From: Albula goreensis
Taxonomy: Eukaryota > Chordata > Actinopteri > Albuliformes > Albulidae
Length of the DNA: 64,000 nt
Direction: 5' to 3'
Assembly: GCA_022829145.1 (NCBI GenBank)
Contig: CM040749.1
Span: 20,855,987 to 20,919,986 of the forward strand
This document shows, one piece after another, positions 1-64,000 of this stretch. The notes under the pieces are model-generated. The model was not told where the DNA came from. It saw only the letters and a program-made list of their open reading frames with translations, and searched no databases. A program made the translations under genes and the position numbers. Each line of letters starts with the position of its first letter. The stretch's first letter is position 1.

Positions 1-44
1 ATGAAAACAAGTCCAGTTTGCATGGTACTTATGTGGCTACAGTC

Positions 45-1444
45 TTTATTGACATTCATTTATTGACTGTTAGAAATTGTGTGGTAGGCAGGGGCATATC
101 TTTCAACATTTACCAAGCTGCTTGTTTCAAGTTTCACACCCCAAAACAGAAATATAATTACTAGACTGGTTCCTTAAAATCAACAATCAACAATCTGAGC
201 GTCTTGTGGTGATGTACATGTTCTTCCTCACTCAAATATTTTCAATGACTTCCCAGTGGAACTGAATAACAGTACAAGTGTAATGTTTTCATTTCTATTA
301 TTACAGTAGTCAAAATTAAAAACAAAAATCTCTTAAACTGGGCAAGTATGAAAATGAAAGTTTTAAAACAAATTACTTTCAAGACATTTAGCATCAGATG
401 CTCTTGGCAGTGGATACCAAACCCAGTGAATTCCGATAGGGAGCTAAATGTATAAGCTATCGAGAAAGTCAATGCTTCCAGCAATATCAGTACACTGCTG
501 TGAACAAACGCAAAATACATCACATTGGGCAACTGAGTTAGCAAGAAAGATGGGGACATAGTTCATTCACTGTCCATTTAAAAAGAATGAAGTTTTTAAT
601 ACACTTTGGCAACTTTCAAGTGAAACTGCAAATTACCATTATCATTATTCCATGATTACATACTATTATAGATATTTTCAGGGAATTTCAAGGACCATGG
701 GAATGCTACACTTTGTAAAATATTGGGTTAATATCCTGAGTCTTTCCCATCAGTCATAATACAGACTGAAGCCATTTTTAATCCAACCAAAACAATGTTT
801 AACAAACCGAGTCATTCTATTCCTATGGGTAATGAAACCTTTTCAGATCAAGCATACATGTAGATATTGGTTTTTACTGCTGTCCAACAATCCATTTTTA
901 ATATTGGTTGCAGCAGTATGAAACCTGAATACACAGAGATCTGAATATACATCTGCACTAATCCTGCCACCACTTCCCCCTTTTTACAGATGACATCAAT
1001 ACAGAACACAAACTACTTGTTGCTCTGTGATATAAATTATCCAAATGGCAAAATCCCTGCATGGTGTGGACTGACCAACAGTATAGTCTTAACTTGCTAG
1101 TTTTTACGAAAAGGTCAGATTTTGCAATAAAAATTTATATAAACTCATTCATTAAAAAATGACAATAATGAAAGCTTACAGGTGAAAAAGGTCAATGATT
1201 GGGGAGTAGGTGGACATCTCTTAACCATTCACTCTGTTGTGCTACTTTCTTTTTCTCTGTGCTGGAGAAGACTGACAAATGGGAAGGAGGCTCTTCTCAT
1301 TCTAAAAGCCCATAGTCTAAAAATGGTGAACTGTGAAAATGTGTACAGAGGAAATTTCCTACCATACACAGGGCTAAACCATTCTAGCTACGGGAGGGGG
1401 GTTCACTCCAGTGTTCCACGGGGATAAATAAAGGACCAGCCCTG
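45..1444 (-). other. zfyve1: ZFYVE1 3' UTR with two candidate poly(A) signals
   Basis: This AT-rich stretch lies directly downstream of the ZFYVE1 stop codon and contains no other recognisable gene. Read on the minus strand it has AATAAA at 64-59 and again at 50-45, close to the window edge. If these are used, the 3' UTR is about 1.4 kb and cleavage falls near or just beyond base 1. The UTR extent is inferred from the signals only. Confidence 0.45.
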
Positions 1445-4400
1445 CTAGAGATCCCCTGGTTTCTGGTTGCAGTTATTACAGACACGCACGGGGTGGTCCC
1501 AGCCTCGGGAAGGGACGGGGCGGCGCTCAGGTGAGCATTCATCGCACACGCCCTGACCACAGGCACGGCAGTGGTGTTTGGACAGCTTGGCAGTGAACTC
1601 GCGCTGGCAGTGGTAGCAGGACAGGATGTCCTGGTCGGGCACCCAATAGGAAGGGCGGGCAGCATCCTTTACCAGGCCTAAGGATCACACACACTGAGTA
1701 AGTGGCACATGCTAAGGGACACATGCTCTAAAGGAGTAAGTGACAAGAGTTGTTGCTGATTTTAAGAGCTCTGGACATGAACATAGCTAAACTTATACAC
1801 AGTCATATTGCAATGTATACCTGTACACTAAATTAACATTATGCATTTTACCGTGGCATTAAAAGTAAATGTAAATATAGATGTAATGTTTTAATTTTGA
1901 AATACAATTCCAATTTACATTTCATAGTTTCAAAACCAACTCCATATCTACTGATCCTCAGAATACTAATTTTTGACTAATGATGCATTTAAAGGAAAAT
2001 TATGTATTATCCAATTGGGGGCAGCATAATTCAGCACATTTTAGAGTTTATTTGGCCACTAGATGGCAGTATTGCTTTGACATAAATCTTTGAAGGTAAT
2101 CAAAATATCTAGTCACCTATTAATATGAATATTTCATCAAGGAAATATGCAACGTTTTAAAGCAATTTCAGCAGTGCTGAAAAGTCAATAGAGGGTAACA
2201 GACATCAGAACTCACCCAGTGGGATGTCTATGGCTGTGGCCACAGCACCCAGTGTGTTTTGCACAGCCTCTCCAACTTTTCTGGCTATCAGTGTCCCACC
2301 TTCCTCATCCTCCAAATCTGCATCCAGCAATTCTGCACCACAAAAACCAAGGCATTGTAAAGGCATGATGTGAAGCTACTGTGACTAAGACACCTGCTGA
2401 CTATGCATGTCATACCTGGCCGAATACCCCTTTGCTCATAGCAGGCATCACAGACTCGCACAGGGGCCAGGCCCCAGCCTCGCTCTGGGACGGGACGGGA
2501 TTTGGAGGAGCAGTTGTCACAGAAGCCCTCCCCACAAGCCCGGCAGTGGTGCTTGGTGTCGTTGTCCTGGAAGATCTCACTGCACCTGTGGCACGTCTGA
2601 CGTGGGCAAAATGGAAAGGAAGTTGGATGTTACACCCTGCCCACCTCCCCGGAGGAGAGCTCTCTCCTGGGCCAAGCCTTATCAGCAGATGTGAGCTGTG
2701 TGAGTCTGAGCCAGTGAAGTCGAGCAAAGGGCAATAAACAACACCCTGGACTTGGAAGTGTCGACTCTGCTGTTCTCACTCACCAGGATGAGGGAGTTGG
2801 GTTTCCAGTAGGCTGGGGCGATCTGGTCTGTGAGCCAGGAGGTGACGGCCTTAGCAGGCTTGACGCTGAGCTCAGAGACAGACTGCGCCATGAAGCTGAC
2901 CCCATCCAGAAGACGCTGTGCTGCATTGCTGTTGTCCTTGAGGAAGCCATCTGACTGTGGGAACAATCATCACAGTGAGTAAAGTACTGGATTACTGGAG
3001 TACTACAGCATGACCTTGAGTAGGGCAGTCTTCAGTTCTTGACCTATAGTCCTGAAACCTAAATAAATTAGTGAATTGAATTAACTGGAGCTACACTATT
3101 TTAACTGACAAAAATATAATATATAAATAAAAAACAATGCAGCCATTTTTAATGCAACCATGTAAATTATTTAGAGAAATCTAGTTTCAATATTTTCACA
3201 ATCTTCACAATGATGTTAAATTCACCAAAAACTGTCTGTACCTGCTCCTTCACTATCTCTCACTGTCTTAGCTCTGGGCTCCTCAAAAATATTATCAAGC
3301 TGATCCTGGTTTGACACATTGAACATTTTTTCATTATTTGTAACTGATGTACCCACTCAAGCATCAGCTTATTTAACCCATTCAGAATCTTTTACATTTA
3401 TCATGTCGCTTTAGAAAAGTGCATATAAAAATTGTAATACAGTTACAGGAGAACAGTTAGCTACTAGATGAACCTTAGACTTCCTTTACTGGGATTCAGA
3501 GAAAACATGCTAGTTCATGTGGATAGATATTTATAAATGTTATTGCTATACAATACTGTTTAGATTATGCGTAATATCGAATATGACTTGTTTTCAATAC
3601 ATTCTGTTCATACTTCTGGTTTACAGTTCCACTTGAGCACTTGTGAACCTGTTTCAGGTGCAAACATGAGAACCTGATGGAAGGATGTGGGAAAAGATGT
3701 AAAAACTAAATGTGATTACAGAGGCTCAAGTGCTATAAAATGTTGTTTAAAACTAAAATGGGATCAGGACGCAAGAACGTAGAGTTTACCCTACCCCTGG
3801 CCATATGTGCTGGATCTCAGTGCGGACCACTGTGTCAACGGGGTCCTGGTTCCCATACCAGTACTGTCGGCTCCGGTAGATCACGCCACAGTTCGGACAT
3901 TCAATCACATACCTGCAGAAACACTTGCATTCGGTTTCTGTGCACACAGACTTCTGAACTAAAACCTTTGATACTATTCAGCACTTGAATGAATAGGCAT
4001 GTAGCCTCCAGGCTTTCAAACGGTCTCACCAACAAAAAGGGTTTCAATGTGACTTCATAGTCCAACAAAGCATGATGATAATTCATAGTTGCATCACATC
4101 TTCTTGTTATATCAAAGCATGAGCCTTGTATCAACAGGCAGATGAAACACAACCATTTCCACAGCGCAGTCTAAGGACTACGCACCGATGGAGATATTGT
4201 CAGAATTACTCTCAGTTTCAGTTAAAACTGTCACAATATCAGCACATGTAAATGACTACACTGCTTTGGGACAGTCAACTGTACTACCCATTACTTTTGC
4301 ATAGAGAGGGGAACAGGCATGATGGCTTGACATCTGTACATGAAATTAATGTGGAAGGAAATATAATCTAGTCAATTGTTAATATGCAAACCGATTTAAC

Positions 4401-7400
4401 TATTAAACAAGTGAAAGCATACAAAGTATTTTTTCTGTAAAACTGCCATTTATTTGAAGATATTTAGATCAATTTTTATCAGACTTTAAAGGAGGAGGGG
4501 GACTTACTATGATATATTAGACTATGGATTTGTGAGTGTAGAAGTCAGTGTCAAACTCTGCACCATACAAGGGTTAAAATTAGAGGGATGTGTCATATTC
4601 CAACCCTGACCCCTGACTGCTCATGACCTCCTGGGGCACATGGGTTACTCACCCAGACCAGGCGTATCTGGCCAGGCCAAGCCAGGGCGAGTCGGAGGAG
4701 GCAGACGTCTTGGGCACCACGATCACCTCCTTCCCTCCCTCATAGCACGCCTGTAGAGCAGTCAAGGCCACAATTCAGACAGAAGCAAGATTACAGAGCT
4801 GGTGGTGACCCTGAGGGACCTGTTCCGCTGAGGGTGTGAGTGCTGGGTGGCCCATACTGCTCACCTTGCAGGTGTAGACACGGTTGTCATAGTGAGGAGA
4901 GTAGCGGCAGCGGTGCTTGGCTTCGTGGCACACACCCTCTCGCAGATGGTTCATGCTGTTCCGACAGCCAGAGCTAAAATTTGGAGGGACACAAAATGGG
5001 AGAGCCCTCCTGCATTACAACAGCTAAGGTCACAGGACTTTGGTCTCTCCTCACTTTTCAGACTCTTAACCAGGACCATGACTAAATTCTCACTTCTATA
5101 TAGTATAACTCTTTCTGTCTTCTGGGGACAAGCTTTTTTAATGAACCGATGATCAATTAGAACTTATTATGAGTCCCACTACACAGTGGATGCATGAAAT
5201 GATAAACCAATAAAGCTAATCAAATCCACCTTCAAAAATCAGTTTGCTCCAACGACACTGCAAGAAGCACAGGCCAGAAAGCTTAACAATGCTATACAGA
5301 GGCTCTATGTGAAACTGAGCATCTGGAGCCGTGACTAGACAGTGTCCTTACATAAGGACCTCTAAAGACACTTTCCCCTAGTGGGACACCCACCCACAGC
5401 TGAGACAGAGGCTGGAGCAGGTGAAGTACTCGTCTGGGAAGAAGGAGTTATATGTCAGATGGTCGTCTGGGATTTCCCCACTGAAGCGTTCACTCAGAGC
5501 CTGAACAAAGGGACAACAAAACAAATGATCACTACATGACTGCTGAGTAAAGCAGACCACCCATTCCACAGGCACACAGCTGCAGTAACAGCACAAAAGG
5601 GCATCACAGCCCTACAAGCACAACATCATGGAGTTACTGCTACAGGCCGGGGTATACACAGCAAACACAATTTTTATTGAAACAGGAAGAAGACAGAAAC
5701 CTCTTAATGTAAGGTAAGGATTCTAGACACACTGTGAATTTAGCATACTGAAAGAATATGCAATATAAGCACAGGAAACTTGTAAATTTAAAATAAAAGA
5801 CCACAAGAAAACTGTAAAACTATTCAAGGTAAGTGGAAACTACAATCTACACCTCTACTTCATGTAAAACCGAAACGACTCATTCTGCTCTGAATTTCAA
5901 TGCTTCATAAATGCCTTACATTCCATTCTGTTCATATTTCAAATAACCTGAGTGTAAAAATGCTGTAGAAACACAGTCGGACTAAAACATATGCAGCGAG
6001 TTGAGACACATATGGTCAAATGAGCACATACTTACTCTACACACAGAATATGTACACACTGTATATGTGTGTGTGTCTACCTGCAGGGCTTTGTAGATAA
6101 CTCGCGGGGAGCGGGGCGAGCGAGTGGTGTTGTTGTCCAGCTGCTGCTCCAGAGTGCGTAACAGGCCACTGAAGTCCGTTGGGGGGTTGTAGGTGCGTGT
6201 GCCACGGTACTGGATGGAACTGAAGGCCTCAGGGAAGCGACCCAGCTTTCGGAAGCGCTCCTGCAGCAGCCGTTCCACAGACTCAGAGGGCTTGTCTGTT
6301 GGGGTGTGTTTGGAGGGGGGGATGAGCTGTGATCATATTGGTGTAAAACACAACCTGGTTTCGAGGGTCTAGATGTGCTTTGGTTTGATGCTAGGCCAGA
6401 CTTCACATGAGTGAAATGCGTAACTGGATAGCAAATAAGATTACCAATGCCTAAACTATCTTAGTGTTATTTTAAAACAAGATTGTCAAATCTGAATCCT
6501 GGATGCCCACAATGTAGAAGGTAAGGCAACAATTACTGCAATCAAATAATTATGTACTCAGATGGATCATAAATTCCCTGAACTGCATTTCTTCTGGAAC
6601 AGAGTTGGACAAATAGTCCTATTAAATAACATATTTACAATAAAAGAGAGGTCTCAGTTATCATTAACCAAAGTATCCAAATATCACAATACAGGTTACA
6701 TTGCAAGTTGTAACCAAAATAAATGGCGTTTGTAAATATTCTCACAGAGTCCACCCCACTAACCTGAGCCGAGGAGCTTGGTGTGGACGGTCTCATGGAA
6801 GATAATGACGGCAGGCCCCAGAGTGGACAGTGGAACATCCAGGCCACAGCGAGCAGTGGTTGCCTTCAGCTCCTTGGTGAAATGCCTCAGGTAAGCATCT
6901 GAAGCATCACCCAGGAACTTGAAGAGGTCATCATGGAGGCGGTCAGCGTGGGTACGATAGATGACCAGGTCGGAGATGGCTAGTACCTTGAGCAACAAGC
7001 GGGTGCGCTGGCCCTGGTTGGAACTTGCCCCCAGCAGTCCCTCTGTGTCAATGACTACTACCATGTGGATAGGGTCCAGAGCTGCCCACACCCCAACTGT
7101 GCAGGACTCCTGGGTGGGTGAGGTCTTGAACACCTCCCTGCCCAGAAAGAAAGTGTGGTTGAGAGTGTGAGACTTACCCTCCCCTGTGTTGCCAAAAATT
7201 GACACCACTTTGAGGAGCTGGTCAGGATTGCAGTCAAGTTTCTTCACAAACAAATCTTCATCCTTCACCTGGGCAGACCAAAAGAAAAAAATGTCTGAGG
7301 TTCATTCTTTTATGAGGACACCAGACTACTGATCACCATATATGTTAAAATTTCAGTCAGGAAATATATGTATTACTCTTATTAATACATTATATTTCCA

Positions 7401-7954
7401 TGTTCAAAATACAAACCTGCTGAATTAAACCAAATAAACCAACCACACCCAATCATAGCACACACCTGCATCTCTTCATTTTCATCCACAAGGAGAAAGC
7501 TGCAGACTTTCTCCAACAGCTTGGCTTTCTTGGCCTCTGCTTCATTGACTCCAGCTTCAGAGATTGCCTCTGCAGTTTTGGGTGGAGGGTAAGAGGTGAG
7601 AGGGTGCTTTCTTTTGTTCACTCCACTATGGGTGCGTTTCTGACAGTCCAAGCACAGGTTGATTTTGCAGCCCTGGCAGCGGACCACCGCCCTTTGCCGA
7701 CCACCGCCCACAGGAGTGCCATTACTTCCCTTGCAGGAGTCGCAGAAGGGCACGTGCCCCGGTCCGATTCGAATGCGCTCGTGGTTTGCCAGGCGCTCCT
7801 GGCGATGGAGTTCCAGCTCGCAGCGGACACACTGCAAGCTGCCGCACTCGTCACATTCAAATACAGCCTCCTCAGAGCCCCCACAGGCATAGCTCTCCTG
7901 ACACACTAAATTAGTGTTTACTCCCTTTTCAGAAGACGGACCCTGACCACTCAT
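1445..7954 (-). CDS. zfyve1: ZFYVE1/DFCP1, tandem-FYVE NTPase (11 coding exons)
   Basis: PI3P-binding protein with an NTPase domain, known to mark omegasomes (ER sites of autophagosome birth) and lipid droplets. Coding exons in transcript order: 7954-7466, 7268-6764, 6295-6081, 5500-5394, 4973-4865, 4750-4653, 3912-3795, 2954-2784, 2596-2416, 2332-2216, 1677-1445. All have AG/GT borders, and they sum to 2343 nt (780 aa; the human protein is 777). Residues about 20-120 hold paired Cys/His zinc-binding clusters. Residues 189-196 are the P-loop GNTGEGKS (Lys195), followed by a VIDTEG motif. The first FYVE domain (about 605-664) carries KHHCRACGEGFCDNCS. The second (about 715-780) carries WVPD and KHHCRACGQGVCDECS. 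The start chosen (MSGQ...) matches the family. An in-frame ATG 24 nt upstream is probably 5' of a splice acceptor and so untranslated. No lesion seen; orthology is essentially certain. Confidence 0.97.
2054..2070 (+). promoter_or_regulatory. CTCF-like motif in a ZFYVE1 intron
   Basis: GGCCACTAGATGGCAGT closely resembles the CTCF core (CCAC-AG--GGCAG). It sits in the intron between the last two coding exons of ZFYVE1. Motif resemblance only; occupancy is not known. Confidence 0.4.
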
Positions 7955-9038
7955 TTTGCTGACTTTGAATTTGTACAAATGATTTTATTATAAAGATATT
8001 ATGTATCTAATATATTTACGTCTCTATACAATATTACGGTATACCCTACTGGTTATATGATGTATACTTTTTGTGATATATGTATTAAGTGTTTAAAGAG
8101 TTCAATGCATGATCCCTTTGCTCTCAGTTTGTGAGACTCGGTAAGGTAGTACGGTGTTGTGTGTTTACAACTTTGCAGTTATGAATTATTTACTGTGACT
8201 ACTGAGCTAAAATATTTCGTTGTGCAACAAAAATAAAAAACAAAACAAATATACACACAATTCGCTTCCTTATGGCACAGTGCAAAATACGGTTATTTAA
8301 ATAAATGCAATTGAGGTGAACAGATAATATTTTCCAAAGCTGAGTTTTCTTCCTAAACAAACAAGATTATTACAGCTAACGTAAGAAAACGTTAGCTTCT
8401 AAAACGTCAAAACAAAGACCAAAGTAACATTGCCCTGCTAAACCACTTGGTTATCTAACTACCCATCGTTTTTTAAGGCAGCCGAATGTTCAATGTTCTT
8501 TATAAACAACACACAAAAATAGAAATTACCATCAGCATTTCCCTGAAACATTTAGCTTAGTCAATGCGACGGAGGAAAATACTAATAAGATTTTCGAATA
8601 TTTTAAACCAGTGTTATTTACATGCAGCTGAACAACTAGATCGTGCTTAGTATTTTCTATAACCCGGAGAGAATGCTGCTGTATTTCAAGTAATATCTGA
8701 AAAAGACACGAAAAATCAGATGTTTACCCAACAACAAAACACAGTCGCTTGGTAAAACAAGATAGTGACTCAGTAATCCTAGCTATCTTGCTAGCTAGCT
8801 ACCGGCCCGTTCCCAATATATAAACACGGTTTTTCTTACTCATGAACTGCATCACCCGTTTTAGGAGTTAAAAAACTGAGCTTGGTATTAAAGTGCTAAC
8901 TCAAATATTAAAGGCATTGTTTTTGTTGAAGGTTCCCCTCCCTGTTAGAGCTCTCTGAATGTTGTTGCCAGGTCAGATCAGCTGATCAGATTATTTTCAG
9001 TCACAGGCCAAAGGTCATGGAGAGCGATCTTCACTTTT
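7955..9038 (-). other. ZFYVE1 5' region: presumed non-coding exon and first intron
   Basis: This AT-rich stretch has no coding potential and lies between the ZFYVE1 start codon and the promoter-like element at 9039. A candidate splice acceptor (AAAGTCAG) lies four bases before the ATG on the minus strand, with a weak pyrimidine tract. A 12-bp perfect palindrome GATCAGCTGATC, containing an E-box, lies at 8976-8987. Exon borders are not resolved. Confidence 0.35.
9005..9017 (+). promoter_or_regulatory. DR1 nuclear-receptor half-site pair near the ZFYVE1 promoter
   Basis: AGGCCA-A-AGGTCA is a direct repeat of nuclear-receptor half-sites spaced by one base, with one mismatch in the first half. 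PPAR/RXR and HNF4 bind this arrangement. It lies about 1.05 kb upstream of the ZFYVE1 start codon and 22 bp from a ZNF143-like element, so probably close to the transcription start. Function is inferred from the motif only. Confidence 0.35.
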
Positions 9039-9057
9039 GCATTCTGGGAAATGAAGT
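9039..9057 (-). promoter_or_regulatory. ZNF143/STAF-type promoter element
   Basis: On the minus strand this reads ACTTCATTTCCCAGAATGC. It is close to the SBS2 sequence (ACTACAATTCCCAGAATGC) bound by ZNF143/THAP11 at many housekeeping promoters, usually within about 100 bp of the start site. It suggests that ZFYVE1 transcription begins near 8.9-9.0 kb and that a non-coding first exon is spliced to the exon holding the ATG at 7954. I could not place that exon's borders. Confidence 0.4.
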
Positions 9058-9563
9058 CTAATTATGTTGATTTCAACCTTCAACTTCCCGGTCGCTATTT
9101 TATAACTAACAGTTGAAAATAATATTATATGATCCTGTTTTCTTTATTTTATGTTGTTTTCACCGTAAACTATGGACACACAGCCACTGGTCCCAGTTAA
9201 ACATTGCAGATTAAAAACTGGTCAAAAACATTCTACAAGTAGCATCTGGGAAGGCATTCATATTGCTGTAAAATACATTTTCATAATTTTGTACTTTAAA
9301 ACGAAATTTTGCGCAGTGGGACACATTTTGTGTAAATTTTGGATATCCTTAGTAATGCAGCCGAATGGAGTACAGTTATTGTGAATATTATTGACCAGCT
9401 TGGCTTTTGAAAGCAGTTATTATTTAATTTACTATTTGAAAAATTAAATTTCCATCAGCAAAAATCACAATGTTATTTATTACTAAATACCACATTTGTT
9501 TAAAATATTCTGTATGAGCACATATTGATTAAGCATCGCCTGTGCAGCAGGCAATATTCCATT

Positions 9564-9582
9564 GAGCCAACAGAGGGCATCA
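9564..9582 (+). promoter_or_regulatory. CTCF-like motif
   Basis: GAGCCAACAGAGGGCATCA matches the CTCF core pattern CCA-CAGAGGGCA. It lies about 0.5 kb upstream of the presumed ZFYVE1 promoter. Motif resemblance only. Confidence 0.35.
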
Positions 9583-9790
9583 TTCACCAAAATTATCATT
9601 GATCATGAGCGACACATGCTTTGCTTTGTAGTTAATGTAAACATTTTGTTGATTGTCAACAACTTGACTTTACCAGGAAACTATGGACCAGTTGAAGGAT
9701 GTTAGGCATCATAAGAGATTAACATTAATTAGGGATTATCCAAATGCTGGTTCTTGCGATAAAATAGCATGACATAATCCACAGCAAATA

Positions 9791-10124
9791 CAGGAGGTCC
9801 TCGGGTTACGACGGTCTCGAGTTACGTCATTTCGTGGTTACGACGCACTCCAATAAATTACATAAAAAACCTAGTTTCGACCTAAGCGGTTTGGTTCGTA
9901 AATACGACCACAGAAATAAAGATGAGAAATTGTTCTCTCTTTTTTATTATTAATGTTTCATTTAATTACTGTATTTTATATGTCCTTCATGTGTTGTGTG
10001 TACAGTGTGAGTGACTTAAGGTGTTAATTATGGTATAATTTAGGTATAAATTTCGACTTATGTCGAAAATCGGCTTACGACAAGTTGTAGGAACGGAACT
10101 CGTTCGTAAGTCGAGGACCCCCTG
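9791..10124. mobile_element. pogo/Tigger-type MITE, 334 bp
   Basis: The element begins CAGGAGGTCCTCGGGTTACG, and its other end, reverse-complemented, begins CAGGGGGTCCTCGACTTACG. The inverted termini match at 17 of the first 20 bases and are flanked by TA dinucleotides on both sides (9789-9790 and 10125-10126), the Tc1/mariner-pogo target duplication. Related TTACGA motifs recur inside. There is no transposase frame, so it is a non-autonomous copy. The superfamily is inferred from the TA duplication and the CAGG start. Confidence 0.75.
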
Positions 10125-13100
10125 TATACCAAAACATTTCATGACTGTAAAAAGTTGTACAATTATTGATCCTTTTTACTTGTATTAAATATTTTGTAAA
10201 TTTTTTTCATGGCGGAACACCATGGCCTTGCAATGCTGCTGCTGGCACTGGTGGTGGTGCTGTGATGACTCCCAGTACCATTCCCGCTGCATTGTGGAAT
10301 GTGGATAATCACACATTCACCACCAGCCACTCAAGCAGCACCACCACATAAAAACAAGGCTATTACTTTGCTGTCAGCTGTGACACAGTGACAGGCAGCA
10401 GTTTGGGCGTGTATGTATGAGTGTGGTAAAGTTTGGATTATTATGAGCTAAATGGTCTCTCATAGATTAAATCTAACCTCTCATGTTTTGAATGATGGGG
10501 ATAACTGACCAGTCTCAGAATCTGGTGATTTTCTGTCTCCTGTCTGCTTCATGGACATACAGAAAAGCATAGGGAAAGTAACAGAATTAGACATAAAGGA
10601 GGTACCAAAAATGGTTTTCTCATTGTAATTAAGTGCTGCTACTATGAGCTGGATGTTAGATGGTGGTGGTGCTTGGTACATGCAATTTCTATCCTTTTTA
10701 AAATACATAAAAAGTCAGAAGAGGATTTCTTCATTATTAAATTACTCTACTATTTATACCATATAACATCATATTGATTATTTGTAGTTAGTGCCATAGA
10801 TTCTGGCTGTATTGTTCTGAATTTGCCTTTAATCAGTGTCAGTGTCTTTTGTATGTTGATGGAACCAAAAAATAGTCACGCATAGTTTTAATTGTTTGAC
10901 ATGTATCTGCAAACAAATTGACATGAGTCTTGTTCAGTTGAAAACCCCAGTTGAGGTACACTATAAAAATGAAAAAATGAACAAAAAAAAAATGATTAAA
11001 TATTATTCAAAATGTGAAACTGCATTTCACAAACTGTAATGTGTTCATGTTTGTCCTGTTATGACTGAAAGGGTATCTACCAAATTATTGAGAATAAATG
11101 GGGAAGCACTGTCTTTTCATGAGCCATAGGTAGCCTCCTACCTGAGAAGCTACATTAGAAAGGTGAGGATGTTAGGACAAGCTGGCTGTTCTTGAGTCAC
11201 AGTCTGAGAACACTGCCCATATGAGTAATCTTGAGGTTTTAGGTAATCTGTTCATGGCCATGTTGCAGTGAAAAGCCTGGATGTTGTGTTGTGCAATACT
11301 GCTTCCTGTAGGAAGTACTCATGTGTCATGAGCCAAGTTTCACAGTCGCTTTGATTGAGACAAAATGAATTAATTTGGCAGCCCTTATTATATATGAATG
11401 TCTGTCTAAGGCTCTTTAAAATGATGCCCTTAATTCTAAAACATACAGACAGAGAAGTAGCAGTGTGAGCTGAACACAGCTGTTCAACACAGGTGGTGAC
11501 AATGAAAAGGATTTGTAAAAAAGTATTTTTTGAATGCCTAGAAAAGAAGACCTTTATCATTTTAATTTGATTATTTTTTTCCACCTCTCCAAAGTGCTCT
11601 TTGCTTTAGTTTATTTTTGTCATACCTCAAACCAAAGCAGTTCTGCAGGTTGGGCGTGTTGAGCGCCTAAACCCCTCATTATGACTGTATAGTACACTGA
11701 CTCTGAGCCTTTTTTCATCCCCAGATCTGCAAGACTATATCAACAATGAAATTAACATAAATATAATCTTGCTCTGAATTTGCATATCTGCAGGAGAACA
11801 CATTTGAGGAATAGTTGAAAAAAAGCCTAGACATGGCAACCCAAGAGACCAGCTGAACATAGATCAGGGTTCATAAACCCTATAATTTCCTGGTCTCTGT
11901 CTAAATCCCCAGTGACCATTTGCATCTCCCAGCCTGTGAAGCTCTGCTCTGAAGGCTTATCAAAACACTGTGGGAGTGAAATTTCACAGGGTGCTCATCA
12001 GGGCTGTGCAAAGAGTCCCCCAGCGGGGTAATTGTTCCACTCCAGGGTGTGAAACGGCCAGGAACTGGGCCAGAGGCGCCAACACGGGAGTGCCCTCCTC
12101 AGCACCTCTTCCCCACTAAACAGATGCAATAAACCCCCCCCCCCCTTCTCATCCTAGTAAATCACTGACATAGATTTTTAAATCTCTGGAGTGCAGTTTT
12201 AATAGTGCTAATTAACTCCTAATTTGAGCTTTTTTCCTTTTCTTTTTTGGGTGATTGCATGCTCCTAAGACATTTACCCATTTCATTTCTTGTTACGCTG
12301 TCATTCAAGTGATATCATTATTTCTGAAAAACCAAAAACCCTCAGTTATACTCAATGTAAAATGCATAATCACTATACAGTATATACAATCAATATACAT
12401 TGTCTACTATATTCCCATTCCTCTATTGAATATTGATGATAAAAGTAATGTATACAGTATATTTTCAGTTGCTATAAAGGTTCGTTGGCTGCATGGGTGG
12501 TGTTTTTAGATGTGAACTACCCCTAACTGAGTCTGAGTAGATTGATGGACTGGGCTCTGTGGGCTACCAGGTGGGAGTGGAGGCACCCCGCTGAGCCCCC
12601 TCCTCAGAAACACACCCCCTTTGCTGAGCTGGTAGTTTCCCTGCTGGAGGGGGAGAATGGGGAATACATCTACCCTGCATAAGCATTTATAGGCCGTATG
12701 ATTCACGAGTCACAACATTCACAAGTCATGAGAATATTATGCTAACGGGAGATAGCATGAAGACTTAAATAACTACCAACAGTATCTCCCTGAGGCAGCT
12801 GCATCTAAGGGGCACTGTAACTGTGGGAATGATAGCAATCTCATCGTGTTGCAATAATTGTGCTTTTTCAAGAGCATGTAAACAATTCAAAAACATATTT
12901 TAAAATCATTCATCACTTCAGCATCCAGTTTCCATTTACATGCACAATAATAATCTGCTTACCAAGGCCTGATTTGACTGGTGTTCATTCAGATTGCCTA
13001 GTATTTGAATGACAATTCCAATGTATTTGAATTGTCTAAAATGCCGTAGTGACAAAGTTCTTGAAATGCCCTTCAAAGTCTAATAATAAGACATTTTTCA

Positions 13101-13224
13101 TCACCCTGAGACTTGAATTATACTTTCGGTTGCATTTCAGTTTGAATTTTGCTGCAGGAATTGCCCTCCTAGCAACGGCACATGCTCTGTTGACAGAAGA
13201 GCATTGTTTTACCTTGACAGCTGC

Positions 13225-13230
<6 letters not shown>

Positions 13231-13283
<53 letters not shown>
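13231..13283. repeat. (TG)26 microsatellite
   Basis: Perfect TG dinucleotide run. It produces artificial Thr-His or Val-Cys open frames on both strands that should not be taken as genes. Confidence 0.97.
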
Positions 13284-13284
<1 letters not shown>

Positions 13285-14136
13285 GTGAGTCACCTGAACC
13301 GGCCTTGGGGAGTTTTTGGCAACTGTGCTCTGTCTCCAGTCTCTCTATCTTGTAGTGAAAATGCATGCTGGCTTTGGCTGATCTGTCATTCCCAGTGCCT
13401 CTCTTTGTCTGTTCTGAGAGCAGGCTCGGTCCGGGTCTGGATGTGGTTTTATTCTGATCCGGCCGCAGTGTGACAGAAGCTCAGCATGCCGTGGAGCGCT
13501 TTGTCATGTGGCCACACTGTTGTGAACTCTCACCCAAAGAAGATCATTTTTCAGTCTATTCAAATGCCATACCTGTTGGTCTGTGCACCTTTGACTATGT
13601 GGAGGTCTGTTCAGTTCAGGAAGCAGTTACCCATATTCTGGGTTTAGAATAGGTTTAAACTGTGAATGTTGAGTGATTAATTATGTCATACATGTGGATG
13701 TGAAAGCAGAATTTATTTAGCATTTATACACTTATAAGACATAATAGTGTCTCTCTCATTCTTTTTGCATCCTTTTATTTAATAATTGTTTTGTTTTATC
13801 ACACATTTTGCTTGTCATTTGGGATTGAGGGTTGCGTGATAAATGCTTTTCAGCATTTGTGCCCATAGTGTGTCTTAATGGATAAAACTGGTGAAAAGAT
13901 TGGGCTTGCACTGCAGCAATGAATGCTTAGCAATTTAATGCTAAGTGGGTCCTGCATTGTGATTTGTATCTTTCTCAACAATCAAGGAAGGTGTTATGGA
14001 CAAAAACCTCCAATGGAGCTCTTTGTTTACCTCTTCATCACGTAATGATAGCCTTTGCATGCTCTGCCATATTTAAAATCTATCACAATAGTTAACAGCC
14101 AAAATTGAAAGGATAGAGCAGGGGTATTAGGCTTAG

Positions 14137-14154
14137 TCTGCCCTCTGGTGCCAG
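14137..14154 (-). promoter_or_regulatory. CTCF-like motif, minus strand
   Basis: On the minus strand this reads TGGCACCAGAGGGCAGAC, a near-consensus CTCF core (CACCAGAGGGCAG). Motif resemblance only. Confidence 0.45.
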
Positions 14155-17100
14155 GGGCTGAAACCCTACATGAGCAGGAGATACGTTTCAGAGCTTGGTG
14201 AGGTGAATGGGGAATAAAGGTTCTACACAAATGTTCACTGTCCCCTCACAGGGACTCTCAGTGGTGGTTCAAGATCACTGCATTTCAAAGGCTCTGCTGA
14301 ATACAATGCTGCGTTGTGCACTGTTTGAATGACATCACCTCTAAATTCAGCATTGCTCATGTATTGCTCATGTCGCAGCATGTCTCCCACTTTTGTCTGT
14401 GTGTCCTCTCCTAGAGTGTGTCCCTTTTTGATTGTGATTAAATTGAGCCTCACAAATGTCCTGTTACGGATCAATGCCTGAGTATTTTTCCAAAAAACTT
14501 TGGATACAGTTTTTTAACTGTTAAATAACTGCAAGATAAACTAGTGTTTATTATTAAAACTATTAAAGCCTGTATTTAAATATTCATTATGCTCCCTCTT
14601 ACACCTGCCTTTTGTGGTCACATAAATGGACAAAAGCAGCCTGTGAGTCAGTCAGAAGCTAAAGGAACACCTACTTGGACTCAACACGTTGCAGTGGAAA
14701 GCTGCCATCATTTACTATGTGACCTGTCTTGCCACTAAGGAGAGAAAACCCTGTATTCAGCCAGCCATACAAATGTTAATGCTTCCTTTGAAGCTGGGCG
14801 AATGTTGACAGTGATCCAGCAGCACAGAGTTTAAAAGCAGCTCAGGTGATCAGCTGGTTTTCTGCTCTGAATGATGTGGCTTTGCAGGAAAGACCCAATC
14901 TACTGACTGACATGCTCTCATGACTCATCCACTTAGGGCTTTACTCTCGTCAAGCCAGTTGGATGAGAAAGTGACACAAGAAGTAATCTAGGCCATGAGT
15001 TAAACAGCTTAAGCACTGTGCACATTTCTCAGGCTTTAATTATATACAACATCTTAACATACATCTCACACCCCTCATTTAATTTACTGTTCTTTGTGTC
15101 ATTGCAAATGGGGGTTAAAAAAGTAGAGTCAACACTAAGAATTTGTTTTCTCACAGAAAACATCCAGTGCATATTTAATAATCTAGGGCATCATTGTATG
15201 CGAATGGCTTTGAATTGAATGTATTTTGGTTTGGTTTTACTCTCCTCAGTTTGAGTCCACTAAATAAAGTCTATTAGTTTTATCTCTTCAGTTGTCCTTC
15301 ATTAAAGTAACTGTTAGCTACATTTACTTAAAACTGTAGTGTTCATGTTCATGTTAAAATAAGGTATCCAAATTACACATTCATTGATAAGTAGAAAGCT
15401 ATAAGCAGTATGTTTGTAATAAAAGATTGTTTCTGTGTGATATAATGTGATTTATACATCCAAAATAACTTGCTCAGGAACATTTATCTATTGGGTCTTT
15501 CCAGTAAATCAAAAATTAAATTTCACTTTTTCCTGGATGTACATTTAGTGATCTTCACAGAAACACACTCGCAAATGAACGAAAGCAGCCATTTTCTGTG
15601 TGAGTAGCAGCTTTAATCCAATTAAGCTTTTATGGTTTTGAAACTGATTTAAATTGCTTTTCTCTTGTAAATAGCTTCATCAATATGACAGTAGGTGCTT
15701 GAATAAAATCTCTCTGTATGGAGTGACAGAACCCTGGGGTGCAGTTGTCATGTGATCTCTTTATTTTCCCTCCATTTTCTCCTTGAATGCTTCTTCATTG
15801 TGTGGCACTGCATCAATGTCCCGCTGAAATGAAGACCAATTAATGCACGTATGTTTATATACACATACAAAGACCCTGTGGTTTTGGTCAAACTTCTCCT
15901 TCACGCTGGCTTAACTGATGATTTTTTTCCTGTGATAACCAAAGAACACACTACAGCACTGGAGAAGGCTTCGTCTGCATAACAAACCCTCTAGTTTCAC
16001 ATGCTGTTCAGACAACATGCACTTGCTGGTAACACAGAGGAATGGAAAGGTGTCTTCGTCCCCTCAGAGAACACTCCTGGTGGTGGAGATTCTCCTGCCG
16101 GTCTACATTCTTAGCCAGCAGAAGCTTCCATTACTATGATGTCATAATATTTGTGCAGCCCAGCTGAGCTACTGACCTCTCTGGAATTTCTTTTTCAGTG
16201 CAAAATATTCTGTAGCTGAGTAATCATCTCTCAGATATTCTCAAACTTTCCATGTTCATCACCATCCTGGGTAAATACATTTTCAGTGAGCCATACCTAG
16301 ATTCTAGCCTATGGTCAAATATTTATGAATCATACACACATATCATTGTTTAGCTAGAATGTTTCAGTGAGGATGCATGTTTAATTTTATATGTACCCAG
16401 TACACACTTCATGCCATTTTCCAACCCTCCACTGTTTCCAGCCCTGAAAGAGTCAGGCTACATTATTACAGCTTCCATAATCCTACATATGTTCACTCTT
16501 AGTTCAGGTCCCAGACAAATGTAATATTCTAGGTGAAAAGCATCTTAGTCTTTGTTTTATTGGTTGTCCCTGTAGCCTTGCACAGCTTTGACCCACAGCA
16601 CTAAGAACAGAGCATAGGATCTCTTGATGCATTTCAATATCTCCCTGTTGTATCTTGGTTTTTAAACTGCCTAGAGACTTAAATTGCATAATCTTCCTCC
16701 CCAAAGGTTTCATGGCCCGTGCTTTTGAAGTGGTGGTGATTCATGCTACTTAAGAGGTCATTTGTGATTGCTTATTTGTGCTCCGATACCACTGCCAAAT
16801 GTGCTGTAAACCACGTACTGCTCGAGGTAATCTAAAACAAAGAACAGATTTACTGGAGCTATAAGAATAATGCTTTGCCATTTTGGTGCCATGCCTATAA
16901 TATCCTGAACATCTAAACAGAAAAAGCTATGCATTTTCTAGTTTATAATCATAGATGTACTGCAAAGTACCCAGTGTCTAAATTGGAAAACATCATGGTA
17001 ATCTTAGAAATAAATTTCACTCTGTCAACATATTGTCAAAAATCTTTTTCCAGATATCAATGCTTGTGAAACCTATACCCAGACAAAAAACATAACACAT

Positions 17101-19132
17101 AAATCAACATTGCATTTCATTCATTGGTCACTGTGCTGTTAATGGGGTGGAGTCTGGGGAGGCTGTTGGTGACTGGTAGTTTCTTGCCCTTACATGCCAT
17201 TATGCTGCTTTACTGGATTCAATTTATGTCACAACATCCCCCTCCACCTCCCCAACAAACAGTGTGAGAACACAACACCCTCTGGATTCCCAGACTGGCA
17301 CACCCCCACATCCCTGCTCTCAGCCAATCATAATCTATTCCTTCATGCAAATTTCTCTAAACTGAGTGTAGCACTGGCAGTGAGTTGCCTTACTCTGGAG
17401 TCGAATTCAATCATACTGTAATGGAAAAGATAATAATAATAAACATGAAATATGTGATTAATCAGCTGAGAAACTCAAATCTGAAATGTATCCTTGATGT
17501 ACATCAATGCCTGTGCATGATGAGAAGTCTTTACAGAGGCTTTTCAAGGTTGGCTCTTGAGTTCGCTGTTTTGGCTGTTAAGACGGATCACTTATAGGAT
17601 TTTTTAAATGATTGGTTTCAAATGTTGATTAAATCCATTGCTGATTAGATGGGCTTTCTGTAAATTGCACATTCAAGCACATCTCATCTAACTTGTACAC
17701 TGGCTTTAAGGAAGTGTAAGCCATAAAGACAGATGTTAATGTTCTCTTTAGCACACAACAGGACATGCATTTTGCACTGCATATTACAATCAAAGGAAAG
17801 TTACAGTAATCTAATCACATTAAATGACAAATGCACATAGTGTGAATGTAGGTGTTAATCCACAGTGCCAGGTTTTCAGTCGTTATGGGATGAATGTTCC
17901 AGGTGATAATCCATCAGTCTCTCCAATTTGTAAATCAATAATGTGAAGTCTTAGATGTGACAATGTTGTTGCAGTTGTCACGACTTAATTTCCCAGATAG
18001 CATGTGCAACGCAGCTCTGCTGGTCATGCAGCTGAAACATGTGAGCACTTCCTTTTCAGCCATATATTTCCTACTGGATAAAATGTTATTTGAAGTCAGA
18101 CATGGAAATTGTACTACATTATTTGTTTAAACACTTTGATGAAAACCATCTTTATAATATTTGTACACAGCATGACATGTTTCTTTACACAAATCATGAC
18201 TCACATGAGCATAAACAATACACAGTAAGGATAAACTGATAGCTGTTTTTGTATGTTTTTCATGTTCACCTGCAACATGGTCCATGAAACAACAATAAGC
18301 ACAGGACTGCCAAGTATCAATAAAACTATTTTCCATAATCCACTGGTGACATTTTGCTGAATGACTTCAAATTGATATTTGAATTGGCACTCTTACAGTT
18401 TTCATTTGAGATCTCACGAGAACTAAACCACTTGGTGGTAGTAACGTGTAACCAAAGAAGAAGCCTACTACACAACATGGTTGTTCAGGTGTCTAACATC
18501 TATGAATCTCTGCAGAGTATGTAATTAAATGTAATTTGCTGAAAATGTCCAAATCTAATTGAATTTCCAAATTGTTAATAAATTTGCTCAGAATTGACAT
18601 TTTAAACACTTGCAGCAAAATCACAATTAGTGCTGTAACCATTTCAACAGATTTCCTATCACCTTTTTGGATAACAAACAAAAAACAAATAAACAAACAA
18701 AACAAACTAAATGTGAGTAGCACAGCCAGATGCCTCTGGCAAAAACTGTAGCTGTTAATGTGGATGACCAGGGCTAGGCTGTACTGCAAACAGTAAGCCC
18801 TGAGGTGAGAAGAGATCTGACAGTTCTCATGTAGTCTGCCAGTAAATTGCCTTCTGAGTGAAACTCAGAAAATCCGAAACTGGCAGAGGGCCAGAAACGG
18901 CACACGGTAATTTCACTGGAGCCCTGGGAAAAAGGAGAGCCCTCCCCCTGAGAGAGAAGGAAGACAAAGGATGACTAACCAAACCGCAAGGCACAGAGTG
19001 ACAAAAATACTCATAGGAAGTCCGACTTGTTCGGTCGGGCTCCTATTGCTCAATGTACGCCTTGTTCTGCAGTCGCACAGGGACTGAATCCTTGTTACTG
19101 TCAAGAAGGGAACCCACTTTTCCTATTCTGTC

Positions 19133-19166
19133 TGAGTGAGTGAGTGAGTGAGTGAGTGAGTGAGTG
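19133..19166. repeat. (TGAG)n microsatellite
   Basis: Tandem TGAG tetranucleotide, about eight units, followed by degenerate GTGAGTGA copies as far as about 19265. Confidence 0.9.
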
Positions 19167-19414
19167 ATAGACAGTTAAATAAAATGAGTGAGAGAAATAG
19201 TGAGTGAGTGGATATGTGGATGAGTAAGTGAATGCACAGGTAGTTCAATGAGTGAGTAACTGAGTGATTACTTCATGCAGTTTCCTTATCCTTAAAGTCT
19301 GGTTTCTCTGGAGTGACAAGAACATGGGTGACTGAAAATATAAATTTGTATTAGGGCTTTAAAAGCCGAGCTATAGGATTCTTCCTTCATTTTAGTATGC
19401 TAAAATGCTATGAT

Positions 19415-19535
19415 TCGTAACCTACAGATTGCAGATTTAATCTCCAGTTCTGGCATTGCCTTGATGGAGTTGAGAAAGATACTTTTAGGTGCTTAAGTAA
19501 ATTTCCAGTAGTGTAACTTGTGTATGTAATGTATA
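19415..19535 (+). mobile_element. Degraded tRNA-derived SINE-like copy
   Basis: The stretch resembles the body of a dispersed teleost SINE. A GATTGCAGATTTAATCTCC segment is followed by GGCATTGCC, then ACTTTTAGGTGCTTAAGTAA and ATTTCCAGTAGTGTAAC. These parallel the common 'TGCAGGTTTGATTCCC ... GAGCAAGGTACTTAACC ... TATCCAGCTGTATAAA' layout. It is strongly diverged, without clear target duplications. Assignment is from memory of that layout and is tentative. Confidence 0.35.
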
Positions 19536-22104
19536 ATAAACTTAGTGTGCCAATAAAATGAGAAAATAGTGTCAGCATGTCAGAGGCCATATGTATGCAC
19601 GTTCAGGATGGGACCCATGAAATGCCTGTTCCATTGATGAATAAAGGAACTATAATGTACCCTTTTGTTGTCAAACCTCACCCCACAGCAGGACTGCAGC
19701 AGCAGCCATGATTTTTGGTGATAAATCACAACCAACCTTCATTTGGAGATCTTCATTGAAGTGTTCTTTTAGTCTAGCACTTAATCCATGTCCAGGAATC
19801 CAGCCCTATGTGTCACAATTTAGAAACCTTGAATGATTCATATATATTGAACATAATGTTGTTCACCAAGACTATCGGTTCTCAGATACCCTCTAGGGGA
19901 CCAAGTGTGTATGCTGGATTTCATTCTAGACAGGCATCCTCTAAATTATGAGCTGTGAATTTCAATTGATTAGACATGTTCAATGTCTGTTAAATAATAA
20001 TTCATCTTCTTAAGGCAAAATGTTGTAAGAAATAGCTTTACATTCCAAAAAGATGTATTTATCCACATCCAAGAATTTTTGGATGTGGATACTGGATAGT
20101 CAGATCAGATAAACTAATTCTATCATTTTGTGCAATGTGCTTTGTTGAACTTAATTCCTTTCTTGATTGATGAAATCTGTTTTATGGAGAATCTGGAATT
20201 GTAATTGCGTATCAAATGGCAACAACTCAAATCTCCAAAATAATTTTATTTCCCTGTGACAAAAATCTGCCAAATGTTGCATGTGGAATCCATGTGATTG
20301 TATCAAACTGCCCTCATGTTATGCATATCAGAGCCGTTGTGAGTATGCACGCTGCATCACTACAGAGCCAAAGGGTCTCCCTAAGGCCCACACATTCACA
20401 CATTGTTTGATCAGCGGCTGAGCCTGAGATCAAATGCTGTTATCAGACTGTAGTTCTCTGTGCCTGCACTTCACAGCAAGTCTTACCCACAGACTACATC
20501 TAAATCCAATTAGCTCTTTTGAACTGCGAGCCTTCATTCTAATATTTAATCTTCTTTTTAACTGATTTGTACTATAAACTTTTGGGACTTTTTGAAGTCA
20601 TAATATCATTAACCAGCCATATCTCAATAGGACATTGAAAGAATACTGGTGATGTTTCAAAGCCGTTGTCACCCCTGCTGCCATAATTGTTGATGTCAGC
20701 TTTCTGGGGTCATTCAAGCAATTATAGTACTGCAACTGGCTTACAAATATTAATACCCAAATTATTCATGAATGAAAGATATTAAAACATATCACAATGC
20801 AAATGATTTGCCATTTTATTTCTGAATTTATTTTTTGCCCTACGTACGAACACAAACCAAAAAGGCAACTTTCGGGAGAAAGAAACCAATATGCTACAAA
20901 AAGGAATGTTTTCACAAAAAAGACATTTGGGTTAATTCCCATCAAAAATCTTCATTTAAAACTGTTGAACAAACAGTATTACTTTTACAAAATATCTGAG
21001 ACGCTTCTACAAGAAGCATAAATGTTGTTTTCTCATTCATATAAGTAAACTGAAGGTGTGCATCAATTTACCTATTGTGATGTGAATCTTGTCAGAATTA
21101 AGGGTGTGATATATATTTACTACAATCATAAGTGACTCAGACAAAAATATCTGGACAGGGTTAGTGTGGTATTTGGATGGTGCTTTCTTAAATTGTTGGT
21201 GAGGTACTATATTCTAACCAAATATTCTCAATAATGTGGACATCTACCGAAACCTCTTTAGTCATTAAAGGTGCCTACTATTGTATAAGATAAAAAGGTG
21301 TTGAAAACAAACAGCTACCCTGGGAGTATTTCATTTAGGAAATCTGAAATGTGCACTACGAATAAGAAGTGAGGCTGGCAAACAGAATGTGATCAGGAAT
21401 ATAACTGTGTGGCCAATTGAGAGCCCCTAGGGTAGTCATTCACACATGCACTAAAAACGACACCTTCCATAATCCAGTGTCTTTAACTTACACTTTTTTG
21501 TATAAGAAAGACATGGCCTGGCCACACAAAACAGCACAATGAGAAATGGCTAACAGTTCTGGCACTGATTACTTCTCTAAAAACCTTGGAGAAAGGACAG
21601 GCTTCAAATGGGCAGTAAATAATGATGTGGACCTCCAAAGAGCAGTAGATGTAGTACTGGCAGACTGAGGTATGCCTGATTTTAGCAAGAAACTGAGCAA
21701 TGTTCCATTCCAAATTTGTATGTCCCCTTCACAGTTTTACGAATCAAAATGTGCTTCACAGAGAAGACCACCTTTAGTTTTAAATAAACTCCCCAATTTT
21801 GTTTAAGATGCAATATTCCTGTGAGTCCTCATTCAACATTTACCAATTTCTTAAATTCAGAATCCACTTCATCCATCACAGTCAGTCAGGGAAAAGGTAT
21901 ACTTCGGCCCCTTCCTTTAAAAATTCCCCAGATGACTATATGAGTACAACAAGAAACAACTACAATTCTCAAGCCATTAATCTTGTCCTTCGGTAAGACC
22001 TCTTTCCTGGAGGTTAGTATAACCATTGTAGCATTGTAGAGGTACAAATGTTCAAATCATAATAAATTAATAAATAAAGAGTTTTTGGGTATGCATGAGC
22101 CTGG

Positions 22105-23690
22105 TCAGACAAAGCAGAAGAACTTCTTCCAGCCACACTTTGAAAAGGTTTTTGCTCGGTCTGAAAACCTCAGCTTCCTCGCCTTTCGGGCTTTGTGTTT
22201 AATAGCAGCAAAAATGGCCGTGTCAAAGGCCTCTTTCAGGTTCTTCTGTGTTAATGCGGAGCACTCCACGTAGTCTTGTGCTCGGATCTTCTCTGCCAGC
22301 TCACAGGCCCGAGAGTTCAGCACTGGCTTCACATTGAATCGGTCAAGGTTGATGAGGACGTTGACGTCATGCCGGAGATCTGACTGTGTCCCAACCAAGA
22401 TGATGGGTGAGGTTGGATTGTGGGCCCTGATTTCGGGGATCCATTTCTTAGTAATGTTCTGGAAGGATGTGGGATCAACAACACTGAAGCAGAGGAGGAA
22501 GACGTCCGTGTCAGCATAGCACAGGGAACGAATACCATCAAACTCCTCCTGAAAGAGTGCAAAAGCCAATTAATTCACTTCCGGTCTTGCAGGTTTAAAG
22601 TGTTGAAATTGCAGTGAAAAAAATATTAGATTCAGAAATAACCCATTGTAAGACACATAAAATTTTTCATCACACATGCTTTGAAAAATTATTCACAAGG
22701 ATACAGTACTAATTAAGCCTTTCTTGACATTAAACAACTTTTGTGATCTGCATGGTTGTCTTTATGGGTATTTCTTCATAAGAAGTACCTTAAAAATGTA
22801 TGTTTTTATTTCTTATGTACAATTTTTAAGACTTTGTTACAGAGTGCATTAAATCTGCATTCAAAAGACTATTCAAAGCAGGTTATGTAGGTGTATACGA
22901 AGGGATCAATAACAGTGGAAAGTAGTATGACCATACAAAATATCTATGCAAATTATACACATTCAGAGACAACATAAGGAGGTGGGCTTCCAGGGGGTAT
23001 TACAAAGTATTAAATATATGTTGCTGATCTGAAAGTACATTAAATAAATATAACGTTTAATGCAAACCTGTCCTGCAGTGTCCATCAACTGGATGCGTAC
23101 TGGTGTACTGTCCACTTGAACCAGCCCTGAAGGAAGAAACATATTTTAGGAGTTTGGCAAAAACTTTTGAGAGAAGGGACATCAGTGTTTATCACTGAAA
23201 TTATTTTTGATGTTGACGGTTCTGTTCTGACAGCTCGTTTTCGCCTCCAGTTACCATTAGCAGACATTTTTTAAAAGCAGTCTTAGTCATGTCCGTGCTC
23301 TAAAGGTTTACTTCACTAAAATAGAGAACTCAAGTTTCCCATTGTTAATAATGTGAACGTACTATATGCCAGTACAAGCTGATACAAAGGAGAATAGGCG
23401 CAAGTACATGTGGGACAGACAATGTGTATTTCTTTCCTATTTAATCTCCAAAGTGGATAAATCATTTACTTCGTGAAACCGTCGGCCTTACCGGAGTAAA
23501 CGTCAAACGCTGTTTGTTTGTATTCCGTCGGATATCCATTGGTGGTATAGCTCACAATCATACTGGTTTTCCCCACGGCGCCATCTCCGACCAGCATACA
23601 GCTGAGCGCCGGCTCGTGAGTTTTCTCATGTGCAATGCACACAGACTGGACCCTTTTCTCTTCGTAACTGTACTCCATGTGAGGTGGCAT
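22105..23690 (-). CDS. rhov: RHOV (Chp/Wrch2), atypical Rho GTPase
   Basis: Atypical Rho-family GTPase of the Cdc42-like branch. The family binds PAK kinases and acts in actin and cell-adhesion signalling and neural-crest development. Coding exons: 23690-23492, 23126-23068, 22548-22105. They sum to 702 nt (233 aa; the human protein is 236) with consistent phases. Visible motifs: P-loop GDGAVGKTS (residues 35-43), DTAGQ at 82-86, GTQSDL as the nucleotide-specificity loop, and ECSALT as the G5 motif. The N-terminal extension before the G-domain is shorter and less proline-rich than in mammals but starts with the same MPP. The tail is basic and ends CFV, the palmitoylated (not prenylated) ending known for RHOU/RHOV. 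The start at 23690 is the first ATG and matches the family. It is divergent from VPS18 next door. RHOU is the main alternative; the tail and length favour RHOV. Confidence 0.94.
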
Positions 23691-24355
23691 GTCTCCAAAT
23701 ACGTTGACTAGATTTCAACCACCTCACAATAACCTCCAAATCTTGATTTAGATGAGATGCGGGATTAACTCTGGACTTTGTAAAGCGTGGTGATACTGAC
23801 CAAGGGGTGATGCGCTCTCATCGCCTCAAGACCCAAGTGAAATCTGCCACACCTCTTTATCCATTCACAGGTTAGTATCAACTGTCCAAGCCAGCAAGTT
23901 TGCATGGCCCCTCCCACATCTTCTCCGACCAATTGCCAAGGCACGTTTTCATTTTCAAACACCAGAAAACGAGCCACATCGCACATTTAACCAAAATCAT
24001 AGGCGTTCGATACCACACTATCAAACGACCTTCAGTAAATGCGTAAAGACGAGGCTACACAACAAACAGTGGTTTTCTGAGTTAATTAGATGAAAAGCAG
24101 ACTGATTCTGTACAAATAAATAACACGTTGCAACCGAAATGGCAATTCAATGTAAAGTAAACTTTAATACTGCCAATTTGTCATTATCAATACATACTTA
24201 ATTTTACCACCTTAGAATATATTGTGCATAGCGTTCATTATCTTTTTAATGTGCTTCTTGGGCTAACAGTCCAGATAAAAAGATCTATTTTTCCACTCCA
24301 AATTGATGCCATTCAAATTTTAAAAAGCAAACTAATGTAAAAGTGTGGATGAACT

Positions 24356-24371
24356 CTGCCATCTAGTGGAA
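24356..24371 (-). promoter_or_regulatory. CTCF-like motif between RHOV and VPS18 promoters
   Basis: On the minus strand this reads TTCCACTAGATGGCAG, the same core as the site at 2054. It lies between the two divergent promoters, close to VPS18. Motif resemblance only. Confidence 0.4.
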
Positions 24372-24395
24372 AATAACAGTAAGCGCTCCAACTCT

Positions 24396-24405
24396 GTCAT
24401 GTGAC
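24396..24405 (+). promoter_or_regulatory. M-box/CLEAR-like E-box upstream of VPS18
   Basis: GTCATGTGAC contains TCATGTGA, the M-box bound by MITF/TFE factors, and differs from the CLEAR palindrome GTCACGTGAC at one base. It lies 312 bp upstream of the VPS18 start codon. VPS18 belongs to the lysosome-related gene set reported to respond to TFEB, so the placement is sensible. Binding has not been tested. Confidence 0.45.
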
Positions 24406-24716
24406 GGTACATCACCTGACTATGTGCTTAGTTGTCTTTGTGGTGATGCAGGATATGTTTTACGAAGCAAGATTTGGTCACTGAAACTCAGTTTTCATGG
24501 ACATTATTGCATTTTCCACTACATGGCAAACACTGTCCATCAACTTAGCTTTGGAAAGACTAATAGATAAAGTAATCTAAACCATTTACGTATACAAGAA
24601 GCACATTGGTACGGAAGGCTTGTCCGCTAGCACGTTGTATTGTATTTTAATGAAGGAAGCTATCGGGGCGACCTTTTCCTCCCTTGGTTGAAAAACGTCG
24701 ATAGATTTCTGTGTTA

Positions 24717-27700
24717 ATGGCTTCAATACTGGACGAATACGAGAACTCCCAGAGTACCCGGCATTCAGCTCAAGGACACACCCGGCTCTCTGGCTCAAAT
24801 ATCGGAATAACTCATTCAGGTAAAAGTGGGGCCCAAATCTGCAACAAGGGAAAGGTGGGAGATGTATCTGTCACAGTTGATCGTAAAATTTCTACCTTTT
24901 CAAGGTGCATAGAAACTTGTAAATGTTGTAGTGCACGGTATAAGCGAATAAATTCGTCTGTTTGGTAGTTAATTTCAGTATTTATCTAATGTTAATGTAA
25001 TCATTACAGCCAAGTCTCAAAGTCCAGCATTGATTAATATTGCACTTTGAGTACTCTTAACAGAAAGACTGTAGTATTGGAAGTGTATTCTGTTTGAATA
25101 AATTGCTACACATAATAAGCAGGTAACTTTACGCTCACTATTGTCTTATGCACTCCTTCAGGGTTTGTAAATGTAAGGTTGGAGGAAGAAAAGCCAATAT
25201 TCAACAAGCAAAGAATCGATTTCTCACCGCCTGAAAAAATAAATCACTTTGCTGTCTGCAACAGTCAGTTATGCATGAGCTTGGGGAAGGACACACTCTT
25301 AAGGTAGGCTTTAAATGTTTGTTACCATTAAAAACCTGTGTAGGGTTGAATCAAGTGTATTTGTTACATATGATTTAAATGTCCTGTAGCCCAATGACAA
25401 GCACTAATTTTCTTATACTTAATTACTTATTTACTACTAATTTACGTAATACATATTTTCTGTAATGTCGCTTCTCCAAGTGTCTGTCTTTTTGTCCTTA
25501 GCTACCCGTGGTTTTTGGAGAACCTCAAAGTTGAAGTGAAAGTTAATTATGTTTTGTTTAATAAGCTTTTCCCTGTCTTTAGGATTGATCTAGGAAAACC
25601 TGACCAACCAAATCAAATTGAACTAGGCCGGAAAGATGAAAGTAGAGTGCACAAGCTGTTTCTTGATCCTACAGGTACAGTAACAAAGGTGTTGATATTC
25701 TTGTCATGGTCCCATTGTCAGAGGATTATGTCATAGGGAGATGGGCTCTTATGTGTGTCTGAGTTCACACTTAGACAATCTATTGTTGTACTCCTCTGAT
25801 GAGATTTCATGGCTGCTTAATCCTAATGTTGATGGGAGAGGGCTACTGTGTGTGCCTGAATGGTTTGGTTTAGGTTGAGGTGGGGGAAAAATGGGGGGGG
25901 GGAAAATGGAGTTGACAACTTGTGGATACCTGAACAACTGATGACTTATTGATTATTGATTTTCCATGTAATTGGTACTTGTATGAAACTGTTTGAAAGC
26001 AAGTAAAAATGCTCCATTAAATTCACAGTTCTTAAATGCTTTTTCATCTGCCCTGCAGGCTCACACTTGGTAATCTGCTTGAGCACCAATGAGTGTCTGT
26101 ACCTGAACAGGAACACACAGAAAGTGCGGGGCTTGTCTCGATGGAAGGGCCACATTATTGAGAGTGTGGGCTGGAACAAGCTACTGGGCACAGAGGCCAA
26201 TACAGGCCCAATCCTGGTTGGCACGAGTCAGGGCCTAATTTTTGAAGCAGAAATCTCCACCTCTGAGGGCAGTCTTTTCAACACCAACCCTGACCAATAC
26301 TTCAGGCAGGTGCATGCGCTGGAGGAGGATGGTAGTCCGGTGCCAGTCTGCTGTCTGGAAATTGAGCGTGGAATGGAGTCCAAATACTTCATCATCGCCA
26401 CTACACGCAAACGTCTCTTTCAGTTTGTGGGGAAGGTGCCGGAGGGCTCAGAGCAGCAGGGCTTCAGCTGTATCTTCAGCCAGAACCAAGAGCTCCTCCC
26501 CAGTTTCCAGGAGTTCCCAGTCAACATGGGTTACAGTGAGATTGCTCTATATTCTTCAAAGCTGCGCTCCAGCCCCAAGACCTTTGCTTGGATGATGGGA
26601 AATGGAGTCTTATATGGCCAGCTGGATTATGTCCGCCTTGATTCACTCCTGAGCGATGTGCAGGTGTGGGAGTATACATCTGACATTGACCTGACCTTTA
26701 ATAAGCCCATATCCATTGCTTTGACACAGTTCCATTTCCTGCTCCTATTGCCAGATCGAGTGAAAGCAGTGTGTACCTTGAATGGTCAGGTGGTCTATGA
26801 AGACGTGTTCCCTGAAAAATTCGGTCCACTGAAGAGGATGGTCAAAGACCCCATTGGTAGCTTGGTGTGGATCTACACAGAGAGGGCAGTGTTCCGCTAC
26901 CACATCCAGCGTGAGTCCAGAGATGTGTGGCAGATGTATATGAGCATGAACAAGTTTGATCTTGCTAAAGAGTACTGCCGGGACCGGCCGGAGTGCATGG
27001 ACATTGTGCTAGCTAAGGAGGCTGAGCATTGTTTCCAGAACAAAAGGTATTTGGAGAGCGCCAAGTGCTATGCCCTCACCCAGAACTACTTTGAGGAAAT
27101 TGCACTGAAGTTCATCGAGGCAAAACAGGAGGAGGCCCTTAAAGAATTTCTGCTTAAGAAGCTGAATAGCTTAAAACCTAGTGAAAAGACACAGATTGCC
27201 CTGCTGGTCACTTGGCTGGTAGAGCTCTATCTCAACCGGTTGGGCCTCCTGGAGACAGATTACTCCAAAGCAATTCTATTCCAGGAGACCCGTGAGGAGT
27301 TCCGCCACTTCCTCAGCAGCTTCAAGCACAAGGAGTGCCTCTTTAACAACCGCAGCACCATCTATGACTTGCTGGCCAGCCACGGCAATGTGGATGACAC
27401 AGTGTATTTCGCTGTCATCATGCAGGACTATGAAAGGGTCATTTCCCACCATTGCCAGCATGATGACTATGGCGCTGCCCTGGAGGTTCTCTCCAAGCAC
27501 TGTGATGAGAAGCTGTTCTACAAGTTCTCCCCAGTCCTCATGCAGAACATCCCCAAGAAAGTGGTAGACGCTTGGATCCAGATGGGCAAAAAGCTTGATG
27601 CCAAAAAGTTAATTCCAGCCCTGGTGAACTACAGTCAGATTGGCAGCACCCAGCAGATAAATGAGACAATCCGTTACATGGAATTCTGTGTGTATGAGCT

Positions 27701-29018
27701 CACTGTAAAGGAAGAAGCTATTCACAACTATCTCCTGTCATTGTATGCTAAGTACAAGCCTGATTCACTGTTGTGGTACTTGGAACAAGCAGGAACACAT
27801 TCGTCAGATATCCACTATGACCTGAAGTATGCCCTGCGGCTCTGTGCTGAGCATGGGCACCGCCAGGCCTGTGTCCTGGTCTACAAGATAATGGAGCTCT
27901 ATGAGGAGGCCGTTGACCTGGCACTGGAGGTACACTTATTGTTGTCTCAGTTTCATTTGTTGCATTTTGCAGGGTAGCTGCTGTATGACTGAACATGTGA
28001 TGTATACTGTCCAAGGAGTATTCAGTTTAGTTTAAGTTGTGCGTAACTTGAGGATTGTTCTGATAGGAAAGATTTATTATGGTGTGTTCATGGTATTCAG
28101 TCAGACCTTTCCTGAAGTAACTAGTTCAACTTGCAAATGTTTGGGCTTGGAAACCTGTTATTAATTGTGTAATAAACTGTAAATTAAGGAGACACAACAG
28201 TTGTCATTAAAGTGTATATCAAAGTTTTCTTGAAACCTGCATTGTATGTGGAAGGTGTCTCCAATAATTCCTTGTGTCTTGACATATAGGTAGATGTTGA
28301 TCTGGCCAAGTCTTGTGCGGACCTCCCTGAAGATGATGAGGAGCTGCGCAAGAAGCTGTGGCTCAAGATTGCCCGTCATGTGGTGCAGGAGGAAAAGGAT
28401 GTGAAGAAAGCCATGAACTGCTTGTCCAGCTGCAACCTGCTGAAGATTGAGGACATCCTGCCCTTCTTCCCCGACTTTGTCACCATCGACCACTTCAAGG
28501 AAGCCATTTGCAGCTCCCTGGAGGAGTACAACAAGCACATTGAGGAGCTGAAACAGGAGATGGAGGAGGCCACAGAGAGTGCCAAGCGCATTCGCGAAGA
28601 CATTCAGGAGATGAGAAACAAATACGGGGTGGTGGAATCCCAGGAGAAGTGTGCCTCCTGCGATTTCCCTCTGCTCAACCGTCCCTTCTACCTCTTCCTG
28701 TGTGGACATATGTTCCACTATGACTGCCTGTTTCAAGAGGTCAGCCCCCACCTGTCCAACTATAAACAGGCAAAGCTGGAGGAACTCCAGAAGAAGCTGG
28801 CAGTTGCCAGTCAGCCCACCAAGGGCCGCCACCGGCTGAAAGAAGACAAGGCTGTCAACTTGGGCAAGAGCCAACTGAGCCGTGAGCAGATTAAATTGGA
28901 CATTGATGACATTGTTGCTGGAGAGTGTGTTTATTGTGGGGATCTGATTATTAAGTCTATTGACAAACCTTTCATTGACCCACAAAAGTATGAGGAGGAA
29001 AAGTCAAGCTGGCTATAA
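24717..29018 (+). CDS. vps18: VPS18, HOPS/CORVET core subunit with C-terminal RING
   Basis: Core class C Vps subunit of the HOPS and CORVET tethering complexes, needed for endosome-lysosome and autophagosome-lysosome fusion; it acts on the cytosolic face of late endosomes and vacuoles. Exons: 24717-24819, 25162-25303, 25583-25674, 26059-27929, 28290-29018. They sum to 2937 nt (978 aa; the human protein is 973), with GT/AG borders and matching phases. The protein starts MASILDEYENS, as in mammals. The N-terminal half is the beta-propeller-type Pep3/Vps18 region and contains RWKGHIIESVGWNK. The middle is alpha-solenoid (ALRLCAEHGH, YEEAVDLALE spanning the last intron). The last exon holds a coiled-coil stretch and the RING: CASC at about residue 856, CGHMFHYDC, then ECVYCG. 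No lesion seen. The frame of exon 4 runs 16 codons past its donor, which is intron rather than protein. Confidence 0.98.
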
Positions 29019-29971
29019 TTTTAATCTTTAATTAAAAACTATTTGGTACCAATTAAAATGGCATTAAATGTAAAACTGTTTTTGCACCCTGAAAACAACA
29101 AATGTGCCTGAATTTAAAATGAAGTAGTGCTCGTCCAACATGAATTCAGTGGAGGTTCTTCTTCTATCTTGTTTGATTTCTGATATTCCAGTCAGTAATC
29201 TGTGGCTGTCCCTTGGAAAAGTTGTGTGATCCAGAACTCCAGGACAGCTGTGGAAAACATGCCTCTGGTCCTGTCACACACAACTTTCTTGGCTTGATAA
29301 TAGTAGAAACAAACAGCCCCTGTTGTTATTTTAACTTTAAGATAATAATGATTTGTGTGAATATGTTGTTTTTTTGTATACAGTTGCTGTAATGTGTCTA
29401 GTTTTTTCACTACCATTTAGGTTTACATTCTGAAAACAAAGGAACTACCAAAACAAAAGATTTTAGTGTTGCAAAGCAGCTTTAACTTGAGCTTGTGATT
29501 GCAATTTATTAAATGTATTATTAAATTTATATAGATTTCAGAAATTAACAGGAGTTTGGTTCTTCCTGAATGTATTTTACGCTTTGAGGGGTTTTCAAGT
29601 GTTACTTCCGAATGAAATTGCACCTTTTATTATCTAACCAGGAAACTGTTTCTATTGTATCATGTATGTTGTTGTGTGCTGCAACATTTAAATTCTTCTA
29701 TTTACTGGTCCGGCGCAAATCATTCTTGTTAACTAAATGGTATAACAGCCGTTTTCACCACCTGCAGCTAAGCTTGCTATTCCTGTTTGAAACTGTCTGT
29801 GAACTTTGCCATATTAAGAACAGAAAGAGGAACTTAACTTGAGCTCTCTCTGAACAAGCCCTTTGTGTTCATTACTAGTTGAAAGTAGTAAAGGAAAAAG
29901 TGCATATTTTTATTCCTAGGATGGCAACAGAGCAGAGCTTTTATGTATTTTAAATTTGTATTGGCTCATTT

Positions 29972-30012
29972 AAAAAAAAAAAAAAAAAAAAAAAAGTTTT
30001 TTTTTTTTTTTT
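29972..30012. repeat. A24-G-T16 homopolymer palindrome
   Basis: A run of 24 A is followed by a single G and 16 T, giving a perfect 16-bp hairpin with almost no loop. It might be two poly(A) tails of oppositely oriented insertions, or simple slippage expansion. I see no retroposon body on either side. Confidence 0.9.
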
Positions 30013-33000
30013 GCTATGTCAGATTTTATTATGGCTATGTTTACTGGTATTTTATGTGCCACTTTTTTATTAATGTGCACCTTGTTTAATATCTGAATTT
30101 TCTTTAATGTTTTTTTCATAGATCTGATTAAAAGTAAGCCGAAAAATATTTGTAGAATGAGTAACGAAGTACAACTAAATATATTCATAAAATACTCCAA
30201 GCTAGATAAAGCACTATACCTCTGTTCTGTGAATAGGGGGAAGCGACATCTTGTAGTTCATGTTCTGATGAATAATTTGATTTATTGTGTGTATTTGTCA
30301 TGTATGCATATGTCTGCACTCAGAATATTGTGAAAGGCAGTTTGGAAAAATCTACTTTTGCTGTAACTGTCTCCTGTACACTGTGAAGATGCATTTTTGA
30401 AATGTATCAAATTCAATGGCACTTGAAGAAGTGGCAAGCTTGTCAGAATAGCAAGTTAATGGTTCATTGAAGGCAGAGCAGTGAGTTACCTAGTCACCTT
30501 GTATTAGTGAGCACCTGTATTCAGTGTTAATGGAGCTCACTCATACTGTTTGCTAAGGCACTTGATTTTTTCCTCTTCCTGTACTTGATTCATTTTAGAA
30601 GTATTCAGAGACACAAATGTGTCTGTTAACAGTGGAACATAAATGAGGCCTGTAAGTGGCTTGGGAGATCTAGGGATATTCTTTTTGTTATATATGCCAT
30701 TGCTCATTTCAGTGAGTTACATCAAGAGAGTAATATGCTTTTTAGGATAACATTAATGTAAGTGATGCCTGACTCAGTAATACAAGATAAATTCAGCCAC
30801 GCAGTTGCTTTCTGTTTACATGTTGTTTCTCATACTGGTGTCTGTATGAAAGGGGAACTACTTAAATCACTTTTTAGCACTGAGATGTATTGCTTTCAGG
30901 TATAGGCAGAAGTCTAGGCAGAAACCAAACATGGACTACATATAAGTTTGTAGGCACCTGTGCAGTTGACACACTGTCCCTGACCACATGATCACATCTA
31001 GGCTCATGTATGCTCTGTTCTTTTACTTCAGAGGAATTTCCAAATTCCCATGTGTAAAATAAATAATCATCGAGTGTGATAAAATAAGGCTATGGGGAGA
31101 CATCCAGTATTCTCTCAATGTCAGTGTGAGTGAGCCACCTTGTGTTATTGGTAAGCTCAATGAATTCACCTTCTGTAATGGAAGAAAATCCTTGCAATTC
31201 ATTGTATGGCAATGGAAAATGTACATTTTAATGCTCCTACAGTGTGTACACATTATCCATTGAGTGTGCATATGTAAGGTTATAAATGACTGAATGAATC
31301 ACTTCCAGACCTATCAATAAAATCATGAAAATGCTCCACATCATGAGTTTGTGTGGTGATTTCTCATGTGTGTTCATAGTTTGTCCTAATATTGTATAAT
31401 TCTGAAAACTGTGTAAAATGATGTTGCTCTTCTCCACATAAAAATGTTTGCTCTAAGTGGAGCCAAACTAAATGCCAGTGGGAAAACTCAAAGTATGGCT
31501 GAGTGCACATTTTTCTTCAGGTTGTTCACCATGTGTTCGTCAGCTTCATTACCATTTACAAAGAAAGAAACCCATTTTTTGGCCACATTTTTAAGGAACA
31601 GGATAAGGGGGAACTTAAATCTTTCCACAAGAATATTAAAACAAAGCAATAGTAAAACAGATGTGGCTGAGTTTCTCATTCTCTTTGTCACTGTTGTACT
31701 GCTGACATCAATGCTTATACCATAGATTTACATAGTTATATTTTAAACAGTATTGTGTTATATTGTGCAGTAAAATATGTTAGCTGTTAAGTGTAGAAGT
31801 TGGCTTTAACACCTAGAATAAATGTTATGGGAATTACACAAATATACCCATTCTGAGAGTTATTTAAATGGCAGTCTTCTTTATGAAAGGAGATTAGAGG
31901 TATGCTCAGGCTAATTATGCATTGAGAAGCAAGTTTCCATCTTTTCCCATTTGTTGTTCTTTGGGTGCAGTACTGTTCTCCAGCCATATTGGTGTGAGCT
32001 CATTATGATTCATATTGGAGAAGTCACTGGGTTCTGAAGATTTAGTTTTTGGGCTTTCACTTCAGAGATGGCAGTGTTGATGGTTTGGGGGTGAATCCCT
32101 TGCTGACCCACTCAAACTCTCATGATCCCTTACTGAGGGGGAGGGAGGGGCTTGTGGGGATGATGGGAAGCCATGTGCGGGGGAGGAAAGACTGGGCAGG
32201 GTGTCAAGCAGCAGCACCCTCAGTGGAGCACTTTTCCTATAAGGTACAGGAGTTGACTGTCCAGCTGGAAACCTTCGCTCTCATTCCACTAATCTGAAAC
32301 ATCTGGTTGTGAACAGAAATAAAAAATTCCTTGTTTTCACAGAACAAAAAGTTGACAAAGTATGTCTGTGTAACATTTTCAAGTGGAATAAAAGAAGAAA
32401 ATGACTCTAAGATGACTACTGATATCTATAATGGTGTCTATGTGTAACCTTAGTCTGAGGGTATTGCAAAGAACCGTTTAGAGATAACAGGATCTAAGAA
32501 GTACCTTTAAAGCTTTCCACAGATGACAGACTGAAGAACCCTTCAGGGGGCTAGATAGATTTTTTGCTTTCTTTTTTTCGCCAGTAGGGGATACAGTAAA
32601 TGTGGTATGCAGGAGTGATGTGAGGACTACTTATGGTTTTTTTGGGATATTCTCCTGAGTGATAATACGTGAGACTAACTTTGATGACCGGACTTCAGTT
32701 CTGTCCCAAGATCAGCAGCAGAACATGGTCCTCAACCTTTCAGCCCACCTCTATTTGAACAGGAAATGCAGAGCCTTCTAGACTATGACACGATTTGTCT
32801 CTCAAAATGTGTCTATACATCCACTCTATAGCTCTCCATAGCACTGTTCACATTGAATTCTTGTCAAAGCAATCAGTGATTGTACAGTGATTGTACAGTG
32901 AAATGGTGAAAATGTGTGTTTAAAACATTCAAGACCACCCACCTCTATAATCAGTTCATTTTCATGCTGTAATTTACTAAGAAATAACCTCTGTGAGATG

Positions 33001-33392
33001 ATTGCCTCCACTAAATAATGAATGTAGAGGCAGAGGAGGCTGGTTGGCCCCGGGAAGATTTTTATATCTGTTTTGAAAGACAGTTTATGAATAACACTGT
33101 ATTTGAAATAGGATCAGTTTCCTGCATATTGAAACCAGGACACAGTTGGAGGCAGAGAAAGAGAATAATATTTTTATTTCCATTTTAAATCAGACCCTAG
33201 AGGATTGCTTGCTTTTTAGCCTCCTTGGTATAAGTAAGCTGTAAGTAAATGTGATAAGTGTTATAAGGTTGTTATGGACTTTGTATGTTGGTTGTGTTAT
33301 TAGCTATATTGTATTCTCATTTGAATGGCAGTGCCTGTTTGCTAGTTTTTGATGTCTGCACCTATCCACACTGCAGCTCACTTTAAGCTCAA

Positions 33393-33410
33393 TTCCTGCA
33401 GGGGGCAGTG
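33393..33410 (+). promoter_or_regulatory. Strong CTCF-like motif upstream of INO80 relic
   Basis: TTCCTGCAGGGGGCAGTG is very close to the CTCF consensus with the CAGGGGGCAG core. It lies about 0.55 kb before the first recognised INO80 relic exon. Motif resemblance only. Confidence 0.45.
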
Positions 33411-33958
33411 TTGCTCCAGTTCAAGTCCCAGGTGCCCTCAGTGTGTAGTGTGCTGAGTGTGTCCACAGTGCAGGCCTGCCTGCTGTTTCCTCTTCTCAGG
33501 CCCAATTGTGAGCTGTAAATAGCGGCAGTGTTGAGTAGGGCATTGTGGGTCTGTCAGCAGCTGGCCAGGGACTCTCTGCTCAGCTGTCAGGTGCAGGGAA
33601 CTGCTACTCCACTCCCCCGGCTCAAACGGCAAACCTCCAATCTGCCGTGTTGGAATTATTTTATGCAGCATGGCTTCCTAATCTGACAGACACAGCCCAC
33701 CTGCATTCGGGGTGAGAGCCCTCAAGGTTTTTGTTTTCACATGAGTTGAAATGGGTTTAAATAAACAAGACATTCTCTTAAGGCTAACGTATCAGATACT
33801 TGTAGTTAAGTATTTTCATACCTAAATACCACTAAAATTTGTATAATCCTTTTGATGTAATTAGGCCATGGGCCACTTTCTCTCAAAGAAAGAAAGCAAG
33901 TGTCAGAATGGGACGCTGTGATTTGCAGTGTGAATCAGACCTCTGTTTTTCATAACAG

Positions 33959-34047
33959 TTCAATGTGCTTCTCTCAATGACAGTCGGAACAAAAAATCCC
34001 AGGCCACAAGAAATGCACAAAAGGCTTACCAAATCCACCTGGGAAGA
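33959..34047 (+). pseudogene. ino80: INO80 relic exon A (pre-helicase region)
   Basis: After an acceptor (TTTTTCATAACAG), the reading SQATRNAQKAYQIHLGR aligns with AQALKNAENAYHIHQAR of vertebrate INO80. With the preceding residues about 12 of 24 positions are identical, including A-Y-x-I-H and the final R. The relic stops at a GTAAAT donor exactly after that Arg, and the next relic begins at the following residue. The 5' part is out of frame relative to this reading, so there is at least one indel. Confidence 0.75.
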
Positions 34048-35775
34048 GTAAATGTCAGGCTACTCATGATGCCTCTGTGCTCCTTATGTTCTAAACCTGC
34101 TGCTCAGAGCAAGATATGCATACATCTGTACGAGCCATAAGGTAAATGCAGCCCCCCTGAGGGCAAAACTATGTGTGAAACTATACATTTGAAAGGTAAT
34201 GTATAGATTCTTGGTCCCTCTGAATATATGACCATCAAGGTCTTGTTTCTTTTTTTGGTTGAAATCTATTCAAAGAGTCCCTTGTGATAAGAATGGTAAA
34301 TGAGAGACATTGATTTGAAACTATAACTGAAGGTTTTTATTCTAGAATTTATAGAGCCACAAAACAGGCACTTCTCAACAGACTTGCCGGCATTTCTCCT
34401 TAATTGTTCAAGAGATGTTAACTAATTAATGGACCTAATTAAAATGTTGAAACGGCAGACAACACCAGCATTTCCTCAGCCAGAGAAAATTAAGCCAACA
34501 GATGTGACATTTGTGATGATAATTAAGTTTTAATCAACTGAAATACCTTGTGGTTTCCAACATAATCTAGGTCGCTTATCACAGATAATCCAATCAAAAG
34601 TCAAGAGAGACACAGAGGGGCTGTGTATTATATGCCTCACAAATAAACAGAGTAATTAATGAAATCTCACGGATTAAGGGAGCAAACTAATAAATAAATG
34701 GGTACCATACGGTGTGCAATTAGAATTAAGTTTCAAAGTTGTTGTATCAGTATCTGTCAAGTTTTACAGCCATTAATGTTTTGAAATTATTAGAACTCGA
34801 ATGCCTTGAAAATAATTTTAATGCGATGTACAGATTTAAGTTGGTAACTGTTGTCTTTGTGTTTTAAGTTGAGTTGGCAACATGCCACTTTCATATATCT
34901 TACATTCACCAGTACGGATGCACCAGTAAGGTCCCCACTCTCCTTTGCCTCAGCAGGTTGGCCTAATTAAAAATCACTAGGAGAGGTGTGGTCTGTTTAC
35001 ATAGGACCACAATAAAAATAAGATCAGCGCTTCCATTTGCCCCAAGACCCCCGAGCCACAGCACATGGTATTAACTTAATTGCATGGGGAAATGAGCTTT
35101 GACTGCCGCCCGATCCAACAGGAGATCAATGAGGCTTTCCGCAAGTCTTTGGCATCCTGTCAGATGGTGACCGTTGATCTGACAGGATTTCAATTTGGGA
35201 TCTGTCAAGACCCAGGACTTCCTGGTTGAAATGAAATTAAGGGAGAGTGAGAAAATTGTCTGCAAACCTGATGGGAGACCAACATGCAGTATTTCACCAT
35301 TGAGAAAATGTGCTTGAAATCTTTGTCTTTTTTTGTCTTATTCATGTAACACAGAACATTGTCTTGCTTTCTGTAAGAAAATACAACAATCACAACATAT
35401 TATCACATGACAGACAGAGATGGTCAGAAATATAATGAGGAAAGCTAACTTTTTTTAGGTTGAAATTAATAAATAAAGAAGTGCATGCATTCTGAAAATT
35501 CAAAAAACTGTTGTCACACCAGCATGGGTAGTGACTTCTCTACTTCCTTGCCAAAGAAGTTGCATATCTTGGTGTATCACTCCATGCAAATTGTACTGCA
35601 AATTGTTTAATCTTCTTGCTTTTTATGACATCTCAAGAACAGCAAAGAATACTCACCTGAGTCTTGATGCTTTGTATCATTGAGAGAGAGGGAGTATCCA
35701 GTATTATTCTATGAAATGGCTCTCCCTATAAGAAGTTGACAGCGTGTCTTTGCACTGTATGATTTCTTCCCCCAG
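34048..35775. other. INO80 relic intron with candidate conserved non-coding blocks
   Basis: No coding content. The segments around 34360-34760 and 35030-35250 are dense in TAATTA-type homeodomain cores, TGACAG, and FOX-like AAATAAACA words, and are low in simple repeats. This is the look of developmental enhancers, but it is an impression from a single sequence; conservation was not tested. Confidence 0.25.
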
Positions 35776-35934
35776 ATTAGGCTGTGTGATGATAAGGTCA
35801 AGGTCAAGCTGCTCGGCCTCCCAACTTCTCCAGTCCTCACTGGTGAGGAAACTCCCCATCTTACCATCTTCAACAGAAAACTCAAGGGCTTCTACCTTAA
35901 GGGCATGAACTGGCTGGCTAACCTCTATGGGCAG
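35776..35934 (+). pseudogene. ino80: INO80 relic exon B (start of helicase domain)
   Basis: It is bounded by CCCCCAG and GTAAGG and is 159 nt, open throughout. GEETPHLTIFNRKLKGF and LKGMNWLANLYGQ match GEDIPQPTIFNGKLKGY and LKGMNWLANLYEQ of INO80. The opening IRLCDDKVK parallels TRSFDEDAK, after which roughly 18 codons of the intact exon are missing. This is the best preserved relic and by itself identifies the gene. Confidence 0.93.
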
Positions 35935-36021
35935 GTAAGGCCACTAAACAGTTTGATACTTACAATGACTGGATGGCATGCACTGTCTGTTGGAGCCATG
36001 TTATCCTCTGTCCTCTCTAAG

Positions 36022-36087
36022 GGCAGGATCCTGGTGGATGAGATTGGATTGGAAGTGGGTGGTCTCCATGGCATTGGGGATGAGTGA
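36022..36087 (+). pseudogene. ino80: INO80 relic exon C (helicase motif I, destroyed)
   Basis: After an 87-bp relic intron and a TAAG acceptor, the reading GRILVDEIGLEVGG aligns with GINGILADEMGLGKT. The Walker A GKT, needed for ATP binding, has become EVG, and the two Asn/Ile codons before GILADE are deleted. The exon is about 63 nt to GAG, against 81 in the intact gene. The bases after it (TGAAAT) look like a decayed donor. Confidence 0.85.
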
Positions 36088-36660
36088 AATTGAAGATACA
36101 GAGCATGATCACTATCAAGATCCCCAGCTCTGTATGAAGTAGGAACACAGAAGAGCACTCTGATATTAGCAGTTATTGTTTAGTAAAAAGAAAAGTCAAA
36201 TGTTCAGCCAAAATTTTTATAGTAATGCACTTTCTGTGAGGAGCAGATTAGACTTTTATCACTGCCCCTCTGAATTAAAAATGTTGCCGATGTGTTTTTT
36301 GTAGTTGACTTATTCTGGAGGGCATTAGCACAAGTGTAGACTTTGTTGTCTGATTTTACGCTAACCTTTTTATTTTTACTCATTTGCTTCATCAGAACCC
36401 AGCTATGAGCTGTCCATGTGAGTTTTGGGAATCATTGAGCAATCTTTCCGCAGTGCTTGGTTATAGTTATTTCTGAGGACAGTGGAAATGCATTTAGGGA
36501 AAATGTAAAATTAGACAATTTTATCTGTGAGGAGCCACAGGAAATACTGCAAGCAATGAGTGGTAAGGTCAGGGCTTCCTGTTTTCCTTTGTTCTTCCTT
36601 TTCTCTCTCTCTCTCCCACCTGCTGTGTGATTAATTGGGGATTTATTCCCTCTTCCACAG

Positions 36661-36765
36661 AGGGACAACATCTGGGGCCCCCTTCTTCATATCCCCATCA
36701 TATTCCCTGCTTCCATGCTTAATAACTGGCTCCAGGAATTCACCCGATTCATTCCCAAATCCAAG
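36661..36765 (+). pseudogene. ino80: INO80 relic exon D (RDNIWGP block)
   Basis: It is bounded by TTCCACAG and GTAACT and open. RDNIWGPLLHIPIIFPAS followed by MLNNWLQEFTRFIPKSK aligns with RDNIWGPFLIISPAS and TLNNWHQEFTRFVPKFK. It is 35 codons against 32, so about 9 nt are inserted in the middle. Both splice sites remain usable in appearance. Confidence 0.92.
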
Positions 36766-37243
36766 GTAACTGAAGCACACAGGAAATGGCCTGCTCCCTT
36801 TCAGGGAACAATTGTTATTCACTATTTTTTGTCTTGTTTTTTTAATGATTTTTTTTTTTAATCTGGCTCAGTCTAATCATCTAATGAGGCATCTGATGAA
36901 CTGACAATCCACTTTTAAGCCATTTAAGCTCTTTGTGCATTTATGTTAATTATTTTTTCATATATGTTGACCTCACATGTGTCCATTCACATTATTGTAT
37001 TGTCACCCTTATCATTATATTGTCACACTACATTATTTAATTTTACTGCCATGTTATGCGGTCGGGGCTAGGTTGGGCATTGGACACCTTGTACTTCTGA
37101 CTTTATTTCCACCCTTTTGCTGTATGAAAAAGTAAACTGTAAACTTGTAAGTGTAAATGGCAAGTCAATTGGTATTTGTGCAATAAGTCAATAAATGGTA
37201 TTGATGAGTTGGTGGATCAAAGTTTGGTTGCAGATACTGATCT

Positions 37244-37260
37244 GGCCTGCAGGGGGAAGC
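37244..37260 (+). promoter_or_regulatory. CTCF-like motif within INO80 relic
   Basis: GGCCTGCAGGGGGAAGC resembles the CTCF core. Motif resemblance only. Confidence 0.3.
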
Positions 37261-38669
37261 AGTGTTCTGCTGTTCCAGCAATCCAAGGCTCTACCTCTGT
37301 TTTTGAGCCTATGTGCTGAGCAGTTCTCCCACTGCACCAGCCACAGTGTTTCCAGGCTGCTTCAACAGCCACATCATTCATCTGTCTGTGTGTGTGTGTG
37401 CGCGCGTGCGTCTGGGTTTGGTCACACTCCAGATATCCCACCATTTTGTGCCGCGCCCCACTCAGGAGAGCTGTTACCAGCCACTAGGAGTGGACAGCTC
37501 TGAAATCCTCAGACACAGAGAACTGTATCCTGACACGGATTTGGAGGAGTAATCTGCTTAACTGCCCCAGTGTAATGGCCTCCCAATGGATTTCTACCAA
37601 CTATCAGGCCAGCGCTTAAGAAGCCTCAACTATATTCTACACATATAACCCTCTGGCATATGGGTATATTTGGTGGGTACATATTTATAACATCCTGGGC
37701 CTGTTCTGAAGATTCTGTGCCATTTTGGCTGACACAAGTCCAGAACATGAGTAAAAATGGTAGAACAATAGAAAATCTGTTAATGAGATGTTAAAAGATT
37801 ACATAGCTTAAGCTGGAGATAAAAGCCGCATAACTAAAAGAGAATGGAGCGGAAAAAGTGATTGAAAGGACAATAAAAGAAGACGGCATAAGTAGATGTT
37901 TTGTAACTATCAAGCCCTTGTTTCCCTGGAAATACATGTCTGTGTGCTGCATGCTGCTGAGAAGTAATGGCATTCACTCCCATCACGGCAAACCAAATCG
38001 ATTGTCACGGCTGTTTGTTTCTCCAGAATCCTTCAAGTCGTTGCTGAGGATGGGCTCCAACAAATCAGATAGGTTCCAGGCTCCTGTGGGACCCCCCACT
38101 GTGCCTTCAAGGCCTGTGACCCGCTTGCTACTGGGGGTGTCCAGCAGGATTTGGGTTCTCTGCACAAATCCTCTTTCTGCTGGGGGTCACGCGCAGGGCT
38201 CCCCCACGGCTGCAGGCCCCACTGCAGGTGTCGCCCCCATGTCCCACACCCAAACTCAGGGCTTTGTGTCTCCTCTCTCCCACCTCTCAGCCTTTTATCC
38301 CCCAGCAGAAAGGATTATATAACGCTAATCCAGGAACAACTGCAGCTGTAGGGGCATGACTGTAAACAGCACCTCTCTGGACATCCATCCTTGTGTGCCC
38401 TACAGAAGGTTATTGGCCATATCAGTGCAGTCTGCAGGTTCATCTTAACTTTACCCACCTGGCTCAGAAAGGAGAAATCTCTCTTGTTAAAAAGGATGCA
38501 TCGGCATCAGCTGTTGTAACAGTAACTCTTGAACAATCATCCAGGAGGTATAACAGTTGAGCCATTTTATTCAGGTCTGATTGTGAATGCACCATTTAGC
38601 CATGCTGTATTATTGAGAGGCTGGATGTCAGAGCATATCAAAGCATTTGACTGGATCTTTTTTGGGATA

Positions 38670-38671
<2 letters not shown>

Positions 38672-38702
<31 letters not shown>
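38672..38702. repeat. (TTA)n microsatellite
   Basis: Perfect TTA trinucleotide run of about ten units in a relic intron. Confidence 0.95.
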
Positions 38703-38703
<1 letters not shown>

Positions 38704-39149
38704 GAACATCACACAAAGATCAACAAACAACCAAGCAGAAGACTAGCATTTGACTGGATCTTAAGGTTGTATTTTCACATCCCATACTGGCATACTATAT
38801 TTCAGCCTAAGTAATTACTCTCAGTTCAGGGCTGTTGTCTGAATTGGTTAAATAACATATAAGTGTACATTTTGTATTCATTTGGCTGACATATTTATCA
38901 CAGTGATTTGCCACTTCTATTAAAATGTATATTATTACATACTCATGACTTTAGATGTCTGAGGGAGTCAAAACTATATGTCTAACATAGGTTCTGACCC
39001 TCCCATCTGCTGTTTTCCAGCCTAGTTCCTTAAGCACTATGTGAAAGGGGTACAATTTGCCTTTCTCTGGTTTTTCTATATTGTGGGAATCAGACAGAAC
39101 AGGAATGTGAGCAGGATGTTCTAAAGACATATTCAGTGATGGCTTCTTG

Positions 39150-39366
39150 GTCACCATTAATTGGGACCATGTTGTGTTCAACCTGATAAAATTACCTCAG
39201 TGTGAAGAAAATATTCTACACTTCACATGTTCCTTTTCAATCATCACTACAAGCTACCAAACAGTGGTCCAGCATGTAAAATATTTCAGACAGGCAAGAT
39301 GGCAGCACCTGGTCTCGAACAAGGTTGAGGATCTGAAGAGCAGCACTAGGCCAAAATATGATTTAT
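39150..39366 (+). pseudogene. ino80: INO80 relic exon E (helicase motif II, destroyed)
   Basis: Open for about 72 codons. VTINWDH parallels VLPYWGN. SIITTSYQTVVQHVKYFRQ followed by ARWQHLVS aligns with HVVITSYQLVVQDVKYFQR and VKWQYMVL. The Walker B/DEAH-like box DEAQ is replaced by NKVE at 39318-39329, so the catalytic acidic residues are gone. KSS follows as in INO80. No splice acceptor is visible at the left, and similarity fades after the KSS block. Confidence 0.92.
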
Positions 39367-39869
39367 CTTGTTTAAGCAATATTCAGGATCATAAATAAAG
39401 GCACGTCATGAATGATGAAGTATGCCATTGTGGACTTTGTGTAGCTGTGTCTGATTGTGCTGTGTTCCGGTGCACCTTCTTATTCCCTCTTTCCTTTGGG
39501 TAAGTGCCGTCACTGCCGAGTTACTCAGACTGGTTGTTTCCTATAGGTATGGGAAATATTGTGCAGCCATTGTCTTTTCATTTTGTTAACTGGGTGGAGA
39601 AATTCCATTTAGATATAGAGTTGTCAATTCTGTGAGTCAGGAAAGGGTGTGATGATGTGAGCTAAACCTGAAAGATTGAACAAAAAACCCCATGTACTGT
39701 TCAAAGGCTCTCAGACATGCTGTTTAATGGTCCATTAGTGATAGAGAAATTTTCTGCACAGTGCTGTAAATGAACAGCACGTATGGGAGCATTTGTGCAT
39801 TGTGCTAGCATTTCATTTCCTTTCCTGCTTATGCCAACTTTTGTTGCCATTCATCTAATCCTGATAATG

Positions 39870-40101
39870 CAGTGGTTCCCAACATCGGTCCTGGTCCTGG
39901 GGACCCACTGTGTATGCTGGAGCTTTTTCTTCATGACATGCATAGCTATAATGTCAAATTATCTCTCTAATCATGAAAAGTATGAACAATTAAACAATTA
40001 TGAACAATTAACAGCTTGTTAAGATTTTGGGGTTGCAGTTGTGGTTGGAATAAAAACCAGCATACACAGTGAGTTCCCAGGACCGATGTTGGGAAGCACT
40101 G
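39870..40101. mobile_element. hAT-like MITE with long inverted termini, 232 bp
   Basis: It begins CAGTGGTTCCCAACATCGGT, and the reverse complement of its other end begins CAGTGCTTCCCAACATCGGT. The inverted repeat continues imperfectly for about 55 bp (ACTGTGTATGCTGG in both). Flanks TGATAATG and CACTAATG would be an eight-base target duplication with three mismatches. There is no transposase; it is a non-autonomous copy inside an INO80 relic intron. The hAT assignment is from the CAGTGGTTC start and the 8-bp flank. Confidence 0.75.
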
Positions 40102-40777
40102 CACTAATGGATACATGCATTGCATTGCACTGAGAGTTGGGCAGGGTGAGCATTGACGTTCTGTCAGGGCCATTCTGTAGAATATCCATCTGCAGCTCCA
40201 GAGCAGAGATACCTGTGCGCACCCATCCGGATGGCCATTCCGAACACTGTGACTGAAGTGAGAAAGCTGTTGCCAGATCTGCATCTGTGTGCCTATGAGT
40301 GGTGATGCCATCTTGGTCATGCAGTGGCAGTGGTGAGAATTTCTTGCCAGCATTTCTAATTTTCATCCAGAGCTACATACACATACACATGTGTCTGTGT
40401 AATAAGGCATCAGTATGTGTGGAAAAACAGTGCTATGTATGAGCTCATGTAAATCATACAATTCTTGCAAAGCAAGTGTATACATAGTGGTAAAAATGGT
40501 GCCAAAGAAAGCCTTTCCTAATCTAGCAGCATTTAATAACTACCTAACAAAGAACCACAGGAGAAAAAAAATAGACTCATGACCATAAACACAACATCAG
40601 GATTCAATCCAGACAAGGACTGATTTGTCTGGGTTTACGCTGTGATTTGAAGGAGAGTATTATTCCAGCACATAATGCCTTGGTGTTAATGCAGAGTGGG
40701 GATTTGGGTATTGGAAAATGGCAGACCCCTCTCTCAGTGTGTGTTCTGTCTGTGTGTTTGGCTGTGGGTTTTCCCAG

Positions 40778-40930
40778 CTGTGGGCCTAACTGCACTTCAT
40801 CATGCCCACCCTATTCATTCCCACAATGAGTTCAACAAGTGGTTCTCCAAAGACACCCAAGAGCCAATGCCGAAAACAAGTCAGCCATTGACGCGAGTGA
40901 GTGCTTCCAGGTTTCACCACATCAGTCGTC
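40778..40930 (+). pseudogene. ino80: INO80 relic exon F (stop codon and frameshifts)
   Basis: After TTTTCCCAG the frame reads LWA-stop-LHFIMPTLF, matching LWALLHFIMPTLF of INO80. The stop TAA is at 40787-40789, where a Leu codon should be. One base of the next Asp codon is deleted near 40816. The reading then continues in a second frame as HSHNEFNKWFSKD (INO80 DSHEEFNEWFSKD), in a third frame as AENKSAID (identical to INO80), and again in the second frame as SRFHHI (INO80 SRLHMI). So there are three frame changes and one stop in a single exon. Confidence 0.93.
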
Positions 40931-41916
40931 AGTCTAGATTCTGATACAGTGTTATATCCCTTTGCGGGTAAAATACAACAACAATACAAGAATAAAACTG
41001 ATAAATCTCACTGGAATCTGGAATTTCTTTTGTTAGCTTTATTAGTTGAAGGGGAAAGAAATTTGGGTCTCATTCACAAGCAAAGAGTAAAACCAGATGT
41101 TTCATCAGTTTATTTCTTAAAAAATGCAATAGCAAGTTATGAAATAATTTGTGTTGTGTTGCCCATACCAAAATAGATCTTTTTGTTATAATGACTTGGA
41201 AAACCAAGAAGCGGAAACCAGGCTTGCCTAGGAGACTATAGCATATGTGATTCTGATTCAGTATTTTGAAATAAGGCAAGCCTGTGAGACAGGAACAGAT
41301 CTGATTCTTATTCTGTATATTTACTTGACTCCCTGCACTCACTGCTCTCACATTTGCAAATGAAGGCTTTCATCTTACAATGAATCAATAAGGATTTGGA
41401 GAATGAGCTCTCTGATTCTGTTGGCACACACTGGAACAGTGAATTGTGGAAACGGCTGGTGTGTTTCTGATTGGGAAGGTTTTCATGTGATTGCACATGA
41501 GCACAGGAAATTCTCACATGTACGTTTACTCACTTCTCATCTCTGGTTATTATCTTTTAAAATGTTACCGACATAACCATAGAATTATTAGGAAAGATAC
41601 ATTATAATTCTATTGCCTAAATGCCCTTCTCACATATTTATCCAGCTCACATGGGCTAAGTACTTCCAAGCTGCTTCTTTTGTTAAAGAGTAGGCTAAAA
41701 CAATGAAGAAAGGTGATGCCAGGGATTGTGAGGAGCAGCGTGGGCATGCACTGTGCTGCATTCCAGGGTCAGCCCCTGGGGCTCCCTGACCCATGGTGCC
41801 AGGATACAGCCCTTTCCCAGGTTAGCAATCCCTTGCCCTGGTGCAAGGGGCAGGAGTAGGGAGGGAGAGACCTCCACCTAGCCTGTCTGCCAGACTGTCT
41901 ACTCATGTCTGCCCAG

Positions 41917-42122
41917 ATTTCTCTTGGAAGTCGATATCCTGATGTGTTGCCACCTGACCACCCAGTGACGGCTGCTGAAGCAGGTATGGAAGAATAAGCT
42001 GTCAATTGAAGACCTGCTTCAGTCTTTCATGGGCCCCACCTAGCAGACTCAGAGCTTCACCACTAGGTGAATTAAGCTAGTCATGAAGGCGTGGAACAGA
42101 GTGGCCTTTCTGTGCTTCAGAG
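41917..42122 (+). pseudogene. ino80: INO80 relic exon G (three in-frame stops)
   Basis: It is bounded by a TGCCCAG acceptor and a GTATAC donor. DILMCCHLTTQ-stop-RLLKQVWKNKLSIEDLLQS aligns with EILMYCQLTSRQ, KLLYQALKNK and ISIEDLLQS. Stops are TGA at 41966-41968, TAG at 42041-42043 (a Gln position) and TGA at 42068-42070. KLVM at about 42080 corresponds to NLVM, and the exon ends at a position matching FERQ, where the next relic takes up with QE/ET. Confidence 0.93.
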
Positions 42123-44876
42123 GTATACGTATGTCAAAAGGTCATTTAGTCTCAGTGTAGCTTTGACCCCTGATTAGAGATTATGAGGGGACTGGTGAGT
42201 GTTCTCAGATGAAATTTTTGGAAATTTTAAAAACTAAAACCCAGTCATAAATGTTATTTCTGTAAGAGCAATACTGTGGATTGTGAGAAAATAGTTTTTC
42301 GAGTTTTTAGAGTGCTCCGGGTAATTTGGAATCGAATATACTGGAATGTAACTTATTAATATATGTGCTCCATGGTGCATCAGCCTGCGTCTCTAAACTT
42401 GTGCAGCCACTAGCCAGGAGACACGCTCATACTTACATATCTGAGGTCTTACGCAATGTGCAAATGCCTCATGTGTCAGTTCCAGTTCAGTCAATGGTAT
42501 CCCTCTTTTTGACAGAGCCCAGTGCTCATTCTCCCTGTAACATGACCACACTGACATCATGTTGGTCTAATGTAATAGCAAAATCAAGGAGGTATCACAT
42601 TTTAACTGAAACTATGTTTGACATTTGAACTCTGCTGTTCACAGGAAATCAGGTAAAAGCTACAGTGGTAGACAAGGTCAGCCTCTGTTCTGTGTTTGAA
42701 TGTTCTGTTAGGGGACAGAGAAGAGCGTTTCGCTCCACCGGCCATTATCCTCCTCTGTTTGCCAATTAAGAGATTATAGAATCTGGTGTCCATCTGCCTG
42801 CTTTCCTTTCCCTTTCAGGGTGGGACTCAAACTACATGATTACACATCTACTGTACTGTTTAAATATATTGGCCTCATTAGCAGTAGAGTTTCTCTGCTT
42901 CAGCTGGGAAAAATGAATAGCCAATGTTTTTCTCATACATATTGTATGCCAATACATATCCCAGTTAAGCAATGTGAAATGGGATCAAACAGATTTGATG
43001 AACAGAAAACTATCTTATGAAAGAGTTAAATGTATGGCTAACCCATCAGTCACATGCCCTTTTAAAAAGGAAAGATGGAGTCCAGCCTTGGCAGGGTTGC
43101 CAGGGCTCTCAGCTGGCTCAGCAGCAGACGCAGAGGTCTCCAGGTAGTTGGTGTCATGTCAGGGTCAGGTCTCCCAGCTCCCTTCCTCTCTGCCGTTCTG
43201 CTCCATTAAGCTCTGGCGTTGGTCCACTTGGTGCATGTTAAGCAGTTCAATCCTACCCCAGTTCCCCCACAGGGTTTGAGGGGTGGAGAGGGGGCCCCTA
43301 CTGGGCCCCTGCTGGACTCACACTGAGCCCCAGTTGCTGTCGGGGTGTGATGTCCCCCAACCCCCCCTCCCTTCCCACTTAGAGAATTACCCATCACTGA
43401 GTGCACTCCAGGAACAAATGCGACAGGAGCAGAGCGCAGAATGTTTGAATATGTGGCAGTTTGCTTTTGTAACTGATAGATAGTGGCAACATCCAAGAAT
43501 GAAGAGTGATCATCTCAGGGATATACTTTTTGTGTGCTTACTCTGATATTGACACTTTCTTTGTAACAAGATATTACTAATATAATTATCTAATTGCGAT
43601 GTATAGGACTAAATTATGATAGATACAGATACAGACAACACCTGCTGCAAAGCAGTTTAGATTTTACTTGTTTCTGTTCATTTGGCAGGCTACTGTGGGC
43701 CATGCTGTCCTGGTTCCCCTCTGTCAAATCCCCCTGTCTGTGAGCCAGGCCAGGTGAGCCACCCATCCTGACACAGTTCCCACAGCCAACTGGGTGTTCC
43801 TCACATGAGACCTCACTGCCCCTCTTTGCTTTCTATGGTTACAGTCAGCTGCCTACAAGACAGCTGCCTCTCCTTCCCTCAATTCAAAGATGTGCAAAAC
43901 AGCCTCTGCTTGTGTGCTTGTGGTCCACTCTTCTCTCGCCCTGTCTGAATAGATTCTTTTCTTCCTGGATCTTAGTCTTCCCTACTTCCTTTAAGAAAAT
44001 CCATAGCAGCTCTTTCCAACAGGTGAGTCACCATGGCCACATTGCACAAGTAGCTGGCAATAGCTACATTATTGTTGTTATATCCTATCCAGAGTGACCT
44101 ATTAAAAGAAGGTAAGTGCATGTGCAATGTTACAGTATGTTGCAAATTTAACCAGTTGCTGTCAGGGCTTTGCCATAGTGTATGGCTGGGTGTCTCCATC
44201 ACAGTTATCCTTTAATTGGCTTTGTTAACCTATTAACCTTCTCTGCACTCTTTCACTCCCTCAGGGAGTTCTCAACTTTCTCATTCAAATCATGACTCAA
44301 CATTGTAGATTGCAGCCTGTTGTTTCACAAAATAATTGTCTTGAACCATTAAATAAATGTATCTTTGATAGGTAAAGATAGCAGGTTATCAGGTGGGTAA
44401 CATGGTGTGTATGACTCTGGAAGATTCCGATTTTTCAGTTCAGTCTTTTATTTGGTTATGACAATGTATGAAATGAGAGAATCCCATTGTACTGTACGGA
44501 GCCGGGAGGAACAGTGTTTACATGAAGAAGGCATTGACCATAGTATAGCATTCCCAAGTGATCGGGAACAGTATCCTAACCAAGTGTTAACAAGGGAGCC
44601 CTCCCCTTGCATCATCTAGAGTTTCTGTTGAACAAGGCAGAAAAACAGGGCGAGAAACCACATCACCACAACCCTCCCTGTGCTATGGAGATGGACCGAG
44701 CCTTGGGCTGTGGTGAAACTCTACCCCCTGTCTTGACAGCCCCTCATTTTACACCCCCCTTCCCCCAGAATGAGCGTCTCCCAGCTCAATCCTGCCATGT
44801 CCTGCGGGGAACCTGACACCCCTCAAACAAGGCTCCCCTGTCAGCCACCAAGCCCACGAGTCGAATGGTCCTGCAG

Positions 44877-45070
44877 GAACACGCTTGGGAAGACCCAAGC
44901 TGAAATCCGACCCAGCAAACGCTTCCTGAACATCCTCAAATCCAAACAAACAAGGTGGAATTGTATGCCTCTGTTTGCCCCAGAATCCACAACCAGGCCA
45001 GTGTTTTTCGAGAAGCCCCTGGAAAATGGGGAAGAAATGCCTCCATGGGTAAAGGATGGTGCAGTGATCT
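44877..45070 (+). pseudogene. ino80: INO80 relic exon (insertion region, FAPD block)
   Basis: It begins after TCCTGCAG and ends at a CA-GTAAGG donor-like site. The first frame reads EHAWEDPS then stop (TGA 44901-44903), parallel to ETWSPFHIS. A second frame gives PSKRFLNIL, and TRWNCMPLFAPESTTRPVFF aligns with DRWLRVLSPFAPDYIQRSLF of the INO80-specific insertion (R-W, F-A-P, R and F conserved). The end, WCSDLS, parallels RFIDVS in a third frame. Its place between relics G and J is as expected. Confidence 0.72.
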
Positions 45071-45239
45071 CAGTAAGGCTGCACATGATGCAACTGTGTG
45101 CATCCTAATAAAGAGGCGTCAGGCTGTATTAACTGTGAGGGTGTGCCAACAATAGCAGTGCTATTTATCAGCCATTTATATAATAATATGTAATATAAAT
45201 GAGTGCTAAATCTTTGTGCATGTTAATTAGCACAATGCA

Positions 45240-45330
45240 GTGGGGTTGTGATTTGATTCAGTGGACCTAAAGTGTGTGGGTTTGAATCCCAAATGGTTTT
45301 GTGGTGCCCCTGATCTACCAGCAGGATTAT
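45240..45330 (+). mobile_element. tRNA-like SINE head fragment
   Basis: TTGATTCAGTGG resembles an RNA polymerase III A box, and GGTTTGAATCC at about 45279 matches a B box, about 30 bp apart. No tRNA cloverleaf can be folded around them. It is probably a decayed SINE head rather than a tRNA gene. Confidence 0.3.
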
Positions 45331-45440
45331 TGTCTTTCAGCATTTGCCTTTTTATTTTGGGAAGAAAGCATTGAACCAAAAGAATGAATGAAATTTGAGA
45401 CACTCAGGATCCTATAATGCTTTGTTCCTTTTGCCCACAG

Positions 45441-45545
45441 AGCATTGCACACACTTGAGATCCGCCCCTGTCTCGTCTGTCCCTGTCTCATAGCTGTCTT
45501 TGGCCTCATCCTTTCCCATCCAAAGACTCACATTCAGAAAAGAAC
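45441..45545 (+). pseudogene. ino80: Probable INO80 relic exon (LLARWLALF block)
   Basis: After a TTTGCCCACAG acceptor, LEIRPCLVCPCLIAVF can be aligned with LMLQGLLARWLALF of INO80, allowing two extra residues. IAVFGLILSHPKTHIQ follows against LALFLSLKASYRLHQ, with Phe and His at the same spacing. Mostly conservative matches with few identities, so support rests on the splice acceptor and the expected order. It could be chance. Confidence 0.4.
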
Positions 45546-45961
45546 ACCCTCAGTTTTTCCTCTGCTAAGAAAAAAAGGCCCCAATCCCCTGGCACAAGGC
45601 AGACCAGGGCCCTGCCCGAGACTCCGCAAGCGTGGTGCGGTTGAATCCCAACTCAGAGCGCTCCAGACTGTCGGGCTCCCACCAAGATCCCTTGTGTCTC
45701 CAACCCCTCCCATCAAATCTCCCCACAGTTCATCCGTCACTTCCCGCTGCCTTCCTCTTAATGGCGCGAGGCATCCATGGGATACAGCAGGACATGTCGA
45801 CAGAGGCGTTCAGCCTCCCCGAGAGATTCAGTGAGGTTTTTGTTGGGAGCAGGATTATTGCAGCTCATTGTTAGCGATTTAGCCTTAAAGCCCATTGGCA
45901 AGGGAATGGTTGGGTCCTGCATCGGTCATTAGATGTCAGAAGGAGGTTTGTGCTTGTGAGT

Positions 45962-45980
45962 TACCACTAGGTGGAAGTGT
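45962..45980 (+). promoter_or_regulatory. CTCF-like motif within INO80 relic
   Basis: TACCACTAGGTGGAAGTGT matches the CTCF core except at one position. Motif resemblance only. Confidence 0.35.
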
Positions 45981-46989
45981 ACCACCATGTTGATATTAAG
46001 CTGTGCTTAATTCGTTTGTTGACTTCATTCACGCTCAGCCTGCTGAGACAAATACATGCACTCAGACATATTAGCTCACACACTCCTATACACACAGATG
46101 TATACACACATTGGTAATGTGTGATTACTGACTTCATTACTGCTACAGTCTAGGACCCTGTCCTTCCCAGCCTCTGGCCCATGGTGCTCAGCCACATGGA
46201 CATCCTTGTGGTCTGAAGATGGTAGGCCTCCTCCATCTCCATGGCCTGCCAGCCTGCCGGTTCTCCAGAATTCCTCTTTACCAAGGTAAGAGTCCCAGTC
46301 TAAAATCTTACCAATCTGATCTGGAATCAGAAGGGATAATTGCAGGAGGAGACATCTGCCAGTTCCACTGAGGTACACATTATGTGCCATTATGCACATT
46401 ATAAACCACATTTATTTATGCCATAATTCAAACACTAAAGAATCTTTTGTTGGATTCTTTGGTGACCTTCTCTGCTTCTATTGCCTTTTTATGGAGGCAA
46501 TCCCGTTTAATAAATGCAACATTATGGGTCTGTGCAAGATACAGATAGTATGCATTTCAGGCCTATGCCTGACAGAAGGAACAGGAAATGAGAGGCTCAT
46601 AAGATCTTCATTAACACCTCCTCTATCAGGGATAGAACCTTATCACAGAAGATAAACAGCTGCTTTCGCTTCGAATTGCAGCAGCTATAGCAAAGTTTAG
46701 TGCTTGGCCCATCTGTTCATACCTCTGTCATTTCAATAAGGTGCTGGACGAGGCTTGAGAGACAAAGTGTTATGAAGCATTTGAGATCAGATCAGGTTTG
46801 CTTAGTGCCACATGCTGTTTGTCAGTGGGGGAAATGGTGCCCTATAATCACAGGCTCTCGCGTGGCTGCCCAGGCCATAAAAGAGTAGATTGCAAGTTTC
46901 CATTGTTTGCTGTTCTGGGTTTTCCAGAAGCTTATGGTCATTGCAATTGAGCTTTATTGCCTGCTAATGGCTGCGATGTGATTATTGTA

Positions 46990-47150
46990 GGCATCATCAA
47001 CCCAGGCAACCTGGTCCAGTCCCTGCTCCCTGACACACATGGCAATGGCATCCTTATCGGTCGAACATGTGGCGAGTGTTTGGAGACCGGTGCCACTGGA
47101 TTTGTGATCGACTATGTGGGACACCCCTGCTGCGAGTCCCAGCTGCACTG
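46990..47150 (+). pseudogene. ino80: Possible INO80 relic exon (VASPRV-VPLD block)
   Basis: In the second frame after a TTATTGTAG acceptor the sequence reads HVASVWRPVPLDL, parallel to CVASPRVTAVPLDS of INO80 with one codon lost. CDR appears after a small shift, as in CNDR. A 64-codon frame covering the same bases in another register resembles no family I know and is probably accidental. Seven identical residues in correct order support the call; it remains tentative. Confidence 0.4.
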
Positions 47151-50100
47151 AGACAAAACTGCACACAAAGCTGAAAAAAGGCCTTCCTTATCTTTGGCCC
47201 CATGAACACCCTGTTTATTTAGTTTCCTTTCCCCCACAACCATTTTCCTGATTTTCTGATTGCTGTTCTTCTGTAAACATATGTAACTGGCCTATAAGGC
47301 AGCATTTCACAAGGGATTATTGGCTTCATGGTTATCAGCTGTGATAGAGTGCGTGTCTTTCTTTTGATTAAGATAATTATTTTAACAACATAACTAGTTT
47401 GGGTGTAACAAGGTCAAGACAGACCTAGCCAATACATCATAAAGATAGCGATAATACTTGTTTTTGGTACATTTGCTGCTGAATTCCACATTTTTTCCAT
47501 TGTGCTTGAGCTTCAAAGTTTGTGGTTTTTTGCCTTCCACAGCTTAAAATTTCTATTGGCACTAGCAGTACAACATTTTATGCTCATCAATGCACTGATG
47601 CATTCTAGGAAAGTGATAAGAGACCATGAAGAAGACAAGAACCCTGACCCTGGGGATAGAGCCGTGTGTATGATCTTAACTGTAGCCTGCTGTGTATCAA
47701 GCATTCCAAACACCAACTACTATGGTATTTTGAAGAATGATAAAAATCAATAAAAACTACAGGAAATCTGCTGCAATCGCTGATCACTACCAAATAATAA
47801 AAGCCTCCTTTTTCACAAGAGAACAAAGAAGTCCAAATGAAAATGGCTGGTGCTTAATTTATGCCTTCAGTGAAGTGGTGTCTGATTTAATTAATTATTG
47901 TGGGAAATGGCCAACTGTAATTCAAAGGGAACGAGTCAGTTATGAGTAGGCTGTATTTCTCTTGGCAAGCTCCCTGTTGGAAAGTGGATTTTGAGGTGAA
48001 ACCTCTGGCCAAGGATGCAGGAAATGTGGAGGGGAGCATGACATTGACTGATCAGGTTGGCTCTGCCCATCTAAAACAAGTTCAAGTCAGCTGGAACCAT
48101 TCAATCCAATGCTGGTCTGTTGTGGGCAAGGGGGAGGGGAGACAGGTGGGGGCATTGGTTGCTGGTTATGAAACTCTCCACTCATCATTCATCATAGATT
48201 TGTATTTCCCATTGTGTATGTGTTTGTTCCTCCTGAGCAAAAATGTACTTCATGTAGAACAATTAAAAATGTAAATTCCTGGTGTCATTGTTGGTTCTAC
48301 TCAGCACAAAAAGCAAGATTTCACTGGAATTGAACTTCAGGAGCTGTTTGAAATTCTGGTAAAACTGTGTTTCCATAGTGCCACAGATTCCCCCAGTCCT
48401 CCTGTGCATTTTATGCTTTGGGCATTAACTGGAGACCAGGAAAGTGATTCTCTGCTGTGCCTTTTCCTGTGTCACTGTTAGGCTCTACTTGAAATGGTCC
48501 ACATGGGAAGGGAATTTTGTGCAGCATTAAATGACGGGCACAGACGTTCTGCAAAGCAGAGGGAAGGACTGCAGTCACGGTGAGAGAGAGGGTCGGGGGC
48601 CATAAAGGCCATCAGCACTGCATCGGGGGTTGGGTGGGGGCGTGGTTGAAGCAAAGGGGCATATGAGGACTGCTCCTTTGACTTTTAAAGCCTTGACTCC
48701 GGACATAGGGGCTTTAATTTCAAAGCATGAGGGGAGAAGTGCCACACTCTCAGTGTTCAGCAGGTCCCCAAGGTTTGTTTGAAGTGGGATTTGTTTGAGC
48801 AGCATTATCTAGAAGAGCTCATTTGACCTGTGAAAGAGAGATAGCAGCAAACCAAAGCAACCAGCCCCCTCCGCTCCCCCGGCCCAAGCACCCTTATCAC
48901 CAGCAGGACAGACTGTACGGACCTTGCCAGTGCTCTAGAGTCATAAAGGGTGAAAAAAAGACATGGTGTTCAAAGCTGACAAATTATTCCTCATGCGCTC
49001 TCTTGCTGTCTGGATTCCGCCAATTAAAATCGGATATCAAAACAATGCTCTGATTTGTTGACAGACTTTGCTCACAGCATCTCTTTCAATTGGTTTTGCT
49101 GCTGTAGTTGGGACTGCTCTCTCTTTCGTGAGACACTCTACTGCCAAAGCCCCCGGCAACTATCTATCAGGCTGCCGAAGACAACGTTGCTGCCGTTCCC
49201 ATTATTGTACATGGTAGACAATGCCTCCAGTGTTGTCTGCATGCATAGGTGTCTCCTTGACCCCAAAGGTTGCCCCCTGTCAAGTGAGCTCAATTCCAGG
49301 AAGTTTTGCTTTGGGGCAGAAGGGTCGGGGGAATTATGGAGGATGGGGGGGTGGAGAGTGCTGGTTTAAGGAAGAGAGGTAAATCTAGGTTTTCCAGGTG
49401 ACCAGACCCATCCCCACAACAAGCTCTTCCTGGGCAAGGCCCCCACTTGAACCGCCATGCATGTTTTCCTCCAAACCCTTGATCCTCCAGCGGCCAGACA
49501 GGCCCCTACGAGTACCTGGGCGTGCCCTCTCCAGAGCACAGGGTATCTGGTGCCAAAGGCAATCTCTAAGGGTCATCTGCCCGTTTCATTGGTCTGCAAT
49601 CTGTCATCGCGCCCAGCTCAAGTGTTCAGGGGGAGATAACCCAACAGACCTCTCATTTGGGCCCAATGAGTCATGCCGACATACAGCAGTGTACACAGAG
49701 AATGATGGATGCTTCTGGAACAAATTGCTTACTGCCAGACAGAAAAAAGGTGAAGCAAGCAGCTGCTTCAGCAAAGTTGTCACTACAGTCACACATGATA
49801 ATATTGTTGGACCAGATATTTTACGAGACAAAAAATGCACATTTATGTTAATCTGAAGCTGTGTCATTTCCATTATTTACACATATACATTGTTATGATT
49901 GTCTCAGATAGGACATGTACACATTATGAAAGCAAACAATTTCCCGGTGACAGTGATTCTCATGAAACATTATTACAATGAAGACCTTGGTGTGGGGAAG
50001 AGTCTCTGGATGTGAATGACTTTGGTGCCATGCAACACTTCCTGCATGGGACTCCCAAGTTGACTGTTATTTATATTGCTATATGTCTGCTGTTGCACCC

Positions 50101-50192
50101 ACATACCAGAAGGCAGTGATGGCACGCTGACATGTACATTGTCTCTACATTGGAACAACAGGTTTGAATATCATCCTCTACTGGAAGACTGT

Positions 50193-50330
50193 AGCGCACT
50201 GGTGTCCAACCTTATCTGAGAAGGGCCGGTGTTAGTACAGGTTGTGGTACGAGCCCATGCTGATTCAGGTGAGGCCTTTAATTTGTTGACTCAGGTGCTA
50301 TAATACTGGGTGAGAATAAAAACCTGTTGT
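50193..50330. mobile_element. Degraded DNA-transposon/MITE fragment
   Basis: ACTGGTGTCCAACCTTATCT, GAGAAGGGCCGGTGT and later AATAAAAACCTG recall a very common teleost repeat that starts with a 'GTGTCCAA-CTTAT' end and contains 'GGGCCGGTGT'. Only one end is recognisable. Assignment is from memory of that repeat. Confidence 0.4.
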
Positions 50331-51129
50331 CACATTGAAGCTCTTGGAAACCCTGACTTTAATAGCTGCTTAACATTACTTATATTACGGACACAGAAAA
50401 TCCACGTTTTCAAGTGGCTGGCAGGTGTCGATTAAATTTGTATATCATGGACACCTTGAATGTAGGCCCGGTCAAATGTTTTATCAACACTCTTAATCAA
50501 TATGCTGCGGCAATACAATGGTAACCATGCCAATCACAGCTGTTTCCATTCACTCATTAACATTTTAACTCATTTGTTAGCTAACATTAAAACTTAAAAG
50601 TATAAAAACCACAGTGGACCATTTTCTTTATTTGGCAAGGACAAATAATTTGAGGATATCATCTATAGTAAAAGGATATGTTTTTAAATATTGAAAATAC
50701 CACACCTAGCAAGCAACCGTGATATAAGCAGCATGACACCCTCTGAGGTGTCCATGTATGCTTTGCATTGAGGAGTTCTTCGCCTCCACCTCATCCGTTA
50801 TATTCCTACAACGGTCACATCAGCGGGTGTTATGCCTTACATATCTCATATGCCTGTAAAGCAGGAATTCCTTTTGACAGCTTAATGGCTTTTTTAAACT
50901 GGCCTCAAGCTAATGCTAATGGGACTTTGTATTTCACGTCTATAATTGATTGTCTTCAGATTTTCAGCTTAGTATAATTCTGCTTTAGGAGCTTGAGACA
51001 ATGTTTTTTCCTCTCAGGCATAACATAATGTTTCTTTCAAACTATTGGATAAAGACTCAAAATGCACTCTGTTTGTCATGGGCTCAGGGGAAGAAGCCTC
51101 GGTTAGGCCAGCTGATGAAGTTTTTAGGA

Positions 51130-51310
51130 GTGGTGTAAAGATACATTGTTTGAAGTATGAAGGAGGATACCCTGCCTTGCTAAACCCACCGTGGCTTCAC
51201 CATCAGGTACCCGAGGAAAGACACAAATACCTGTCAGTCCACTTCATTTGTCTCAAAGCCGATAGAAGGCCTGGAAGTTCATCATGGGATATGTCAGGAC
51301 ATACCCCATG
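51130..51310 (+). pseudogene. ino80: Possible INO80 relic exon (KEGG-LLN-GWSFI block)
   Basis: CLKYEGGYPALLNPP can be aligned with VLKEGGSLAAKQCLLNGAP (LK, EGG, A and LLN shared, four codons missing). About 110 nt further on, another frame reads AWKFI against GWSFI, where 132 nt separate these blocks in intact INO80. The order relative to neighbouring relics is right. Similarity is short and gapped, so this is a low-confidence call. Confidence 0.3.
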
Positions 51311-52589
51311 CTGCCCTAATGCCAGCAGCTCTCCCCCTCAGTTGGTGCAGCCACTCAGCCCCCAGCCCCTTTTCAGAGGTGAGGAGCAAATGACAATCCC
51401 TCTCGTTATGCCAAACCAAATGAAGCAGATGTTATCAGTGTTGCCATTTTAATGTACACAGTGCTTTTGTATCAGGGATTCATGGGTTTGATGACTGGGG
51501 AAACTATCACAAATCTTTCCCTGTATGCTTAACCCTTCATTTAGGTGTGGCAGTGTGTGGTTAAATATACGTTGTAAACCAGCATGGTTAAAGCCATGGG
51601 CTTTGCAATGTGGAAGTTGCAGCTGTGGCATTGCTTTTGGAATCTTGTGAGATCTGTTAACATATCCAGCTTCATAAGTTATGAGTCAGAAAAATTAATG
51701 CTCAGTTGCTGGATAAGTACATCTCTCAAAATAAATAAAAAAGCATTTCCTTTTTTGTTTTATTAGAACATTATTTTAAAAGGAAATTGTTAAACTTCGT
51801 ATCAATTATGATTGATCTGGTATTGTAAAAAGGGCAGACAGAGCCCTCCTAGTCTGTGGTGAACATGTCAGGCTTATCTCTGACCAAACCCCTGTCTTAC
51901 TCAGCCCAGGAAATTCTGTAATGCTTTTAGAGGATTTCTGCTGATGTTTTAGCGTAGAATTGTTTGTGAGCCATGTGTAAGTAAGGCAGGACAAAGTGAG
52001 GAAGTTGTGGCCCTGCTGTTGGTGATTGTTTGAGAGTAGCATTAAGTAAGAGCAGTATGACCGTATACCCTGAGTCACACACACAGTCTAAAATCCCATG
52101 AACTGGGGTGTCCTTTCCGCTCCTCCTAGAGCTGAGGTGTGTTTGGAAAGGAAACCAACATGATGCAACCCTTCTTAAGTTTGTTATCAACCTATATCTG
52201 GATTCTCAAGAAATGTAATTATTCACACACAGGCTAAAAGGCTGCAGATGTATTGTTCTTGCTCAAATGCATTTTCTGCTGCCTTCTCATGGTTTATTTG
52301 TAAACATTTATTTCAGCATGCAGTTTGATCACACGATAAGCTGTCTCATGTTTGTGGTAAATCAGCCTTATCAGTATCACCACAATGAGTCAGATATTAA
52401 AACAATTGTGGGTGAAACATCTGTGCTCGTCTGCTACAGCTTGACTTCTCCAAGCTTCTCATGATTGAAACCTTTATGTTAGATAAAAGAAAAATGGCCT
52501 GTTGATTAAGCAAAAAATTGTGGCATGCTTAAAACAAAGCACAGTAAGAAAGGCTTTTGTTTCCCAAACAGTAATGAGGGGGCTGGGCG

Positions 52590-52920
52590 CCCCAGCATAA
52601 AGGCTCCCTCACAATGGATCAGGCTTTTGGGTTATTGTGCGCTCCAAATAAGACATAGAAATGGCCTGGAAAGGCATTGAGATCTGCTCTCCACAAGTCT
52701 GTGGGAAACATTCGCTCCTCTTCCTGTTCTTTGAAAGAAAAATGCGCTCCAGTAAAATGGCAGGAAATATCCACAGCCTTTTGATATTAGCAAAACAAGT
52801 CGGGTACATAATTGTTTACAGTTTGCGACTGTCGTGACCATCTTTATGGAAAAACACAGCCTGCAATTTAATTCAAGCTCAAGCTTGGGCGAACTGACTT
52901 CGAACATTCAATACTGCTGT
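52590..52920. other. Complex low-repeat block in INO80 relic intron
   Basis: No coding content. The sequence is evenly mixed, free of simple repeats, and has the look of a conserved non-coding element (clustered AT-rich cores alternating with E-box-like and TEAD-like words). Similar-looking blocks occur around 50.39-50.62, 54.64-54.88 and 55.56-55.78 kb. This is an impression only; conservation was not tested. Confidence 0.2.
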
Positions 52921-53050
52921 TCCAGGGGCTGCCAAAATGCGCTACTGTATTACTAACCAACTGGAAAAATGTTAGTATGAAATAATAAAACACTGAACAA
53001 GAAATACTCTGACAAGCAGGTAATTTAATTTAGTCCATATTGATCTCTGA

Positions 53051-53095
53051 AATAATACTAATACTAATACTAATACTAATAATAATAATAATAAA
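53051..53095. repeat. (AATACT)n/(AAT)n compound microsatellite
   Basis: About four AATACT units followed by a run of AAT units. Confidence 0.9.
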
Positions 53096-53806
53096 ACATT
53101 ATGATAACATTCAGGTGTCACAATAGTTTGTCATGTATGTGTATGCGTGATATGTGTCAGACCTTAGACCACAGGACAGGAAATATATGTGTACACCAGC
53201 TCAAGGATTTATTATGCAACACATAATTGGGTGCTCTAGAAGTTCCATATGGCCTGTTTTTGGGTAGGGCAACTTCACTCATTCAGTGGGGCAAAAATAT
53301 CTTAGGGTGGTGAGTATATTGCATTTTCCCATATGCAATGTGTATTGGAAGATTTCATTATTGTTCCCCACAGTCTGAAGATACCAGGGATGATCCCAGA
53401 ATGGGAGAGGGAGGGATCCAGCTTTCCTCTTTGTCTGCGACTGTCTGCACATGCACTCTTGCACTCACTCGCTCTCTCAGTCACTCCAGTGTGCTCGATC
53501 ACATTTGTATTTGTATGTTTGCATATTTCAGCTTGAATACAAGTTGTTGTGTTTTCACTTAAGTTGCTGATGATGGGATGTGATTGTTAACATCAGACCA
53601 CTTGGAACGAACCCCAAAGTTCCAGTGGCCAGTATCCCTTGAATGAACTCTCTATTGCAATTGTTGTGGTATTCTTCTGGACCCAGGACAGTGCAGAGAC
53701 AATGTGCCATTGACCCAGCAGGGACAAACATTCTAGCAGCTTTTGCTCTCAACCCCCTCTCCCCATTGTGTTCTTGACTTCCTCTGCATGCTGCTTTTCC
53801 CAGGTC

Positions 53807-53825
53807 TTGCCAACAGGGGGAGATG
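53807..53825 (+). promoter_or_regulatory. CTCF-like motif within INO80 relic
   Basis: TTGCCAACAGGGGGAGATG matches the CTCF core CCA-CAGGGGG closely. Motif resemblance only. Confidence 0.4.
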
Positions 53826-56259
53826 TTGGTGCTCTGAATCCTTAATCCCTCTCAGTGGATGTCTTGGTTGAGACCTGTCTGCCATGCTATCCTTAAAGGA
53901 TTACTGTGGGCATACCTCTGTCCCCCTTTCTATGTCTGTGGTGCATTCTTAATTTGTATACTGGTCAAAATGTATAACAAGTATGGTTGCCAATTTGTCT
54001 GTCATCCAAACGCGATCCAAATCTGAAATATAAAAACAATGAATATATACTAAAATTCACAGATTTGTTCTTGTATCAGAAAATATCAAATTATTCCTCA
54101 ATACATGCTTGTATGTGCTGTTAATTCCCAGACATTATTGCTCTGTGCACAGTAACCATTATTAACCCCAGCAACCACAATGGAAACCCTTTTCAGTTGT
54201 AACTTACTGGTACTTAATTGGTACTTGCTGTCTCATACATTATTTATTATAGCGTTATGAAAACAAAACAAGATCGAAGGTATTCTGATAGCAGTGATAA
54301 CATTCTCAAGAATGTTCCAAATGTAATTCAATAGAAATATACTTCTGACTTGCAAACACTGAAATACATTCTCCCAAGTATGTTTGGAAGTATGGTCTAC
54401 TAAATATATAAGAAGTACACAAAACGTAAATATGCAGAACAGAACACAACCCATGGCAGTGCTCTTATGCATGCATTAAAGTAGCAAGCCCCACACTCTC
54501 TCATCTTCTATAACGATAACATACCCAGTCTGAGGGTTGTGTGTACCATGTGTATTGTGGCATCAGTTTTGCTGCTAAGGCACATTCGGAGGGTCAGACC
54601 TGCATGGCAGCAGCGCTGAGGGCAGCATTGCAGAGCATGTATTTCAAATCGTGACAGATTATACATTCAAATAGCCCGATTTACCTCAGCTTCTGCTTAG
54701 ATATAACAAATTCTGTGCAGGAAAGCATCAAATATCCACCACTGCAGAAAATACAACAGATTACATGTGATCTCTTAATTGCCCTCATTGAGATAATTCT
54801 TTCCACAGCATTGACAGGAATAATGTGGTGTCATATGATGAATCCCCATGCCTTTCGGGTTTCTGCTGAGCAGATGGGGTGAGGCGGGGTGGTGCATAGA
54901 CTGAAGTGTGAGTAAAGGGTTAAATCCCGTGAGCTTGGTCACAGGAAGTCCCACATCCTGTGCTGCCCTGGCACGGGGAGTAGGGGCCTTCCATGGTGAC
55001 CCGCCAGCCAGCAGAACCTGGCAGCAGAGCCTGGTCCCAGCACTTTAGAGCAACAGCGAGGAAACATGTTTTAAACAGGGCTTATCAAACATACAGCCCT
55101 CGAGTCATCCCCGCCCCAGACCTCTGACACGCACCATCACACAGCCCTGTGGACTGGCCATGGTCATGTCATTGTCAGTCTCAACACAATGCTTGTGTTT
55201 TAGAGCACCCAGCTATGCGAAACTCATTCAAGATTCTCTGATCTTTATGGCATTTGGATGGCATATTCTATTTACTGCACCCAATGGGCAAGCTGTAAAG
55301 ATGACTGAATCAGTGCAGTGTTTGAGTAGCATTATTCCTTCAGACCACAGCCACTGTGGAGGCTCTGGAGTGTCACAGAGTGTCTCTGCCCCTTTGATAG
55401 CTTTGGCCCTGGTGGTGGAGAGCACGTGCTGAGTGTGGTAACCACCATAGCAGAGTGAACAATGGCTTCAGATACACTCAAGCAAGCTCCATGTTTCTCC
55501 CAATGGGGGTCAATCTTTACAAATCGGTTTGATGCCCCCCTTTCACAGATGGGCAAAGCCCTCAGAGAGATGATCTCAAGAGCAGTTTCCCTGAAGGGCC
55601 CAGCTCCTCACGTTCCAGACCGCGGCTGACTCGCTGCGCTTAAACCAAAACAAGATTACTTTAATGAAATTAGGCACAATGAAAGCGCCATTCCGCAGTG
55701 GTCAGCCAGGGCAATTAGCAGGCGACGGCTCTCTGGCGGGCTCTTTAATTGGGTCAGCCGCGGGTCAGGCCCCAGTTCTGGTTGTGAGAGATTGGATTAC
55801 GTGTTTCAGGGTGGGGGAGGGAGGCTGTTTGCGGTGGAGGAGTGGTCCAGGTGGTCCGAGCAGCCGAACCACTGCTCACCGTGGGCAGTGCCTGCTGCTG
55901 TCCTGCATCCAGGCTGCAATTGCATGGAGTATTCTCAATTGCACTTGAGCCTGCAGCAGCACCAAAAGAAATATATGGATGTATGAGCAGATATAATTGA
56001 TACTACAGAGATGTAGGTGGTGATAAACTTTTCCATATTTCCTCCTTTCCTTGACATGACAGGTTTTTTAAACTGGCTCATATAAAGTTTTTAATTATCA
56101 CTGATTTGTGAACTGATTTAAAGGTTAAAGTACATCCTTAGGTAGTATTTGAGCTGTTTCATGTCTATACTGTGGTTGGTCATTGCAACATCTAAGTGCT
56201 GAGACCTGAATATGGGATAGAGAGGAAGCAATCATAGGAAAGTGCTGACTGAAAGTCAT

Positions 56260-56325
56260 GGCGGTGTGGCTTTGCGGCGGTCCGGCGGTGCAGCGGTGCG
56301 GCGGTGCAGCAGTGCGCCGGAGCAT
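56260..56325. repeat. GC-rich minisatellite (GCGGTGCA-like units)
   Basis: Short imperfect tandem units around GCGGTGCA/GCGGTCCG, strikingly GC-rich against an AT-rich background. It yields spurious arginine/histidine-rich frames on the minus strand. Confidence 0.75.
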
Positions 56326-57875
56326 CGCAGGCCTTGTCTGGCCCGAAACCACGCTGTCACACTACACGCCCAATAAACTCCTCTCTGGCACCACCAGCGC
56401 ATCCTGCAATCCCTGCCGACGCCAAGCTGGTTAGACGCCTTTGATGGTAAAACATGGACTTTGTCAAAAGAGTCCACTCCAAGCTGACTTTTTTCCCCAC
56501 ATTGAGCCATACTCCACTTAAAGGATATATGCCCAGAATGCAGTCTGGAAATAATATTGTGGCTTAGCTGTACAAGCACAGTTTGGGGAGGAAAATCATC
56601 AGTTAGATTGAATATTGGCACTATTTTGGCTCTGATCATCCTTGTCATAGTGAGTGCAGAGTGACATGTGCCAGTGGTTTTAGGGGCGTCAGTTTTCCCT
56701 CAGCGGACACTGCAGTGACCTTGCTGTCACCCCTGACAGTGGGAAGCAGGGTTCTTATGTGCTTAGTGTTCATTAGTACCTTAATTAGTTTCTTTTTAAC
56801 TCACTGAGGGAGCAACCTCTGATCTCTGGCCTGACCCTCTGAGGTCAAATGTTGGGGTTCAGCTGAAGTGCACATTAGCATGCAGGTGGAAGTTTGGGGG
56901 GCAGGAGCGATGGCGTTTCTGTAACACTCTGCTGAAACCCACACCGCCTCCCTTTTCTCTTGTACATGAGATAATTGGCAGATTATGCCTTTAACCCTGT
57001 CTGTCTAACAGCTGAAGCTCAGAGATGCTGCTCTTCGTTTCAGGGAAAGAAGTGTAATACAACAGAGGAGGAGTGGCCTGGGTCCTGGAAGAAGAAAAAT
57101 ATGTCATGGAACAACATGGCTGTGACTGGTACTGATTTCAGAGTTCAGGCAGAGGTGTAGGGATATTGACACCCCCTCAGCCAGGCACCGACCACAGGAG
57201 TGACCTTATGGTCGATATCTGATCACTTACATCATCACTAATGACCCACCCCCTCCAACCTTATTAACTTTGTTTCTATTTAGAAAAGTGCCTGTTTCTG
57301 TGGCCTTATGATGAGTAGAACATTACACATTAATGAGCAGTGGGTCATTGGGCTGTGATTGGACACAGTGAGGGTGTGCAAGGGTGGGATTATCTTTTCC
57401 TGATAGTTGGTCACACACAGCTGATCATCACTGATCACCGTTCCAGTGCCCCTGACAGGGCCAGCTGGGTCCACATAATGATGAGGTTCCCTCCCGACCC
57501 CCTGACCCTGACCCCAGAGTGAGGCCACCATAGTGTCACCCTCTTCCATCCCCTCTCTGAGCCCACAGAGCGGATGATCCCCTCATTATGCTTGTTATTG
57601 TTGGGAGGCTTTAATACCTCATTACTGACAATATTGAGTTTGTGCTGTCTCTGACACATATTCACATAATCACCATCTAAACCTTATAATTAAGTCTTGA
57701 AACTCTTGTTTTTCTGTCGTTGACACATTATAAAATAAATGTCATAAAAGAATAATTATAATGCTGATGTTAGCATGCCAAACATATTTAATGCAAATTA
57801 ACTTTTTTGACAGCACTTTTTTTTTGGTTCTTACTTTTTAACAGGGCAAGTAAAGGATATTCTCTGACTTACTGG

Positions 57876-57992
57876 CATTAGAAACAGCTATTCCCCGATT
57901 TGATAGCACTTGTAGAAGCTATTCTCTAATTGGATGGCCTTAATAGAAGCTTTTCTCTGATTTGATGGCATAAAGCTATTCTTTGAATAGCA
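57876..57992. repeat. Degenerate 31-35 bp minisatellite
   Basis: Repeated units of the type GAAGCTATTCTCTGATTTG followed by ATGGCATTAATA, at about 57883, 57915 and 57946, with decayed copies beyond. It lies about 200 bp before INO80 relic exon J. Confidence 0.7.
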
Positions 57993-58198
57993 ATAGTAAA
58001 GTGTATTGTCTTGTGAGGTGGAATGAGCGAAGGCTGTTCTGTGACAGCTCAGGTGAAGGCTACTATGCAGTTGACCAGCAGCTTTCAATAGCTATTTACT
58101 GATTCAGTGGCACAGAAGAGAGCTTTTCTCTTCCTTATATAAATTTTGTGTATTAAATAGCCAGGGTAAACATATTTTGGTTTTACAGCTTTCTTTCA

Positions 58199-58378
58199 GA
58201 CAGAAACATACTGAGCATGCTGAGTGGGAGGCTACACACACTGTACATGCTGGTGTCCCACTCCAAGTCCCAGGGTCCCCACACCTTTCACTGCCCTCAG
58301 ATGACCCATGTGATCAACCTGGTGCAGGGGAAAGCTAATTCTAACCTCACATTGAACACCAGCTCCACTGACTGGTTA
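58199..58378 (+). pseudogene. ino80: INO80 relic exon J (helicase lobe 2 start)
   Basis: After TTCTTTCAG the frame reads NILSMLSGRLHTLYMLVSHS, then KSQGPHTFHCPQMTHVINLV. These align without gaps with ESLITDSGKLYALDVLLTRL and KSQGHRVLIYSQMTRMIDLL of INO80. LTLNTSS parallels MRLDGSS further on. The exon is open until TAA at about 58388. It contains the start of the second RecA-like lobe and is the last relic recognised with confidence. Confidence 0.88.
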
Positions 58379-58890
58379 GAATGCTGCTAAAGCACGGTTC
58401 TTACAGCCTTTCCTAGAAGACCCAGTCTGGGTGCAGACTTTTATATTAGCCCAACACTAGGATTCAATGGATTCAAAGTCCTGACTGAAGACTATGATTT
58501 CTTGATTAACTGAATAAGGTGTGGTAGCACTTGAACAAAAATCTGGATCCACTCCAACCCTTCTCAGATGCCAGTGCTATGGAACTACTTTCACCAGCTA
58601 ACCCATTCAGGCGAGGAGAGCATATCAATTGGCCAAGCTTAAACTGAATTGTGTAGGTAATTGATATAAAGCTAGATCCTTTCCCAGAAGGTAAATAATG
58701 TTCATAGTTTAAGATACCCCAATAATGGCCTTCAGTGCAGAAATTTGGCTCCATGTGGGCTCTTTTCCAATTGCATTTTTAATCACCCAAGTACTCTTTC
58801 ACTTTATCTGATCACTGGGCTGCTCTGGCTTTGTTGGTCAGAGCCTGAACATATTTGTGATGTGCTTTCCTGCCCACAGACTATTTAACT

Positions 58891-58911
58891 GTCACCACTA
58901 GATGTCGCTGT
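58891..58911 (+). promoter_or_regulatory. CTCF-like motif after the last INO80 relic
   Basis: CACCACTAGATGTCGCTGT differs from the CTCF core CCACTAGATGGCGCTG at one position. Motif resemblance only. Confidence 0.35.
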
Positions 58912-60941
58912 GTATTTCTCTATCATTTGAGAAGTATAGCTCAAGACATCTTCCACATGAACAAGGTGGCAAACAGTGCTCATCTCCGCTTGGCCATAAG
59001 TCTCCACAGTCTCAGCAGGAGTAATTGCATGCACTTATTACTAGCTGTTTAGGCTCTGCAGTCCACAATATACACCATTATATATTCTGTTGTTTTGGGC
59101 CAGTGTGCAGCTTACACTGTCCTGTGACAGTGTGTGCAGGCTAGAATTTAAGTTTACTTAAATAAAAATCCTCACATCTATGCATTCACATTTTTCAGTT
59201 GGGTTGTTGATGCCTTGCATGTAGCCATCTCAGCACCCATGCATAGTGTGGGTGCAACCATAATGCAGATTGGCTTTGGATTTGGTCTGTCTTTTGTTGT
59301 TGTGTGTGCAAAGTGGCTGTGTTCATGTCTGCTGGGGGAAGGAAACATCATTATAGGGAAGGAGGGAAAAACATAAAAAGAAACCACTTTCAGATTACAT
59401 GCACCTCAAACATGAAATACAGTTATTTATGGTTTGCACTTTGTGAAAATGTGAATAAAACACACCTGAGGTGACAGCTTTTAAAATGGTAAAATATATA
59501 TTTGTGAAATCATGGGTAAAATATTACAATATAACTGAATGCTGTATCCATCCACTGAAATTAACCAATCAATGCCATCCCATCAGGAATGAAAGACATC
59601 CTGGAAACACATTTGTAATTGGAAATAAAAAAGTCTGCATGTCAATGTCTTTTTTCTTGAAACATTCATCATCTCCACTAAATTTAGAGACTGAGTGGAT
59701 AGTATGTGTGTCATAGACAGAGTCAGTATATTATTTTGTAGTTGTCATTGTAACTGTTGTTATATACTTTATCTGTACATGGATTCATCAAGTCTCAGCC
59801 CAGTGCTGGTGTTGTCAGTTGGTGAGATCTAGCCTTTAGAACTACGCCTCAGTCTCACATTTCAGTCAGATGGATGAAGTGTAAGATACCTGACAATGCA
59901 ATGCAGTGCAGTACTCTATAGCAGATGGACTGCAGCAGAGTGCTGTGCATTATAATACTTGCCATGAGTGGATGATGCTAACCAAGTGACCATGAACAGA
60001 ATAGTGAAAGATAATGAGAGATCATGTACACAATGTCCGATCAATATAGTCTATGTTTATGTGAGGAGCATTGTTATCTGTGCCCTTCTGTGTGTGCCAG
60101 GGAATGCCTGTGTGTTTGATTGTCTATGTGTGTGTATGCATGTTTATGAGAGTATATGTGTTGGTGTGTGTACAGCAGTGTTCGCTGCTTGTGTGTCAGC
60201 ATATTTGTGTCACTAGTAGGTCACAGTCTAAACACGGTTATTGTGTTCTTACAATGTTTTGTCAGTGGCGTTCCACCCTTCTGGTTTGGGTGCTATGCCA
60301 GGCACACCCAGTTCAGAGAACAGTGCTAGGCACAGGGACTTTGTGTAGTCTGTCATGTGTTGTGTTGCCTAGACATTAAATGTAACACTACTTCAATTTG
60401 TGATCTCCCTGTAAGTTAGAGTTGCACCAGTGAAAGATAAGCCAAATCTTTAATCTGGGGCTATGCAATTTCTGTGGTGTTTAAAAATGAATCACCAGAG
60501 CTTACCAGTCGTGGCAGATACAAACAGTAGGGTCCCCTTTTGTGAGGACTGTTGGGAGAGCAACATGCATTTTATGGTTATTTACCATGCTCTCTTCTTT
60601 TATGGCCCCTTGCCATGTTCCCAAACACAGCCAGAGAGGGACAAATGGTCCCTCTCCCTCATAAACACTTCCAAACTGGGGATCAGAGGAGCAACAGGCT
60701 TTTTGAGCACGGCAAGGAGTAGACCTTTATTCATACATGAAGACAAACCACTTATGATGGCCAATATGGATCTACATTTGGGGTCACCAGTTAAAAGCGG
60801 AAATTGGGCACGGTACGACCCTCTTTGTTCTTGGTGAGCCCTAAGGTGCCCCCCAAATGTGGAATCCTTTGACAAACATGCTGAACCACAGGGGAACCAC
60901 ATCACCTTTCTCTCCCTCTGGCTCCTTCCCCTTCTGGAACA

Positions 60942-61050
<109 letters not shown>

Positions 61051-64000
61051 TAGGGTCACTTTCCCCTTCTATACCCCATTAATAATCACCTTCTTCATAT
61101 TGATAAAGTCACATGACAAGAGGAGTGTCTCAATATAACTGCAAAGCCATGCATGTGCAGAACTGTCTGTTCCTTTCTGTGAACTCTCCACCCTAAACTT
61201 GTATATGTTCATGTTTGGTGTCATTGTGATGCTTGTAAAGAGCTGATCACAGAAATGTTAGTACTGAAGCCTTGTGTTTTCCAGTTGTTAAAGTTTCAAT
61301 ATAAGATTAAGTCCTGGATAAAACTTCAGGCACTCTCCCACCATAAAATTTAGTATGCGAGGATCAGAGAGGAGGGGAAGAGTTTGGGCCTGGAGCAGGC
61401 CTCATTGCTCAGCCTTATTGCTTCATCTTTTTTGCCTCTTTGCTTGCCTGGTCTATCTACTGCCACCACTGGTACTATTGCACATTTGGGATTATTTAGC
61501 ACTTTGATTTGGCTGAAGTAGGAAGTAGCTCTTTGGTGCTCCTCAAGTTATACAAACGTTGACTGGTTATTTTTCATTTCATTCATTCATCTGTGATCCT
61601 GAATATTCTTTTTTGTCCTTGTTTAGCGGTCAATCATCAAATAAACATTTTAAACTATTCAATTTACAAGTGTATATACATTATATTCCTGATAAAAGCT
61701 GATCCACCTACTACTCATTTCTATAAATGAAGGTGGTTATTTAAGCAATAGTTAATATTTTTAATTGTAATTATTTTAGTAAACCAATTTTAACTTGCTA
61801 CCTGTTGGTTAGGTGAGGAGTTTTAATAGTTACTGTCACTTGTGTTCAGTATTCAGAGTGCTGGACGTTAAACAAGGGCTTTGATTATTAGAACACCCTG
61901 GATTTAGAGAACCGATATTTGGGTCAAATCCTCACTTCACTGACAGGACCATGGTTCCTTCAAACTACCTGCAGGACTCATTTTAATACATCACTCAAGA
62001 ATGCATATCTGTACTTCCTCTTCATTGTCCTTTCAACAAAGACCTCATTGGCAAGTTTGGCGCTGTCACTAAGGCAGTTGCAGGGCACCTGAAATTCAGA
62101 GGAAACAGATGGGGTGTAGGCCTTGTCCATGACTAAACAGTACCAGCGTGGGAAGATTGTTTTCTGCCACATGCCTTGTAATTACAGTCTGGTCAAAAGG
62201 TGCCTTGAAGGGGTTTCTGTTTTATTTAAGGCATCGAATAGACTTGTGAATCTTTTTTAATGCATCACAAGAAAGTACACTGGACCAGTATCTAATGTGG
62301 AGAAGGTGAAATATTTGAATCATTTAAGTATTTTAGCCTTCCATTTTTCTCATTGCAACTCTCCCCCACTGAGTTAAGAGCAAGCAGGCATTCATATGAC
62401 TCCAATTTACATGGTGCATAGCCGTCTCCAGTTTACATATTGTAGATGCAACAAAACTCACATACTGCATTGGAATATGCAATTGGAAAAGCAGCAAGTC
62501 AACAAATGTTCCTTCTGCAGAAGCCTAGCTTGTGAAGACTAGTTGCTAGTGAGAGGATAAGAAGGATGAGTTTCATCACTTCAACCCTGTTTTAAATCCA
62601 GTTTCTTTCTACAATGAATTAGAAAATACAGTTGAAACTGTGCAGCAAAGTTGACTGTAGGTTTGGAGATCCAGAAAACAGCATTGCTGCCTTTTTTGGA
62701 CCTGTATTTCTTGTCATTGATGCGCGTGATAGATCTTCCTCATCTTAATCGAATGTGAACTGGAAATAATGAAACTTCTTTCCCTACAGCTTAAATTGTT
62801 GGGCTTCATATACACATTGTAAATACTCTTGTATTTGGTTTCCTGTGTGGGTTACAGAGTCACATACAATGCTGCCAATGTCTGACCAAAGAACGGTCAA
62901 GGCCAGAGCTTAATATTGCTCAACCTAAGAGGGTTTGCAACTGGATTGATCTCTTCACTGATTTACAGTTTGATTGCATTATCCTCTTATTATATTATTT
63001 CTTCCCCAGGCAGTCATGATTCCATTTGAGGTCAGGTATCATATCTGAGGAGGAAACCATGATTGAACATACATTCCAGCTCAACACTTTTCCGCATGTC
63101 CCATTCATTTTCACACTGGGTGAAACAGCATTAACACTACTGAAAATACGCTCACACCAGAGTTGGCCTGAGGAATCCAGTCAGTAGAGCTTAGGGACTA
63201 TTCAGTAACATTCTTTTGGCTGTAAACTGGGAGCCAATTCAATTATGTTACTGTTTTTAAAGCCCTGAAATCTCCTCTGATTCAAAGCATATGTGTTCTT
63301 TACTGGTCTCAGGTATAATGGAGGGAGCTGTGGGGCGGAAGGCAGGAAAGGCAGTGTTGCCCTTGGCACTGAGAGCTGTTGCTGGCGGGGTGTTGTTGTG
63401 GGTGCTCTGACAGTGATATGCTTTGTCAAACAGATGTCAAAACCATGAGAAACCTCCATGGCCCCTATACCTTGTTAAAAAGCAGTGTGGAAATATGTTA
63501 CCCAGTTTTTCAGAAGCCTAGGAGAAAGAGGTGTAGGAAACACTGAACAGCTGTCTGGCAGTAAAGGGTTCTCTTACCCACTGGCAGTGCAGCCAGGTTT
63601 TGAGATTTTTTTATTTGAGTGTCATTGGATGTTCTTACTATATATGAACTTGGGATATCAATTCATTATTTTGTGTAATGATTAATTAATGATAAAGTGT
63701 GATTAATTTATCTTTGGCAAGTTTTAATTGGTCATAACCAACATTTTGTGATACACTGAATTGACTTTGTTCTAAAAAAAAAAAAACAGAACATTACCTC
63801 ATTAATCAGAAAGGACACAGTCAATGGGAGTGACCCGTTGAACATCATACCTGTGAAAAGTTGAAAATGAAAACCACAACTGATGAACAAACAAGCACCA
63901 TCATACTATGAGTATCCTGGACACTTGATTCATTTAGCAAACATGCAAAACATGCTTGTAATACTTGAAATAAAAAGAAAAAAATTCTGTTGGAAAAATG

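Follow-up and report, generated by a model that had tools for sequence, protein, structure and literature searches.

Did a second INO80 once neighbour RHOV and VPS18, and if so, what became of it? The window (the whole stretch of DNA analysed, 64,000 nucleotides of Albula goreensis) is part of contig C9, where a second copy of INO80 lies next to RHOV and VPS18 as a series of collinear relics. A sequence-only reading had described this copy as hidden from open frames, and open reading frames of at least 120 aa indeed fail to trace the outline of INO80. The C9 region is very probably the unprocessed pseudogene of one of two INO80 genes that arose by duplication of a RHOV-VPS18-INO80-CHAC1-DLL4 block; the simplest occasion would be the teleost whole-genome duplication (WGD).

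The intact INO80 gene

The genome holds one intact INO80, on contig C7 (C7:9179128-9156586), with 34 exons and a complete open coding sequence of 1542 aa; 1204 residues are identical to human INO80. In a genome domain search, both matches (2/2) of the INO80 DBINO domain fall on C7 and on no other contig. A genome-wide search with the first 530 of the 1542 aa of the C7 protein gave 12 matches, of which 11 lie on C7 and the twelfth is a relic exon on C9. The pairing that the sequence-only reading had proposed to look for, an intact copy elsewhere alongside collinear relics here, is thus present.

Relic exons on contig C9

Alignment of the C7 INO80 protein with 134 kb of C9 returned 26 alignments at E<=10, of which 12 have E < 0.05 and the best reach E = 3e-13, 1e-11 and 1e-8. 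Those 12 all share the + strand and keep the protein order, as had been claimed, except that the alignment of aa 472-590 has a left end backing through intron sequence. The remaining 14 have E values of 0.15-8.1, and those of exons 23 and 29 among them belong to the relic series. The ordered relics stand far above the reversed-sequence control, which gave 10 matches at E<=10, the best at E 0.42. Scored exon by exon against 40 dinucleotide shuffles, 18/34 exons exceed every shuffle.

Altogether 15/34 INO80 exons were placed on C9, on a single strand and in order: 12 in the window (32066-58327) and three past its end (to 68240). They are listed below in window coordinates.

32066..32243, + strand: relic exon 2; both splice dinucleotides retained
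32343..32411, + strand: relic exon 3; acceptor AG retained, donor lost
33980..34047, + strand: relic exon 10 (first read at 33959); donor GT retained
35730..35934 (aligned 35811-35934), + strand: relic exon 11 (first read at 35776); 80% DNA identity in the 3' part, donor CAG|GTAA retained
36022..36093 (aligned 36028-36052), + strand: relic exon 12; weak alone, GLEVGGL followed by a stop where C7 has GLGKT
36661..36765, + strand: relic exon 13; 85% DNA identity, both splice sites retained, 9 nt inserted as three pieces
39208..39421, + strand: relic exon 15; NKVE stands at the DEAQ box, local alignment stops at 39349 and the 3' part is poorly recognisable
40778..40896 (aligned to 40891), + strand: relic exon 16; 84% DNA identity, a stop and frameshifts, both splice sites retained
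about 41332..41419, + strand: relic exon 17; newly added, in-frame stop, weak alone
41931..42097 (aligned to 42088), + strand: relic exon 18 (first read at 41917); three in-frame stops
about 46126..46291, + strand: relic exon 23; newly added, weak, three in-frame stops
58200..58327, + strand: relic exon 25 (first read at 58199); acceptor retained, donor lost
65968-66062, 67555-67717 and 68139-68240 (window-equivalent), + strand: relic exons 26, 28 and 29; 2.0-4.2 kb past the window end

All eight exon relics first read from the letters correspond to real INO80 exons (10, 11, 12, 13, 15, 16, 18 and 25; exon 12 is weak alone), and the statement that several splice sites are still in place holds for AG in 9/14 exons and GT in 8/14, a count made without exon 12, which the aligner misplaced. 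The limits first given for the gene (33959-58378) proved too narrow, with exons 2-3 lying before them and exons 26, 28 and 29 after. The region of exons 2-3 (32064-32411) matches with E=2e-10 and 56.8 bits, against at most 31.1 bits in 11 control intervals and 24.0 for the reversed interval. A "good ninth" exon at 44877..45080 (+ strand) was rejected as a chance match: it scores 36 against human INO80 811-912 and 26 against the fish protein, and the same human query scores higher elsewhere in 42095-58170, with 40 on the same strand and 45 on the opposite one.

The other exons (1, 4-9, 14, 19-22, 24, 27 and 30-34; 19/34) were looked for on C9 and none was placed. A candidate for exon 1 scored above all shuffles but was out of order and is uncounted; candidates for exons 31 and 33 are likewise uncounted, their margins over the best shuffle being just 2 and 7 points in a series of 34 tests. 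The C9 locus has nearly doubled in length and its exon 1 is unrecognisable. Rfam models at gathering scores have no match within the window.

Coding death and gene identity

The C9 copy of INO80 is dead as a coding gene. In-frame stops occur in relic exons 16, 17, 18, 23 and 26, indels not divisible by three in 9/13 aligned relic exons, splice sites are lost, and the catalytic Walker A and DEAQ motifs are ruined. Judging by these lesions, the locus probably yields no protein product. The relic nevertheless carries the mark of past selection on a reading frame: divergence is 0.215 (198/919) at codon positions 1+2 vs 0.385 (177/460) at position 3 (chi-square p=4e-11), and since position 3 has diverged more, the relic was once coding.

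Snf2 ATPase exons are common to many chromatin remodellers, and the relics might in principle stem from another Snf2-family gene or from a processed copy of INO80. Another Snf2 member giving a better fit, which the sequence-only reading had named as fatal to its claim, is excluded as the source by PDB searches. The peptide of relic exon 11 matches INO80 chains only (8/8 distinct sequences at E<=10), and for that of relic exon 15 the eight top-ranked of 11 sequences are INO80, with SWR1 and SRCAP last; relic exons 2, 3, 10 and 23 moreover lie outside the ATPase motifs that the family shares. Most placed exons are separated by intron-like gaps of hundreds to thousands of bases, which processed copies lack and which exclude such a copy here. 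Either origin has next to no probability left, and the relics are those of an unprocessed INO80.

The duplicated block

The gene order RHOV-VPS18-INO80-CHAC1-DLL4 is common to C7 and C9, and INO80 is the only one of the five genes to have lost a copy; RHOV, VPS18, CHAC1 and DLL4 have open coding exons in both blocks. Two of the second copies lie in the window.

22105..23708, - strand: second copy of RHOV; no break in the aligned exons' reading frame, C7 partner at 9193991-9195589 (+ strand)
24717..29018, + strand: second copy of VPS18; 26052-27944 is a large open exon, 86% protein identity over 878 codons with its C7 counterpart

In both blocks a TSP_C (THBS1-like) gene lies to the side of RHOV, 0.35-0.45 Mb off (C7:9.54 Mb, C9:20.43 Mb), but this marker is suggestive only, because the 29 TSP_C matches of the genome domain search fall on nine contigs, seven of them besides C7 and C9. 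The six ChaC matches in the genome are confined to C7, C9 and C19. As an extra marker, the MEIS/PKNOX family (14 genome matches) has a locus on C9 and none on C7, giving no C7-C9 pairing. Double conserved synteny, assessed in a single genome, is present for the five-gene block plus the TSP_C gene and failed for MEIS/PKNOX.

What kind of duplication produced the pair? The tested block spans about 0.4-0.5 Mb and the comparison draws on one genome, both of which would fit a lineage-specific segmental duplication of about 0.5 Mb. However, the C7-C9 pairs are old (pooled 4-fold distance JC 0.94, 329/613 sites; 80% protein identity over 1958 codons), they lie on separate contigs of about 40 Mb, and the four neighbours of INO80 are all retained in order, so that such a segmental event is highly unlikely. 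The teleost genome duplication would be the simplest source of the second INO80. The earlier statement that a duplicate was lost after genome duplication is supported by the presence of the five-gene block on C7 as well as C9, and by TSP_C farther out; which duplication it was is the part that we infer.

Timing of the loss

Death of the second INO80 at the moment of duplication was rejected. Its 12 core relic exons have a pooled divergence of 0.193 vs 0.35-0.36 expected had they been dead since duplication (p below 1e-22), a dating made within one genome, from recognisable exons, which biases it towards late death, and with 4-fold distances near saturation. For these exons, codon-position decay backs the earlier view that the gene was lost late, and suggests that the second INO80 kept its function through at least half of the time that has passed since the duplication.

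The most probable history runs as follows. Duplication of the chromosome block gave two INO80 genes, of which the C7 copy retained the essential function, with the C9 copy redundant. The C9 copy apparently spent a long spell under selection before losing its coding capacity and decaying through stops, frameshifts, splice loss, disappearance of exon 1 and near-doubling in length. In this account the relics, the intact gene, the collinearity of the block, the lesions and the signal from codon positions are observed, and the duplication event, the order of the lesions and any absolute date are what we infer. The tempo at which the duplicate of an essential gene is lost should be measurable from so readable a wreck.

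Noncoding elements near intron 24

Two noncoding elements, new here, are common to C7 and C9 and still recognisable in the intron 24 region.

52696..52820, + strand: conserved noncoding element 1; 82% over 125 columns to C7:9166226-9166348, INO80 intron 24
55742..55800, + strand: conserved noncoding element 2; 82% over 61 columns to C7:9163718-9163778, INO80 intron 24

Both lie between relic exons 23 and 25, collinear with C7, and genome searches matched them only at the two INO80 loci. They may be regulatory DNA of a neighbour, DLL4 being the natural candidate. Further C7-C9 aligned stretches outside recognised coding exons occur between CHAC1 and DLL4 and past DLL4.

Elements 1 and 2, and perhaps exons 13 and 16, might have been kept as long-range regulatory DNA, most likely of DLL4, in a relic that is dead as a gene, on the pattern of a genomic regulatory block that has lost its bystander. 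Besides the collinear elements and the other noncoding alignments, the core exons have decayed unevenly (chi-square p=0.007), with exons 13 and 16 least decayed. Against this, position-3 divergence is not significantly lower in exons 13+16 (20/69) than in the others (157/391; p=0.08). The divergence of element 1, at about 18% of sites, is not distinctly below the 21% of relic coding positions 1+2, and so gives no clear sign of selection after gene death. Such retention is possible, if rather unlikely. It would add to the pseudogene reading and is not an alternative to it.

The motif content of element 1 bears on the same question. A post hoc scan with eight patterns found RBPJ-type TGTGGGAA, forkhead-type TGTTTAC and two ETS-type AGGAAR sites aligned in both copies; SOX and TCF patterns also occur in both, but on opposite strands, and MEF2 and GATA patterns are absent from both copies of the element. 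The two arterial enhancers described for mouse Dll4 operate through ETS, RBPJ and SOXF sites, whereas the forkhead motif of the mouse intron-3 Dll4 enhancer showed no FOXC binding and no detectable effect (PMC5110996). Element 1 could be a Notch-responsive distal DLL4 enhancer kept in both duplicates, its intron under selection for the neighbour while the INO80 frame was lost. This more specific proposal is doubtful and the less probable of the two, because an aligned SOX site on the same strand is missing and, in mouse, the forkhead site has no activity.

Comparison with known systems

Old ohnolog losses usually leave no recognisable gene. The C9 relic resembles ohnolog pseudogenes after the teleost duplication in that one copy decays in place between retained neighbours and the other keeps the function; it departs from the usual old losses in having 15 exons and several splice sites left. 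In a 2010 study, a bystander gene that had been lost was reportedly still recognisable by its former exons near a retained gene. The former exons on C9 are likewise recognisable near retained genes; unlike in that case, most INO80 exons have decayed, and regulatory retention of the remnants is a candidate only.

Bystanders of genomic regulatory blocks, as described in two papers (PMC2745767, PMC5728398), offer another parallel. Like them, INO80 is a housekeeping gene in a '211' pattern, with one copy vs two of a developmental neighbour (DLL4). Noncoding elements in a bystander intron are also found here, two in C7 INO80 intron 24 with counterparts at the corresponding position of the relic. 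In contrast to such blocks, INO80 has only a few elements, with about 82% identity between the duplicates, and their target and regulatory activity are putative. The accessible text of PMC2745767 does not name INO80 (0 occurrences). A narrow literature search on INO80 pseudogenes or duplicates in teleosts and on DLL4-INO80-CHAC1 enhancers met no report of an INO80 relic, which does not prove absence; the INO80 mentions of one paper on the former subject concern INO80C.

On this chromosome elements 1 and 2 lie in a gene without a frame, where no coding role would confound a test of them as enhancers of DLL4 or another neighbour.

Intact INO80 copy and C9 relic

Two INO80 loci were recognised: a complete gene on contig C7 and a relic on C9, the contig that carries the window (C9:20855987-20919986). 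The evidence supports reading the C9 locus as an unprocessed INO80 pseudogene, an ohnolog that died late. The complete gene was located in the genome (932 Mb, 208 contigs) on the minus strand of C7, 9179128-9156586, with a human INO80 query, confirmed against the PDB (chain 7zi4_G, over 1-1556). Exons joined at GT-AG sites give a stop-free model of 34 exons and 1542 aa, which shares 1204 identical residues with human INO80 in global alignment. The model is uncertain at junctions 2 and 22 (variable stretches where the frame was corrected), and a small exon may be concealed at exon 19/20. In the genome search, the DBINO domain was matched on C7 only (two matches). The first 530 of the 1542 aa, the N-terminal third, served as the genome-wide protein query and gave 12 matches, 11 on C7 and one to a relic exon on C9.

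A 134 kb stretch of C9 (the window with 20 kb upstream and 50 kb downstream of it) was searched with the C7 protein, yielding 26 alignments at E<=10. All 12 with E < 0.05 lie on the plus strand, from 33979 to 67726 in window numbering, in protein order except for one left end, where the aa 472-590 alignment extends back through intron sequence. Two of the 14 weaker alignments (exons 23 and 29; E range of the 14, 0.15-8.1) fit the series; the reversed sequence gave 10 matches at E<=10, the best at 0.42. Compared exon by exon with 40 dinucleotide shuffles, exons 2, 3, 10, 11, 12, 13, 15, 16, 17, 18, 23, 25, 26, 28 and 29 (numbered as on C7) were supported, placing 15/34 and leaving 19/34 unplaced. 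Exons 2-3, at 32064-32411, were confirmed by DNA comparison (E=2e-10, 56.8 bits; 11 control intervals, <=31.1 bits; reversed interval, 24.0 bits). Exons 1, 31 and 33 also beat their shuffles and were left uncounted, being out of order or showing small margins over 34 tests. In the PDB, relic exon 11 matches INO80 chains only (8/8), and among 11 sequences matched by relic exon 15, eight from INO80 rank above SWR1 and SRCAP.

The sequence-only reading had placed nine INO80 exons at 33959..58378, and eight of these are borne out by the protein search and the shuffles. The remaining one, at 44877, is a chance match: with human 811-912 it scores 36, whereas within 42095-58170 that query reaches 40 elsewhere on this strand and 45 on the other. 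The locus was correctly identified and its extent drawn too narrowly at both ends, since the relic spans 32066 to 68240 (36.2 kb; on C7 these exons occupy 18.9 kb) and the window's end falls within it. The proposed combination of collinear relics with an intact copy elsewhere holds.

VPS18 and exon 2 are 3.0 kb apart on C9, compared with 9.6 kb on C7, and no acceptable exon 1 turned up in the 134 kb searched with the C7 protein (its shuffle-exceeding match is out of order); the promoter end is therefore probably gone. Intron 25 measures 7.6 kb in the relic vs 1.3 kb on C7. A pure (TG)51 microsatellite occupies 60944-61046 within this relic intron.

In-frame stops appear in the alignments of relic exons 16, 17, 18, 23 and 26. 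Indels whose length is not a multiple of three affect 9/13 aligned exons. At the place of GLGKT in C7 the relic has GLEVGGL and then a stop; NKVE stands where the DEAQ box should be. Acceptor AG is kept at 9/14 exons and donor GT at 8/14 (exon 12 omitted because the alignment misplaced it); exons 2, 13, 16 and 26 keep both.

Neighbouring genes and duplication

The gene order RHOV-VPS18-INO80-CHAC1-DLL4 is common to C7 and C9. The four neighbours are paired, with open coding exons, as assessed from aligned exons rather than full gene models.

Protein identity of the C7/C9 neighbour pairs
RHOV: 78%, 220 codons
VPS18: 86%, 878 codons
CHAC1: 74%, 203 codons
DLL4: 74%, 657 codons

Pooled 4-fold sites differ at 329/613 (JC 0.94). 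For a block of this age on two ~40 Mb contigs, the teleost duplication would be the simplest source. ChaC-domain matches (n=6) fall on C7, C9 and C19. TSP_C genes, which we take to be THBS1-like, occur on the RHOV side of each block (C7:9.54 Mb and C9:20.43 Mb), among 29 TSP_C matches over nine contigs; the 14 MEIS/PKNOX-type matches include no C7-C9 pairing. A 213-column stretch lying beyond RHOV in each block (L018:4011-4219, on C9) is 72% identical to C7:9217355-9217564.

Time of death

Across 13 alignable exons (exons 2 and 3 lie outside this set), relic and C7 differ at 113/458, 85/461 and 177/460 of codon positions 1, 2 and 3. This third-position excess (p=4e-11) shows that the relic has a coding past. 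Had the copy been neutral since duplication, positions 1+2 would be expected to differ by 0.35-0.36; the pooled value in 12 core exons (the 13 minus exon 23, a variable region) is 0.193 (p below 1e-22). Taking the neighbours' 4-fold sites, which are near saturation, as clock and assuming a functional baseline of 0.02-0.08 puts the dead fraction of the period since duplication at 0.30-0.43 (bootstrap limits 0.18-0.57), or 0.36-0.49 (0.21-0.69) with exon 23 added. This codon-position decay agrees with the earlier suggestion of a late loss. The estimate is biased towards late death, as only recognisable exons were counted, and would likewise be pulled down by any regulatory constraint acting on a subset of exons. 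With the duplication age of 267-286 Ma given in PMC11259977, death would fall roughly 50-200 million years ago.

Conserved noncoding elements

Two elements between relic exons 23 and 25 align with C7 INO80 intron 24:
52696-52820, element 1: 81.6% over 125 columns
55742-55800, element 2: 82.0% over 61 columns

Each matches only the C7 and C9 INO80 places in a genome search, and the mismatches of both elements have no codon rhythm. Element 1 was scanned with eight patterns, chosen after seeing the sequence. The sites that align between the two copies are of RBPJ type (TGTGGGAA), forkhead type (TGTTTAC) and, twice, ETS type (AGGAAR). Each copy also matches the SOX and TCF patterns, on strands that are opposite between the copies; neither matches MEF2 or GATA.

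These sites can be set beside the two mouse Dll4 arterial enhancers described in PMC5110996 (intron 3 and 12 kb upstream), both of which need ETS, RBPJ and SOXF sites; the forkhead motif of the intron-3 enhancer is inert. In the regulatory-block model, bystander introns often house a neighbour's elements, and in zebrafish, where the target is duplicated, most bystanders exist in a single copy (PMC2745767, PMC5728398). INO80 beside DLL4 matches this pattern, and by analogy the elements would fit a bystander holding DLL4 regulatory elements in its intron. Against this, element 1 differs by ~18%, barely less than the 21% at dead coding positions, and so does not demonstrate selection once the gene had died. 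Exons decay unevenly (p=0.007), a signal confounded by the protein constraint that acted earlier; in exons 13+16, conservation of third positions is not significant (p=0.08).

A possible third conserved intronic element is a piece of INO80 intron 9 at 33394-33561, which matches C7:9175888-9175707 at E 3e-5 and includes a 27 bp core that is 93% identical. In the CHAC1-DLL4 interval of C9 (L014:4168-8072), four stretches outside recognised coding exons are shared with C7, at up to 88.6% over 132 bp; further such C7/C9 stretches lie beyond DLL4, and untranslated exons may be among both groups.

Other features of the window

6762-7984, minus strand: a pair of open stretches carrying B-box/ANCHR-like zinc-binding and GBP-type GTPase domains, presumably resembling ZFYVE1/DFCP1
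7424-7909, plus strand: an open frame antisense to one of these two stretches
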